Shown in pieces: positions 1-64,000 of a DNA stretch of 64,000 bases. The position numbers and the translations under genes are program-made. The notes under the pieces were generated by a model. The model was not told the DNA's origin. It saw only the letters and a program-made list of their open reading frames with translations, and did not search any database. Numbering within the stretch: the first letter of the stretch is position 1; every line of letters begins with the position of its first letter. Source of the stretch: Bolinopsis microptera (Eukaryota > Ctenophora > Tentaculata > Lobata > Bolinopsidae); assembly GCF_026151205.1 (NCBI RefSeq), contig NC_087074.1, positions 2,170,001-2,234,000 on the forward strand, in the 5' to 3' direction.

Positions 1-42
1 AACATACCAACACCACCCTTTATTTTTAGGAAGAATCTAAGT

Positions 43-2191
43 ATGAGATTTCACGTACCCCGCTGCCGTGCACTAGAACTAATTTATCTTTACGCATTGG
101 TATTGATTATCTGTCTGTATTTGTCTCGATTCGGCAAGCGCTCTGAATTCTCCAGATTTTCTAAAAGTTTTGAAGTGAAGACAGTTGGCTCGGTATCGGA
201 AGGGTCCAAGTGGCTCGGGTATTACTCGACACCAGTTATCGGTAAGTCTTTCATCGATCCTAATATTGAACATGGAGGTGGACCAACGTTTTTCTGGCGT
301 GTGACAATGATTTACTAATGAACTTCCAGCTTTTCGTTGACCATTTAAAACCCATAAACTTTATAGTTGATGGGTATCAACAATAAAGTAAACCATATTT
401 GTCTGAAACGTGACAATCAGATCATAATATTATGATGATTAGAATAGTGAATAGCAATGCATTCAATACAAATACTGATATCAGTATTTGTGTTGAATGC
501 ATTGCTATTCCAATCATCATATTTATACTTATACTTTTAATTTTTATAAACTTTTTCTTGAAGCATTACGGGATGAAATACTTTGTTCCGGCCACTGTAT
601 TCAATATGCTTCAATACTGGGACAATAATTAATGTTTATTGCAGGAGTGGTATCACAAGATGTGAAGCTAAAAGAGCTGGTGTCAGTGAGTGAAAGTTCT
701 GCAATATCTGCGGACGACTTGCACGTCATACCCACCTCAGTTGTGAGATGGCTCCAATTATCAGGTAAAGAATTTAATAACCTACCTGTACGCACATTTT
801 AAAAACTTTCACGTTCATTTTAAGAACTTTCGCTTTCACTTTAAAAACTTTGGCTTTGAAAAAGCATAAGGCGTCACCAATTAATTTCCAGCCCTCGGAT
901 TTAATTTAATAATAAACCAGATTTCGTTAACTTTATATAGTAAACCCCCCCCCCCCCCCCCCCCCCCCGTCATGTACAACGCAGTTCAAATCCAATTTTA
1001 TAAAACTTCATTTATATTTAATTTGAAATTACGATATTAAACAATACTTTGAAAGGAGCACAAGTCGTACCGATACCAAGTGACCTACCTCTTGATCGGC
1101 GGAATGAAGTTTTAAACTCAGTCAACGGAATTGTCATTTACAGTCAGGTATGAATTATAAATATATCGCATATCGCATGGCACAGAATTCTTTTCTTTCG
1201 TTGATATTTTATTATTTCGCCAATTGTTTCTTGAAATTGCTATAAAACCACATTAATATTTTCATTGATTTGATTTGATTTGATAAAAGTGGTAGTATAG
1301 TACGATTAAGTCATGTGATTCAAAATGATCGCCTAAATAACTTAATTAGGCGCTTAAACCTACATTTTTGATAAAGAAAATATATTTTAGGATCATTTAC
1401 AAGAATCAAGTTGGATTTTTGAAGCTCTTGATCAAACAGAAAACAAACCAGTATGGATTATTGATGATGTAAAATTAAAGGGTCCACCCACTGCTGATGC
1501 ACGCATGGAACCTAATAACACCAAACTAAATTTGAATGTGGGTATATTTTATTTTAAATAACTGATTAATAAGTTGAGCCATTCAATAAGAAAGCTTGGT
1601 TTTTACTCGATATTAATATTTTTCATTATTACTTTATTACAAATAATAGCCACTAATCTAGTAACATTTACGATTACCATTCTTATTTGAACAAAGTTGT
1701 AAATTTTCATGTTTCAGGCATCAACAGTGAACGACCACTTTAGTCCACCACTCGACCTCCAGGAAATAGAAGCTCTGTCCATTCTATCACAGTCCCTAAA
1801 AGGCAACATACCTTTTGATTTGACATGTCTGGACTCATCCTACCTGGATGCATCCCAGTCCTTCAAAAACTTCATACCTGTCATATCAGACCAAGAATGT
1901 AATTTATTAATGAAACATGTCAATCTCTCTCATTACCTGTCCCCAACCCCACACTATCTGAGCTCCCAGGGTAATGAAAACCATAGGATTGTTCAACAAT
2001 TCGCAGGAAACTTTTTTGTCAATAGATCAAAAACTATTAATACTTACTTCAAGGAATCAGTACAATTCCATTCAAAGAACATCGAAAATTTCCCAACGAT
2101 TGTCGACAGTTTTGGGAATAGTTTTTATGTTGTTAAAAAGCTTTCTTTTGATATTCCCTGCTTAGGAAAAAACTTTAACTACATTTGTTGA
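43..2191 (+). CDS. Membrane-anchored gamma-glutamyl hydrolase-like protein (peptidase C26 family, probably inactive)
   Basis: Five exons join without a phase conflict: 43-241, 645-764, 1056-1147, 1391-1537 and 1718-2191 (1032 nt, 343 residues plus stop). The N-terminus has a short basic stretch and then a hydrophobic segment at about residues 12-27, so the protein looks like a type II membrane protein. The next region reads TPVIGVVSQ, then IPTSVVRWLQLSGAQVVPIP and NSVNGIVI. This follows the order of conserved blocks in gamma-glutamyl hydrolases (P-IIG-Q, SYVK-ESAGA-VVP, INGIL-PGG). Known enzymes then carry PVWGTCLG with the nucleophile Cys; here the matching place reads KPVWIIDDVKL, with no Cys. 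A catalytic HPE motif is also absent before the stop. I infer a degenerate or non-catalytic family member. The donor of exon 4 (GTGGGT) and the acceptor of exon 3 (GAAAG) are weak. A 62-bp palindrome lies in intron 1 and a 24-base C run in intron 2. The family assignment is from motif order only. Confidence 0.55.
449..510. repeat. 62-bp near-perfect palindrome in intron 1
   Basis: Two 31-bp arms meet with no loop at 479/480 (centre CTGAT|ATCAG). Only one base pair is mismatched (T at 465 side against G on the other arm). It lies inside the first intron of the hydrolase-like gene. It could form a long hairpin in RNA or a cruciform in DNA, or be a very short palindromic mobile element. Confidence 0.85.
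945..968 (+). repeat. Poly(C) tract, 24 bases
   Basis: An uninterrupted run of 24 C in intron 2 of the hydrolase-like gene. Long C or G runs recur in the window (21 G near 55629-55649 and a C run in every unit of the 62.4-63.2 kb array). Confidence 0.95.
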
Positions 2192-3392
2192 TAAGGTATT
2201 GTATAATGTAAAAATCGATCATTGAAATTACGATTTAGATTGTAAATGCACTCAATCAGCTTTAAGCACTTAACTAAGTCGGCTAATATGTAGTATAATA
2301 TACGTCCCAATTCCGTTTCATATTTTCCATACTGATCTCATATAGCTGAGTGACGAGATCACTGACTGAGTGCAGAGATCACGTATCCGGCGGATTTTGA
2401 AGTGTCATAACTCAGCTAAATTTTAAACAATGAACTTGAAACTTTGGGAAAGGTTTTAAATTATCAAGCCAAATGTGTACAACAAATTTTGATTTCCTAG
2501 CCTAAAGCGTTCTCATTTTATGAAGACAGTAGTGAAAAAGAGTGAGACGAATTACGTGAGTTATTAAAGGGTTGCACGTGGGTAGTTACTTTTAGGCCAC
2601 CTGTATATTATTATTACATACAAAATGTGCACTAAACAGAAGACATTTTGAAATTTTCTGATATTTTGTTTTATTTCTCGCTTCTTAGCTTCGAAAGATT
2701 TCGCAAAATTAAAGGTTTCAGTTAAATGAATTAAATTTTCGAGTTAGTAATACTAATGATTAAAAGATATCGCTTTTTTAATACGAATTTGTATAAATAA
2801 AAGTTAGTTCATGTATCAGTATGTCCTTTTTAATTTCTTAGTTGATTTATGCGAGATGAGTCAACAATTGTAAGCCTAATGTTGATCAATTTTACTGTTA
2901 ATATTTGTTGTTATCTTTTAAACAATAATTTTAGATAATGTGCACAAATTACATTTGTTTAATTTGTTCTAAAAGTGAGTGTAGGGTGTTGACTGACGAT
3001 GTAGCTCTGCTTCAGTGGCCCTGCTGACCCCGCCATCATTAGATGTAGCCCACAAGTCGCCTCTGCTCTGCTTACTTTCACAATCTCCCGAAGACTTTAT
3101 TTAATCCAGTAAAAGCTGCGTTTTGCAAGGCACGTCACACTGAGTGGTACAATGTTAGCTTCAAATACGTCAGCCTTCACGACCGTCAGCCCCTCTACAA
3201 TGTTTGTTACATTTAGACTGATCAGAAGTCGTTCAGCATGTTTGTCTTTGGTTCAAAATATTCTAATTCTATGTTAAGGATGACAGAAATAAATTATAGC
3301 TATGTGGAGAGTTTTACGAAATTTGTAATGTAATATAATATATATATATATAAGTTTTAATACTTTCAACACGGCTATATAACAAATAATTT
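2192..3392. other. Intergenic, no gene seen
   Basis: AT-rich sequence downstream of the hydrolase-like gene. I see no ORF with protein-like composition and no RNA gene. An AATAAA lies near 2796, far from the stop codon, so I do not claim it as the polyadenylation signal. Confidence 0.5.
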
Positions 3393-4150
3393 GAGGATGA
3401 CTGTAAAGGTATATTTTACCGATATTTGAAGTCAAGGCGTTGTTTTACTGACAGTAGTGGCTGACTATCAATATATATATGGCAGTTTCCACACCAACCA
3501 AGCATTCAGTATCAAAGGACGATTGGACTGTGATACCAAAAATGTTGTGTATATAGTTAATGATAATATTTGTAAGTTAAGTTATATAGGATGTACTTCA
3601 GACTCTCTAAAGGTTAGATTTAGGAACCATAAATCCCACATTAAAACTCAAAGAAGGACTCGTGAACTTTCCTGCCATTTTATAGATAATGAGATTTTGC
3701 ACAATCTTGACCGTACCACCACTAAGTTGTTTACCAGTACTTTAAGTAAGGACATTAATGTTTCTATTATAGAGCAAGTTGACGTTGGGAATTTTGAGCA
3801 ATGTGCCCAGGATAGACTAAGTATATGTAAACAAAGGGAGAACTTTTGGCAAAACCAGCTTAAAACTTTAAAGCACTTTGGAGGGATGAATGTTAGAGAA
3901 GAAAGATGATTTTTTTCTTGCATATTTTATTTTCTCACCTCTACCACTCATTTGGGATTTCCACCCACCATAATTTGAATTGCTGAGTTACATAAATTTC
4001 TAAATTTTAAATTTCTTTTATTTGATTGATTGATGGATTGATATTTTGAATAAATTTACTAACATGTCTTTATATCAGGATGACTGTAAAGGTACATTTT
4101 ACCGACATTTGAAGTCAAGGCGTTGTTTTACTGATAGTTGTGGCTGACTA
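3393..4150 (+). mobile_element. Truncated Penelope-like element bounded by ~73-bp direct repeats
   Basis: A copy of one sequence (starting GGATGACTGTAAAGGTA and ending GTGGCTGACT) lies at 3393-3466 and again at 4078-4150, differing at only a handful of positions. Between them is a GIY-YIG nuclease ORF. Penelope-like elements carry a C-terminal GIY-YIG domain and are often bounded by direct or inverted pseudo-LTRs. No reverse transcriptase is present, so this is a 5'-truncated or internally deleted copy. The pseudo-LTR reading is inference. Confidence 0.6.
3457..3909 (+). CDS. GIY-YIG endonuclease domain of a Penelope-like retroelement
   Basis: The ORF is open for 150 residues. It contains VVYIVNDN, then SYIGCTS and RFRNHKSHI, matching the GIY-YIG core (V-Y-I, Y-I-G-x-T, R-x-x-x-H) as it appears at the C-terminus of Penelope-like polyproteins, followed by a downstream RENFWQNQLKTL that resembles the family's E-xWI-xLxTL tail. 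In full elements this domain nicks target DNA for integration. The start used here (GTG at 3457) is only the left limit of the open frame. The real polyprotein would begin far upstream, and that part is missing. The first codons lie inside the left flanking direct repeat. I see no splice sites and no host-gene context, so I treat it as a transposon relic, possibly with an intact nuclease domain. Confidence 0.75.
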   Translation: MADYQYIYGSFHTNQAFSIKGRLDCDTKNVVYIVNDNICKLSYIGCTSDSLKVRFRNHKSHIKTQRRTRELSCHFIDNEILHNLDRTTTKLFTSTLSKDINVSIIEQVDVGNFEQCAQDRLSICKQRENFWQNQLKTLKHFGGMNVREER

Positions 4151-4166
4151 ATAATATATATATATA

Positions 4167-5082
4167 TATATTATGATTGGCTACTGGGACACGTCATACA
4201 CACGGTTGGATTGTTAATTCGGTTGAAGTACCTTTACATCCATTATCACCATAATCTGAACATGATTTATTAAAAATTTGCAATATCGAAAACGAAAAAT
4301 CTGAATAAACTGAAAATTTTGAAACTGAAAGCTGCACTCAATTGATGGAAGGCAAAAATTTACTCATAACTAGCAAGGTAATAACTACAAAAGAACAGCA
4401 GATTTATAAATCTGCTGATAAAAATTAGATAAAAGACATGGTAACTGATAAGAGTTTGAAATTACACGTAAGCAGATAAATTGTCTAAAATTTCTGTCTC
4501 AAATCAAGTTTATAGTGCATCATGAATTTAGGCCTGTTCGATCAAAGTTATATTAGGAGATATTAGGAAAATAGTTCGGTCGGCCGGAAGGGAGTCCAGA
4601 CTGAGTGTGGTGTGGAGGCAGGATCACCGAGAGACTCGAGATGCTTGTGAGAGTAGTGTACTCATCTAACCGCCATCCAAGTGTGTCACCGATAGAAATA
4701 CATATATTATGATTGGCTACTGGGACACGTCATACACACGGTTGGATTGTTAATTCGGTTGAAGTACCTTTACATCCATTATCACCATAATCTGAACATG
4801 ATTTATTAAAAATTTGCAATATCGAAAACGAAAAATCTGAATAAACTGAAAATTTTGAAACTGAAAGCTGCACTCAATTGATGGAAGGCAAAAATTTACT
4901 CATAACTAGCAAGGTAATAACTACAAAAGAACAGCAGATTTATAAATCTGCTGATAAAAATTAGATAAAAGACATGGTAACTGATAAGAGTTTGAAATTA
5001 CACGTAAGCAGATAAATTGTCTAAAATTTCTGTCTCAAATCAAGTTTATAGTGCATCATGAATTTAGGCTTGTTCGATCAAA
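4167..5082. repeat. Pair of ~380-bp near-identical direct repeats (LTR-like or recent tandem duplication)
   Basis: 4167-4546 and 4703-5082 appear to be the same sequence with one base change near the right end (GGCCTG versus GGCTTG), at a spacing of 536 bp. Each can be framed as TG...CA (TGATTGGC ... TTCGATCA). The 156-bp interior is unique and shows no primer-binding site or ORF that I can recognise. It could be a miniature LTR element (TRIM-like) or a 536-bp tandem duplication. The shared TATATTA upstream of both copies favours duplication. Confidence 0.7.
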
Positions 5083-5138
5083 TATATATATATCGTTATA
5101 TAAATATAATGGTATCTAATTAATGCAGCTATAAATGA

Positions 5139-5174
<36 letters not shown>

Positions 5175-5814
5175 TTATATAAATATAATGGTATCTAATT
5201 AATGCAGCTATAAGTGAATTTAAGGAACCTGTACCGATATATATATCGTTATATAAATATAATGGTATCTAATTAATGCAGCTATAAGTGTAGTATAAGT
5301 GAATTTAAGGAACCTGTACCGATATATATATCGTTATATAAATATAATGGTATCTAATTAATGCAGCTATAAGTGAATTTAAGGAACCTGTACCGATATA
5401 TATATCGTTATATAAATATAATGGTATCTAATTAATGCAGCTATAAGTGAATTTAAGGAACCTGTACCGATATATATATCGTTATATAAATATAATGGTA
5501 TCTAATTAATGCAGCTATAAGTGAATTTATATATATATATATATATATATATCGTTATATAAATATAATGGTATCTAATTAATGCAGCTATAAGTGAATT
5601 TAAGGAACCTGTACCGATATATATATCGTTATATAAATATAATGGTATCTAATTAATGCAGCTATAAGTGAATTTATATATATATATATATATATCGTTA
5701 TATAAATATAATGGTATCTAATTAATGCAGCTATAAGTGAATTTAAGGAACCTGTACCGATATATATATCGTTATATAAATATAATGGTATCTAATTAAT
5801 GCAGCTATAAGTGA

Positions 5815-5848
<34 letters not shown>

Positions 5849-7838
5849 TTATATAAATATAATGGTATCTAATTAATGCAGCTATAAGTGAATTTAAGGA
5901 ACCTGTACCGATATATATATCGTTATATAAATATAATGGTATCTAATTAATGCAGCTATAAGTGAATTTATATATATATATATATATATCGTTATATAAA
6001 TATAATGGTATCTAATTAATGCAGCTATAAGTGAATTTAAGGAACCTGTACCGATATATATATCGTTATATAAATATAATGGTATCTAATTAATGCAGCT
6101 ATAAGTGAATTTATATATATATTATATATATATATATATATATCGTTATATAAATATAATGGTATCTAATTAATGTAGCTATAAGTGAATTTAAGGAACC
6201 TGTACCGATATATATATCGTTATATAAATATAATGGTATCTAATTAATGCAGCTATAAGTGAATTTAAGGAACCTGTACCGATATATATATCGTTATATA
6301 AATATAATGGTATCTAATTAATGCAGCTATAAGTGAATTTAAGGAACCTGTACCGATATATATATCGTTATATAAATATAATGGTATCTAATTAATGCAG
6401 CTATAAGTGAATTTATAAATATAATGGTATCTAATTAATGCAGCTATAAGTGAATTTAAGGAACCTGTACCGATATATATATCGTTATATAAATATAATG
6501 GTATCTAATTAATGCAGCTATAAGTGAATTTATAAATATAATGGTATCTAATTAATGCAGCTATAAGTGAATTTAAGGAACCTGTACCGATATATATATC
6601 GTTATATAAATATAATGGTATCTAATTAATGCAGCTATAAGTGAATTTAAGGAACCTGTACCGATATATATATCGTTATATAAATATAATGGTATCTAAT
6701 TAATGCAGCTATAAGTGAATTTAAGGAACCTGTCGGCTAGATACCGTTATATAAATATAATGGTATCTAATTAATGCAGCTATAAGTGAATTTAAGGAAC
6801 CTGTACCGATATATATATCGTTATATAAATATAATGGTATCTAATTAATGCAGCTATAAGTGAATTTAAGGAACCTGTACCGATATATATATCGTTATAT
6901 AAATATAATGGTATCTAATTAATGCAGCTATAAGTGAATTTAAGGAACCTGTACCGATATATATATCGTTATATAAATATAATGGTATCTAATTAATGCA
7001 GCTATAAGTGAATTTAAGGAACCTGTACCGATATATATATCGTTATATAAATATAATGGTATCTAATTAATGCAGCTATAAGTGAATTTAAGGAACCTGT
7101 ACCGATATATATATCGTTATATAAATATAATGGTATCTAATTAATGCAGCTATAAGTGAATTTAAGGAACCTGTACCGATATATATATCGTTATATAAAT
7201 ATAATGGTATCTAATTAATGCAGCTATAAGTGAATTTAAGGAACCTGTACCGATATATATATCGTTATATAAATATAATGGTATCTAATTAATGCAGCTA
7301 TAAGTGAATTTAAGGAACCTGTCGGCTAGATACCGTTATATAAATATAATGGTATCTAATTAATGCAGCTATAAGTGAATTTAAGGAACCTGTACCGATA
7401 TATATATCGTTATATAAATATAATGGTATCTAATTAATGCAGCTATAAGTGAATTTAAGGAACCTGTACCGATATATATATCGTTATATAAATATAATGG
7501 TATCTAATTAATGCAGCTATAAGTGAATTTAAGGAACCTGTACCGATATATATATCGTTATATAAATATAATGGTATCTAATTAATGCAGCTATAAGTGA
7601 ATTTAAGGAACCTGTACCGATATATATATCGTTATATAAATATAATGGTATCTAATTAATGCAGCTATAAGTGAATTTAAGGAACCTGTACCGATATATA
7701 TATCGTTATATAAATATAATGGTATCTAATTAATGCAGCTATAAGTGAATTTAAGGAACCTGTACCGATATATATATCGTTATATAAATATAATGGTATC
7801 TAATTAATGCAGCTATAAGTGAATTTAAGGAACCTGTC
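5083..7838. repeat. 74-bp AT-rich satellite, about 36 copies
   Basis: The consensus unit begins CGTTATATAAATATAATGG and passes through CTAATTAATGCAGC and GGAACCTGTACC to the 14-bp palindrome CGATATATATATCG that spans each unit boundary. Variants include units in which GGAACCTGTACCG is replaced by a longer (AT)n run, shortened units fused at GAATTTATAAATA, and two units carrying CTGTCGGCTAGATACC. The last unit ends in the same CTGTCGGCT motif at the right border, so that variant probably marks a boundary form that spread into the array. Confidence 0.95.
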
Positions 7839-9566
7839 GGCTGTCAGTATAAGAGTGAGTTTTTATTTCTGTTTGACAAGCGGTCTTGTTGTCTGCGATC
7901 CTGACCTTAGCTTAATTACAAAGTTGTATGACGTTACAAACCTTTACATAAATAAGTTTGCACACAACAGAACTCATCTTCGTCGGAGCTCAATGCTTAC
8001 CTTATCTATCAAATGCGAACCTCGTGAGATTGCAACTGTCAGTTTCAATAGAATAAATCGTTACAGAGCCTTTTTTTAATAACCTGTCGATATAAGACAC
8101 CTGATATAGTTTGTATCAGTTATCAAACTGCATTTGAGATTTTGTGAGTTCTAAGTGTGCATTGAATAAAGTAGCACATAACTTTAAAGTAGCACGTAGC
8201 TTTAAAGTAGCACATAACTCTACCTAATCGTAACCTCTCTAAAGGTTAAGTTTGCCATTTCCACCACCTATGTTGACCGCAGATTAATGTTGAAAATTGA
8301 AACGATCGTTTTTAAACGAATAAATGCGATTTTAACCACACGTTGGGTCGATGATTATTATCCTCTATAATGTATGTATTTCATTTAAAGGAGCGTATGA
8401 GTGCTGGCAAGCACAACCAGGTGATAAACATTTTGACTTCAAGGTTTTAAGGTGATAAGAAGGGAAAAAATACTCCTGTTATAAATTGTTCATGAATTTT
8501 TCCCTAAGTAGCCAGGCAGTACACCCTGCCTGTCTGGCTAGGTCGATCCAGATATAGTCTGGAACGAGTTTAATTTCGTGACAGCGCTTTTATCCATTTA
8601 TAGAAAAAATTGCCGGGATTGCGGTTAAGAAGCGTAATTGACAGCTTCTTAAGAAATAATTAGGTTTTTGTTTGTGTAAAATTTAAAAGCTCAGGAAAGT
8701 CACGTGTTCGTAATATCACCATTTTCTATTTCCTTGGGCTTGACTGAGAAACTGCAAGCTTATTTACAGGTTAGTGTAGCACTACTACAAGTATACACTT
8801 ATCTGTACCAGTCTAGTTGTTTGTACAGGACATCAGAATTTTAATTGGTTTACAAAAATGTGACAATTCTGCGTTATATAATATATAAGTATGAAAAGAT
8901 TAATTCATTCATTCATTCATCATGTGTCCCAACATTTTGTGTCTCATTCTCAGCATTTTGTGTCTCATTCTCAGCATTTTTTGTCTCATTCTCAGCATTT
9001 TGTATCTCCACAAATGAAATTCGGGGACCACGTCCAGTGCATTCTGAAACAAACAATAATTATACATAAATATGAGTACAGCTGATAACAATTCCCGTCA
9101 ATTTTTCTTTTCCAAGAAGTACCCATTTGATATCCTTTATTGAAGTTTGATGTTTTTCACTCCGTCAGCGTTTCCGTAAAACTTTCTGCGCTCAAAACAG
9201 TCATAACTCAAAGAGATTAAGTCCGTTTTGGCTCATACTTTTACACAAGATACAAAATAAAATGATTTTGTTGCTTACACATCATAAAGCCCAATATATA
9301 TTTCGAAGCGGATTCCGAATTTTTTTTATATAATTTTATTATGTCCAATGATTTGTTAGGTCGCCAAATCTGTAGCAGAAATGCAGAAATGTGTCCTCTA
9401 CTATTACTAATAATACTCATCGGGCTCTGCGGGTCGTACTGTATACAAACCCACCCAACGGGCTGAAACCCATGTGTGAATATTCAATTAACATCCTAGC
9501 ATGCTGCGTGGAGAAGTATATATTATATCGTTGCCAGTTGCCAGGGTAAAAAGATTACCGATAAAA
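7839..9566. other. Intergenic region upstream of receptor A, with small repeats
   Basis: No convincing coding exon. 8166-8222 holds three ~18-bp copies of a motif around AAAGTAGCACATAACTTT. 8933-9003 holds about four 21-bp copies ending CTCATTCTCAG, each a pyrimidine-rich run closing in CAG that looks like a 3' splice site on the + strand. They could serve a 5'-UTR exon of receptor A, but no exon is proven. Confidence 0.4.
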
Positions 9567-12500
9567 ATGCATATATTACATAACTTCACTTTACATATCT
9601 TCTTTAGCTTGATGAATCTACTCGTTGGTGCTCTAATGTGTTGGCTGTTTCATCTGACCCACGAAATACCGGAAATAGGTGAGCTTCTTTGCTTCTCAAT
9701 ATTTATATAGTATACACAAAATGTATATCGTTACACTTTATTCGAAATTTTCACTCGAAGATCTTGTTATTGTGTTTATTAGTTTAAGCAAGAGTAATAT
9801 TTTTTCGGAAAAAACATACATTTTTAAACAGCTTGCAATTAATTAAGAGTTTCAGGTGAAAAGAATTTTGTTATCTTATTTAGATAAGTTTAGCTATGAA
9901 TACCTGCTCGCGTCCAGGGGTGTTAACTGTTAAGTATGGAAATATCTCAATCAACGAATATTTTATTAATTATCGCGAACTAAATTTAGCTTCATTTACA
10001 TTATTCAATCAGACCGGAGGTGTCGACAAGAGGGCCACATAAAATGTTCAAATGGTGATGGTTGCATACTAGGATGGTTGTGTGACGGATTTGCAAATTG
10101 CAATGATGAATCAGATGAGGATGGGTGTGACGGTTTGTTTGAACTAAATCTTTTAGTAGAAGGTCTTACGGGCATTTTCTGCACCATACATTATAGGGAC
10201 CCCCGAAACACCTTCCTGTCAGTACGTTTGTCCGTAAAACTCATTAAAAGTGGTCCTGGGATGATTAGACTGAGTTTCCCCGGTTAAAATTAGACAACAG
10301 ACAATCTAAACATATAGCAGAAAACATATTTTTTTGCCCGAACTTGATTTAAAGATAATGCAGTTGATCAACTTGAACTAACTAGGGGCCTTGCCCGAAC
10401 ATTTAAAGAGGGGCCTGTTGGGCAGTCATACCCATATTTGGTCCATTTCTGGCTTAATTATGCTAAATGACCTCAAAAATAACATGCCCACAACCAATTT
10501 TGGGGTGCTCTACTTGTAGTAGTAGCTACTATACTATATATAGCTAGTAGCTATATTGTAACTTGTATTAGTAGCTACTATACTATATATAGCTAGTAGC
10601 TATATTGTAGCTAATATTAGTCTTTAGAATTTGTTAGCAACATTTTTAAAAAGTGCGTAACGAAACAAAACGAAACACAGTTATACTTACTACCCTTACT
10701 ATGCGACAAAGATATTGAATAAAATATATATAAATCACAGTGCTGGCAAGCACAACCGTTGCCCTTATTATTATCAAACTTTACACAATTCCGAAGTGAT
10801 TAACACTTATGATACCTCCTATACTATTAAACCCCCTTACTATTATCTTATTATACGGATACCCCCTTTACTGTTTTTCCAGGAATTAAGAATAAGACTC
10901 ATCGGAAGTAGTTTAGCAGGGTTTATTTTAAGTTCAAAACATTGTAAGCAGGCACTGGTAAAGACTAAAGTTAATCCAGGTCTAGCAAACTGTTTATCAT
11001 TGAGTTTCTTGACGGTTACACTTGTCTATTAACTTTTATCGTAGCGACTGCCCAGTTTGATATGAGCTGTCGTCATGTATCAGTATAATGGTCGTCTAAT
11101 TTGATGATCATTAGTCGACTCCACCTTTTTTGGTTGCCCAGCTGAACTCGACGTCCCTTTTTCATTCAGCGTTCGGATTAAGGAACTACTTAAAAATATA
11201 AGGCCGATTATGATGCAGAAGCAACCAAAGCAGTTGGAGTCGATATCGTCTCTTTTGAACTTAATATAACCTCATCAAAGTACTAAGTAGACGACGATAC
11301 ACGGTGACATATCAAACTGCAGGGCACTCGCTACGACAAAATTTAGCGGATGAGTGTAACCGCGTAAACACAGGTTTTGGAAGTGTGGAACTGGTTCAAG
11401 AAACTCAATAATAAGCAGTGTGCTGGAACTTTGCCAGCACCTGCAACTCTGGTAGTTGGTACGAGCCAACTGTTCAAGAAACTCAATAATAAGCAGTGTG
11501 CTGGAACTTTGCCAGCACCTGCAACTCTGGTAGTTGGTACGTGCCAACTGTTCAAGAAACTCAATAATAAGCAGTGTGCTGGAATTTTGCCAGCACCTGC
11601 AACTCTGGCAGTACGTACCAACTGTTCAAGAAACTCAATAATAGTGTGCTGGAACTTTGCCAGCACCTGCAACTCTGATAGTTGGTACGTACCAACTGTT
11701 AAAGAAACTCAATAATAAGCAGTGTGCTTGAATTGTGCCAGTACCTGCAACTCTGGCAGTTCGTACGTGCCAACTGTTCAAGAAACTCGATAATAGTGTG
11801 CTGAAACTTTACCAGCACCTGCAACTCTGGTAGTTGGTACGAGCCAACTGTTCAAGAAACTTAATAATAAGCAGTGTGCTGTAACTTTACCAGCACCTGC
11901 AACTCTGGTAGTTGGTACGTGCCAACTACCAAGCAGATCTGTATAGTTCTTGCGTAAAGCTATAGTCAAAAGGGAAATATCACTCAACAAACCAAGCCGG
12001 TTAAAGCAAATATGGGGTGGGATTATTAATTAGGCGGAAAAACAGATGATGGGTCAAAATATATATATATTGGTACAAAGCCAATATGATAATGTATCAT
12101 ACCCATTTTTAGTTTAAGCACTTAAATATTTTTAAATACTATTCGCACCTTGCATAGAAGCTGGACATACAATTATTGACTACCCCCAACAGAAGTCAGA
12201 TGTCCTGAAGGATCCAGTAAATGTTTGAATGGTCGTGAATGTATTTATGGTGATCTTGTCTGTGATGGCACTGCATACGACTGCGCTGACGGATCAGACG
12301 AAGTAGACTGTGGTAAAGTATTGAACAACTTAGAAAAACACACACATACCTTTTAGCACGACAATTGTACTACTGCACTAGTACTTAATAATCAGATTAA
12401 ATAAATACTCGAAAATGCAGATTTTCTGGTAATATCCTATCTACAAAACTGTTTCAGATTATGATTACGAACGATTTTCTTGGTCAGATTTTGGCAGCTG

Positions 12501-15500
12501 GTCAAACTGTTCAGCCATCTGTGGAGGAGGCACTCGTTTCAGAGAACGGAATTGTAAAAATACTGTAAATTCGAAATACTATACTGCTAGAGGTATGACA
12601 GTAAACAGTCGGTTTTGTGAAGGGAACATAACTCATGAACACGAGAACTGCAGCACACACTATTGCCCAAGTAACTTTCACAACTTTTCACTGACATAAT
12701 TTCAAATTATAAGTTTTACTTTCACCAACCTTAGTTTTACAAATCTATATGTGACCAGATTTTTTAAACATTTTTGAAGTTATAATTGTGATTGTGTCAA
12801 TAAAAAACTCGTTAAACCGTGCATGTTTTTCGTTTTGCTCCGAGAATCACGGTATAAACGTGACAAAGTTGCATATCAATTTGTGGCCAAACTAGGAAGC
12901 TGTTGGTTTATTTTGCCAAATGGGTCATTCAAACAAAGGGTAAAACATAAATTGTTGAATGACAAACAAATCGAACTGAGGCTGGAAAAATCGAATTTAA
13001 AAACTAAACCCTGTGTATTTGATATTCGTCTAAAACATTGACTTACTATTACAGATGAAGTCCAGTTTGCTCTTTACGGGTCAGATGGGAAACTGAGCAA
13101 TGGAAGCGCTGGAATAGTTTTGGCGAAAGTGCTAAACTGGGTTAGATTATTATTCGTCATTCCGTGAGGAAGGCCTGCAAATTATTGATATTGTATAATT
13201 GCTGTAGTCGTCTTTTTGGAAGCAAGGCCCCAAAAAAAACCTTTTAACTACTAGCTGTTATTGTCCACAGTTTCCCAAATAGGCGACCAAATAACTTTAC
13301 TCAATACGTTGCCTCAGCTTTAACCAACCGGCTAACAATTTTGCAAATCGTGTGTTATGGTACTCCAGAATCTGTATTAAACATTTCGGGAGAAACTCCA
13401 TCAGAAACCTGTTCATTCGGCTCGACGGCTCATACATTTTTCTTCGAAATTGTGAATGATTAAAATGCTTAAAGAGCTTATCAAGCACATGTCATCGTTT
13501 AAATTCAGTGCATTGCATTCATAATGTGAAATAGAGTAGACTCTCAAAGGTCCAATGCTCTAACTACATAATAACGAGGTGATCCACCCTGGCAAGAGCT
13601 GCAGGAGCTAGTCAGCTCGAGGGTGCAGTGACTTACTGATCAGGTCCGTACATCTGATCAAGTGGCACACTTACAGCGATGCAAGTAAGCTACTGATATA
13701 AGGGTAACCGAGATGCACAATGAGAAAATATTTTTCTTAAGAGTTTTCGAGAAAATAAATTGCCGAGCTCAGCATATTCTGATCGTATATTTGAGTATTT
13801 GGGACTGTGCACAATCCGATAGTGTAAATGATGAGACAGATCTTGGAAAATGTTTTTAAACTTCATGACTTAATGAGGCCATCAAGCCCAAATATGTTTT
13901 TTTTGATGTGTTTATGACGTTTAGAGATCAAATCCTGCAGCACTGTACAATAATTAATGATGTTCTCAAACCATTCTTGAGTTATTAACAAATATTTAAT
14001 AATGGATTGGTCGCCTTTTTGGAGACACTGATCGGTATCTATAATATTTCCAAAAGAATACTTGTTTTCTCGATTATAGTTCAAAAATAAAATTTGCACC
14101 CAAAGAAGGAGAAATAAATTGCGAATGAAACTTACGATTATAAACCTTTGTGAAATTTCGGTACAAACTGCTAAGGACTGTAAACCTTTCGTTAAAATGG
14201 AGCATTACCTACAATCAAATTTGTCTACCGTTTTTGTTTTCAGACTGTAACCGTCTCGCTGGCGGATTTTTCAGACCACAAAGCAGATGTCATATGCAGG
14301 GAGCTTGGTTACGACCATTCAGAGGACTGGTTCGGAGCAAAGGTCTCGTTTTTCAGAAAAGCCTGGTAAGTTACGCTTTGTTTAGAATTAGTGCATTCAC
14401 GAATTGTTGGACGATACTAATCTATACATTTCTATGAGAGCGAAGTAAAAGTGATCGTGAAAGCCAATTTTTGATTTAGGCTAATTATTCGTATTTGAAT
14501 TTAATCATCAAACGGTGCGACAGCTATTTAACTAGTAAAAACTATTTTTTAGTATTGTAATTTGTATCCATTAAAGATCAAGGTTTTAGGAGTCATCTTT
14601 GATATATCCTTTGTTATTTCGGTTGATATATCCTTTGTTATAAACATTTACAAGTCTAATGAAAAACGTGTGCTATTGGAACACCAATCAAGAGGCAATA
14701 ACGAGGAAAGGTGGCAAACCTTTTTACTGAATAATATTCCAGGTTTAAGGAAATCTCAACGGTCACAGAATCACACACCTCACAACATAACTTAGTATTA
14801 GTAAACTATCTAAACAACACGAGCGCGCATACCACAAAATAATTAAAAACAAGCCACATTCAACAAATATCTTAGTTACGAAAGCACTTCAAAATTAATA
14901 ATTACCGGCCACTTTTGAAATCAGAAAATTTTCACTGCCGGACCTGCTACTAGTTTACTGATAATACTCCTGGCCATCGCTCAATCAAAGCCTTATCAGC
15001 ACAACACGCACAATCCCATATCATCAACTTGATCTCAGCGCATCATAATAACAACCACGCGCACGGACTGTCACCGCTCACTTCAGACATACACACCCAC
15101 TTACCACTACACAGTAGTCAGTACCACACAGAGCTCAGCAATCAATTCTAAATTAAACGGCTAGCTGATTTTGATAAAATGACATCGTGACCTGGCGTGA
15201 TCAATTATTTTAATTGAAGTTCAACGGCTGCACCCCTTACTTTTTAACTAATGATAAGAGACGTATATATTAGGATATTTGTAATCTGATAAAATTTAAA
15301 GTTTTGGTGTGTGAATTAAAGCTTGGTGTGAGAATTAGTGTGGAAATAAAAGAGATATTTATTTAATTATATCATATATCTTAATACAGTAAGTATTATT
15401 ATTTTAACTACAGATTATATTATTTCAGTTAGTATCGACATGAATGTTACGATTGCAGTTTATTTTTATATTATATTGTACTCAATAAACCGGTTTCAAA

Positions 15501-18500
15501 GCCCTCGGGTCTTTAAAACAAGGTTTCTTGCTTGCAGGCAGGACCTACCACTACTCTTAAGGGTCCAAAATATAGCCCCTGTACCTATAAGCACGTATTA
15601 TAACATCCGAAACAACTGTTATGAATAATAATCTAGATTAAATGGAATAGTTCTAAAATCAAGAAGTTAAACTTAAACTAGTACAAACTTAAAAATTGTC
15701 AAGCAGATTAATCAATTGAACCCTTAAATGTATTTTTGATCATAGGTACGATAAATCGGTTGATGAACAAGAAAAGTTAATTTGGAACACGACGATAAGA
15801 GAGCGATGCGATATAAACAAGGATATGATAAAGCAATGAGTATCCTTAACTGTGATGGAGCTAAAATTTATCTTGGTTTCGAAATCTGTTCCTACTCCTT
15901 GGCGATCAGAGAGAAGAATGATAATAAGTATAACAGGAATACATATTATTCATTGGGACTTTTGTGCAATATACAACCCGGTAAGCATCTTACCGTATTT
16001 CTTTTTATTTGTTGTGTACAATATAATAATTATAAGCTTTAGCTCTATAGGATAGGAACATTGTAAACTTGACAGGTATTTTCATTCATTCTTAATTCAC
16101 TTATTATTGGAAAGGAATTAAAATTGATGTCATAACAAGATCACTTCAGAGAGTTGTACCATTACTGAACATAGGGGATTTCTGAAAAATGTTTGTCAAA
16201 TCGATGCATATTTTGAAGTTTTTGAATGCTTAGACTCTTCGGCATATTACGTATATTTGCCAATGAGGACACCTGATGGAATGTTAGATGTGTCATATCT
16301 GTCACTCAACAGTGTTTCAAAGATCTGTTCTGATGATCCACATGTATACCAAGGTTGTATCGCGATGGATTTGACTCCACCAACTAGACACATTTCGGGA
16401 CCATTTTGTGAGACGAATTTCTCAAAAGATATTAAGGGAAGGGTACCTAACATGTTCGACCTGTATGTCGATGCCATCCCTCCCCAAGATAACATTATCA
16501 TTAAATGTGATGGATTATGTGATGATAATCTGTGTCGTGATGAGGCATTGTGTAATGGCTATCGTTATGATTGGTTTTGTGATGGAAAACTAAGTGAACA
16601 TCATATATATATTTTCAAAACAGCTCACTTCCGTAGTATGTGTGATCGCATACTTCATTGCAAAGATCGTGAGGAAACGAAATCTTTCGATTCAATAATG
16701 GAAACCATGCAGATCACTAATGGACACCATGCAGAACAATGCAATTTTACCAGATGTTCTGCGCTCTTTACTCGTGGTGACTCTGTTGTAATCAATCAAT
16801 TGAGAAGGTATTCGCATGAATCATATTGCAAATTGTATATTGATCAAACCAATTGTACGGACCCAATGAGAGGAGTAGTGTCGTGTATGATTGACGGATA
16901 CCCATCTACGGTGTCTAAATTTGCCACCTGCGTTCAGAACCCAGGTTTGTGCGATGATGGGTTCGACAGCCTATGTTTGAGAACCACTCCCTCCTGTTAT
17001 GTCCATAAGCATCAATTTTGCGATGGAGTTTTGGACTGCTCCGATAAAAGTGATGAAACATCTATGATCTGTGATAGCATGACTTTGTCTAAATGTTCCC
17101 GCAGGTATCGTCATGAAACAGAAATTTCTATACCTATCTCTTGGCTGATGGACGGAATTAAAGACTGTTTAGACGGAGAGGACGAAACAGAGATGTGGCC
17201 AACATGTGGAGTCGGCAGCCTGTCTCGTTATGTGCCTGACAGTAGTAAATGCGAAGATGTTTACATATGCAGCCCTAGATCATACTATTTTGTAACATTC
17301 CAAGACCTATGTAACGGTCATGACATTTGCGATCATGCAAGAGTTTGTGGTCAGACTAGATCATCCGAACATGTTTTTACAAACCCCATTGCCACTGGAA
17401 TATCACAACCATTGGAATTTCTTACGCATTGTGTTGCCGGAGTGATCAAAAGTTTAGGTCACTACATATCACCATGCGTCCAAGAAGATTTCTTGCCTGT
17501 CTCAATTTTCGGACTCAACGGTATACCAACAATAGTTTTACCCAAGGCCATCGTAGACTGCAGAAAGGTTTTTGGAAAAGTTTACGTTTATCTTAGTTGC
17601 TCGGGAAAATGCAGAGATAAACCTTCTTGTCCATTGCGATCACTTAACCATGACTCTTGTTTGACTAATAACCAATACAAAGACAGGGTAATCACGATAG
17701 AGAATAAAAATCGACTAACTTTTTTGAAGAAAAACAGGAAAAGTGGGAAGTATCAAAATAATGTCTTTCTCTGCAAAAATGATAGATGCGTCAGTTATGA
17801 CAAGGTTTGCAACTTGATCGACGATTGTGGTGATAGCTCAGATGAAGATAATTGCATCAATAACTTTTTGTGTAAAACTTCAAAACGATTCATTACACGA
17901 TGCCAGAAATGTGATGGGAAAATAGATTGTGATGACTACACCGACGAGTGCAATGAGGACTGTACGAGAACAATTATTTCAGAACTCTCTCTCAAAGTAT
18001 TCAGTTGGGTTGTTGGTTGTGCAGCAGTTATACTAAACTCTGTCAAACTTTTCAAGAATCTTAAACACCTGGCCACCAGAGATTTCACATCGGCATTGAA
18101 CAATAAAGCTCTGACAACTGTCATCCATGTTGGGGATCTGATAACAGGATTGTACCTGTTAACCATTGCTACTTTGGATTCGCTCGTGTTTGCGAAATCT
18201 TATTGCAAAGAAAGATTTAATTGGTTATCCAGTGATGGGTGTGCTTTGTTGGGAGTGTTTAGTACTTTCGGTGGTCAAATATCCCTCTTTTCGATGACAA
18301 TTCTTAGCATTTTTAGAGCTATTGGAATCATCAAAGTCCAAAAAATGACATCCAAATATACATTTGCAAAAATGGTTGTCATTATCTTCATAATAGCAAT
18401 TGCGTCATTTGCTCTGGCTTATATCCCCTTAATGACCCGCTATGAGGACATATTCGTCAATGGCATGACTTACAATCCGAAAATCACGATATTTCCAGCA

Positions 18501-19517
18501 TTTGTCACCAAAGACACGCACATTAACAAGATAAGCATGTATTATGGAAGAATCGTTGGCTCTGAAATGTTCACTTGGGCAGAAATCAATAACTTGATAA
18601 ACAAAATGTTTTCAAACCAATATGGAGGTATAGGGAGACGTAAAATCCATTTTTATGGCAATGATGGTGTATGTCTCTTCAAATACTTTGTATCACAAGA
18701 AGACCCACAAAAGGCTTATGTATGGTCAAATCTAACCCTAAATTTTCTGTGTTTCACCATCATGTTTATCTGCTACAGTAAAGTTTTACTCTTTAAAAAG
18801 AGCTCAAAGCAACGAGCTAGAATATGCAATTATGAAAATCAAAATAGACGCTCAAGAGACAAAGAGGAGACCGACAATCACATAACCATCATAATTGCGA
18901 CAGACTTCTTTTGTTGGGTCCCTTTTATGTTGGTGTGTGCACTTCACTCTTTTGAATTAATGGATGCTACAGCCTTTTATCCAATATCTTCGATCGTGAT
19001 TCTACCAATAAACTCTGTGATAAACCCCATCCTATATCATAACTACATAACCCTAACAGCCAAGTTGATGCTAAACAAAGTCAGGTATTGGGTGTCTCTA
19101 TTTTACATGTGTTATATCAGAAAATGTGTATTATCCTTAAGGAAAGTAGGTATAACTATAAAACGGAAAAGACATGTAAAAAGAAACGTAGAAATGACTC
19201 CACAATCTGCTCTCAATACAAATGAGCCCCCAGTACAAGAAATGACTCCATTTAACAGAACTGTGAACAGGAAATTACATACTGGTTTGTACGAAAATGA
19301 TGATACTATGGAGTCTGTTTCAAAGTCAGATATCAGTAAAAAGAATGTTGCCACATTGAGTGATACAGAAATAGCAACTGAGTATTTTGAAAGATTCCAA
19401 AGAAAAGAAGATCTCGCAAGTAAATTTATTATTATGCGCAGGACATTAAAAAGTATTCCTGAAGAATGCGAAACATCTCAAAACGAGGATTCAAATTCAA
19501 GGAATATTGGAAATTGA
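9567..19517 (+). CDS. Receptor A: LDLa-LDLa-TSP1-SRCR-LDLa-rich ectodomain with C-terminal rhodopsin-type 7TM
   Basis: Proposed exons: 9567-9678 (signal peptide, starts MHILHNF), 10013-10132 (LDLa, ends CNDESDEDGCD), 12193-12312 (LDLa, ends CADGSDEVDCG), 12458-12670 (TSP1, WSDFGSWSNCSAICGGGTR), 13055-13140 plus 14244-14365 (SRCR, with ADVICRELGY), a second SRCR half ending at about 15979, and the terminal exon 16150-19517. Most module boundaries are phase 1. The terminal exon encodes a Cys-rich ectodomain with several LDLa-like units (CDGVLDCSDKSDE, CNLIDDCGDSSDEDNC, CDGKIDCDDYTDEC), then seven hydrophobic segments from about 17985 to 19060. TM6 has FFCWVPF and TM7 has NSVINPILY, the CWxP and NPxxY equivalents of class A receptors. 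The DRY position reads SIFRAIG. The layout recalls LDLa-bearing leucine-rich-repeat receptors (relaxin receptor, snail GRL101), but I see no leucine-rich repeats. A ~110-residue Ser/Thr-rich tail follows TM7. The second SRCR half (15767-15979) does not join the first in frame at any good acceptor: the acceptor at 15745 leads to a stop, while the frame with NCDGAKIYLGF fits the domain. It is the paralogue of receptor B (39778-53399). Confidence 0.82.
10534..10618. repeat. ~48-bp direct duplication in receptor A intron 2
   Basis: Two adjacent copies of a sequence reading GTAGCTACTATACTATATAT and then AGCTAGTAGCTATATTGTA. Each copy contains internal palindromes (GTAGCTAC, ATATAT). It is intronic, between the two LDLa exons. 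Confidence 0.85.
11385..11935. repeat. 78-bp minisatellite with nested inverted repeats, about 7-8 copies
   Basis: Units start near CCAACTGTTCAAGAAACTC. Each contains a perfect 7-bp-stem hairpin, GTGCTGG-AACTTTG-CCAGCAC, and a second inverted repeat across the unit edge, GTTGGTACGTACCAAC, perfect in the copy near 11680 and imperfect elsewhere. A few units are shortened by about 11 bp. The array lies in the intron between the LDLa exons of receptor A. Confidence 0.9.
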
Positions 19518-20833
19518 AAAAGATAAAGAAAAAGGATCCCAATCATTTGCATCAAAAGATTTAGTATAATTATGTATTGTTTGAAAAGATTTATATAAAA
19601 TAATCTAGCGACTTGTGATAAAAATGAATTTATCAAAGAGCATGATATTGTTGCCGTAAAAAAGAAGAGAGGCGGAGAACGGTAGCACACCAGAGCAATC
19701 AGCAGCATTCTTTCAAAACGGTAGCACACCAGAAAAAAAAGATTTGATGCTGAAGCCTCTACTCTACATCGACAGAATAGGAATTTCAAAAATCGCTTTC
19801 ATCAAAGGAAGGACATATTCCAAATGAATATTCGTCAGCATAAATAGTTTTTAAAAAACATGAACAATTGTGAAACCAGTAGGTCTTTCCTCATTTTATT
19901 TCAACTGAACAAAGCACACAGCTATTTTATTTTAAAAACGGTTTTATGTTTTTTTATTTACTTGCTAAATACAGCTTTTGAGACGCGAAATTCAGAATTA
20001 TTTGATCGATACGATTATGCTAGTGAAACAAAGTTAGAAGAACTACTAATCTGTAATAGACTTGATGAAATTAAATAAAACGATTACTTTTTTGAAAGAT
20101 TATTAAAATTAAATTGAAACAATATCCCTTGTCTAATGACATGTTATTCAATTTGGTACAATTTGCACCGTTATCGTATTAACTTATTAACAATGTGCCA
20201 ACTCAAAGAAGCATATTTGAAATTAAGGAACTGTACTTCACCTTAAAGTGGAAAGTCTATATTTTAGAAACGAATTTTGGCCGTCATATCATACTGCCAT
20301 TCAACTCAAGGTAGATACATTTAACATATTTGAGTGAATAATTTAATGTGGTGTACTCACATAAACAACTTTATGTTAAATGATAAGGTTACTCTTTACT
20401 ATTGAGCTAAGAACTCTTTCAAGAGTATTAGTAATGGTCGTATATCTCATTACCAGGCTATTAGCACTGTTAAACGTTATGATAAAGTGGTTAAGGCGTA
20501 TTTAGTGGAACACTGAATAAACACATTCAGATTACCTGTAAATTTCAATTAATTAACAATTAATCGGAAATAGTTGGAATTTATCTTTAAGTTACAAGTT
20601 ATACACTGCAAACAAATCTCACGAGGATAAGATAAGCATTAACAAAACTAGGATGATGATTAATCACTCTACACTCGACAAAACCAAGGTATCATACACA
20701 AAAATTCTTGAAGCTTGAGGCTTCGTGACAAAAAAGCACTTTACGCGTTGTTTTAAAACACACATATAAAAATATTTCACACAAATAAAAATAGTTAAAA
20801 ACAATTAATTTCTGAACAAAAAAAGACAACTGG
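19518..20833. other. Intergenic spacer between convergent receptor A and the kinase gene
   Basis: AT-rich, no coding exon and no tandem array. The 3' ends of receptor A (+) and the receptor kinase (-) face each other across it, so it should hold both 3' UTRs. Confidence 0.5.
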
Positions 20834-23800
20834 TTAATCCCAAGACTGAAACCCCTGGTCGCTGGCGTCAGTGAAGTAGCAACCTGAGTCGCGGACCCTC
20901 AGGAGACTGTCCAAGAGTCGCATGAGATCCTTTCTGATTCGCAGACTGGTTAATCTGGTGGTAGGGTCCTTATCCCAGCACTCACTGGTTATCCGGGACA
21001 GTTCGATCAGAGTCTGGTGTTTAGACCACGAGTCTGGAATAGGGGGACGTTTGCCCGTGTCCACTACCACCGCTGACATCTCCTCAATGGTAGGGTCGCA
21101 AGGTACGTCGTGTTGGAAGGGGTACTGGTACGGTTCTGTCCCTGGACTGACCCTCTGTCCAATCTCCCAGGCAACCAGACCGAACATGTAAATATCTGCC
21201 TGCCTCAGGCTCTGAAACGAGCTGAGGTTTATTGAAGAGTCCAAGATTTCAGGTGCCATATACCGCCGTGTCCCCACTTGGAAGTGGAATTTCTTCTTGT
21301 CCGGTAAATTATCGAAGAAGTCTGACCGGGCGGCTAGCCCAAAGTCCGCTATACAGCACTGAGATCCCTGACCAACTGATTTAATGAGAATGTTTTTTGA
21401 CTTGATGTCTCTGTGAGCGATGCTGGGTTTAGCGACGCTGGATCTGATCTCGGTGTGCAGGTAGTCAAGCCCTGCTGCCAGCGACAGGATCATCTGTAAA
21501 CTATCCTGGAAGAGAACACATTTTTAGACATTTAGCAGTATACAAAAATAATAATCACATACTCATAATAAACGATTAAAAAGAGGAAACTAGAAACATC
21601 CCTCATACAAGGAGTGTTTGGGACCACGTGATGCCCAAATAAGGAGCGACTGGTTCAATTGGTGAACCTTACCTGAACTGTTAACTGAGCATCCTGAAGG
21701 AAATCGTAAAGGGAACCTCTAGGGTGGAAATTTAGGACTAAATAGTATTCCATGTTGGCAACACAGTCCCGCTGGTCTGCGCCTGAAACACCAACATTAA
21801 CGTAAAATAATAACCTAGTAAAAATTGTAATATTGTAATACTCCACTTCATTAAATTACGATCGTAATCATACGCCAAGGAATCAGTGTCAATGCATAAG
21901 CTCCGTATCGTAAGTTGAAGTTACCTATGAAGGAGAGGATGTTCTCGTGTCGGAGCCAGTAACTCTGGTACATCTCCGCCTCATGCCACCAGCTCGCCTC
22001 TTCTCTATTGCTAAACACTTTTACTGCTACCTGTACCGAACATGGAAGTGTAAGTTTGAGTGGTTAACTTTACCAAGTAACGGAGTAACATAATATGCAG
22101 TGTCAGTCACAGGCAGCAGATAATCCGTTAAGAGATTTACTTCTCGTCCACCGGTACGGGAACAAAATTGCAAAATTAAGTTAATATTTTACGTTCTTGA
22201 TAATGATAATGATAAATATAATATTAATAATTAATAGTTAATATAATAAGATATGATTAATAATTAATAATTAATATAATAAGATATAATTAAAAATAAA
22301 TAATTAATATGATAAGATATATATTGATAATTAATATAATAAGATATAACTAATAATTAATAATTAATAACTTTTCACGTACTTGCCCACCAGCTCTCCA
22401 ACGTCCACGCCAAACTTCTCCGTATCTGCCCTTCCCTATTCGTTCACAGAATGTAATCTCTCGGATCAGGGTCTTCTCTATAAGTCGGGGGTTACCCGAT
22501 CCACTGGAGCATGAAGTCGTGAAGTCTTGCGAAGGAACACTCTGAGGATGAGATGATGTTATACTCTGAGGATGAGATGATGTTATACTCTGAGGATGAG
22601 ATGATGTTATACTCTGAGGATGAGATGATGTTATACTCTGAGGATGAGATGATGTTATACTCTGAGGATGAGATGATGTTATACTCTGAGGATGAGATGA
22701 TGTTATACTCTGAGGATGAGATGATGTTATACTCTGAGGAAGAGATGATGTTATACTCTGAGGATGAGATGATGTTATACTCTGAGGATGAGATGATGTT
22801 ATACTCTGAGGATGAGATGATGTTATACTCTGAGGATGAGATGATGCTATACTCTGAGGATGAGATGATGTTATACTCTGAGGATATCACCGGATGTCAC
22901 ATCAAAATCGCATCAGTGCTGGATCATATGAGAGTTGTATGCAAGGTCACACAAACCTGCCAGTTTTGTGTAGACCCAGGTGTGATGTAGTGAGGTAGAG
23001 TTAAAGGAGTAACTAGAGAGTTGCTGACTAACACCTTCTCTCTATTGACTCTGCAGAACCGCAGCACTAACATCCCTCCCAACGTCATAGCTGAAACAAC
23101 ACGTGTTAGCACATGGTGACGTCATCAGTCATGACGTCATAATCAACAGATTAATTTCTATTCGAGTGTAGGTCTGAGCACTGTACGTGATTCTGCGATT
23201 GCAACTGTTTCATTAGACGAGCACGTGCACACACATGCACGTGCTCACACGATGCATGTATACTCAACACATCTTCATTAACCACAGCGTACGTTCTTCA
23301 GGCTAACTACCCTCAAATTATACACTTATTTTACGGGCTCAGCTGACGGTGTGAGATCCCCATTTAGCAGGGTGTAATAAAACTATCAGAGGTCTAATGA
23401 AGAAGTGGAGGGGCGGGTCGTAATTCGATACAACTCCTTCATAAACTGTTCTTCTGGCAATGGTACAGCTTTCACCAGCTTGTTAATTCGCACTACAATT
23501 ATTCAGCATAAATGTCATGAATATTCGCCCTGACTGCATAACTATGCATAAAATGTCGGCATAATTAGTGCGTTGTATTGAATATTCTTCGCACAAAAAG
23601 TGAGTCAAGACAGCGGACGGAGTACGGACGGACTGTGTAGGGCCAGGCTTGTTCAGGCTGCAAACTTATGGAGTGCCTAAATTTATCGTTGGCGTACTGC
23701 AGAATTGAACGTTAAAATACTGGGGTATTTAAAACACCCCATAATATTGCAGAGTCGTTAACATCCCATTATAAATCATCAGATATCATTTGAATTTGAT

Positions 23801-25567
23801 AATAGCCCCCGTGATCAGGCCCTATCATTATAATTTGAGTAGCCAGATGCTAGATTTAAAGGTGCGATGAAACCCGCTTGTTTCTAGTGCTAGGGAAAAA
23901 AGATAAAAATCAAATTGAAAAAATAATCAAAGAAATCGACTGTAGGACGTATTTAAATTGTGGGAACACTTAGCGAAACCGAAGAAAAAGTTTGTATTAT
24001 GATGAACGCAGAAGTAAGATATCAACAATGCAATAATTGTGTACCTATAAGATACAGACTACAGCTAAAACCACTTACCTATGATGAATACGAAGATGCC
24101 GACTATGTAAAGAGGGTAGGTGAGAGAGTTCTGAGGGTTCGGCTCGAACGCAGGGCCCCTCGGTGGGGGCATCTCCGGTCCTTTGGTGGGCGGGAAACTC
24201 TCAGAGGCAGTGGGCTCTTTGGTAAACCAGGTTATGTCGTTACAGAGGGCGAATTGGCAACACTGAGAGGGAAAAATCGTTAGTTTCATCACAGAAAGTT
24301 AAGTAGAACAAAGCACAATTTTTTATTTACAAAAAATGCAGAATTTCGTATATTGTTATGCTACAAGATAACATACCTGGTGTCCAATTTTAGTTACTCA
24401 TTAGTAACCATAGTTACTCACTAGTAACCATAGTTACTCACTAGTAACCATAGTGATAAGATAACATACCTGGTGTCCAATGTTGTTCTCTTGTTCAGCA
24501 CAGAAGAAGAAACTCTCGTTGATGTGAGTGCAGCCTCGAGCGGTGACTTCGTACACTCCTCTTCTGTCCGGGTCACGTGACTCCTCAGCTAGATAGAAAC
24601 AGGAGCCCGACTCTGCAGTGCAGGTCCCGCTGTCATCTGTACAGTACTCTGCAGTACACCTGGACAATGTGTTAATAACTTGTTCTGTAAAGAAACCAAC
24701 AGTTATTGAGTCCTTCATTAGTTACCATAGTTACTCGCTAGTAACCATAGTTACTCGCTAGTAACCATTGTTACTCGCTAGTAACCATAGTTACTCGCTA
24801 GTAACCATAGTTACTCGCTAGTAACCATAGTTACTCACTAGTAACCATAGCTACTCACTAGTAACCATAGCTACTCACTAGTAACCATAGTTACTCACTA
24901 GTAACCATAGTTACTCACTAGTAACCATAGTTACTCACTAGTAACCATAGTTACTCACTAGTAACCATAGCTACTCACTAGTAACCATAGCTACTCACTA
25001 GTAACCATAGCTACTCACTAGTAACCATAGTTACTCACTAGTAACCATAGTTACTCACTAGTAACCATAGTTACTCACTAGTAACCATAGTTACTCACTA
25101 GTAACCATAGTTACTCACAAGTAACCATAGTTACTCACTAGTAACCATAGTTACTCACTAGTAACCATAGTTACTCACTAGTAACCATAGTTACTCACTA
25201 GTAACCATAGTTACTCACTAGTAACCATAGTTACTCACTAGTAACCATAGTTACTCACTAGTAACCATAGTTACTCACTAGTAAAGAAACCAACAGTACC
25301 TTTATTAATTCCTTCATTGAAGTAGTAGTTGTACAGCAATACTAATAATACAATACTAATTGATAATATAGCAATACTAAGGTAATGAAACCTAAACCCT
25401 GTACATTAAAAACATGTTATTACATACATTATACACCTGTATAACCTACACTAGCTTCTCACTCACTTGCATTCAATAGGGACGATCGTGTCTTCATCAG
25501 AGATGAATCTGGCTAGCACAGAATAGCATAGCAGGGGTAGGAGGTACAGTGGTGCGGATCTAACCAT
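20834..25567 (-). CDS. Type I TGF-beta/activin/BMP-family receptor serine/threonine kinase (ALK-like)
   Basis: Eight exons on the minus strand: 25467-25567 (signal peptide, [19 protein letters not shown]), 24470-24659, 24079-24262, 22957-23090, exon 5 ending at 22383, 21925-22032, 21673-21782 and 20834-21505. The Cys-rich ectodomain closes with CCQFALCND, the CC-x4-CN signature of the family. A transmembrane segment ([15 protein letters not shown]) spans the exon 3/4 junction. A GS-type box ([11 protein letters not shown]) precedes the kinase. The kinase has [46 protein letters not shown] and [11 protein letters not shown], and type I receptors share the GT(K/R)RYMAPE and GS box. Binding of a TGF-beta-type ligand would bring a type II receptor to phosphorylate the GS box, and the kinase would then phosphorylate R-Smads. 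The L45 loop ([15 protein letters not shown]) is unusual, so the Smad class cannot be assigned. The exon 5 acceptor lies in a 24-bp tandem array (22541-22886). Exon 6 carries a run of six A (minus strand) where the frame needs four or seven, exactly at the VAVK lysine. With the shortest exon 5 and that run corrected, the protein is about 551 residues. Confidence 0.92.
22541..22886 (-). repeat. 24-bp array carrying 15 in-frame splice acceptors of kinase exon 5
   Basis: 14 units. On the minus strand each reads CATCATCTCATCCTCAG and then AGTATAA, so each ends in a pyrimidine-rich CAG that can act as an acceptor. Exon 4 ends in phase 0, and the codon after every CAG is AGT in the frame of the GS box. 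The first possible acceptor puts the exon start at 22877 and the last at 22541, exactly 336 bp apart. Read as exon, the unit encodes SITSSHPQ with no stop. Two units carry single-base changes (SLPQ, SIAS) and stay open. Confidence 0.9.
23117..23139. promoter_or_regulatory. Two perfect TGACGTCA (CRE/ATF-type) palindromes
   Basis: TGACGTCA occurs at 23117-23124 and 23132-23139 in kinase intron 3, just upstream of exon 4. This octamer is the consensus for CREB/ATF bZIP dimers. Function here is inference. Confidence 0.4.
24367..24480 (-). repeat. Duplicated donor junction of kinase exon 2
   Basis: On the minus strand the true junction ATTGGACACCAG|GTATGTTAT (exon end 24470) is repeated about 100 bp downstream in the intron, at about 24367-24390, again as ATTGGACACCAG|GTATGTTAT. 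Between the copies lie three 20-bp GTTACTAGTGAGTAAC units. Either donor could be used. The downstream one would add about 100 nt. Confidence 0.85.
24718..25285. repeat. 20-bp minisatellite in kinase intron 1, about 28 copies
   Basis: Unit TTACTCACTAGTAACCATAG (one 20-mer). Each contains the inverted repeat GTTACT-CACT-AGTAAC. The minus-strand reading contains TAGTGAGTAAC, which includes GTGAGT, a consensus donor string. It lies between exon 1 and exon 2, and the same unit also appears next to the exon 2 donor. Confidence 0.95.
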
Positions 25568-25809
25568 TGTCTAAGATCATTATCACTGGAAAATAAATCA
25601 AAGATAATGCTTGCTTCATTATTGAAAATATAATGATGATTTAGTACTGATTATTATAGCTAGCGAAGTGAAATGAAGGAAAATAAACTAGCCTCTTAAT
25701 GAAGCCTGTAAACAATTGGGAAATTGTAAAAAATTCCACCACAATACGTTAAACTGTGTGGTGTTATAGTTCCAACCATGAATTGTCGTTTGATTTTATG
25801 CACAACGTT

Positions 25810-26505
25810 ATAGTACGTACTAGTACGTTATAGTACGTTCTAGTACGTTCTAGTACGTTCTAGTACGTTCCAGTACGTTATAGTACGTTATAGTACGTCC
25901 TAGTACGTTATAGTACGTTATAGTACGTCCTAGTACGTTCTAGTACGTACTAGTACGTTCTAGTAGTTCTAGTACGCTCTAGTACGTACTAGTATACGTT
26001 CTAGTACGATCTAGTACGATCTAGTACGTTCTAGTACGTTATAGTACGTTATAGTACGTTTTAGTACGTTCTAGTACGCTCTAGTACGTTCTAGTATGCT
26101 CTAGTACGTTCTAGTACGCTCTAGTACGTACTAGTACGTCCTAGTACGTTCTAGTACGTTCTAGTACGTTCTAGTACCTTCTAGTACGTTATAGTACATT
26201 ATAGTACGTTCTAGTACATTATAGTACGTTATAGTACGTTCTAGTACGTTCTAGTACGTTCTAGTACGTTCCAGTACGTTCTAGTACGTTAAAGTACGTT
26301 TTAGTACGTTCTAGTACCTTCTAGTACGTTATAGTACATTATAGTACGTTCTAGTACGTTCTAGTATGTTATAGTACGTCCTATTACGTCTTAGTACGTT
26401 CTAGTACGTCATATTACGTTTTAGTACGTTCTAGTACGTCCTATTACGTTTTAGTACGTTCTAGTACTTCCTATTACGTTTTAGTACGTTCTAGTACGTT
26501 AAAAC
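25810..26505. repeat. ~10-bp minisatellite (TAGTACGTTC family) upstream of the kinase gene
   Basis: About 68 units of consensus TAGTACGTTC with frequent changes in the last four bases (TTAT, TACT, CTCT, TCCT). The invariant part TAGTACG carries the palindromic GTAC. The array begins about 240 bp upstream of the kinase start codon. Confidence 0.95.
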
Positions 26506-27360
26506 GTAACTTCGTGTTCAGTTAAAGAACTATCAAAGTGTCAGAAACAACATAACGTGAGGAATAGATTGACGATCAGCAGCAATGCAGTACTCCCATT
26601 CTGTTGAATTAGTTGGATTTTAGTGGGCAGTGTGTACAAAGTGTCACCAGATGTCGTGCTGGAATCTCCAACACGTAATGCTGGGGGTGTCTCGTAATTA
26701 TTAGTAATATTACTTATAATATTACATCATTAACGGTTACCAGCTGATGGGTCAAAGCGGTTAAAACTCAGCAGCAATTGCTGAATGTTTACAACGGGCA
26801 ACATTTCAGGATGGGAGTATAATACTTGGAGCAGAGTAAATAAATTGTGGAAGTAAACATATTATAGAACTATAACGACTGAACAAGTAGTTAAAGTAAA
26901 CACACAGCAGGTATCAGTATAGACAGGTTGGTATTAATTTTTAGTAACTAACAGTCTCCTCTCCACTCTCAATAAATTGGAGCTAGAAGGTTGAGTGTCG
27001 GTAATGACACATCACAGAGTCGGTCACTTTGTACCAATATTCACCTCCAGCTAGAGAACGCTTCCTAATTAACGTACTGCTCTCCTCAATATGTGGTATG
27101 TTACGAGGCTACTTTTTATTGTTATCTTCCGTTACGAATTGTAGTTATTGTTATTCAAATTAAATAGTGGAGCATCCCGGGTATGGAAACAATAATTGTA
27201 ATCATTTAACACAACTCCAGGAAGAAATAATAATTGTGTGTTACTTTGGCAAAGCTCCCGAAGATAATGAATATGTTGAAAATAATCATAAAACTTATCG
27301 GGCGGTGTTGAAAAGGATTGCCGCCTTACCGTGTCAGATTAAGCGTGTGTATTATTAGTT
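26506..27360. other. Intergenic, no gene seen
   Basis: Unique AT-rich sequence without protein-like ORFs. A 63-codon open frame near 27167 has no recognisable features. Confidence 0.4.
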
Positions 27361-27509
27361 TTACAACTGCAGTCAAATTGAAACAGTATTGAAGCTGTAA
27401 GAAAAGAGTGGTGTATTACAACTGCAGTCAAATTGAAACAGTATTGAAGCTGTAACAGACGAGTGGTGTATTACAACTGCAGTCAAATTGAAACAGTATT
27501 GAAGCTGTC
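27361..27509. repeat. Three ~55-bp direct repeats
   Basis: Three consecutive copies containing TTACAACTGCAGTCAAATTG and AAACAGTATTGAAGCTGT, with small differences at the right end of each copy. Confidence 0.9.
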
Positions 27510-27572
27510 GACAGGTCAAATTTGATAGCAATCAAGGAAACTTCAGACGGAATACATTTAAAAGAGACAGAT

Positions 27573-27745
27573 CTGGTAACCTTGACAACCTGGTAACCTT
27601 GACAACCTGGTAACCTTGACAACCTGGTAACCTTGACAACCTGGTAACCTTGACAACCTGGTAACCTTGACAACCTGGTAACCTTGACAACCTGGTAACC
27701 TTGACAACCTGGTAACCTTGACAACCTGGTAACCTTGACAACCTG
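27573..27745. repeat. 17-bp minisatellite, about 10 copies
   Basis: Unit CTGGTAACCTTGACAAC, nearly invariant. It contains the GGTAAC core shared by many arrays in this window. The real donor of receptor B exon 8 (CAG|GTAACCTT) has the same string. Confidence 0.95.
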
Positions 27746-28121
27746 GCTGATAACAGACCTGTCCTCCATATCAGTGAAGGATATTTGCTCTTATCTGTTG
27801 TAAGGTGTGATCACAGGTGGTGATCACAGCCTGGCTGTGCTTGTCCACATTTGTTAGCAGTGAGTTGTGGTGAGTTGTAGTGAGTTGTGGTGATGTATAG
27901 TGAGTTGTGGCTAGTAACTGAGCTCTCTTCAGAATGTGCACAATGTTGCTGAGGAGTAGAGCTAGCAGTAGTGAGTAGTACAATGCAGCAATGTTGTTGA
28001 GGATGGGGAGGGTAATGGCTCGTTAGTCCAGACTAATTTCACCTCTGTTTTACCCTCGCGTACAATTGCACGGTTACAACGCTGACCATGTAAACTGTGG
28101 TGTTGTTACTGTGAGTACTGT

Positions 28122-28370
28122 AGGTAATACTAATTACTAGTTTACTACGTGTTTACTACGTGATTAGGTAATACTAATAACTAGTTTACTACGTGTTTAC
28201 TACGTGATTAGGTAATACTAATAACTAGTTTACTACGTGTTTACTACGTGATTAGGTAATACTAATAACTAGTTTACTACATGTTTACTACGTGATTAGG
28301 TAATACTAATTACGTGTTTACTTCGTGTTAACTACGTGATTAGGTAATACTAATTACTAGTTTACTAACT
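28122..28370. repeat. 44-bp repeats, about 5 copies
   Basis: Units contain AGGTAATACTAATAACTAG and TTTACTACGTGTTTACTACG. The fourth and fifth units are diverged or shortened. Confidence 0.9.
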
Positions 28371-28482
28371 GTTATTGGCTCAATTCTTTATCCACTTCTT
28401 TATCGTGAAGATATCGAAACAGTCAACAAGTCTCAATATAAACGCCGTGCCCAGGATCTGTGATGTTTTAACTAACGGACCT

Positions 28483-29146
28483 AGTAGTGTAACTATGGTA
28501 ACTAGTAGTGTAACTATGGTAACTAGTAGTGTAACTATGGTAACTAGTAGTGTAACTATGGTAACTAGTAGTGTAACTATGGTAACTAGTAGTGTAACTA
28601 TGGTAACTAGTAGTGTAACTATGGTAACTAGTAGTGTAACTATGGTAACTAGTAGTGTAACTATGGTAACTAGTAGTGTAACTATGGTAACTAGTAGTGT
28701 AACTATGGTAACTAGTAGTGTAACTATAATGGTAACTAGTAGTGTAACTATGGTAACTAGTAGTGTAACTATGGTAACTAGGACGAGAACGCTGCAGCTC
28801 GTAGTAGTATAACTATGGTAACTAGTAGTGTAACTATGGTAACTAGTAGTGTAACTATGGTAACTAGAAGTGTAACTATGGTAACTAGTAGTATAACTAT
28901 GGTAACTAGTAGTGTAACTATGGTAACTAGTAGTGTAACTATGGTAACTAGTAGTGTAACTATGGTAACTAGGACGAGAACGCTGCAGCTCGTAGTAGTA
29001 TAACTTTGGTAACTAGTAGTGTAACTATGGTAACTAGTAGTGTAACTATGGTAACTAGTAGTGTAACTATGGTAACTAGGACGAGAACGCTGCAGCTCGT
29101 AGTAGTATAACTATAGTAACTAGTAGTGTAACTATGGTAACTAGGA
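28483..29146. repeat. 21-bp minisatellite (GTAACTATG/GTAACTAGTAGT), about 28 copies in blocks
   Basis: Units read GTGTAACTATGGTAACTAGT plus one base. Three longer spacer copies starting ACTAGGACGAGAACGCTGCA interrupt the array, so there is a higher-order arrangement of blocks. The unit nearly matches the sequence just inside a BCAS3 intron (minus strand from 62154), which begins GTAACTAGCAGTGTAACTAT. Confidence 0.95.
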
Positions 29147-29249
29147 CGAGAACCCTGCCAATATGCCAGAGCTGGCTCTAAAAGAAGGAGCTCAAACACC
29201 TTGACCAAAATCTCATCTATAGCAGTAGCAGTACAAGACGCCAAATATA

Positions 29250-29692
29250 AAAGTATAGCGGAGCGGCTAGCCAAATATTAGAGTATAGCGGAGCGGCTAG
29301 CCAAATATTAAAGTATAGCGGAGCGGCTAGCCAAATATTAGAGTATAGCGGAGCGGCTAGGCAAATATTAGAGTATAGCGGAGCGGCTAGCCAAATATTA
29401 GAGTATAGCGGAGCTGCTAGCCAAATATTAGAGTATAGCGGAGCGGCTAGCCAAATATTAAAGTATAGCGGAGCGGCTAGCCAAATATTAGAATATAGCG
29501 GAGCGGCTAGGCAAATATTAGAGTATAGCGGAGCGGCTAGCCAAATATTAGAGTATAGCGGAGCTGCTAGCCAAATATTAGAGTATAGCGGAGCGGCTAG
29601 CCAAATATTAAAGTATAGCGGAGCGGCTAGCCAAATATTAGAATATAGCGGAGCGGCTAGCCAAATATTAGAGTATAGCGGAGCTAGCCTAA
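29250..29692. repeat. 30-bp minisatellite, about 15 copies
   Basis: Units read AGTATAGCGGAGCGGCTAGC and CAAATATTAG. Alternating variants (CGGCTAGG, CTGCTAGC, ATTAAAG) recur in the same order twice, which indicates a higher-order repeat. The last unit is truncated at GGAGCTAGCC. 30 bp keeps one plus-strand frame open. Confidence 0.95.
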
Positions 29693-30091
29693 TAAAGCAC
29701 GTCAGAGTATAAGTGTGTCGTCGCTAAATGGCTTGTATCGTCCACCTTTCCACCTGCAGTTTGTCCAACTTATCAAATTAGCTAGTTTTACCTTGAAGTA
29801 CTACTTACATACAGGTATCACATGACGTATAGCTTTACCTTGAACCTATAGCTTTTAAGGAAGCACTAACTTACCAGTATATTGTATAATGTATCACATG
29901 ACTAGTTTTACCTTGAACCTATAGCTTTTAAGGAAGGACTACTTACCTCAGTTTTGCCTGTATAATGACATAGGCGGTGTAGTGGTAACACTACCTGCCC
30001 TTGTATCTTGTTGTTCTATAATCTTATAATTACCTGTAAAGCTGACTACTTCAGAGCAACAACCAGAACGCTGGTGCGGGTGGTTGTGGCC

Positions 30092-30162
30092 AGCTGGTGG
30101 TAATAATGTAAAATCATTACATATGTGGCATATGTAATGATTCTACATCATTACCACCAGCT
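30092..30162. repeat. 34-bp-arm hairpin with a 3-base loop
   Basis: Arms 30092-30125 and 30129-30162 are complementary at 32 of 34 positions, with loop TGG. The arms start AGCTGGTGGTAATAATG. The intergenic position, long stem and tiny loop fit a palindromic mobile element (MITE-like) better than a typical microRNA precursor. Confidence 0.85.
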
Positions 30163-30369
30163 ACATAATATGTTGTATGTAATGACCAGAAAGGTCGGGC
30201 GAGTCACTTTTGTAATGTTATTAGAAGCAGGAGGGTGCTAAATAGGAGATGAGGGCGGTTTCATGTTAGCTTCCAATAGCATGTCCTTATATGGGCATCA
30301 CTTGGGTGGCAGTGCGTGGTTTACTTCGAAGTAAGTTTCCACAAAACAGAAGTTTAAGTATCAGTTATA

Positions 30370-30415
30370 TGACGTCATAACGGTTTGATGACATCATAAC
30401 GGTTTGATGACGTCA
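30370..30415. promoter_or_regulatory. Three 19-bp-spaced CRE-like sites
   Basis: TGACGTCA at 30370-30377, TGACATCA at 30389-30396 and TGACGTCA at 30408-30415, each followed by TAACG. The 19-bp period shows tandem duplication of a CREB/ATF-type site. No gene start is visible nearby. Confidence 0.35.
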
Positions 30416-31344
30416 TAACGCTTAGGAGGTACAGCTTCCTCTGCAATTTACTCCGTAAACTTTATGCATGATTGCACTCAGTACTGACGTTCTGGTGTTA
30501 TAATATGCCTTTAGTACCCTGGTACAGGTATATCATTCGACTTAGTGTAAAATACTAAAATAGAGTGCCTTGTACAGAATAACGAGCAAATTTTCACCTC
30601 TTGATGTTTGGATGGAACTAATACTCTAATACAGTTAGTTTTGTAATAATATGGCCAATTTGCTCATCTCTGATATAACTGGAGAAACAACCAAAGTTGA
30701 AGTTAAACAACTGAAAACAATCAGAAAAGACTGAGACAGCCTTCTTGTCATTGGTTCAACCTGGGCTAATCGCTGTTCACTTATTTATCACTTATATATA
30801 GGTATTGTTCACTTAAAAGAACTGAAAGCAAAATGAGAGCAAGAAAACATAATACAAACATAATACGAGTAGTAGAGGACATACACTCGTCCAGTGCTAA
30901 CAGTACTGATGTGCCACAACAACAGGTTAACAGTTATACAGGTTTAGAAGCCCTACTAGGTAGCCAGATTATCAGGGAGGGAAAAAGGGGGCAGTGAGGG
31001 GGAGGAAAACGGATGTAACGAACTCTTACAACCACTATCTTGCTCTCTAGAACGGTGGTGGAAAATGTGAAACCAATTGACTGAAACACGTGAATAAGAC
31101 CGTATAGCACTATATAACCCCAGCAGTTTGGTTGCACTTGACTGGTTGCATTGCTGTGTGTTGTGATCTGTCCACTCAAATTGTTCCAGCGATGGAAGTG
31201 CACTTTGTAAGATTCAGTCTGTCTGAGGGAGTCCCGGGCGGAGTCACAAGCAAGTTAGACTCAAATCTACTCGGCGGAAAATGTTCTTTGAAGAATTTAG
31301 ACAATGGGTAGTTGGCGGATTTAGTCAAAGAAAAGCAAATGTAC
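30416..31344. other. Intergenic, no gene seen
   Basis: Unique sequence without convincing ORFs or repeats. Confidence 0.4.
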
Positions 31345-33800
31345 AAATCCAGAAAAATGAAAGAAAGTAACAACAAGAGGGACGGGAGAGACGACAAGGT
31401 AACCAATAAAAAGAGGGACGAGAGAAAGAGGCGACATAGTAACCAATAAAAAGAAGGACTAGAGGATGACAAATTAAGTAATAACAAGAAGGACTAGAGA
31501 GAGACGACAAGTTAAATACCAACAAGAGGGACGAGAGAAAGAGGCGACATAGTAACCAATAAAAAGAAGGATGAGAGAGACGACAAGGTAACCAATAAAA
31601 AGACGGACGAGAGGACGACAAGTTAAATACCAACAAGAGGGACGAGAGAAAGAGGCGAAATAGTAACCAATAAAAAGAAGGACTAGAGAGAGACGACAAG
31701 GTAATCAATAAAAAGAGGGACGAGAGGACGACAAGTTAAATACCAACAAGAGGGACGAGAGAAAGAGGCGACATAGTAACCAATAAAAAGAAGGACTAGG
31801 GGATGACAAGTTAAATAACAACAAGACGGACGAGAGAAAGAGGCGACATAGTAACCAATAAAAAGAAGGACTAGAGAGAGACGACAAGGTAATCAATAAA
31901 AAGAGGGACGAGAGGACGACAAGTTAAATACCAACAAGAGGGACGAGAGAAAGAGGCGACATAGTAACCAATAAAAAGAAGGACTAGAGAGAGACGACAA
32001 GGTAATCAATAAAAAGAGGGACGAGAGGACGACAAGTTAAATACCAACAAGAGGGACGAGAGAAAGAGGCGACATAGTAACCAATAAAAAGAAGGACTAG
32101 AGGATGACAAATTAAGTAATAACAAGAAGGAAGAGAGGACAACAAGTTAAATACCAACAAGAGGGACGAGAGAAAGAGGCGACATAGTAACCAATAAAAA
32201 GAAGGACTAGAGGATGACAAATTAAGTAATAACAAGACGGACGAGAGAGACGACAAAGCAACTAAAAACAAGAGGGACGAGAGAAAGAGGCGACATAGTA
32301 ATCAATAAAAAGAAGGACTAGAGGATGACAAATTAAGTAACAACAAGAAGGACTAGAGAGAGACGACAAGTTAAATACCAACAAGAGGGACGAGAGAAAG
32401 AGGCGACATAGTAACCAATAAAAAGAAGGACTAGAGAGAGACGACAAGGTAACCAATAAAAAGAGGGACGAGAGGACGACAAGTTAAATACCAACAAGAG
32501 GGACGAGAGAAAGAGGCGACATAGTAATCAATAAAAAGAAGGACTAGAGGATGACAAATTAAGTAATAACAAGAAGGACTAGAGAGAGACGACAAGTTAA
32601 ATACCAACAAGAGGGACGAGAGAAAGAGGCGACATAGTAACCAATAAAAAGAAGGACTAGAGGATGACAAATTAAGTAATAACAAGAAGGACGAGAGGAC
32701 GACAAGTTAAATAACAACAAGAGGGACGAGAGAAAGAGGCGACATAGTAATCAATAAAAAGAAGGACTAGAGGATGACAAATTAAGTAACAACAAGAGGG
32801 ACGAGAGAAAGAGACGACATAGTAACCAATAAAAAGAAGGACTAGAGGATGACAAATTAAGTAACAACAAGAAGGACTAGAGAGAGACGACAAGTTAAAT
32901 ACCAACAAGAGGGACGAGAGAAAGAGGCGACATAGTAACCAATAAAAAGAAGGACTAGAGAGAGACGACAAGGTAATCAATAAAAAGAGGGACGAGAGGA
33001 CGACAAGTTAAATACCAACAAGAGGGACGAGAGAAAGAGGCGACATAGTAACCAATAAAAAGAAGGACTAGAGGACGACAAGGTAATCAATAAAAAGAGG
33101 GACGAGAGGACGACAAGTTAAATACCAACAAGAGGGACGAGAGAAAGAGGCGACATAGTAACCAATAAAAAGAAGGACTAGAGGATGACAAATTAAGTAA
33201 CAACAAGAGGGACGAGAGAAAGAGACGACATAGTAACCAATAACAAGACGGACGAGAGAGACGACAAGTTAAATACCAACAAGAGGGACGAGAGAAAGAG
33301 GCGACATAGTAACCAATAAAAAGAAGGACTAGAGGATGACAAATTAAGTAACAACAAGAGGGACGAGAGAAAGAGACGACATAGTAACCAATAACAAGAC
33401 GGACGAGAGAGACGACAAGTTAAATACCAACAAGAGGGACGAGAGAAAGAGGCGACATAGTAACCAATAAAAAGAAGGACTAGAGGATGACAAATTAAGT
33501 AATAACAAGAAGGAAGAGAGGACGACAAGTTAAATAACAACAAGAGGGACGAGAGAAAGAGGCGACATAGTAACCAATAAAAAGAAGGACTAGAGAGAGA
33601 CGACAAGGTAACCAATAAAAAGAGGGACGAGAGAAAGAGGCGACATAGTAACCAATAAAAAGAAGGACTAGAGGATGACAAATTAAGTAATAACAAGAAG
33701 GAAGAGAGGACGACAAGTTAAATAACAACAAGAGGGACGAGAGAAAGAGGCGACATAGTAACCAATAAAAAGAGGGACGAGAGGGACGACAAAGCAACTA
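31345..33800. repeat. Composite higher-order minisatellite, purine-rich on the + strand
   Basis: Built from a few ~30-42-bp blocks: TAACCAATAAAAAGAAGGAC, TAGAGGATGACAAATTAAG, TAACAACAAGAGGGACGAG, and AGAAAGAGGCGACATAGTAA, joined in variable order. The plus strand is almost pyrimidine-poor, so minus-strand frames read as Leu/Ser-rich ORFs of up to 167 residues. These have only repeat composition and I do not call them genes. Confidence 0.95.
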
Positions 33801-35881
33801 ACAAAAAGAGGACAATCCTCACTAAGAATAACAGCATGGGCCGCACGATACGCAAAGAAGGTACTGATCTATAGTTGATATCGTAACCCGATCCTGCGCA
33901 AAGCAGTAATTATTACCCTCTTTAATTTGGTTTTAATGCGAAACTGGGGGATGTCCTCTTTAGTATATTGTTGTTACAATTGTTGTTTAACTAGAACCAA
34001 ATTAGGGTTAGGACCTGGTGTTTGTTGTTGTGTATGTGACAAAACCAAAAGCTAAAAGTTGCGCACGTTTTAGAAGAGGATTGAAAAAGACAGCATTTTT
34101 TTTAGTGGTTCAGTACATCAGTACCTTGACTGATGGGTATATTAAATTAAGCATTACTCCTTCATATTACTTCTTCAGAATTCAAATATTATCGCGATTA
34201 AATAGTTTAATTTGTGTCATCATACGAACTGATCAAAAGTTAAGGCCTAAACCCACACACTGCATTTACATCTGTCAGAAACCCACAGTTTCTGGCCCTT
34301 CCCTAACCCTCCACATTAGGAAATCGGAGAATGATTGGGCAATTACTGTGAGAAAACTAATGGTCCTGTTAAGCTAATTAAGCTGAACTTTGTGTCCTTA
34401 TATGAGCATCACATGTCAGATGAGGTAATCCTACTCCTGGAACAAAACTTAAACTAATCTCATGTCCAGACGCGACCACCAGACACTAATTAGCATGTAT
34501 ATAGTATATAATACTCGCTTCAATTAACAGGATATCAGAACTGATTAGCTCAACTCGTAATTGACTTAGCAATGTCCGTGAAAAGGGTACAAGATGCACA
34601 GTTGTTTGTTTTCTTACCTGTAGGGAGTAGGGACGTAGCGATCAATTCTCCGTTAGCACAATTTCACTTAATTTCACTTAATTTCACTTAATTTCACTTA
34701 ATTTCACTTAATTTGGCCACATTTTAAGTTGGTCCTGTTCCTTATTAAAGATGGCGTGTTCAGAAGGTATCAGTGCTACTCGATTAGAAATCACCTTGTA
34801 GGTGGTACAACAGTGCTTGATTATTTGAAATCAGATACCAGATTCTTCCAACAGTTTAGCGTTAATCATCGGTTTTCGTCATCGCCGGAAGCGACGGTAA
34901 CAGTTGGACAGTGCATCTATATGTGCACCAGACGTTATAAGCTGCGTAATAAATCATTACGCTAATGCTGTGTCCGACTGTTACCGACTGTTACTAATGA
35001 CCTTGTTTATAAAGGAGTTAACGACCCCTCGCCGGCCACAGAATGTTCTAAAATATGGATGAAGTTGAAATATATAACCTGTAATATGTAAATGAAGTTG
35101 AAAACGGATAGATTTTATGCTGTACAGAACTATTTCAGAGAGGATTTGATTTAGAACGAGAATTGTAGCATAAACCTGAGAGGAGATCGTCAAATGAGTT
35201 GCAAAAAAAGTGTGGAGAGTATAGATTGAAGCTCAAAATTATCAAGAAAATAATTGAATCAAAACTAGCTCCACATGATCCACTACTGACTACACCCTGC
35301 TACTCTAGCACATGATCCAGACTCGCCACATGTACAACAAAAAGGTTCTCAAACTAAACTAAGAAACTGCAGGTCGACGTACAAACTAAACAGCTCAGTA
35401 ACCAGCTAGGTTGAGCGAGCCAGGAGGGTTGTATCATGTTTCAGAGGTGCTCTACAAAGAAAACACCGCTCATTGACCAGGACCCGATCTGGAGACACGT
35501 CACTAGCACTCTCATGTGAACTCTAGTGTGAACTCTCATCTGCATGAAGTGGGGGTTCTGCAACTGACTGGAGTGGTTCTACTGGTGTGTGGTTTTCTGG
35601 AGTTGATTAGGGCTCGATATTATGGGAATTGGGATATTAGATTTAATCTCCTCTCAGAGGAAGAGAAAGAGAGAGAGAGAGAGAGTTGCAGAACAAGTCA
35701 CAGGGCAGGTGGCACGTGTAATTGCTGTGATGAATTGGTTTTCGGGAAGTGGGCTAACCGATACCTCTATTCGTAAAAGAGCTGTTAACCTATAGAACCT
35801 TGGAGTCTTTGCGTATACAATTGATAGTTGAAGATATAGGGACTTATACTGCAAAATTATCAAAAGGAGCAGTTATATCAC
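33801..35881. other. Intergenic, with a short 10-bp repeat
   Basis: A 119-codon open frame at 34018-34377 has no recognisable domain and is not called. 34662-34711 holds five copies of AATTTCACTT. A dispersed CArG-like module lies at 34394-34415. Confidence 0.4.
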
Positions 35882-36246
35882 ATAAAAACATAACAACATA
35901 ACAACATAACAACATAACAACATAACAACATAACAACATAACAACATAACAACATAACAACATAACAACATAACAACATAACAACATAACAACATAACAA
36001 CATAACAACATAACAACATAACAACATAACAACATAACAACATAACAACATAACAACATAACAACATAACAACATAACAACATAACAACATAACAACATA
36101 ACAACATAACAACATAACAACATAACAACATAACAACATAACAACATAACAACATAACAACATAACAACATAACAACATAACAACATAACAACATAACAA
36201 CATAACAACATAACAACATAACAACATAACAACATAACAACATAAC
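35882..36246. repeat. 8-bp tandem repeat (CATAACAA), about 45 perfect copies
   Basis: Apparently invariant over about 360 bp. All three minus-strand frames stay open, giving artefactual repetitive ORFs. Confidence 0.98.
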
Positions 36247-37799
36247 ATACCTCAATTAACTAGCGTTGCACATTAAGTAATGACTTATAATTCTACACTT
36301 TGTAACCCTAGTTAATTATCACCTTAGTGATCTTATTTGCAGATTTTCCTTCATAAATCAATTGATCTTATTTGAACCTCTGAACACTCCTTATTTGGGC
36401 ATTCTATTTTAACCTCAAAGATTCAATTGTACCGTAAGGCTATAGGCCCCAAATATTTAAAAGACACAGCAGACGACCAAAATTGTTAAGCAGGAGATAA
36501 AAGTTTAACTAAGTTTATCGTCAAGAAAATGGCCGCACTCCCCTCTCGACGCTTTAAAGTAAAATTCTGTCTGTGCAGCTGTAATTGCAAATCAATAAAC
36601 TCTATTCCAATTACACGGCTACCAACACATCATGTGACACACATTTTTGTTTTTCTCGGGCAATTTTCGTCTCGAAGCTTTACAAAAACAATTACTGACG
36701 AGCTAGGCAGGCGGATTCGTTATTAATTTTAGTGTGACCAATCATTGTAGATAACAACAGTATCACGTGTTTATAATCTGTTCAGTAAGTGGAGGGTGGC
36801 GACTGCGGGGTCGCCTGGCGACTGCGGGGTTGTGTTTATTGTCAAATCTGTTGGAAAATAGCGGTTACAGAACAGTTACAGCAATTTAGATTTTGGTTCA
36901 ATACGGTAAAATTTGTTAACGTTAACGTCACTAATTCATAATCATGGTCAGATATAGAGAGAAAAAACCAATCTTAGTATTGACAAAACCATAATTAACG
37001 CTATCGAAAAAAATACACCGATTTAGATCAATTTCATACCCAAAGGGCCTTTTCACAAGAATTTTCTTAAAATTTGGGCGAGCGATTTAGTAGGAGCGCC
37101 CAAGTAAGAGTGGTGTTCCGCCTTTATATAAACCTCACGAAGGTTAATATAATAACATGAACACAAAGCAGTTGAAAACATTTTTTAAACGCCATTCCAG
37201 CAAACGCCATTGGGGTCGTTCACAAATTACGTAATCACTTTTTGGACAATTTTTAACCCCCCCCCCCCTCTGTAATCAGTTTTACACATAGCTATTGTGT
37301 CAAAATTACACTAGCGTAATTATTTGGAAACCCCCCTCCCTCGGCTGATTACGTAATAACGACTACATTCCGACAAAACTAAGACACCTTCTTTAAAATA
37401 AGTAAAATAAATAGTATTAATTAAGTAAAATTAACCGAACTGAAGAATACAGTTTTGAGAGAAATTAACGACTTACAAACTGTACTTCTAAAATAATGAA
37501 ATTATTAGATAATGAACATATCACGAGTTAAAGTGTCAATAGAATGAAGAGTAACACTCCAGTTGAAAAGAATGTGCAGTCACAGTATTACGTTTGTGTG
37601 ATAACTACCCGTGTTACTATGGTTACTGCACGTGTGCTCATTAAGTCATTATTCCCACATCTTGGTAAATAAATACTTAAATACTTAACATAAAACAATC
37701 CTTTGATCATATCGTGATATTAGAGCGTATCGAGATAATATTATGTGTGCTGATCACAACACTATACCTACTCACTTAATGAGATATGTGTGCTGATCA
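36247..37799. other. Intergenic, no gene seen
   Basis: Unique sequence with a C run of about 12 near 37257-37268 and no protein-like exon. A CArG-like box lies at 36389-36398. Confidence 0.4.
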
Positions 37800-38975
37800 A
37801 AATAACCATGGTAACTAGTAGTGTAACCATGGTAACTAGTAGTGTAACCACTGGTATAGTAGTGTAACCATGGTAACTAGCGTATAATGTGTGCTGATCA
37901 AAATAACCATGGTAACTTGTGTGTAACCATGGTAACTAGTAGTGTAAACCTTGGTAAATAGTAGTGTAACACTTGGTAACTCAAGTAGTGTAACAATGGT
38001 AATAGTAGTGTAACCATGGTAATAGTAGTGTACACAATGGTAACTAGTAGTGTAACCATGGTAACTAGTAGTGTACCAAGGTAACTAGTGTGTAACCCAT
38101 GGTAACTAGTAGAGTAACCTAGCGTAACTAGTAGTGTAACCATGGTAACTAGTAGTGTAACCATGGTAACTAGTAGTGTAACCATGGTAACTAGTAGTGT
38201 TAACCATGGTAACTAGTAGTGTAACCATGGTAACTAGAGTGTAACCATGGTAACTAGTAGTGTAACCCTGGTCACTAGTCGTGTAACCACGGTAACTAGT
38301 AGTGTAACCATGGTAACAGTAGTGTAACCATGGTAACTAGTATGTAACCATGGTAACTATAGTGTAACCATGGTAACTAGTAGTGTAACCATGGTAACTA
38401 GTAGTGTAACCATGGTAACTAGTAGTGAACCATGGTAACTAGTGTTAACCATGGAACTAGTAGTGTAACCACGGTAACTAGTAGTGTAACCATGGTAACT
38501 AGTAGTGTAACCATGGTAACTAGTAGTGTAACCATGGTAACTAGTAGTGTAACCATGGTAACTAGTAGTGTAACCATGGTAACTAGTAGTGTAACCATGG
38601 TAACTAGTAGTGTAACCACGGTAACTAGTAGTGTAACCACGGAACTAGTAGTGGTAACCATGGTAACTAGTAGTGTAACCATGGAACTAGTAGTGTAACC
38701 ATGGTAACTAGTAGTGTAACCATGGTAACTAGTAGTGTAACCACGGTAACTAGTAGTGTAACCATGGTAACTAGTAGTGTAACCATGGTAACTAGTAGTG
38801 TAACCATGGTAACTAGTAGTGTAACCATGGTAACTAGTAGTGTAACCATGGTAACTAGTAGTGTAACCACGGTAACTAGTAGTGTAACCACGGTAACTAG
38901 TAGTGTAACCATGGTAACTAGTAGTGTAACCATGGTAACTAGTAGTGTAACCATGGTAACTATAGTTAACCATAC
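37800..38975. repeat. 21-bp minisatellite (GTAACCATGGTAACTAGTAG), about 55 copies
   Basis: This is a sister family to the 28.5-29.1 kb array, with CC in place of CT (GTAACCATGG). The left half (37800-38450) is degraded by many one-base indels. The right half is nearly perfect, with occasional ACGG variants. The unit contains the palindromes CCATGG and ACTAGT. A last stray copy lies at 39350-39385. Confidence 0.95.
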
Positions 38976-39777
38976 TCTCAAATTGCATGAGTAAGCGCAA
39001 TATTTGTGATTTGGCTGAATAACATTATACTTATAGGCATTTAACTTTAAATTGAGCGAAATAAAAACTTAGAGTCTGTCACTGCACGATCTGACTGTTA
39101 CCAAACAAAATTATAGAACAAAATGAAGAAATCAATTATTAGCATTAATCAGCAAATTATAAAGTTATAAGGGTAGCTCTAAAATGGCCAGGTACACAGC
39201 AAAGCCACTTATCACGTGTAACACAAAGCCACTTATCACGTGTAATTCAGGACTTCCAACTTGAGCGGGTTAATGTAACATTGTAACAACTGCATCTGAC
39301 GAGTCTGACACAGAATTGTCAGCTGACTTAATGACCTCAAGTGGCTTGTTACCATGGTAACTAGTGGTGTAACCATGGTTACCTTGCGGCTGGTAATTTA
39401 TTACAGTTAATTAGTTAGTTTATTACAGTTCATTATACACTGATTTACGTGTGCTGTGTACATTTCTATTGTCCACAAGTTTACTTTAATTTCCAGCACG
39501 TACAAGAAACATGTTCTTTGAAAAAAAAATTATTCACAAATACCGACAAATTGAAGATTCAAATCTTTTAAATTCCTTTCAGTTTTGAAAAAGGCAATAT
39601 AAAAGCATCCCAATCGTTAAATAAAGTAACGTGAAGTTAATATCATAACGCCTAAATTTCATGCAGATGTCTCCTTTTTACAAGGAGGTAGAGAAACTCT
39701 TTCAAAAGGAGGATCATTTGTCTCGGAAGCATCCCCGTGCAGCTCGTTTAGCTCAACCTCGGTTATAGGTTTTACTC
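38976..39777. other. 3' flank of receptor B
   Basis: This is the probable 3' UTR and downstream region of receptor B. A 92-codon minus-strand open frame (39659-39937) overlaps the receptor C-terminus in another frame and is not called. Confidence 0.4.
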
Positions 39778-42700
39778 TTACTTCTTGAAGCTTTGTCGAA
39801 TCGAACCGACCATGCGCTGCAGAAACGCCAGTCTTCTGCAAGATCTGCGGAGGAACTGCTCGATAGTGTTGTCGTACAGAAGGGGGTTTATAACAGAGTT
39901 TAGAGGCAGCACAGTCATAGCAAAGCTGGCGTACCAACTAGTGGCGTCGATCACCTTCAAGCTGTGGAAAGCACATATCATGATGAACGGGACCCAACAG
40001 AAGAAGTCAGTGGTAATGATGATGAAAACTTTCCGTTGTAGTTTCTTGTTCTGTTGCATGACATCAGCGTTCCTATTCTGGCCTGTTCTCACTGAAGACT
40101 GCTGAGCTGTATTCGTTATTAGAATGTAGGACACTGTGATAACTGCAAAGCACACCAAGTTAAGAGTAAGCATGAACCACACTACAATATTACCTCTGTG
40201 ATCAATAGCATCAGCTCCCTGCTTGATTCGTGTCGGGTCGTTGTTACGCACGAAATACTTGAACAAACAAACTCCGTCGTTCCCATAGAAATGGACCGCT
40301 GTGCGAGTTAAAGTTCCGTAACTATGAGTGAACATGTTGTCTACCTTGCTGCCAATCTCCTTCCACGACATATCAACAGTAATGTTGGAGGTGTCGTTAA
40401 AGTATGCTTGAAGAATGTCCACGTGCTTGGCCTTGTTAGGGAACCCCACAAACATCTTGTATTCAGGATTATAAAACATGCCTTGCACAAAGTAGTCCTC
40501 GAGATACGCTACTAAGGGTACAGCAGCAACCGCAACGGAAACAGTTACAATAGCAAGAACCATGCAGAGTGTTTTGAGGACGACCCTCCTACCTACAGGG
40601 GCTGGAGCAGTGAGGGAGTTCTTAAACACTCCCATCATCCTGATGAAGCTCAGAGTTGTCATTGCAAAAAGGGAGAGTTGGGAAGCAGAAGTGCTGATGA
40701 CACCTAACACTTTACAATCATAACTTGACAGCCACTCAGCTTGGCTCCGACAGAAATCTTTTGCATAAATAAAACTGTCATAAATGGACAGTACAACAAG
40801 ATAAACGCCAATCATTAGGTCTCCCAAGCCTACAAGACCGATGAGAGCTTTAGTGTAGAGCATGCTACCACTCCGGCTATCTTTTAGGGTTACTGCTGCT
40901 TTCAGAACCATTACACTGTTAAACACCACCGCTAACACACCCATCAGCCAGCAAGTACACTTCAAAACTGGATTTCCTAAAATTTCTTTCCCGCAGCTTG
41001 AGTTACATTCGTCAGACAGATCAAAACAGTCGTAAATACCATCGCACTTCTGAGATACAGATATTATCTGCTCGTTGTCATGGTTACTTGGGGTGTTGTC
41101 ACACATCATGTGATTGGAACAGTGTTCCTCGTCCGATAAATCACCACAATCGTTTACAAGGTCGCACACTTGGCTGTATTTTATGCATTTACTGTTCCTA
41201 CATTGGAAGTAGTCGTTTCCGTAATCATAATTCTCCGATTGAGTGACAAAGGAGAGGAAGGAGTTGTTGGCTAGGGTGTAGACACGATCAGGGTACTGAC
41301 CCGGACAGGAATCATACGTTAGAGGAGCTGTGTTGAGAGGGCAGGTGGACTTGGAGTCAAACACACAGGTCCATACAGCTCAGATACACGTAGTATTCTC
41401 CAAACAGTTCATTGCAATTAATTTTAGAATTAGGGACCTTAACAAGGGTGGTGACCCCGAACACATCACCATAAGGTTTCTCGAAATTTCTAACTCTACA
41501 ATCCAGATCACTGAAGGCTTGGCATATATCACGAACCGTGCCATCCAGCGGAATAGTAGTATTTTTGCTAGGAAACCCTCTTGAGATCTGACACACTTCA
41601 TTCTCCATCATTCCACACGACTCAACTCCATCACATAGCAGATCAAATATCACATATGGTTTGTCTGACGAACTTCCTTCAGGGCACAAGAACACGTTCT
41701 CACAAGCCTCCTCCCCTAGTTTCACGCGATATGTTCTATCAGTCTTGTTCCCACAAAACTCCCAATTCCCAAATAGCTCATCTTTCCCGTTAACACAGTC
41801 AGTCTGATTATCCATTATCCAAGATATGGGAATACCCATCACATCTCCATTACCAAAGGAGCGTGCACACTGATCTGTCTTCCTTGTTGTCATGGTGTTA
41901 CACACGTCGTGAAACTCATCACTCCCATCAGGACAGTTGTACACTCCGTCACACCATTTGTGTTTGTGCACCTGACAACTAGCTGATGGAGACCGACACT
42001 CATCTTCTAGATGGTCATCACACAGGTTAACTGATTGGAGGGTTTTCCGTTGAGGATCATCACATACAACGTATTTTGACAAACTAGACACGAACCCACG
42101 AACCTTGCAATATCCGCCTATACGAGCTGGGTCTGAACAGTTTGTTTGGTCTCGATAGTCGAGGCAATATGGAAAATTGCGGGCCGTTAGATCGAAAACA
42201 CTACATCTCGTATAATTGAAGATTCTAGCTCTCGTCTCCTCATCACGCCAGAGTTTAGGGGAGTAGAGGATACAGCTGGAGGAAGCAGGCTCACTGTCCG
42301 TCACATTGCAGTTCAGTTCGTCTTGTTTACCAACACAATTGGTAGAACCGCCGCATATATTGTCCACTGAAACATACCTTGTTCTATTTTTTCCACTTAT
42401 GCACCACACTCCGTAGTAATATCCGTTACAGTAACTCTCGTCCACACACGTGGTTATGTTTCCGCAGTCTCCGTCACACAGCGAGTGTGTGGTATTCATC
42501 ATTATTTCACGGCTTTCTTGAGACAGAGTTTCCAAGTCTTGCTCACTGTTGCTTGTGTTGAATCTAACGAAGGTGTACTTATCAAAGTGTCCCCCACAGA
42601 GACTTCCGGAGTCTGCAGAGATATCTGTGCTGAACCCGCACGGCCTGATATACACCAGGATCATTCGCACACACCTTGGAGACACTTCGTAGCGAGTATA

Positions 42701-45700
42701 GCTCATTTTCATACACACCGTGTTGCTTATAAAACATCTCTGAGTGAAGACAACCGTAATAATAGTTTTTCTCGCTTTCATCAAAGCAAATATTTTTCAA
42801 AAACCCTCTTATTTTTGTTATGGTGCAATCTTCAGTTGGTTTCCTCCATTTCTCACTGTAGTCAACACAGGCTGAACAGGAGCAAGACTCAGTTGAATTC
42901 TCACAAACCCCAATATCACTGCAACAGGTTCTGTCTCCGTCAGGATCGCACCCAGTTAGATCAATATCAGTGTCAGAAAGAGGATAAAGGTCGCCACATT
43001 TTCCATCGTCTCTCCAACCCTTGCTTTGCTCTCCTATTGATGAGAGCTGTTGAATTTAATCAACTAACCAACGTTTAAGATAAAATTGATAAATGTAGGT
43101 TGGAATTGACATGAAGTTTTGTCCAAAATTTGTATCAATTTTAACTTTTAAGGTCAGTAAGCTTAAAGTTTTTTTACTCTTAGCTCGATTATACAATTTT
43201 TGCATTGAATTGAAGTGTTTCAGATGCAGTCGTCGCTGATTCAAGAACTTGAACAAGGCCGTAGCACCCAAGGTTGCAGTTTTTACCTGATCGATTGGTG
43301 CAGTGCAGCCAAACAACGTCCCTATTCCCACAGCTGGTTTCTACTGTCGTAGCATCACAGATGGATATTTCGGCATCATCCTCCGTGCATCTCACTTTGT
43401 CCATTAGTACGGGTAAACTACTGTTCCACTTACTGGAGGGGAAAAGGTATTACTTATACTGAAACGATAGGGTCTATCATCAAGTAATACACTTCCTGTT
43501 GAGATACGAATTTGTTCAGGAGCTACAGTTTTTCTAATAGACATGGTGGGAAGAATCTGTTGGAAAATAACTAGATGAAAAGATGAAGCTCACTTGATGG
43601 TGTGACTCGGTTCCATTCTCCGAATTCGTATCCAAGACGTCGACAAAATATATTTGCCGACAACCAGTTCAATTGATCTTTACATACAGTCCCAAACTGC
43701 TTCACTCCGTGCTGTTTGTGAACAAAAGTCACAGTTAATTGGCCTTGAAGTTCTGGCCGACTTGGTTTAACCTTTCCTCCGTGAGCTGGATTGGAAATTC
43801 CAACTCTTTCTAGGTCCCAAACATACTCTGAAATGTATATTATTTATACACAAAATGCACAAAATGCACAAAATGCACACAACGCACACAACGCACACAA
43901 TGCACACAGTGCACACAATGCACACAATGCACACAATGCACACAGTGCGAGAGTGTCTGTTTTGCATACAGTTTACAAAAAACATCACAGCTGGATAATG
44001 GATATTTCCATAATGTCTACTGCAGCTGTAACAGTCACAACTGTTTCTAACTACCTTATCGGACCTTATTTGGACGGACATTACTTGAACGCTGGAGGCC
44101 CTAGCGTTTATCTTAATGTCCGTTCAAATAAAGTCCGTTCAATTAATGTCCGTCCAAGTTAAAGTCCGTTGAAATTTTTTCAAATATTTTTCCATTTCGA
44201 ACTTTTTGTCCAGAATATGACAACTATGATAACTTTATTGTGCCGTAAGTTAACGACGGAAAGGTTCTCCTTGGTCTGCCGGAGGCACAGAAAACTCTAC
44301 TAGTATATGATGTTTTCAAGGGTCACTTGGCGGAAAAAGTCCACAAAATTATGGCACTCAACAACATAGTTCATGAGGTAGTCCCCGCCAACATGACAAA
44401 CTTGTTCCAGCCTCTAGATATTACGGTAAATCGTGTTGCCAAGGACATTGTCCGACATTGTTATAGTTCATATTACTGAGGGGAGGTAATGAAACAGTGC
44501 TAGGAAAGCTCCACGTGATGTTAAGGTTAACCTAATGTTGTCTAAGATAAAACCACTTCACGCCGAATGGCTTGTAAAAGTTAACACTGAAATGCAGGAC
44601 CGGGGTAGTTTGATAAAAAAGGTTTCCATAAAGCTAGAAATCACTGATGCTTGTTTAAGCATGGACTATTTCATGCACGAAAACTCATTTAATGAAGATG
44701 ATGTGATATTAGACACTGATCATGTACACATATTTTAACATGTTTACTGCTTAATTACTGCTTTTCTTACTTACTGTATAAAAAATGGATTTAAAAATAA
44801 TTTGCTGAAATGAAAAAACGTCAAAAATTTGAAAAAAATTCGGATTTTTGATGGTTTTGAATGCCTTCGAGCGTTCATATTAATGTCCGTTCATAATTAT
44901 GTCTGTTCATGTAATGTCCGTCCAAATAAGGTCCGATAAAGTATTCACGGTTCATATACACATCATTAGCTTAGAGACAAAGTGGGGACAAATTAGAAAA
45001 ATAGGAACTGTACCTATATAGTAGAAAAGTGGTGTTTTGCTCTTTTTTGGCACGAAATAGAACTTGTCTACTTGGCGCTTCCAGTATAAGCTTTCCCAGA
45101 TTTCACTGTATTGGGGATCATCGCAAATATGAGAGGAAACTGTGACATTGAGAACCACCTTACCGTTACAAAACACAACTATCCTGTAACCTCTCTTCTG
45201 TATCGTCCACACCTTATCACTTGTAGTAGGTACACTAACCGGGAAAGCCGTTAGGTTGCTACAATATGCGAGTTGATACTCCAGGCCTCTCCCTGCGAAC
45301 TTAATCATGATCCCGCCTGAGAACCTATTCATCTCCGGATCCTCGAATTTTATTACTGTTTTATCACCGCTCCCTAGTTTAGAAGAGGTCTTCAAGTGGA
45401 GGTTGATGGTATCTAGGTACACGTAAACGTAATCCTTAGCCTCTTCTTTCCTCACCGGTATCCAAAGGTCTGTTTAAAAGTGACGTTCAGATTCTTAAAA
45501 GCAAATCAAATTAAAGCACACGGAAAAACAGTCCATCAACAGTCCAGCAATTCGGACGAACCGTAAACGGACAGACTTTATTTGAACGAACACAAAAATA
45601 AACGCTATGGTCACCAGCGTCCACATAATGTCCGTTGAAGTAAAATCAGATAAAGTACATAAAAAAGTCATCATCTACCTGACTTATACAGCATATCATT

Positions 45701-48700
45701 TGAAAATAAACAAAGAAAGAGAAAAAATTATTACCGGATGAATTGTGCGTGCACGACAGCCAAACTGTGCTTTTGTGAGAGCAACTTTCTTTCGTTATTA
45801 TTGCATCACACTCAGACATGCTACGGGTATCATCCTTGCAGTTGTAGTGAAGTGTAGTAGGAACCACATTGGTTTCCAGCCATGTCCTGTATTAAAAACG
45901 CTGGTCAGGTTTTGTAGCAATCTAGCAAAGGGGAATTTGTTTCTCACGGTTGGAGATTACTAGGTTATACGTGTAGAGTTAACTAAATAAAGAATTCATC
46001 AATTAAGACTCTTACTCAGGAGCATGCTTGAAGGTGCCGTTCCGGTAACTACCCCATTTCCCAGTTTCGTATCCAAGGTAGCGACAGAAGAGGTGAGCTT
46101 TCCACCAGTCGAAACTGTTCGCACAGATGCTTCCAATCCATGTGTAACCATGTTCGTTAACAAATCTAACAATAAGCAACCCTTCATTCGAACTTATCAT
46201 CTCTGCACTATTATTCATTCTGATCAGTGAAGCATTCGCTGGAAAATGTGATGATTTATGAGATTGCTTTTAGTTTTACTCTAGATAAGTCAACGTTTGG
46301 CTGACACGTAAACAAACAAAACAAAATAAACAAAGTTTATTGGTCATCTTTTTTATTCTTCTGGAGGGGTGAAAATATCAAAAAATCTTTATTCGTTTCT
46401 CAAACATAATAAAATCTGACTCTTACGAAAATCATAGCAATGGAGCCATGATATGCTACTATGTTCACACTTCTTTTCCTGTACTCCATAGTTGCAATCA
46501 AATATGGTTCCATCGTCAGTTTTGCATCCTATTCCATCCATTTGAATAGGTTCTGTATTTTTATCCAGCCATATCCTGAGTTTTACATGGTGAATATGAT
46601 AAAACTTCATTGGTATCAATCAGAAACCTATCGCTTTTGGTATGCTAGGTTGAATTATATTATATTCTGGGTTATGCTAGGTTGAATTATATTATATTCT
46701 GGGTTATGTTAGGTTATATTATATTATATTCTGGATTATGCTAGGTTGAATTATATTATATTCTGGGTTATGCTAGGTTGAATTATATTATAATTATATA
46801 TTCAAATCATACCTGTAGTCGTATGTTGTGTTTTTTGGTTCTTTAATCCATTGTCCAGATTTGTATCCAAAATGCAGACAAAGCAACTCTGAAGCTTTTT
46901 CGTTAGAGCCACTGTTGCAAGCAGTCCCCATCTGCCTTATCCCACTTTTCTTATTGACAAAAGTTACAGTAAAGAAAATGTCAGGTCCAGTTTGAATGAT
47001 TGTTGAGTTGGGAGAAGGAGAGGGAGAGGGAGAAGGAGAGGAGAGAGGAGTTGAGGATTGTGTAGATCGATCCTATAAACCTCCCAGATGTTTTCTAAAA
47101 TGGTAGAAATGCTTTCGATTAGATATTTTTTGTTACAATATATTCAGTATTCATAATGAACAAATCGACGGAAAATTCTGAAAAACTTGCAAAACATAGT
47201 TTACTTACCTAAAAAATAATAAGTTTCTTCTTTGTTGTTTTTTGATCGATCAAATGACATTTTGACTGCTTTCCTTCCCCAAGACTCAGTGAAACTAACA
47301 TCAGTACATGTTTCAGAAGACGTAGTGAAGTCAAGGACTTGTTTACCATTACACGATACTTTCATTCTGTGCCCTCGCTTCTCTATACTCCAAAATATGC
47401 TATCTTCAATAATAGGTGTATATTGGTCAAAAGAGCGAGACTTTTCCATGCAATTGAAGAGTTTGTACGAAGGCTGTGACTTGAAATATATCGTAATACC
47501 ACCTGCAGCCTCATCTTCTTCATCAAAGTACCGATTTTCCAGTTTTTGGCCGTTGTATACTACAGTACCATTTCCATTGTTGAAGTGCAAAAAAGACGAT
47601 TCTAAATAAACGGGTACTCCTGAGTTTACACCGTAATCGTATCTGGTCCAGATCTCTGAAATTATTCGTCAAGATACTAATTACCTGGGACCCTAGGCTT
47701 ACTGTTTATAAAGATGTGTCGGAGCTCAGTCTGTCATTTGCGGAGTGACAGGCTGAGCTCCGCCCTGTAAGATACTAATTATATATTGGTAGGTTTGGTA
47801 ATGGTATTGATAAATGTCTACTGTTTCGCTGTACTGGATTTTGCACGAGCGTTCAATTGAGGATCAATTTCGGGGGATAAAATGCCTGAAAAAAGTAAGT
47901 TATAAAGTTTATAAGGCTGAAGGTTACCTGCTGAGTTCTCTTTGTCACAAAAGAGCCAAACATTTCTGCTATGATTACGGTTTTCTTTCACTATCACGAT
48001 GTCGCATTCAGAAATTGTACGTGCATTTACATTGCAATTGTAATCCAGGTCCATGGTGACCACGCTGTTCTTTAATAACCAAGACCTGAACCAAAGCAGT
48101 CATTTTCAAATCCCAAAGGAAAATCTGTTGGAAGGAATTTCTAATCCGGGAATTTCTATTCCGGAAATCGTGGCAAAAAATTGGCGTGAATTACAAATCG
48201 TGGCACTCACTCTTGCACGTATTTAAAGTTTTTCGGGTAACTGCCCCATTTCCCAGTTTTGTATCCAAGGTAACGACAAAAGAGGTTAGCTTTCCACCAG
48301 TCAAAACTGTTCGCAGAAATGCTCCCGTTCCTTTTGTCTCTATGCTCGTCGAGGAATGTAAGAATTAGCAAACCCTCGTTTCCTGTTCTCACTTCCGTTC
48401 TATCCCTCATACTTATCAGTGTGGCATTTGCTGAAATGTTATAGTCATACTCATCAGTGTGGCATTTGCTGAAATGTTATAGTCATACTTATCAGTGTGG
48501 CATTTGCTGAAATGTTATAGTCATACTCATCAGTGTGGCATTTGCTGAAATGTTTTATCTCTCATACTTATCAGTGTGACATTTGCTGAAATGTTAAAGT
48601 CATACTCATCAGTGTGGCATTTGCTGAAATGTTATAGTCATACTCATCAGTGTGGCATTTGCTGAAATGTTTTATCTCTCATACTTATCAGTGTGGCATT

Positions 48701-51700
48701 TGCTGAAATGTTAAAGTCATACTCATCAGTGTGACATTTGCTGAAATGTTATAGTCATACTTATCAGTGTGGCATTTGCTGAAATGTTATAGTCATACTC
48801 ATCAGTGTGGCATTTGCTGAAATGTTATAGTCATACTCATCAGTGTGGCATTTGCTGAAATGTTTTATCTCTCATACTTATCAGTGTGACATTTGCTGAA
48901 ATGTTTTATCTCTCATACTTATCAGTGTGACATTTGCTGAAATGTTCTATCCCTCATACTTATCAGTGTGGCATTTGCTGAAATGTTAAAGTCATACTCA
49001 TCAGTGTGACATTTGCTGAAATGTTATAGTCATACTTATCAGTGTGGCATTTGCTGAAATGTTATAGTCATACTCATCAGTGTGGCATTTGCTGAAATGT
49101 TATAGTCATACTTATCAGTGTGGCATTTGCTGAAATGTTCTATCCCTCATACTTATCAGTGTGGCATTTGCTGAAATGTTAAAGTCATACTCATCAGTGT
49201 GACATTTGCTGAAATGTTATAGTCATACTTATCAGTGTGGCATTTGCTGAAATGTTATAGTCATACTCATCAGTGTGGCATTTGCTGAAATGTTATAGTC
49301 ATACTTATCAGTGTGGCATTTGCTGAAATGTTATAGTCATACTCATCAGTGTGACATTTGCTGAAATGTTATAGTCATACTTATCAGTGTGGCATTTGCT
49401 GAAATGTTATAGTCATACTTATCAGTGTGGCATTTGCTGAAATGTTATAGTCATACTCATCAGTGTGGCATTTGCTGAAATGTTTTATCTCTCATACTTA
49501 TCAGTGTGACATTTGCTGAAATGTTTTTTTGCTGGCGGATTTTATTTTTGTTTAGTTTTGAATTCATCACAATTGTAAGATTGCATAATTTTGAAAATGC
49601 ACTTTTATGTTATTAAACTATTACAGAAAGTGATGCATAGAATTTTTAAATACTGGCGAAGTTTTTTTCCTACTTTATAGTTGTATATGCAACTCATAAA
49701 TTATTATAAAAAACAAATCTTACGAAAGTCATTGCAACGGAGCCACGTGATGATATCATAGTCGCATCTCTGCTCTCGTACCCCGTATTCACATTCAGAT
49801 ATGGTCTGATCGTCTGGCCGACACCTCATTCCGTCCATTTGAATAGGTCCTGTGTTGTTTTCCAGCCACAATCTACGGGTTTTATATTATATAAAGGCAA
49901 ACAAATTTTACTGGTAAAGTGATATTGGACTTAGCTGGATGTTAAGAAGGGTCGGAAAGGGTTACCCAGGAATGCCCGGTAGGGGTCTGTGGAGTGTTAC
50001 CTAGGGGTGCTGGTAAGTAGGGTAACTTAGTTACCAACACCCCTAGTTACCAGCACCCCTAGTTACCAGCACCTCTAGTTACCAGGTACATTAGTTACCA
50101 ACACCCCTAGTTACCAGGTAACTAGCATGACTGACGGATAACCTTCAAAGCTTTATTATAATCATTAAAATATATCACCTGATGTTATAGTCTATTTTTT
50201 CTGGCTTTCTTTCCCATTGACCAGATTGGTATCCGAAATGCTTGCAGAGCAAGTTTGCAGCTTCTCCATTTAGATCGTTGATACAGGCAGTTCCTACTTG
50301 ATCCATTCCACTGTGTCTATTAATAAACGTAACTGTGATAAGGCCATTAGCTCCAGGTCGGATTTTTGTGGAGTTTACTGGATAGAGATTTTGTAGTTCA
50401 AATTCTTTAAATTCCCAGACATCTTCTGAAAGTTTGAAATAGCGAAAAGTCTAATATTGGATTATAATATAATAAATATAATCTATTACGTATTACTTAT
50501 TATTAAAATGTTCATAACATTGATCCAGTTAACGACTTAGGAGCTACAAAATAAAAACCATTTATGCACCAAAATGATATAAATTTGGTACCAAAATGAT
50601 ATATAGTTGGTAACAAAATGATATATATGGTTGGTAACAAAATGATATAAAGTTGGTACCAAAATGATATAAAGTTGGTTCTTCGTTTTTCTTGGACCGA
50701 TCAAATTTCATCTCGACGACGTTGCTCCCCCAGGAAAGGGCATTCCACTTTTTATCATTGCATGTTTTAGAAGACGCTGTGACGTCAAGTACTGCCACCC
50801 CGTTGCAGGACACAGCAATTCTCATTCCTCGTTTCTCAATACTCCACAGTCTGTGTAACTCCGTGGGTACACGCGTATCGAAAGGGCGTGACTTTTTCAT
50901 ACACTTGTCCAACTTATATTTGCTTTTAGACTCAAAGAATATAGTGATTCCACTAACAAATTCGTTACTTTCATTAAAGAATCGAATTTCTAGTTTTTTC
51001 CCACTGTCCACTGCGATGCTTGTTTTTACGTGTAAGTAACATGCTTCCAGAAAAACAGGAATGAAAGGTTTTTTCTTGAAATCGTAGCTCGTCCAGATCT
51101 CTGTAAAATACAGTACTATTGCTGTTGTGTTGTAAAATGTAAGGTACTACTGTAAGGTACTACTGTAAGGTACTACTGTAAGGTACTACTGTAAGGTACT
51201 ACTGTAAGGTACTACTGTAAAGTGTAAGGTACTACTGTAAGATACTACTGTAAGGTACTACTGTAAGGTACTACTGTAAGGTACTACTGTAAGGTACTAC
51301 TGTAAGGTACTACTGTAAGGTTCTACTGTAAGGTACTACTGTAAGGTACTACTGTAAGGTACTACTGTAAGGTACTACTGTAAGGTACTACTGTAAGGTA
51401 CTACTGTAAGGTACTACTGTAAGGTACTACTGCAAGGTACTACTGTAAGGTACTACTGTAAGGTACTACTGTAAGGTACTACTGCAAGGTACTACTGTAA
51501 GGTACTACTGCAAGGTACTACTGTAAGGTACTACTGTAAGGTACTACTGTAAGGTACTACTGTAAGGTACTACTGTAAGGTACTACTGTAAGGTACTACT
51601 GTAAGGTACTACTGTAAGGTACTACTGTAAGGTACTACTGTAAGGTACTACTGTAAGGTACTACTGTAAGGTACTACTGTAAGGTACTACTGCAAGGTAC

Positions 51701-53399
51701 TACTGTAAGGTACTACTGTAAGGTACTACTGTAAGGTACTACTGCAAGGTACTACTGTAAGGTACTACTGCAAGGTACTACTGTAAGGTACTACTGTAAG
51801 GTACTACTGTAAGGTACTACTGTAAGGTACTACTGTAAGGTACTACTGTAAGGTACTACTGTAAGGTACTACTGTAAGGTACTACTGTAAGGTACTACTG
51901 TAAGGTACTACTGTAAGGTACTACTGTAAGGTACTACTGTAAGGTACTACTGTAAAGTGTAAGGTACTACTGTAAGGTACTACTGTAAGGTACTACTGTA
52001 AGGTACTACTGTAAGGTACTACTGTAAGGTACTACTGTAAGGTACTACTGTAAGGTACTACTGTAAGGTACTACTGTAAGGTACTACTGTAAGGTACTAC
52101 TGTAAGGTACTACTGTAAGGTACTACTGTAAGGTACTACTGTAAGGTACTACTGTAAGGTACTACTGTAAGGTACTACTGTAAGGAACTACTGTAAGGTA
52201 CTACTGTAAGGTACTACTGTAAGGTACTACTGTAAGGTTCTACTGTAAGGTACTACTGTAAGGTACTACTGTAAGGTAGGACTTGGCTCTACGAACTCAA
52301 ATTATCCTTTTCATGTGTTTCTCTACTAGATAAAAAGAGCCTCACGCCGACAAACAAAGAGTTAAATAATTTATTAAAAAGGATTACAGACCCTGATCAT
52401 TAGTAAAGATATAAAAACAACCTGAACTGTTTTTGGAGCAAGCCAGCCAGACATTGTTGCGGTGAGAGCAATTCTCTCTCGCCATCTTAAAGTTACACTT
52501 AAACAAACTCTCGGCACTCTTTATACAATCGTCCAGCTTCGTAGGAAACAAGTTGTTTTTCAACCATGTTCTGGAGGAAATTCAAACATTACGTGTTTAT
52601 AGTAAACGATATCACTGTAAGCATCACACTGTAAGCATTATACTGTAAGCATTACACTGTTAGAACTGTAAGCATCACACTGAGTATTATACTGTAAGCA
52701 CTGTAAGCACTGTAAGCATTATACTGTAAGCATTACACTGTAAGCACTGTAAGCATTACGCTATTGTCGCAACGAATACTAACTTACTAAACTTAAATCA
52801 GATTTGAGTTGGAAGACACTTAGTGACTTACTCAGAAACATATTTGAAGTTTCCAGGGTAACTGCCCCATTTGCCGGTTTCGTATCCAAGATGGTGACAA
52901 AAGAGGTTCGCTTTCCACCAGCTGAAATTACTCGCACAAATGCTGCCATTCTTTTTGTCACCATTTTCACTAGAGAGGCTGATCATCAATACGCCTTTAT
53001 TTCCTTTCACTATCTCATGGTCGCCAGACTCCTCAATCAATGCAACTTCGGTCAACTTCCAATCTGGAAATCAATTTTTTAATTAAATACTTTTAAAATT
53101 TTACAGAGTACAACAATAAATGATGGATATACAATATACATTGAATATATTATATTGAAACTATGTGCTTTTCAATCTTCAGAGTTCAACTGGTCACAGT
53201 AACAGATGCTTATAAAAACGTATCGTATAATTTATGTTTTAAGAATATAAGTAATATTGATGTTTTGATTCATTAAAAACTGAACCACTAACAACTATCA
53301 ATCTGAAGTTAACTCACCCACATCCACCCACTCGCCCCTAACAGCATGGCAGCATAGAAACAGAAGTTTGAAAATCAGGAGGCTTGTAGCGAATCCCAT
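39778..53399 (-). CDS. Receptor B: three SRCR-U-SRCR modules, hevein-like and LDLa repeats, and a C-terminal 7TM
   Basis: Seventeen exons on the minus strand: 53318-53399 (signal peptide, MGFATSLLIFKLLFLCC), 52832-53063, 52422-52570, 50660-51100, 50179-50425, 49724-49872, 48211-48430, 47928-48085, 47209-47655, 46813-47094, 46427-46575, 46016-46238, 45735-45886, 45014-45469, 43594-43827, 43287-43432 and 39778-43033. Each SRCR is split by a phase-2 intron after its first half (for example WWKANLFCHHLGYETGKWGS). The modules meet at phase 1. U domains sit at exons 4, 9 and 14. The terminal exon starts with a Cys-rich segment (CDPDGDRTCCSDIGVC, hevein-like spacing), then LDLa units (WCDGVYNCPDGSDE, CDLVNDCGDLSDEEHC), then 7TM with FFCWVPF and NSVINPLLYDN. 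From CTIT-x3-RGFLKN onward it matches receptor A. I infer a ~2,340-residue cell-surface receptor binding an extracellular ligand through SRCR and U domains. Breaks: frame shifts near 42641 and 41360, one base off in exon 10, and a one-base phase conflict at exons 15/16. If real, these would disable the gene. The split into one gene rather than two rests on phase continuity and on comparison with receptor A. Confidence 0.78.
43846..43947. repeat. ~9-bp microsatellite (CACAATGCA) in a receptor B intron
   Basis: Eleven or so copies of ACAAAATGC, ACAACGCAC and ACAATGCAC type lie just upstream (in gene sense) of the SRCR exon at 43594-43827. Confidence 0.9.
44059..44936 (+). mobile_element. Pogo-like DNA transposon remnant with 26-29-bp perfect terminal inverted repeats
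   Basis: The left end (44056-44084, TTATCGGACCTTATTTGGAC...) is the exact reverse complement of 44911-44939, and a TA sits at each outer border, as expected for Tc1/mariner/pogo insertion. Inside, 44267-44480 reads LLVYDVFKGHL and VVPANMTNLFQPLDITVN, matching the DDE region of pogo/Tigger transposases (xxFDxFxGH, VPANxTxxLQPLDxxVN). A downstream frame (from 44535) has KIKPLHAEWLVK, also typical. The N-terminal DNA-binding region and most of the catalytic core are missing and stops intervene, so this copy is not autonomous. It sits in the receptor B intron between exons 14 and 15. Confidence 0.8.
45540..45656. mobile_element. Diverged solo end of the same pogo-like element
   Basis: Read on the minus strand, this matches about the first 110 bp of the element at 44059, including GGACATTA, GAACGCTGG-like, TAGCGTTTAT and GTTCAAATAAAGTC, with many substitutions. 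It lies in the adjacent receptor B intron, so the family has inserted at least twice here. Confidence 0.65.
46625..46795. repeat. ~33-bp intronic repeat, about 5 copies
   Basis: Units contain TATGCTAGGTTGAATTATAT and TATATTCTGGGT. One unit is a shortened variant. It lies in the phase-2 intron inside the fourth SRCR domain of receptor B. Confidence 0.9.
47005..47055 (-). repeat. CT-rich microsatellite inside SRCR exon 10 of receptor B
   Basis: On the minus strand a run of CTCTC/CTTCTCC replaces the short linker seen in the paralogous exon at 50179-50425. The exon is 282 nt (0 mod 3), while the other well-behaved SRCR first-half exons (232, 247, 220, 223 nt) are 1 mod 3. The reading frame before the tract therefore does not match the SRCR frame after it. 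Confidence 0.8.
47720..47762. repeat. 17-bp-arm hairpin in a receptor B intron
   Basis: CGGAGCTCAGTCTGTCA at 47720-47736 pairs with 47746-47762 with one mismatch across a 9-base loop. Confidence 0.75.
48421..49525 (-). repeat. 38-bp array made of the acceptor and first codons of SRCR exon 7
   Basis: On the minus strand each unit reads AACATTTCAG|CAAATGCC followed by ACACTGAT(A/G)AGTATGA. That is the end of the intron plus the first ~24 nt of the exon whose true start is 48430. About 29 copies are present. Some copies extend further into exon sequence (GAGGGATAGAAC or GAGAGATAAAAC), marking them as older or longer duplications. 38 bp is not a multiple of 3, so upstream acceptors would change the frame. 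Confidence 0.9.
49995..50125. repeat. ~22-bp GTTACCAG/CACCCCTA intronic repeats
   Basis: Five or six irregular copies of AGTTACCAGCACCCCT and variants in the intron inside SRCR domain 2 of receptor B. They share the GTTACC core. Confidence 0.85.
50575..50690 (-). repeat. ~22-bp array of U-domain exon 4 donor junctions
   Basis: On the minus strand the exon end and donor, TTATATCATTTTG|GTACCAA, occur five times in succession. The junction base pairs vary: GTACC (true, 50660), TTACC, TTACC, GTACC and GTGCA. The last copy ends the array near 50575. Confidence 0.85.
51135..52275 (-). repeat. 13-bp minisatellite (AAGGTACTACTGT), about 87 copies
   Basis: Nearly invariant. It fills the intron just upstream (gene sense) of the U-domain exon at 50660-51100. 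On the minus strand each unit contains CCTTACAG, similar to the real acceptor TATTTTACAG of that exon. A block with CTGCAAGG variants appears twice in the same spacing, so part of the array was itself duplicated. Confidence 0.95.
52610..52760. repeat. Irregular ACTGTAAGCATTA repeats
   Basis: About 11 copies of CACTGTAAGCATTA and shorter forms in the intron that splits SRCR domain 1 of receptor B. Confidence 0.85.
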
Positions 53400-53516
53400 T
53401 CCTTTCAATTTTCAAACTGAACTTGGCAATTTTATCAAATGATGCTGAGTATAACTGAGTAACTGACTAACTTCCTACTTTTTATAACTACCACCACGTA
53501 CTTAACTACACAGTTA

Positions 53517-54437
53517 GTACACTGTAGTACTAAGTACACTATAGTACTAAGTACACTGTAGTACTACGTACACTGTAGTACTAAGTACACTGTAGTACTA
53601 CGTACACTGTAGTACTACGTACACTGTAGTACTAAGTACACTGTAGTACTAAGTACACTGTAGTACTAAGTACACTGTAGTACTACGTACACTGTAGTAC
53701 TAAATACACTGTAGTACTAAGTACACTGTAGTACTACGTACACTGTAGTACTAAGTACACTGTAGCACTAAGTACACTGTAGTACTAAGTACACTGTAGT
53801 ACTAAGTACACTGTAGTACTAAGTGCACTGTATTACTAAGTACACTGTAGTACTAAGTGCACTGTACTTGTAGTACTAAGTACACTGTAGTACTAAGTAC
53901 ACTGTAGTACTAAGTACACTATAGTACTAAGTACACTGTAGTACTAAGTACACTGTAGTACTAAGTACACTGTAGTACTAAGTACACTGTAGTACTAAGT
54001 ACACTGTAGTACTACGTACACTGTAGTACTAAGTACACTGTAGTACTACGTACACTGTAGTACTAAGTACACTGTAGTACTAAGTACACTGTAGTACTAA
54101 GTACACTGTAGTACTAAGTACACTGTAGTACTAAGTACACTGTAGTACTACGTACACTGTAGTACTAAGTACACTGTAGTACTACGTACACTGTAGTACT
54201 AAGTACACTGTAGTACTAAGTACACTGTAGTACTAAGTACACTGTAGTACTAAGTACACTGTAGTACTAAGTGCACTGTAGTACTAAGTACACTGTAGTA
54301 CTAAGTACACTGTAGTACTAAGTACACTGTAGTACTAAGTACACTGTAGTACTACGTACACTGTAGTACTAAGTACACTGTCGTTATAAGTACACTGTAG
54401 CACTAAGTACACTGTAGCACTAAGTACACTGTAGTAG
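53517..54437. repeat. 17-bp minisatellite (GTAGTACTAAGTACACT), about 54 copies, upstream of receptor B
   Basis: The unit contains GTAC twice and the near-palindrome AGTACTAAGTACT. AAGTACA and ACGTACA variants alternate in a partly ordered way. It starts about 120 bp upstream of the receptor B start codon, so it lies in or next to the promoter. Confidence 0.95.
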
Positions 54438-56712
54438 TGTCAAGATGCACAATGACTTGGCACCTTAGTTAAGAAATTTGGCCTGAAGCTTAGTCTCTAG
54501 ATATGAACGACTCTGAGCAGTACAGGTACTTAAAATTTGACGAAGGAATTGGCTTGCAATAATTTGCTCTAAATTCTCAAAAGTGTATTATATATAATAT
54601 ACAGTGTATAATAGTGTTTAGAGTCTTGAATAACAAGTAAAAGCTGACTATCATAATTAAATAAATAATCAAATAAAAGTTCTAAACAAGGGGTATAGTA
54701 GTTAAAAACGACGCGGCCAAGTCTAATCTTTCCTTAATCTTAATATTAGGAAATTTATTTAATAAAACAAATTACCCTAATATATAAAACAAATAACTTA
54801 ATCATTAATGTCAAAACTTCACTGTAGTTTTTGCCAATATTTCTTGTCATAATGATAAACTAAATTACGGAAATAGTAGAGAAAAAGAGAAATAAATGAA
54901 AGTCCAGCTAAACTAGTTCAATTTGTACCCCCTCCACAGCCACATTACTTATTAATTATTAAGCTCCCCCATTGTTTTATCAAGTGTTTTTTCAGCCTGC
55001 TGAACGTTAGCTGACTAAGTCTCACGGTACGTAATAACTGAACCATTTCCCTTTATTGTTGAAATCATTATATAACTGTAACGACAAATGATTTGCCTGA
55101 ATTGAGGTGTTTAGAATTACAGTCCTATATATTTCTTTTTTAAATCTCTAATCTATGTATCATCAAATTACACTTTACCAACGCGACTCGATCATTATTA
55201 TGATGCCAAAACAATATTTTTTGTTTTATAATTCAATTCAAAATTTTGAATTATGAACGTAAATTTTATGTAGAAAAATGACGAGAAGATTCGACGCTAA
55301 GAAAAAAAATTATGGCCCTAGCTATAGATGATTGGTAACCAACAAAAATGGTTGGTATAAATTGTAACGTCGCTAACATTAACAGATGGTTGGTGATGCA
55401 CTGATTACAGTTCTCCAGCCTCTTAGCCTCATATTGAGTCTCGCTTGAAGTTAAATCGTGAAACAGCCGCGTTTTTTTCTTTGTGCAATATACTAAAACA
55501 GCTAATAATTTTATACTTTTTCATCGTTTTTCCGTTCCTTTAAGCGACGCCATGTGCTGGCTTTTAGCGGGAGCGCCATGTACTGGAACGATCACGGATC
55601 AGTGGTGAGACAAATGACTACACAATACGGGGGGGGGGGGGGGGGGGGGATCATACACTTAGTACCGGACATCACGTTGGTGGGTGGGTCGTTTTTTCTT
55701 CTAAAAAGACAGTGAGTACATGGTACTAACTGGTGGGTCTACTGCCCATTTTCCAGAAAAACAGTTAGTACATTGCATGGTACTAAAGGGGGTGTCTAAC
55801 CCCAAAAAACCCAATTTACCTCTAATTTCAATTTTGGGAATGGGTTTTGAGGTTTTTTAAAGTTTTTTTTTGGGTTTTTTTTTTATTTTTAAAATTTTGT
55901 TAAGTCTTCCTTTAAAGTTTAAATGAGCAAAAAACAGTTAGATTTTTCGACAGTTAGTACCGCAAAAGGCGGCAAAAGGGGTGGGTGTCTTACGTATTAT
56001 CCAAAAAAACAGTTAGTACCGCAAAGGGGGTGGGTGGGTCTAGTGAAAAATATCCAAAACTACACTTAGTCGACGTGATGTCCGGCACTTGGTACCTGAT
56101 CAAACTGAGGTGGACGTCAGTTCATGAGATTGTGAATTTGAAACTGACAATTACTTGTCGATTACCAAAATGCACGATGATCATCAAAGTTGTGGTTGGT
56201 ACACCTGTTTTCTAAGTCAGTTAAGTATAACGATAAAGGTGTAGTGAATCTTTGTATAGTGTGGTTCATGTCGATCGGCGTTTGCACGATAAATTAGACA
56301 TGATCTGAGATCTCACTAACAGTAACAGTAATCTGCCACACATACTGTTTATATAACATTTATATACTGTTTATATAATATTTATATTTAATACAGTAGT
56401 GTAACATTTTTAAGTGGATATGCCAATAAGACACAGACATATTGTTTGAGAAGCTTAGGTAGAGTCTTTACAAGTCAGGTGCACTGTTACACAGGTAGTG
56501 CAGTCAATTCATTTGCATTTATTTGTAAGCAGATTTACATTTATCGAAGGATATGGTCTGGATGAAGAAGTAAATAAGCTTTGTTACAATGATTTATCAA
56601 TAATATCAAATGTTTATCCATTTACAACAGTGCAACCAAAATACTAGATAAAATTAACTATTGAGAGTCAAGCAAAATAATATTACAACAACTAAACGCC
56701 CGCCTAACTTCA
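54438..56712. other. Intergenic between receptor B and BCAS3-like gene
   Basis: No supported gene. A G run of about 21 bases lies at 55629-55649. 55650-56070 holds degenerate repeats around ACAGTTAGTACCGCAAAGG and GGTGGGTGGGTC. A 76-codon open frame near 55985 is not protein-like. Confidence 0.4.
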
Positions 56713-56824
56713 TTATGGTAACCAGGTAACCATGGTAACCAGGTAACCAGGTAACCATGGTAACCAGGTAACCAGGTAACCAGGTAACCAGGTAACCAGG
56801 TAACCAGGTAACCAGGTAACCATA
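56713..56824. repeat. GGTAACCA tandem repeat
   Basis: Units of 8 bp (GGTAACCA) and variants such as GGTAACCATGGTAACC. The minus strand reads as GTTACC units. It is another member of the GTAAC-core group. Confidence 0.95.
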
Positions 56825-57838
56825 GTAACTATACTTTAACAATAATATAACACTTTCTATTCTGAAATAATCTAGCTACCGTGATTAATATAAACAATAC
56901 ATAAGATTGAAACTCATAGCTGAAACTACCCACTATCTAAATCCCTTAATATCATGATATACTAACTCCTGTGGCCGGCAGTTATTAGGTGCAGGATTAC
57001 TTCTCACGTTAACGTGACGAAAGAAAAATTAATTTTTAAATCTCAATCTATTAATTTCAATTCACTAAACAAAAAATATCAAAACTGACTTCCAGTCCTT
57101 ACAAATAAACTCTCTAATGATAGCACGAGCCGATTGAAGCCAGCTAACCAAACATTTGCAATAATTATATCAGATTTTAACTTTGCTGAGCATTAACGAG
57201 ATAAGAACTTAAGAAATGTGCCCATTAACATTTCCCATATATTACAAGAATGTATTATCATAATAAATATATATTTAATAATTATAATTCAAATTACGAT
57301 TTACTGAGTGCTGTAAAATAATAACACCCATTCAAAGATTTCTTGAACTTCTTAAACTACCAGTATTGCTAGAAATTATAATAGATTACATTACATTGTA
57401 AGCACTGTAATAGATTCATCATAATTTCTATAGAGCAAAAAAGGACTAATTTATTGAAGAAAATTGCATTATATAATTTAGAAACATTGCCCAAGCCTTC
57501 ATTATAAACAATAACAATAACAAAAACTACATTTAAGTTCAATAACACTTAGTATTTACTAAAATCGTACAAACTTCTATATTCTTGGAGAGCACCATCA
57601 CATGCAAAATTAATTATTTAATTAATTAACTAATTATTTAATTAATTAACTAATAATTGTCTCTTATTGATACGTGCTTTAGTGTGATTACCACAGCAAA
57701 CTCTCCAGGGGTATTAATAGGAACTCTCAGTATATAAGTTCCCTCCAGTTACCATGGTTAAACAATACCATTTAGTTACTTTCAATATTTCAGTATTTTC
57801 CTCCCAGCTGCTTCAATTCTAGCTGCTCTGCAAATCCT
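56825..57838. other. Intergenic 3' flank of the BCAS3-like gene
   Basis: AT-rich sequence with no coding exon. It should hold the BCAS3-like 3' UTR. Confidence 0.4.
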
Positions 57839-60800
57839 TCATCGACTGTCCATATGTAAGTCAATTATCTGAAAAATTGCATATTTAAGAGCAGGAACTA
57901 AAAATGAGAAAATGATTAATATTAAAATTTCGTTTGTATAACGATCAAATCATGTCTCACCTGACAGACTGCCATATCTCACCTGACTGACTGCCATGTC
58001 TCACCTGACTGACTGCCATATCTCACCTGACTGACTGCCATGTCTCACCTGACTGACTGCCATATCTCACCTGACTGACTGCCATGTCTCACCTGACTGA
58101 CTGCCATGTCTCACCTGACTGACTGCCATGTCTCAACTAACTGACTGCCATATCTCACCTGACTGACTGCCATATCTCACCTGACTGACTGCCATGTCTC
58201 ACCTGACTGACCGCAGTGTCTCAACTGACTGACTGCCATATCTCACCTGACTGACTGCCATATCTCACCTGACTGACTGCCATGTCTCACCTGACTGACT
58301 GCCATGTCTCACCTGACTGACTGCCATGTCTCACCTGACTGACTGCCATGTCTCACCTGACTGACTGCCATATCTCACCTGACTGACTGCCATATCTCAC
58401 CTGACTGACTGCCATATCTCACCTGACTGACTGCCATGTCTCACCTGACTGACTGCCATGTCTCACCTGACTGACTGCCATGTCTCACCTGACTGACTGC
58501 CATGTCTCACCTGACTGACTGCCATGTCTCACCTGACTGACTGCCATGTCTCACCTGACTGACTGCCATGTCTCACCTGACTGACTGCCATGTCTCACCT
58601 GACTGACTGCCATGTCTCACCTGACTGACTGCCATGTCTCACCTGACTGACTGCCATGTCTCACCTGACTGACTGCCATATCTCACCTGACTGACTGCCA
58701 TGTCTCACCTGACTGACTGCCATGTCTCACCTGACTGACTGCCATATCTCACCTGACTGACTGCCATGTCTCACCTGACTGACTGCCATGTCTCACCTGA
58801 CTGACTGCCATGTCTCACCTGACTGACTGCCATGTCTCACCTGACTGACTGCCATGTCTCACCTGACTGACTGCCATGTCTCACCTGACTGACTGCCATA
58901 TCTCACCTGACTGACTGCCATGTCTCACCTGACTGACTGCCATGTCTCACCTGACTGACTGCCATATCTCACCTGACTGACTGCCATATCTCACCTGACT
59001 GACTGCCATATCTCACCTGACTGACTGCCATGTCTCACCTGACTGACTGCCATGTCTCACCTGACTGACTGCCATGTCTCACCTGACTGACTGCCATGTC
59101 TCAACTAACTGACTGCCATGTCTCAACTAACTGACTGCCATGTCTCACCTGACTGACTGCCATATCTCACCTGACTGACTGCCATGTCTCACCTGACTGA
59201 CTGCCATGTCTCACCTGACTGACTGCCATGTCTCACCTGACTGACTGCCATGTCTCACCTGACTGACTGCCATGTCTCACCTGACTGACTGCCATGTCTC
59301 ACCTGACTGACTGCCATATCTCACCTGACTGACTGCCATGTCTCACCTGACTGACTGCCATGTCTCACCTGACTGACTGCCATGTCTCACCTGACTGACT
59401 GCCATGTCTCACCTGACTGACTGCCATGTCTCACCTGACTGACTGCCATGTCTCACCTGACTGACTGCCATGTCTCACCTGACTGACTGCCATGTCTCAC
59501 CTGACTGACTGCCATGTCTCACCTGACTGACTGCCATGTCTCACCTGACTGACTGCCATGTCTCACCTGACTGACTGCCATGTCTCACCTGACTGACTGC
59601 CATGTCTCACCTGACTGACTGCCATATCTCACCTGACTGACTGCCATGTCTCACCTGACTGACTGCCATATCTCACCTGACTGACTGCCATGTCTCACCT
59701 GACTGACTGCCATGTCTCACCTGACTGACTGCCATGTCTCACCTGACTGACTGCCATGTCTCACCTGACTGACTGCCATGTCTCACCTGACTGACTGCCA
59801 TGTCTCACCTGACTGACTGCCATGTCTCACCTGACTGACTGCCATGTCTCACCTGACTGACTGCCATGTCTCACCTGACTGACTGCCATGTCTCACCTGA
59901 CTGACTGCCATATCTCACCTGACTGACTGCCATGTCTCACCTGACTGCCATGTCTCACCTGACTGACTGCCATGTCTCACCTGACTGACTGCCATGTCTC
60001 ACCTGACTGACTGCCATGTCTCACCTGACTGACTGCCATGTCTCACCTAACTGACTGCCATGTCTCACCTGACTGACTGCCATGTCTCACCTGACTGACT
60101 GCCATGTCTCACCTGACTGACTGCCATGTCTCACCTGACTGACTGCCATGTCTCACCTGACTGACTGCCATGTCTCACCTGACTGACTGCCATGTCTCAC
60201 CTGACTGACTGCCATATCTCACCTGACTGACTGCCATGTCTCACCTGACTGACTGCCATGTCTCACCTGACTGACTGCCATGTCTCACCTGACTGACTGC
60301 CATGTCTCACCTGACTGACTGCCATATCTCACCTGACTGACTGCCATGTCTCACCTGACTGACTGCCATGTCTCACCTGACTGACTGCCATGTCTCACCT
60401 GACTGACTGCCATGTCTCACCTGACTGACTGCCATGTCTCACCTGACTGACTGCCATGTCTCACCTGACTGACTGCCATGTCTCACCTGACTGACTGCCA
60501 TGTCTCACCTGACTGACTGCCATGTCTCACCTGACTGACTGCCATGTCTCACCTGACTGACTGCCATGTCTCACCTGACTGACTGCCATGTCTCACCTGA
60601 CTGACTGCCATGTCTCACCTGACTGACTGCCATGTCTCACCTGACTGACTGCCATGTCTCACCTGACTGACTGCCATGTCTCACCTGACTGACTGCCATG
60701 TCTCACCTGACTGACTGCCATATCTCACCTGACTGACTGCCATGTCTCACCTGACTGACTGCCATGTCTCACCTGACTGACTGCCATGTCTCACCTGACT

Positions 60801-63455
60801 GACTGCCATGTCTCACCTGACTGACTGCCATGTCTCACCTGACTGACTGCCATGTCTCACCTGACTGACTGCCATGTCTCACCTGACTGACTGCCATGTC
60901 TCACCTGACTGACTGCCATGTCTCACCTGACTGACTGCCATGTCTCACCTGACTGACTGCCATGTCTCACCTGACTGACTGCCATGTCTCACCTGACTGA
61001 CTGCCATGTCTCACCTGACTGACTGCCATGTCTCACCTGACTGACTGCCATGTCTCACCTGACTGACTGCCATGTCTCACCTGACTGACTGCCATGTCTC
61101 ACCTGACTGACTGCCATGTCTCACCTGACTGACTGCCATGTCTCACCTGACTGACTGCCATATCTCACCTGACTGCCATGTCTCACCTGACTGACTGCCA
61201 TGTCTCACCTGACTGACTGCCATGTCTCACCTGACTGACTGCCATGTCTCACCTGACTGACTGCCATGTCTCACCTGACTGACTGCCATGTCTCACCTGA
61301 CTGACTGCCATGTCTCACCTGACTGACTGCCATGTCTCACCTAACTGACTGCCATATCTCACCTGACTGACTGCCATATCTCACCTGACTGACTGCCATG
61401 TCTCACCTGACTGACTGCCATGTCTCACCTGACTGACTGCCATGTCTCACCTGACTGACTGCATGTCTCACCTGACTGCCATATCTCACCTGACTGACTG
61501 CCATGTCTCACCTGACTGACTGCCATGTCGTCTTCATAGTCGGGGGCTCTGGTTTTGATGGCGACGTCCTGCATCGCATCAGTAATAGTCTCCAGTAAGA
61601 GATCATCTTTTTTATAGCACGGGTCAACAGACATGTTGAGCTGAAGATGGTTGTATCAGCTGTTTTAGTATTACTTACTTGTTACTTGTTAGTTACGCAT
61701 AAACAAAGCAATTTTTTAAGTGTAAACCAATTCTAAAAACAAAACATAACCCATTAAAAAGAAACCTCGAGAGTAGGTTTCCTAAGTAGAGACACGTGAT
61801 GCCCATATAAGGAGAAAACAAACCTCGAGAGCTGAAGGTTGCTCGACGGAACCTTGTCCGCTCTCAATGACACACAAACCGTTGATAGCCTCACTGTTGT
61901 GTATAGTGTCGGTTCTGAGGGGCGTGCTGTGCAATTCCATATCATCGTATATATTGTCTGCGTGGTGGGAATCCTCCGACACAACTGAGTGCGATACAGG
62001 GTGAGAGACACGTGATGCACATATAAGGAGAGGGATACAAACTGCAGAACTAGTAGAGACACGTGATGCCCATATAAGGAGAGGGATACAAACTGAGAGG
62101 TGGAGATATAAACCTGTTTGATTAGCTAGTCACCATAGTTACACTGCTAGTTACCTGTTTGATCAGCAAGTATAGAAGAACTAGCGTTGTTGAGAGAAGA
62201 GGGTAGCACGTGAACAGTTCTAAAACAGAACTGCGGTCCCATCCATAGGCATCTGTGGGGTGCTTCGTAAGTCTGTATCTCCACATAGCTCACCCAACCC
62301 TCATCCTTCTTACAAAGTTCTTCATCTTCCGCTTCTATCTCTGAAATAGTGCGGATTTGATATAACAGGTCAAATTCAGAAGGTTTGATGTATTATGATT
62401 ATTCTGAGATTTAGTAAGACTCTTTTCCTGACTTTGTATTATCGCTAACTTGAGAGCCCCCCCCCCCCCCTTAACTTGAGAGTAGAGTTACCCTGTTAGA
62501 GAGAAGATGAGAGCCCCCCCCCCACTATTAACTTGAGAGTAGAGTTACCCTGTTCAGAGTGAAGATGAGAGCCCCCCCCCCCCTACTTGAGACTTGAGAG
62601 TAGAGTTACCCTGTTCAGAGAGAAGATGAGAGCCCCCCCCCCCCCCCCTTAACTTGAGAGTAGAGTTACCCTGTTCAGAGAGAAGATGAGAGCCCCCCCC
62701 CCCTTAACTTGAGAGTAGAGTTACCCTGTTCAGAGTGAAGATGAGAGCCCCCCCCCCCTCTCTTAACTTGAGAGTAGAGTTACCCTGTTCAGAGAGAAGA
62801 TGAGAGCCCCCCCCCCCCCACTATTAACTTGAGAGTAGAGTTACCCTGTTCAGAGAGAAGATGAGAGCCCCCCCCCCTTAACTTGAGAGTAGAGTTACCC
62901 TGTTCAGAGAGAAGATGAGAGCCCCCTACCCTTAACTTGAGACTTTGAGAGTAGAGTTACCCTGTTGAGAGAGAAGATGAGAGCCCCCCCCCTCCCCCTT
63001 AACTTGAGAGTAGAGTTACCCTGTTCAGAGAGAAGATGAGAGCCCCCCCCCCTTAACTTGAGAGTAGAGTTACCCTGTTGAGAGAGAAGATGAGAGCCCC
63101 CCCCCCCCCCCTTTAACTTGAGAGTAGAGTTACCCTGTCGAGAGAGAAGATGGGAGCCCCCCCCCCCCCCCCTTAACTTGAGAGTAGAGTTACCCTGTTG
63201 AGAGAGAAGATGAGAGCCCCCCCCCCCCTAACTTGAGAGTAGAGTTACCCTGTTCAGAGAGAAGATGAATGTCCTTGAACTGAAGAACAGGCTCACTCCG
63301 AGTGCTCCTCCCTAAGTTCCACTGTATAGAGGGGGTGGCTGTAAGCTGTATCGGAGCATCGTCAGCCGGGATCACTCCCGTCAAAACACAGCAGTCGAAC
63401 TTATACTCCACCAACACACCTCCAGGTCCCAACACGAACAAGGACTCACTCCTCA
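57839..63455 (-). CDS. BCAS3: BCAS3 homologue, C-terminal exons only (runs off the right edge)
   Basis: Five exons on the minus strand: 63249-63455 (phase 1 in, phase 1 out), 62155-62340, 61824-61984, 61512-61640 and the last coding exon 57839-57868 (IIDLHMDSR, stop). All phases agree. The first exon reads SLFVLGPGGVLVEYKF and then TATPSIQWNLGRS. The second reads GWVSYVEIQTYEAPHR and LWMGPQFCFRTVH. These match the C-terminal part of BCAS3, where vertebrate proteins carry a VEI-TH-GPHRRLWMGPQF-FKT block. A later LLETITDAMQDVA resembles the LADAM segment near the vertebrate C-terminus. BCAS3 is a WD40-like beta-propeller protein linked to cytoskeleton, cell migration and phosphoinositide binding at autophagic membranes. 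The N-terminal propeller lies outside the window. Three of the splice junctions seen here are each tandemly amplified into arrays, and the last intron (57869-61511) is almost entirely one such array. Confidence 0.85.
57958..61528 (-). repeat. 22-bp array of a BCAS3 donor junction, about 160 copies
   Basis: On the minus strand the unit is ACATGGCAGTCAGTCAG|GTG plus AG. It is the last 17 nt of exon 61512-61640 (ACATGGCAGTCAGTCAG, encoding MAVSQ) plus the first five intron bases. Every unit therefore contains a consensus donor CAG|GTGAG. The main variant is CATGTC versus CATATC (plus strand), and a few units are 18 bp or have CTAACTGAC. The array fills about 98% of the intron. Confidence 0.97.
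62455..63262 (-). repeat. ~57-bp array of another BCAS3 donor junction with poly(C) runs, about 14 copies
   Basis: On the minus strand each unit has CATCTTCTCTCTGAACAGG|GTAACTCTACTCTCAAGTTA and then a run of 8-17 G. The exon 63249-63455 ends ATTCATCTTCTCTCTGAACAGG and is followed by the same intron sequence. So every unit is a copy of the exon end and donor. The homopolymer length varies between units. Confidence 0.95.
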
Positions 63456-64000
63456 CTGGGGGAGATATGAGTTATTATATAGTTACTATGGTTACTATAT
63501 TTACTATTATATTTACTATGGTTACTATGGTTACTATGGTTACTATGGAACTTATACTCCACCAACACACCTCCAGGTCCCAACACGAACAAGGACTCAC
63601 TCCTCACTGGGGGAGATGTGAGTTATTATATAGTTACTATGGTTACTATGGTTACTATGGTTACTATGGAACTTATACTCCACCAACACACCTCCGGGTC
63701 CCAACACGAACAAGGACTCACTTCTCACTGGGGGAGATGTGAGTTATTATATAGTTACTATGGTTACTATATTTACTATTATATTTACTATGGTTACTAT
63801 GGTTACTATGGTTACTATGGAACTTATACTCCACCAACACACCTCCAGGTCCCAACACGAACAAGGACTCACTCCTCACTGGGGGAGATGTGAGTTATTA
63901 TATAGTTACTATGGTTATTATGGTTACTATGGTTACTATGGAACTTATACTCCACCAACACCCCCCGGGTCCTAACACGAACAAGGACTCACTCCTTACT
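63456..64000 (-). repeat. Array of the BCAS3 exon 5' end with its acceptor, at least 4 copies, continuing past the edge
   Basis: On the minus strand each unit (about 130-150 bp) has TCTCCCCCAG|TGAGGAG, then the first ~59 nt of the exon at 63249-63455, then a variable (CATAGTAAC)n block and TATATAATAACTCACA. The true exon begins at 63455. Copies start near 63605, 63735 and 63885, with the next at the window edge. Confidence 0.93.

Follow-up and report, generated by a model that had tools for sequence, protein, structure and literature searches.

A 64,000-bp stretch of DNA from the lobate ctenophore Bolinopsis microptera (C3:2170001-2234000, here called the window) contains tandem arrays whose units carry the exon-intron boundary of the adjacent exon. 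This raises the question of whether some process in this genome preferentially amplifies splice sites, as the initial annotation of the window proposed, or whether ordinary minisatellites run across splice junctions by chance. The published genome of this species is described as an assembly of 13 chromosomes and 265 Mb (PMC11797021), and also as 13 chromosome-scale scaffolds (PMC10232365).

Three genes, all on the reverse strand, were modelled with a total of 54 splice junctions (27 donors and 27 acceptors); introns here are short, with a median of about 270 bp. The TGF-beta type I receptor-like kinase gene (20834..25567) has an in-frame open reading frame of 551 residues in eight exons, E1 to E4 at 25567-25467, 24659-24470, 24262-24079 and 23090-22957, and E5 to E8 at 22541-22383, 22030-21925, 21782-21673 and 21505-20834. 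An SRCR/'U'-domain receptor, termed receptor B, comprises exons R1 to R16 (43034..53399), with R17 starting at 43033. Exons R1 to R9 are open in frame over 708 residues, and no homologue of them scored among 3,914 candidate proteins. By eye, a five-exon cassette encoding SRCR and 'U' occurs three times (R2-R6, R7-R11 and R12-R16). The large LDLa/7TM exon of this gene (39781-43055) is split over three reading frames, interrupted near 42650 and 41370; the interruptions represent either assembly indels or a pseudogene. The third gene is BCAS3, with exons X1 (63455-63249), X2 (62340-62155), X3 (61984-61824) and X4 (61640-61512), all in agreement with the annotated protein discussed below, and a last exon starting at 57868.

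All seven junction arrays listed in the initial annotation were found by Tandem Repeats Finder (TRF) combined with a search for junction copies, in which the 22-mer across a junction had to recur within 5 kb with at most 5 mismatches. Exactly these seven of the 54 junctions have local copies, namely the donors of E2, R4, X1 and X4 and the acceptors of E5, R7 and X1, confirming that both splice-site types are hit (four donors and three acceptors in the window). Every array lies on the reverse strand, and in the units below a slash marks the splice junction. The E5 acceptor array (22539..22885, boundary 22542/22541, registered by TRF) has 14.5 copies of the 24-bp unit ATAACATCATCTCATCCTCAG/AGT, which includes 3 nt of the exon. 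This array is open in frame and reads SITSSHPQ per unit, and it could turn into a coding repeat through an acceptor shift; the repeat is absent from the kinase protein P0001, described below. At the E2 donor (24365..24481, boundary 24470/24469), two copies of ATTGGACACCAG/GTATGTTATCTT lie 93 bp apart, the second with 0 mismatches over 22 nt. A 20-bp array (24391-24454) occupies the space between them, and TRF does not register this two-copy duplication as junction-spanning.

In receptor B, the R7 acceptor array (48407..49526, boundary 48431/48430, TRF) contains 29 copies of a 38-bp unit, ACATTTCAG/CAAATGCC..., with an exon share of 24 nt, and the R4 donor array (50568..50679, boundary 50660/50659, TRF) contains five copies of the 22-bp unit TTTATATCATTTTG/GTACCAAC, two inner copies of which have lost the GT. 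The largest array is that of the BCAS3 X4 donor (57951..61529, boundary 61512/61511, TRF), where 163 copies of the 22-bp unit GCAGTCAGTCAG/GTGAGACATG account for 3,561 bp of the 3,643-bp intron. The X1 donor array (62451..63268, boundary 63249/63248, TRF) has 14 copies of a unit of about 60 bp, CTGAACAGG/GTAACT.... The X1 acceptor array (63397..64000, boundary 63456/63455, TRF) is built of 121- and 151-bp sub-units in a 272-bp superunit, carries the acceptor and the first 59 exon nt in five extra copies, and runs past the window end to window-equivalent 64172. The BCAS3 donors X2 (62090-62180) and X3 (61750-61840) each have one degenerate second copy, below the detection threshold of the 22-mer junction test, and their copies are separated by a fragment belonging to the GTAACTAG family or to the CACGTG motif. 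At the E2, X2 and X3 donors, whose junction copies have filler between them, an insertion that duplicated its target site may have been involved.

Further junction arrays were found beyond the window. Upstream in BCAS3, acceptor arrays occur at window-equivalent 70154 (69-bp unit, 15 copies) and 68563 (68 bp, six copies) and a donor array at 66787 (63 bp, 20 copies), which brings this gene to six. On its upstream side, the modelled BCAS3 segment directly adjoins a 54-bp array with a 162-bp higher-order unit and a length of nearly 10 kb (window-equivalent 73199-83006). One kinesin gene on C13 has both a junction-spanning donor array (38 bp, two copies) and an acceptor array (21 bp, 24 copies), and therefore the phenomenon is not restricted to the window.

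Protein records show where the exons end. P0001, the translation of an open reading frame in a contig of 1,880 bp, agrees with the spliced kinase in 550 of 551 residues; because it is spliced although the kinase gene spans 4.7 kb, the contig must presumably be a transcript. The exon-proximal copy is used in P0001 at the E2 donor and at the E5 acceptor, in the latter case despite an E5 array that could be translated in frame. P0121, the annotated B. microptera BCAS3 protein, matches all 659 modelled residues and extends beyond the model by an N-terminus and two internal stretches of 10 and 33 residues. It shows the exon-proximal copy at the X1 acceptor, the X1 and X4 donors, the 70154 and 68563 acceptors and the 66787 donor. 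The initial annotation was right that the units hold real exon-intron boundaries: the modelled exon ends are borne out by protein records at eight of the ten array-bearing junctions now known in the three genes, all eight in the kinase and BCAS3, the remaining two being R4 and R7 of receptor B. Judged from these records, regular splicing appears undisturbed and the authentic copy in use at the eight junctions. The X4 donor provides a natural experiment on splice-site choice, as the recorded protein ends at the first of 163 near-identical 5' sites.

The order of events can be approached through related sequences. Exon R12, which is paralogous to R7, has the same boundary and 19 of 24 identical exon bases without an array, and for R9 and R14, paralogous to R4, the 22-mer junction test found no donor copies. 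A further protein, P0122, is 60% identical to the BCAS3 studied here; since the next hit reaches 33%, we took P0122 to be the protein of another ctenophore, which is its probable origin. It retains EDDMAVSQ/II at X4, LFVLGPG.VLVEY at X1 and VVTIVDC at the 68563 exon, and related residues occur also at the 70154 exon. By these comparisons, the exonic part of several array units is old coding sequence, so that the arrays formed from existing junctions and not the reverse. The opposite order, whereby a minisatellite with a chance AG or GT captured splicing and the exon ends shifted into the array, would suit the E5 array with its minimal extension of 3 nt into an exon and its open frame, but the exonic parts of the R7, R4, X1 acceptor, X4 and 68563 acceptor units are common to a paralogous exon or to P0122, and we regard this order as quite improbable. 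Even less probable is a function of the extra copies in splicing regulation or as back-up sites. Many inner copies do keep their GT or AG (158 of 162 at X4 and 27 of 27 at R7, with 1 of 3 at R4), but when whole units were compared with the copies' own consensus, these signals proved as changeable as other pairs of adjacent bases (P=0.65), in a framing that is poor for two arrays, the 70154 acceptor (2 copies recovered) and the 66787 donor (consensus 'GG' at the signal). A seemingly better conservation of the inner GT/AG (6/500 versus 275/6232 mismatches) was lost in this whole-unit test, and both P0001 and P0121 show the proximal site only. The inner signals are neither purged nor specially kept, consistent with the earlier suggestion that the copies are splicing-neutral. 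Long arrays often have wrong copy numbers in assemblies, and one could thus suspect repeats collapsed or expanded in the draft. However, the copies vary (the 162 extra ones at X4 fall into 10 distinct forms, the 13 at the X1 donor into 11), and the genes stay in frame when spliced over the arrays, which makes an assembly artefact extremely improbable.

The remaining issue is whether junctions are preferred. In the window, 22-mers with a local copy number 0/54 at 60 nt inside the exon, 8/54 at the junction, 15/54 at 50 nt and 20/54 at 100 nt into the intron, and reach 59% among random intronic 22-mers. Within exons, 0/54 are copied at each step from -60 to -110 nt, 1/54 at -120 nt and 4/54 at -50 nt; since exon-interior copies are nearly absent, the junction copies are not chance matches. 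Copy frequency climbs from exon to intron without a peak at the 54 window junctions. Coverage alone was dropped as a junction test because big arrays dominate it. In the per-array seed null, each array was collapsed to one unit and placed at random in the collapsed introns, and the chance of straddling a junction was computed. Six of 18 arrays in the window span a junction, compared with 3.45 expected (P=0.095). With the rest of BCAS3 added, 9 of 26 do so against an expectation of 4.27 (P=0.012; observed/expected ratio 2.1, 95% CI 0.96-4.0), this set having been chosen for such arrays, so that the comparison is post hoc; requiring at least 6 nt on each side in the same set gives 8/26 versus 3.23 (P=0.006).

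An independent set was built from adjacent exons elsewhere that matched the motor domains of myosins and kinesins, with introns solved by frame, GT/AG and profile position. It comprises 67 introns kept of 76 tried, with 134 junctions and 58 arrays; 5/37 myosin and 4/39 kinesin exon pairs with no, a poor or an ambiguous splice solution were dropped, pairs with a profile gap above 14 were left out, and the C11 myosin stretch (L031) supplied no adjacent pair that entered the set. The kinesins represent 13 of about 22 gene clusters, partly picked for compactness, which favours array-poor introns. Dynein AAA_9 was unusable as a test set, as 9/30 matches each run through almost the entire domain without leaving a single open frame. 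In the small and partly compact myosin and kinesin sample, 2 of 58 arrays span a junction where 2.04 are expected from random seeding, i.e. there is no excess; with the 6-nt threshold the expectation is 1.28 (P=0.37), and for these genes outside the window the observed/expected ratio has an upper 95% limit of 3.5. When all sets are pooled, 11 arrays span a junction versus 6.31 expected (Poisson P=0.057). In the myosin and kinesin genes, copies were found for 9-11 of 134 22-mers at 10-40 nt into the intron and for 5/100, 4/90 and 3/80 at 80-100 nt, and the higher rate at 10-40 nt was counted against the chance reading.

These results bear on a process tied to splicing or transcription, such as R-loop breaks, AG/GT slippage or reverse-splicing-like copying, that would preferentially amplify boundaries. 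Such a process would account for the excess in the window genes and the rest of BCAS3 at both thresholds, for six junction arrays in BCAS3 alone and for the involvement of both donors and acceptors. It is rather unlikely, however, given the missing junction peak and the agreement with random expectation outside the window. Moreover, reverse splicing predicts breakpoints at the junction, whereas the exon overhangs span 0.12-0.91 of the unit and fit a uniform distribution (KS p=0.45, with low power at n=10). The amplifying process put forward in the initial annotation is thus not upheld, and the enrichment of arrays at junctions over random placement, which it expected, is seen post hoc in the window genes and is lacking in the small myosin and kinesin sample. 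A moderate junction preference, or a regional one, may exist.

The region itself is rich in arrays. They make up 37% of a 93-kb block containing the window, versus 1-35% (mean about 10%) in ten 4-kb samples along C3 and 1-30% in ten blocks around myosin genes. In 32 introns of the genes studied, arrays hold 59% of the bases, which shows minisatellites to be one of the chief reasons why these introns have grown. Minisatellites of differing period share a common core, GTAACCA / GGTTAC, with examples at 24391, 24715, 27573, 37803, 56717, 63478 and other positions, and also at C3:11.06 Mb and C9:11.99 Mb. GTAACCA occurs in 10/181 arrays, compared with 0.8 expected from single-copy sequence, and joined units of this family such as TAGTTACCATGGTAACTA are palindromic. 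The core was rejected as a seed of the junction arrays, as by eye 8/10 junction units are without it. A 21-bp motif, TCCTTATATGGGCATCACGTG, was searched with 3 mismatches allowed and has 6 copies within 41 kb of the window (21625, 30284, 34395, 61793, 62009 and 62060; up to 2 mismatches); it was not found in about 270 kb of other sequence.

Combined, the most probable explanation, to which we give a probability of about 0.7, is that these arrays are 'mirages', a term from amphioxus, produced by ordinary tandem duplication in short, minisatellite-rich introns and tolerated since one exon-proximal site stays intact. A local tandem duplication would have its breakpoints by chance on both sides of a splice junction, and slippage or unequal exchange would then multiply the unit, up to the copy number of X4. 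In short and minisatellite-dense introns, a random unit of 20-150 bp should straddle a junction fairly often. Purifying selection may spare such an array, as the original exon end and splice site survive in the exon-proximal copy. The nearest site is probably favoured by exon definition, while the remaining copies would become intron, be spliced out and drift neutrally. A variant in which transcribed splice junctions are the preferred starting points of duplication in Bolinopsis, for instance at co-transcriptional R-loops or stalled spliceosomes, seems unlikely to us; if true, junction amplification would be a distinct mutational process by which introns swell inwards from the exon edge, perhaps in other mirage genomes as well.

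Among the titles and abstract openings listed, which are weak evidence on this point, no ctenophore report of junction arrays appeared. Two known systems resemble the Bolinopsis arrays in part. Intron gain from tandem arrays or internal duplications (Zhuo 2007; Gao & Lynch 2009, both as cited in PMC3087553) likewise involves tandem copies with splice signals. In that model the array makes a new intron between its own copies, whereas in Bolinopsis the array stops short of the opposite splice site, by 82 bp for the X4 acceptor, 71 bp for the E5 donor and 198 bp for the R7 donor, and therefore these three introns were not made by this route. In human genes, minisatellites are also described as expanding over exon boundaries, as internal tandem repeats reported to lengthen or alter exons and introns (PMC2812944); in contrast, the Bolinopsis protein records show unaltered exons.

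The closest counterpart is found in amphioxus, where the phenomenon that the initial annotation took to be nameless is already called 'mirages' (PMC3087553; PMC3902484). They were first reported by Canestro 2002, as cited in these two papers, and are described in Adh3 and the globins BflGb6 and BflGb9 (PMC3087553) as well as in PGBD5 and TnC (PMC3902484); for the Adh3 mirage, length polymorphism or somatic instability is reported. As in Bolinopsis, the amphioxus unit is described as combining exon and intron sequence of the adjacent real junction, with both 5' and 3' sites hit. The Bolinopsis arrays differ in their ctenophore host, in reaching 163 copies that nearly fill an intron, and in the presence of six in one gene. 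Mirages are known from amphioxus in the literature found, and a ctenophore stands far off on the animal tree; this comparison suggests that mirages can arise repeatedly in any genome with short introns rich in minisatellites.
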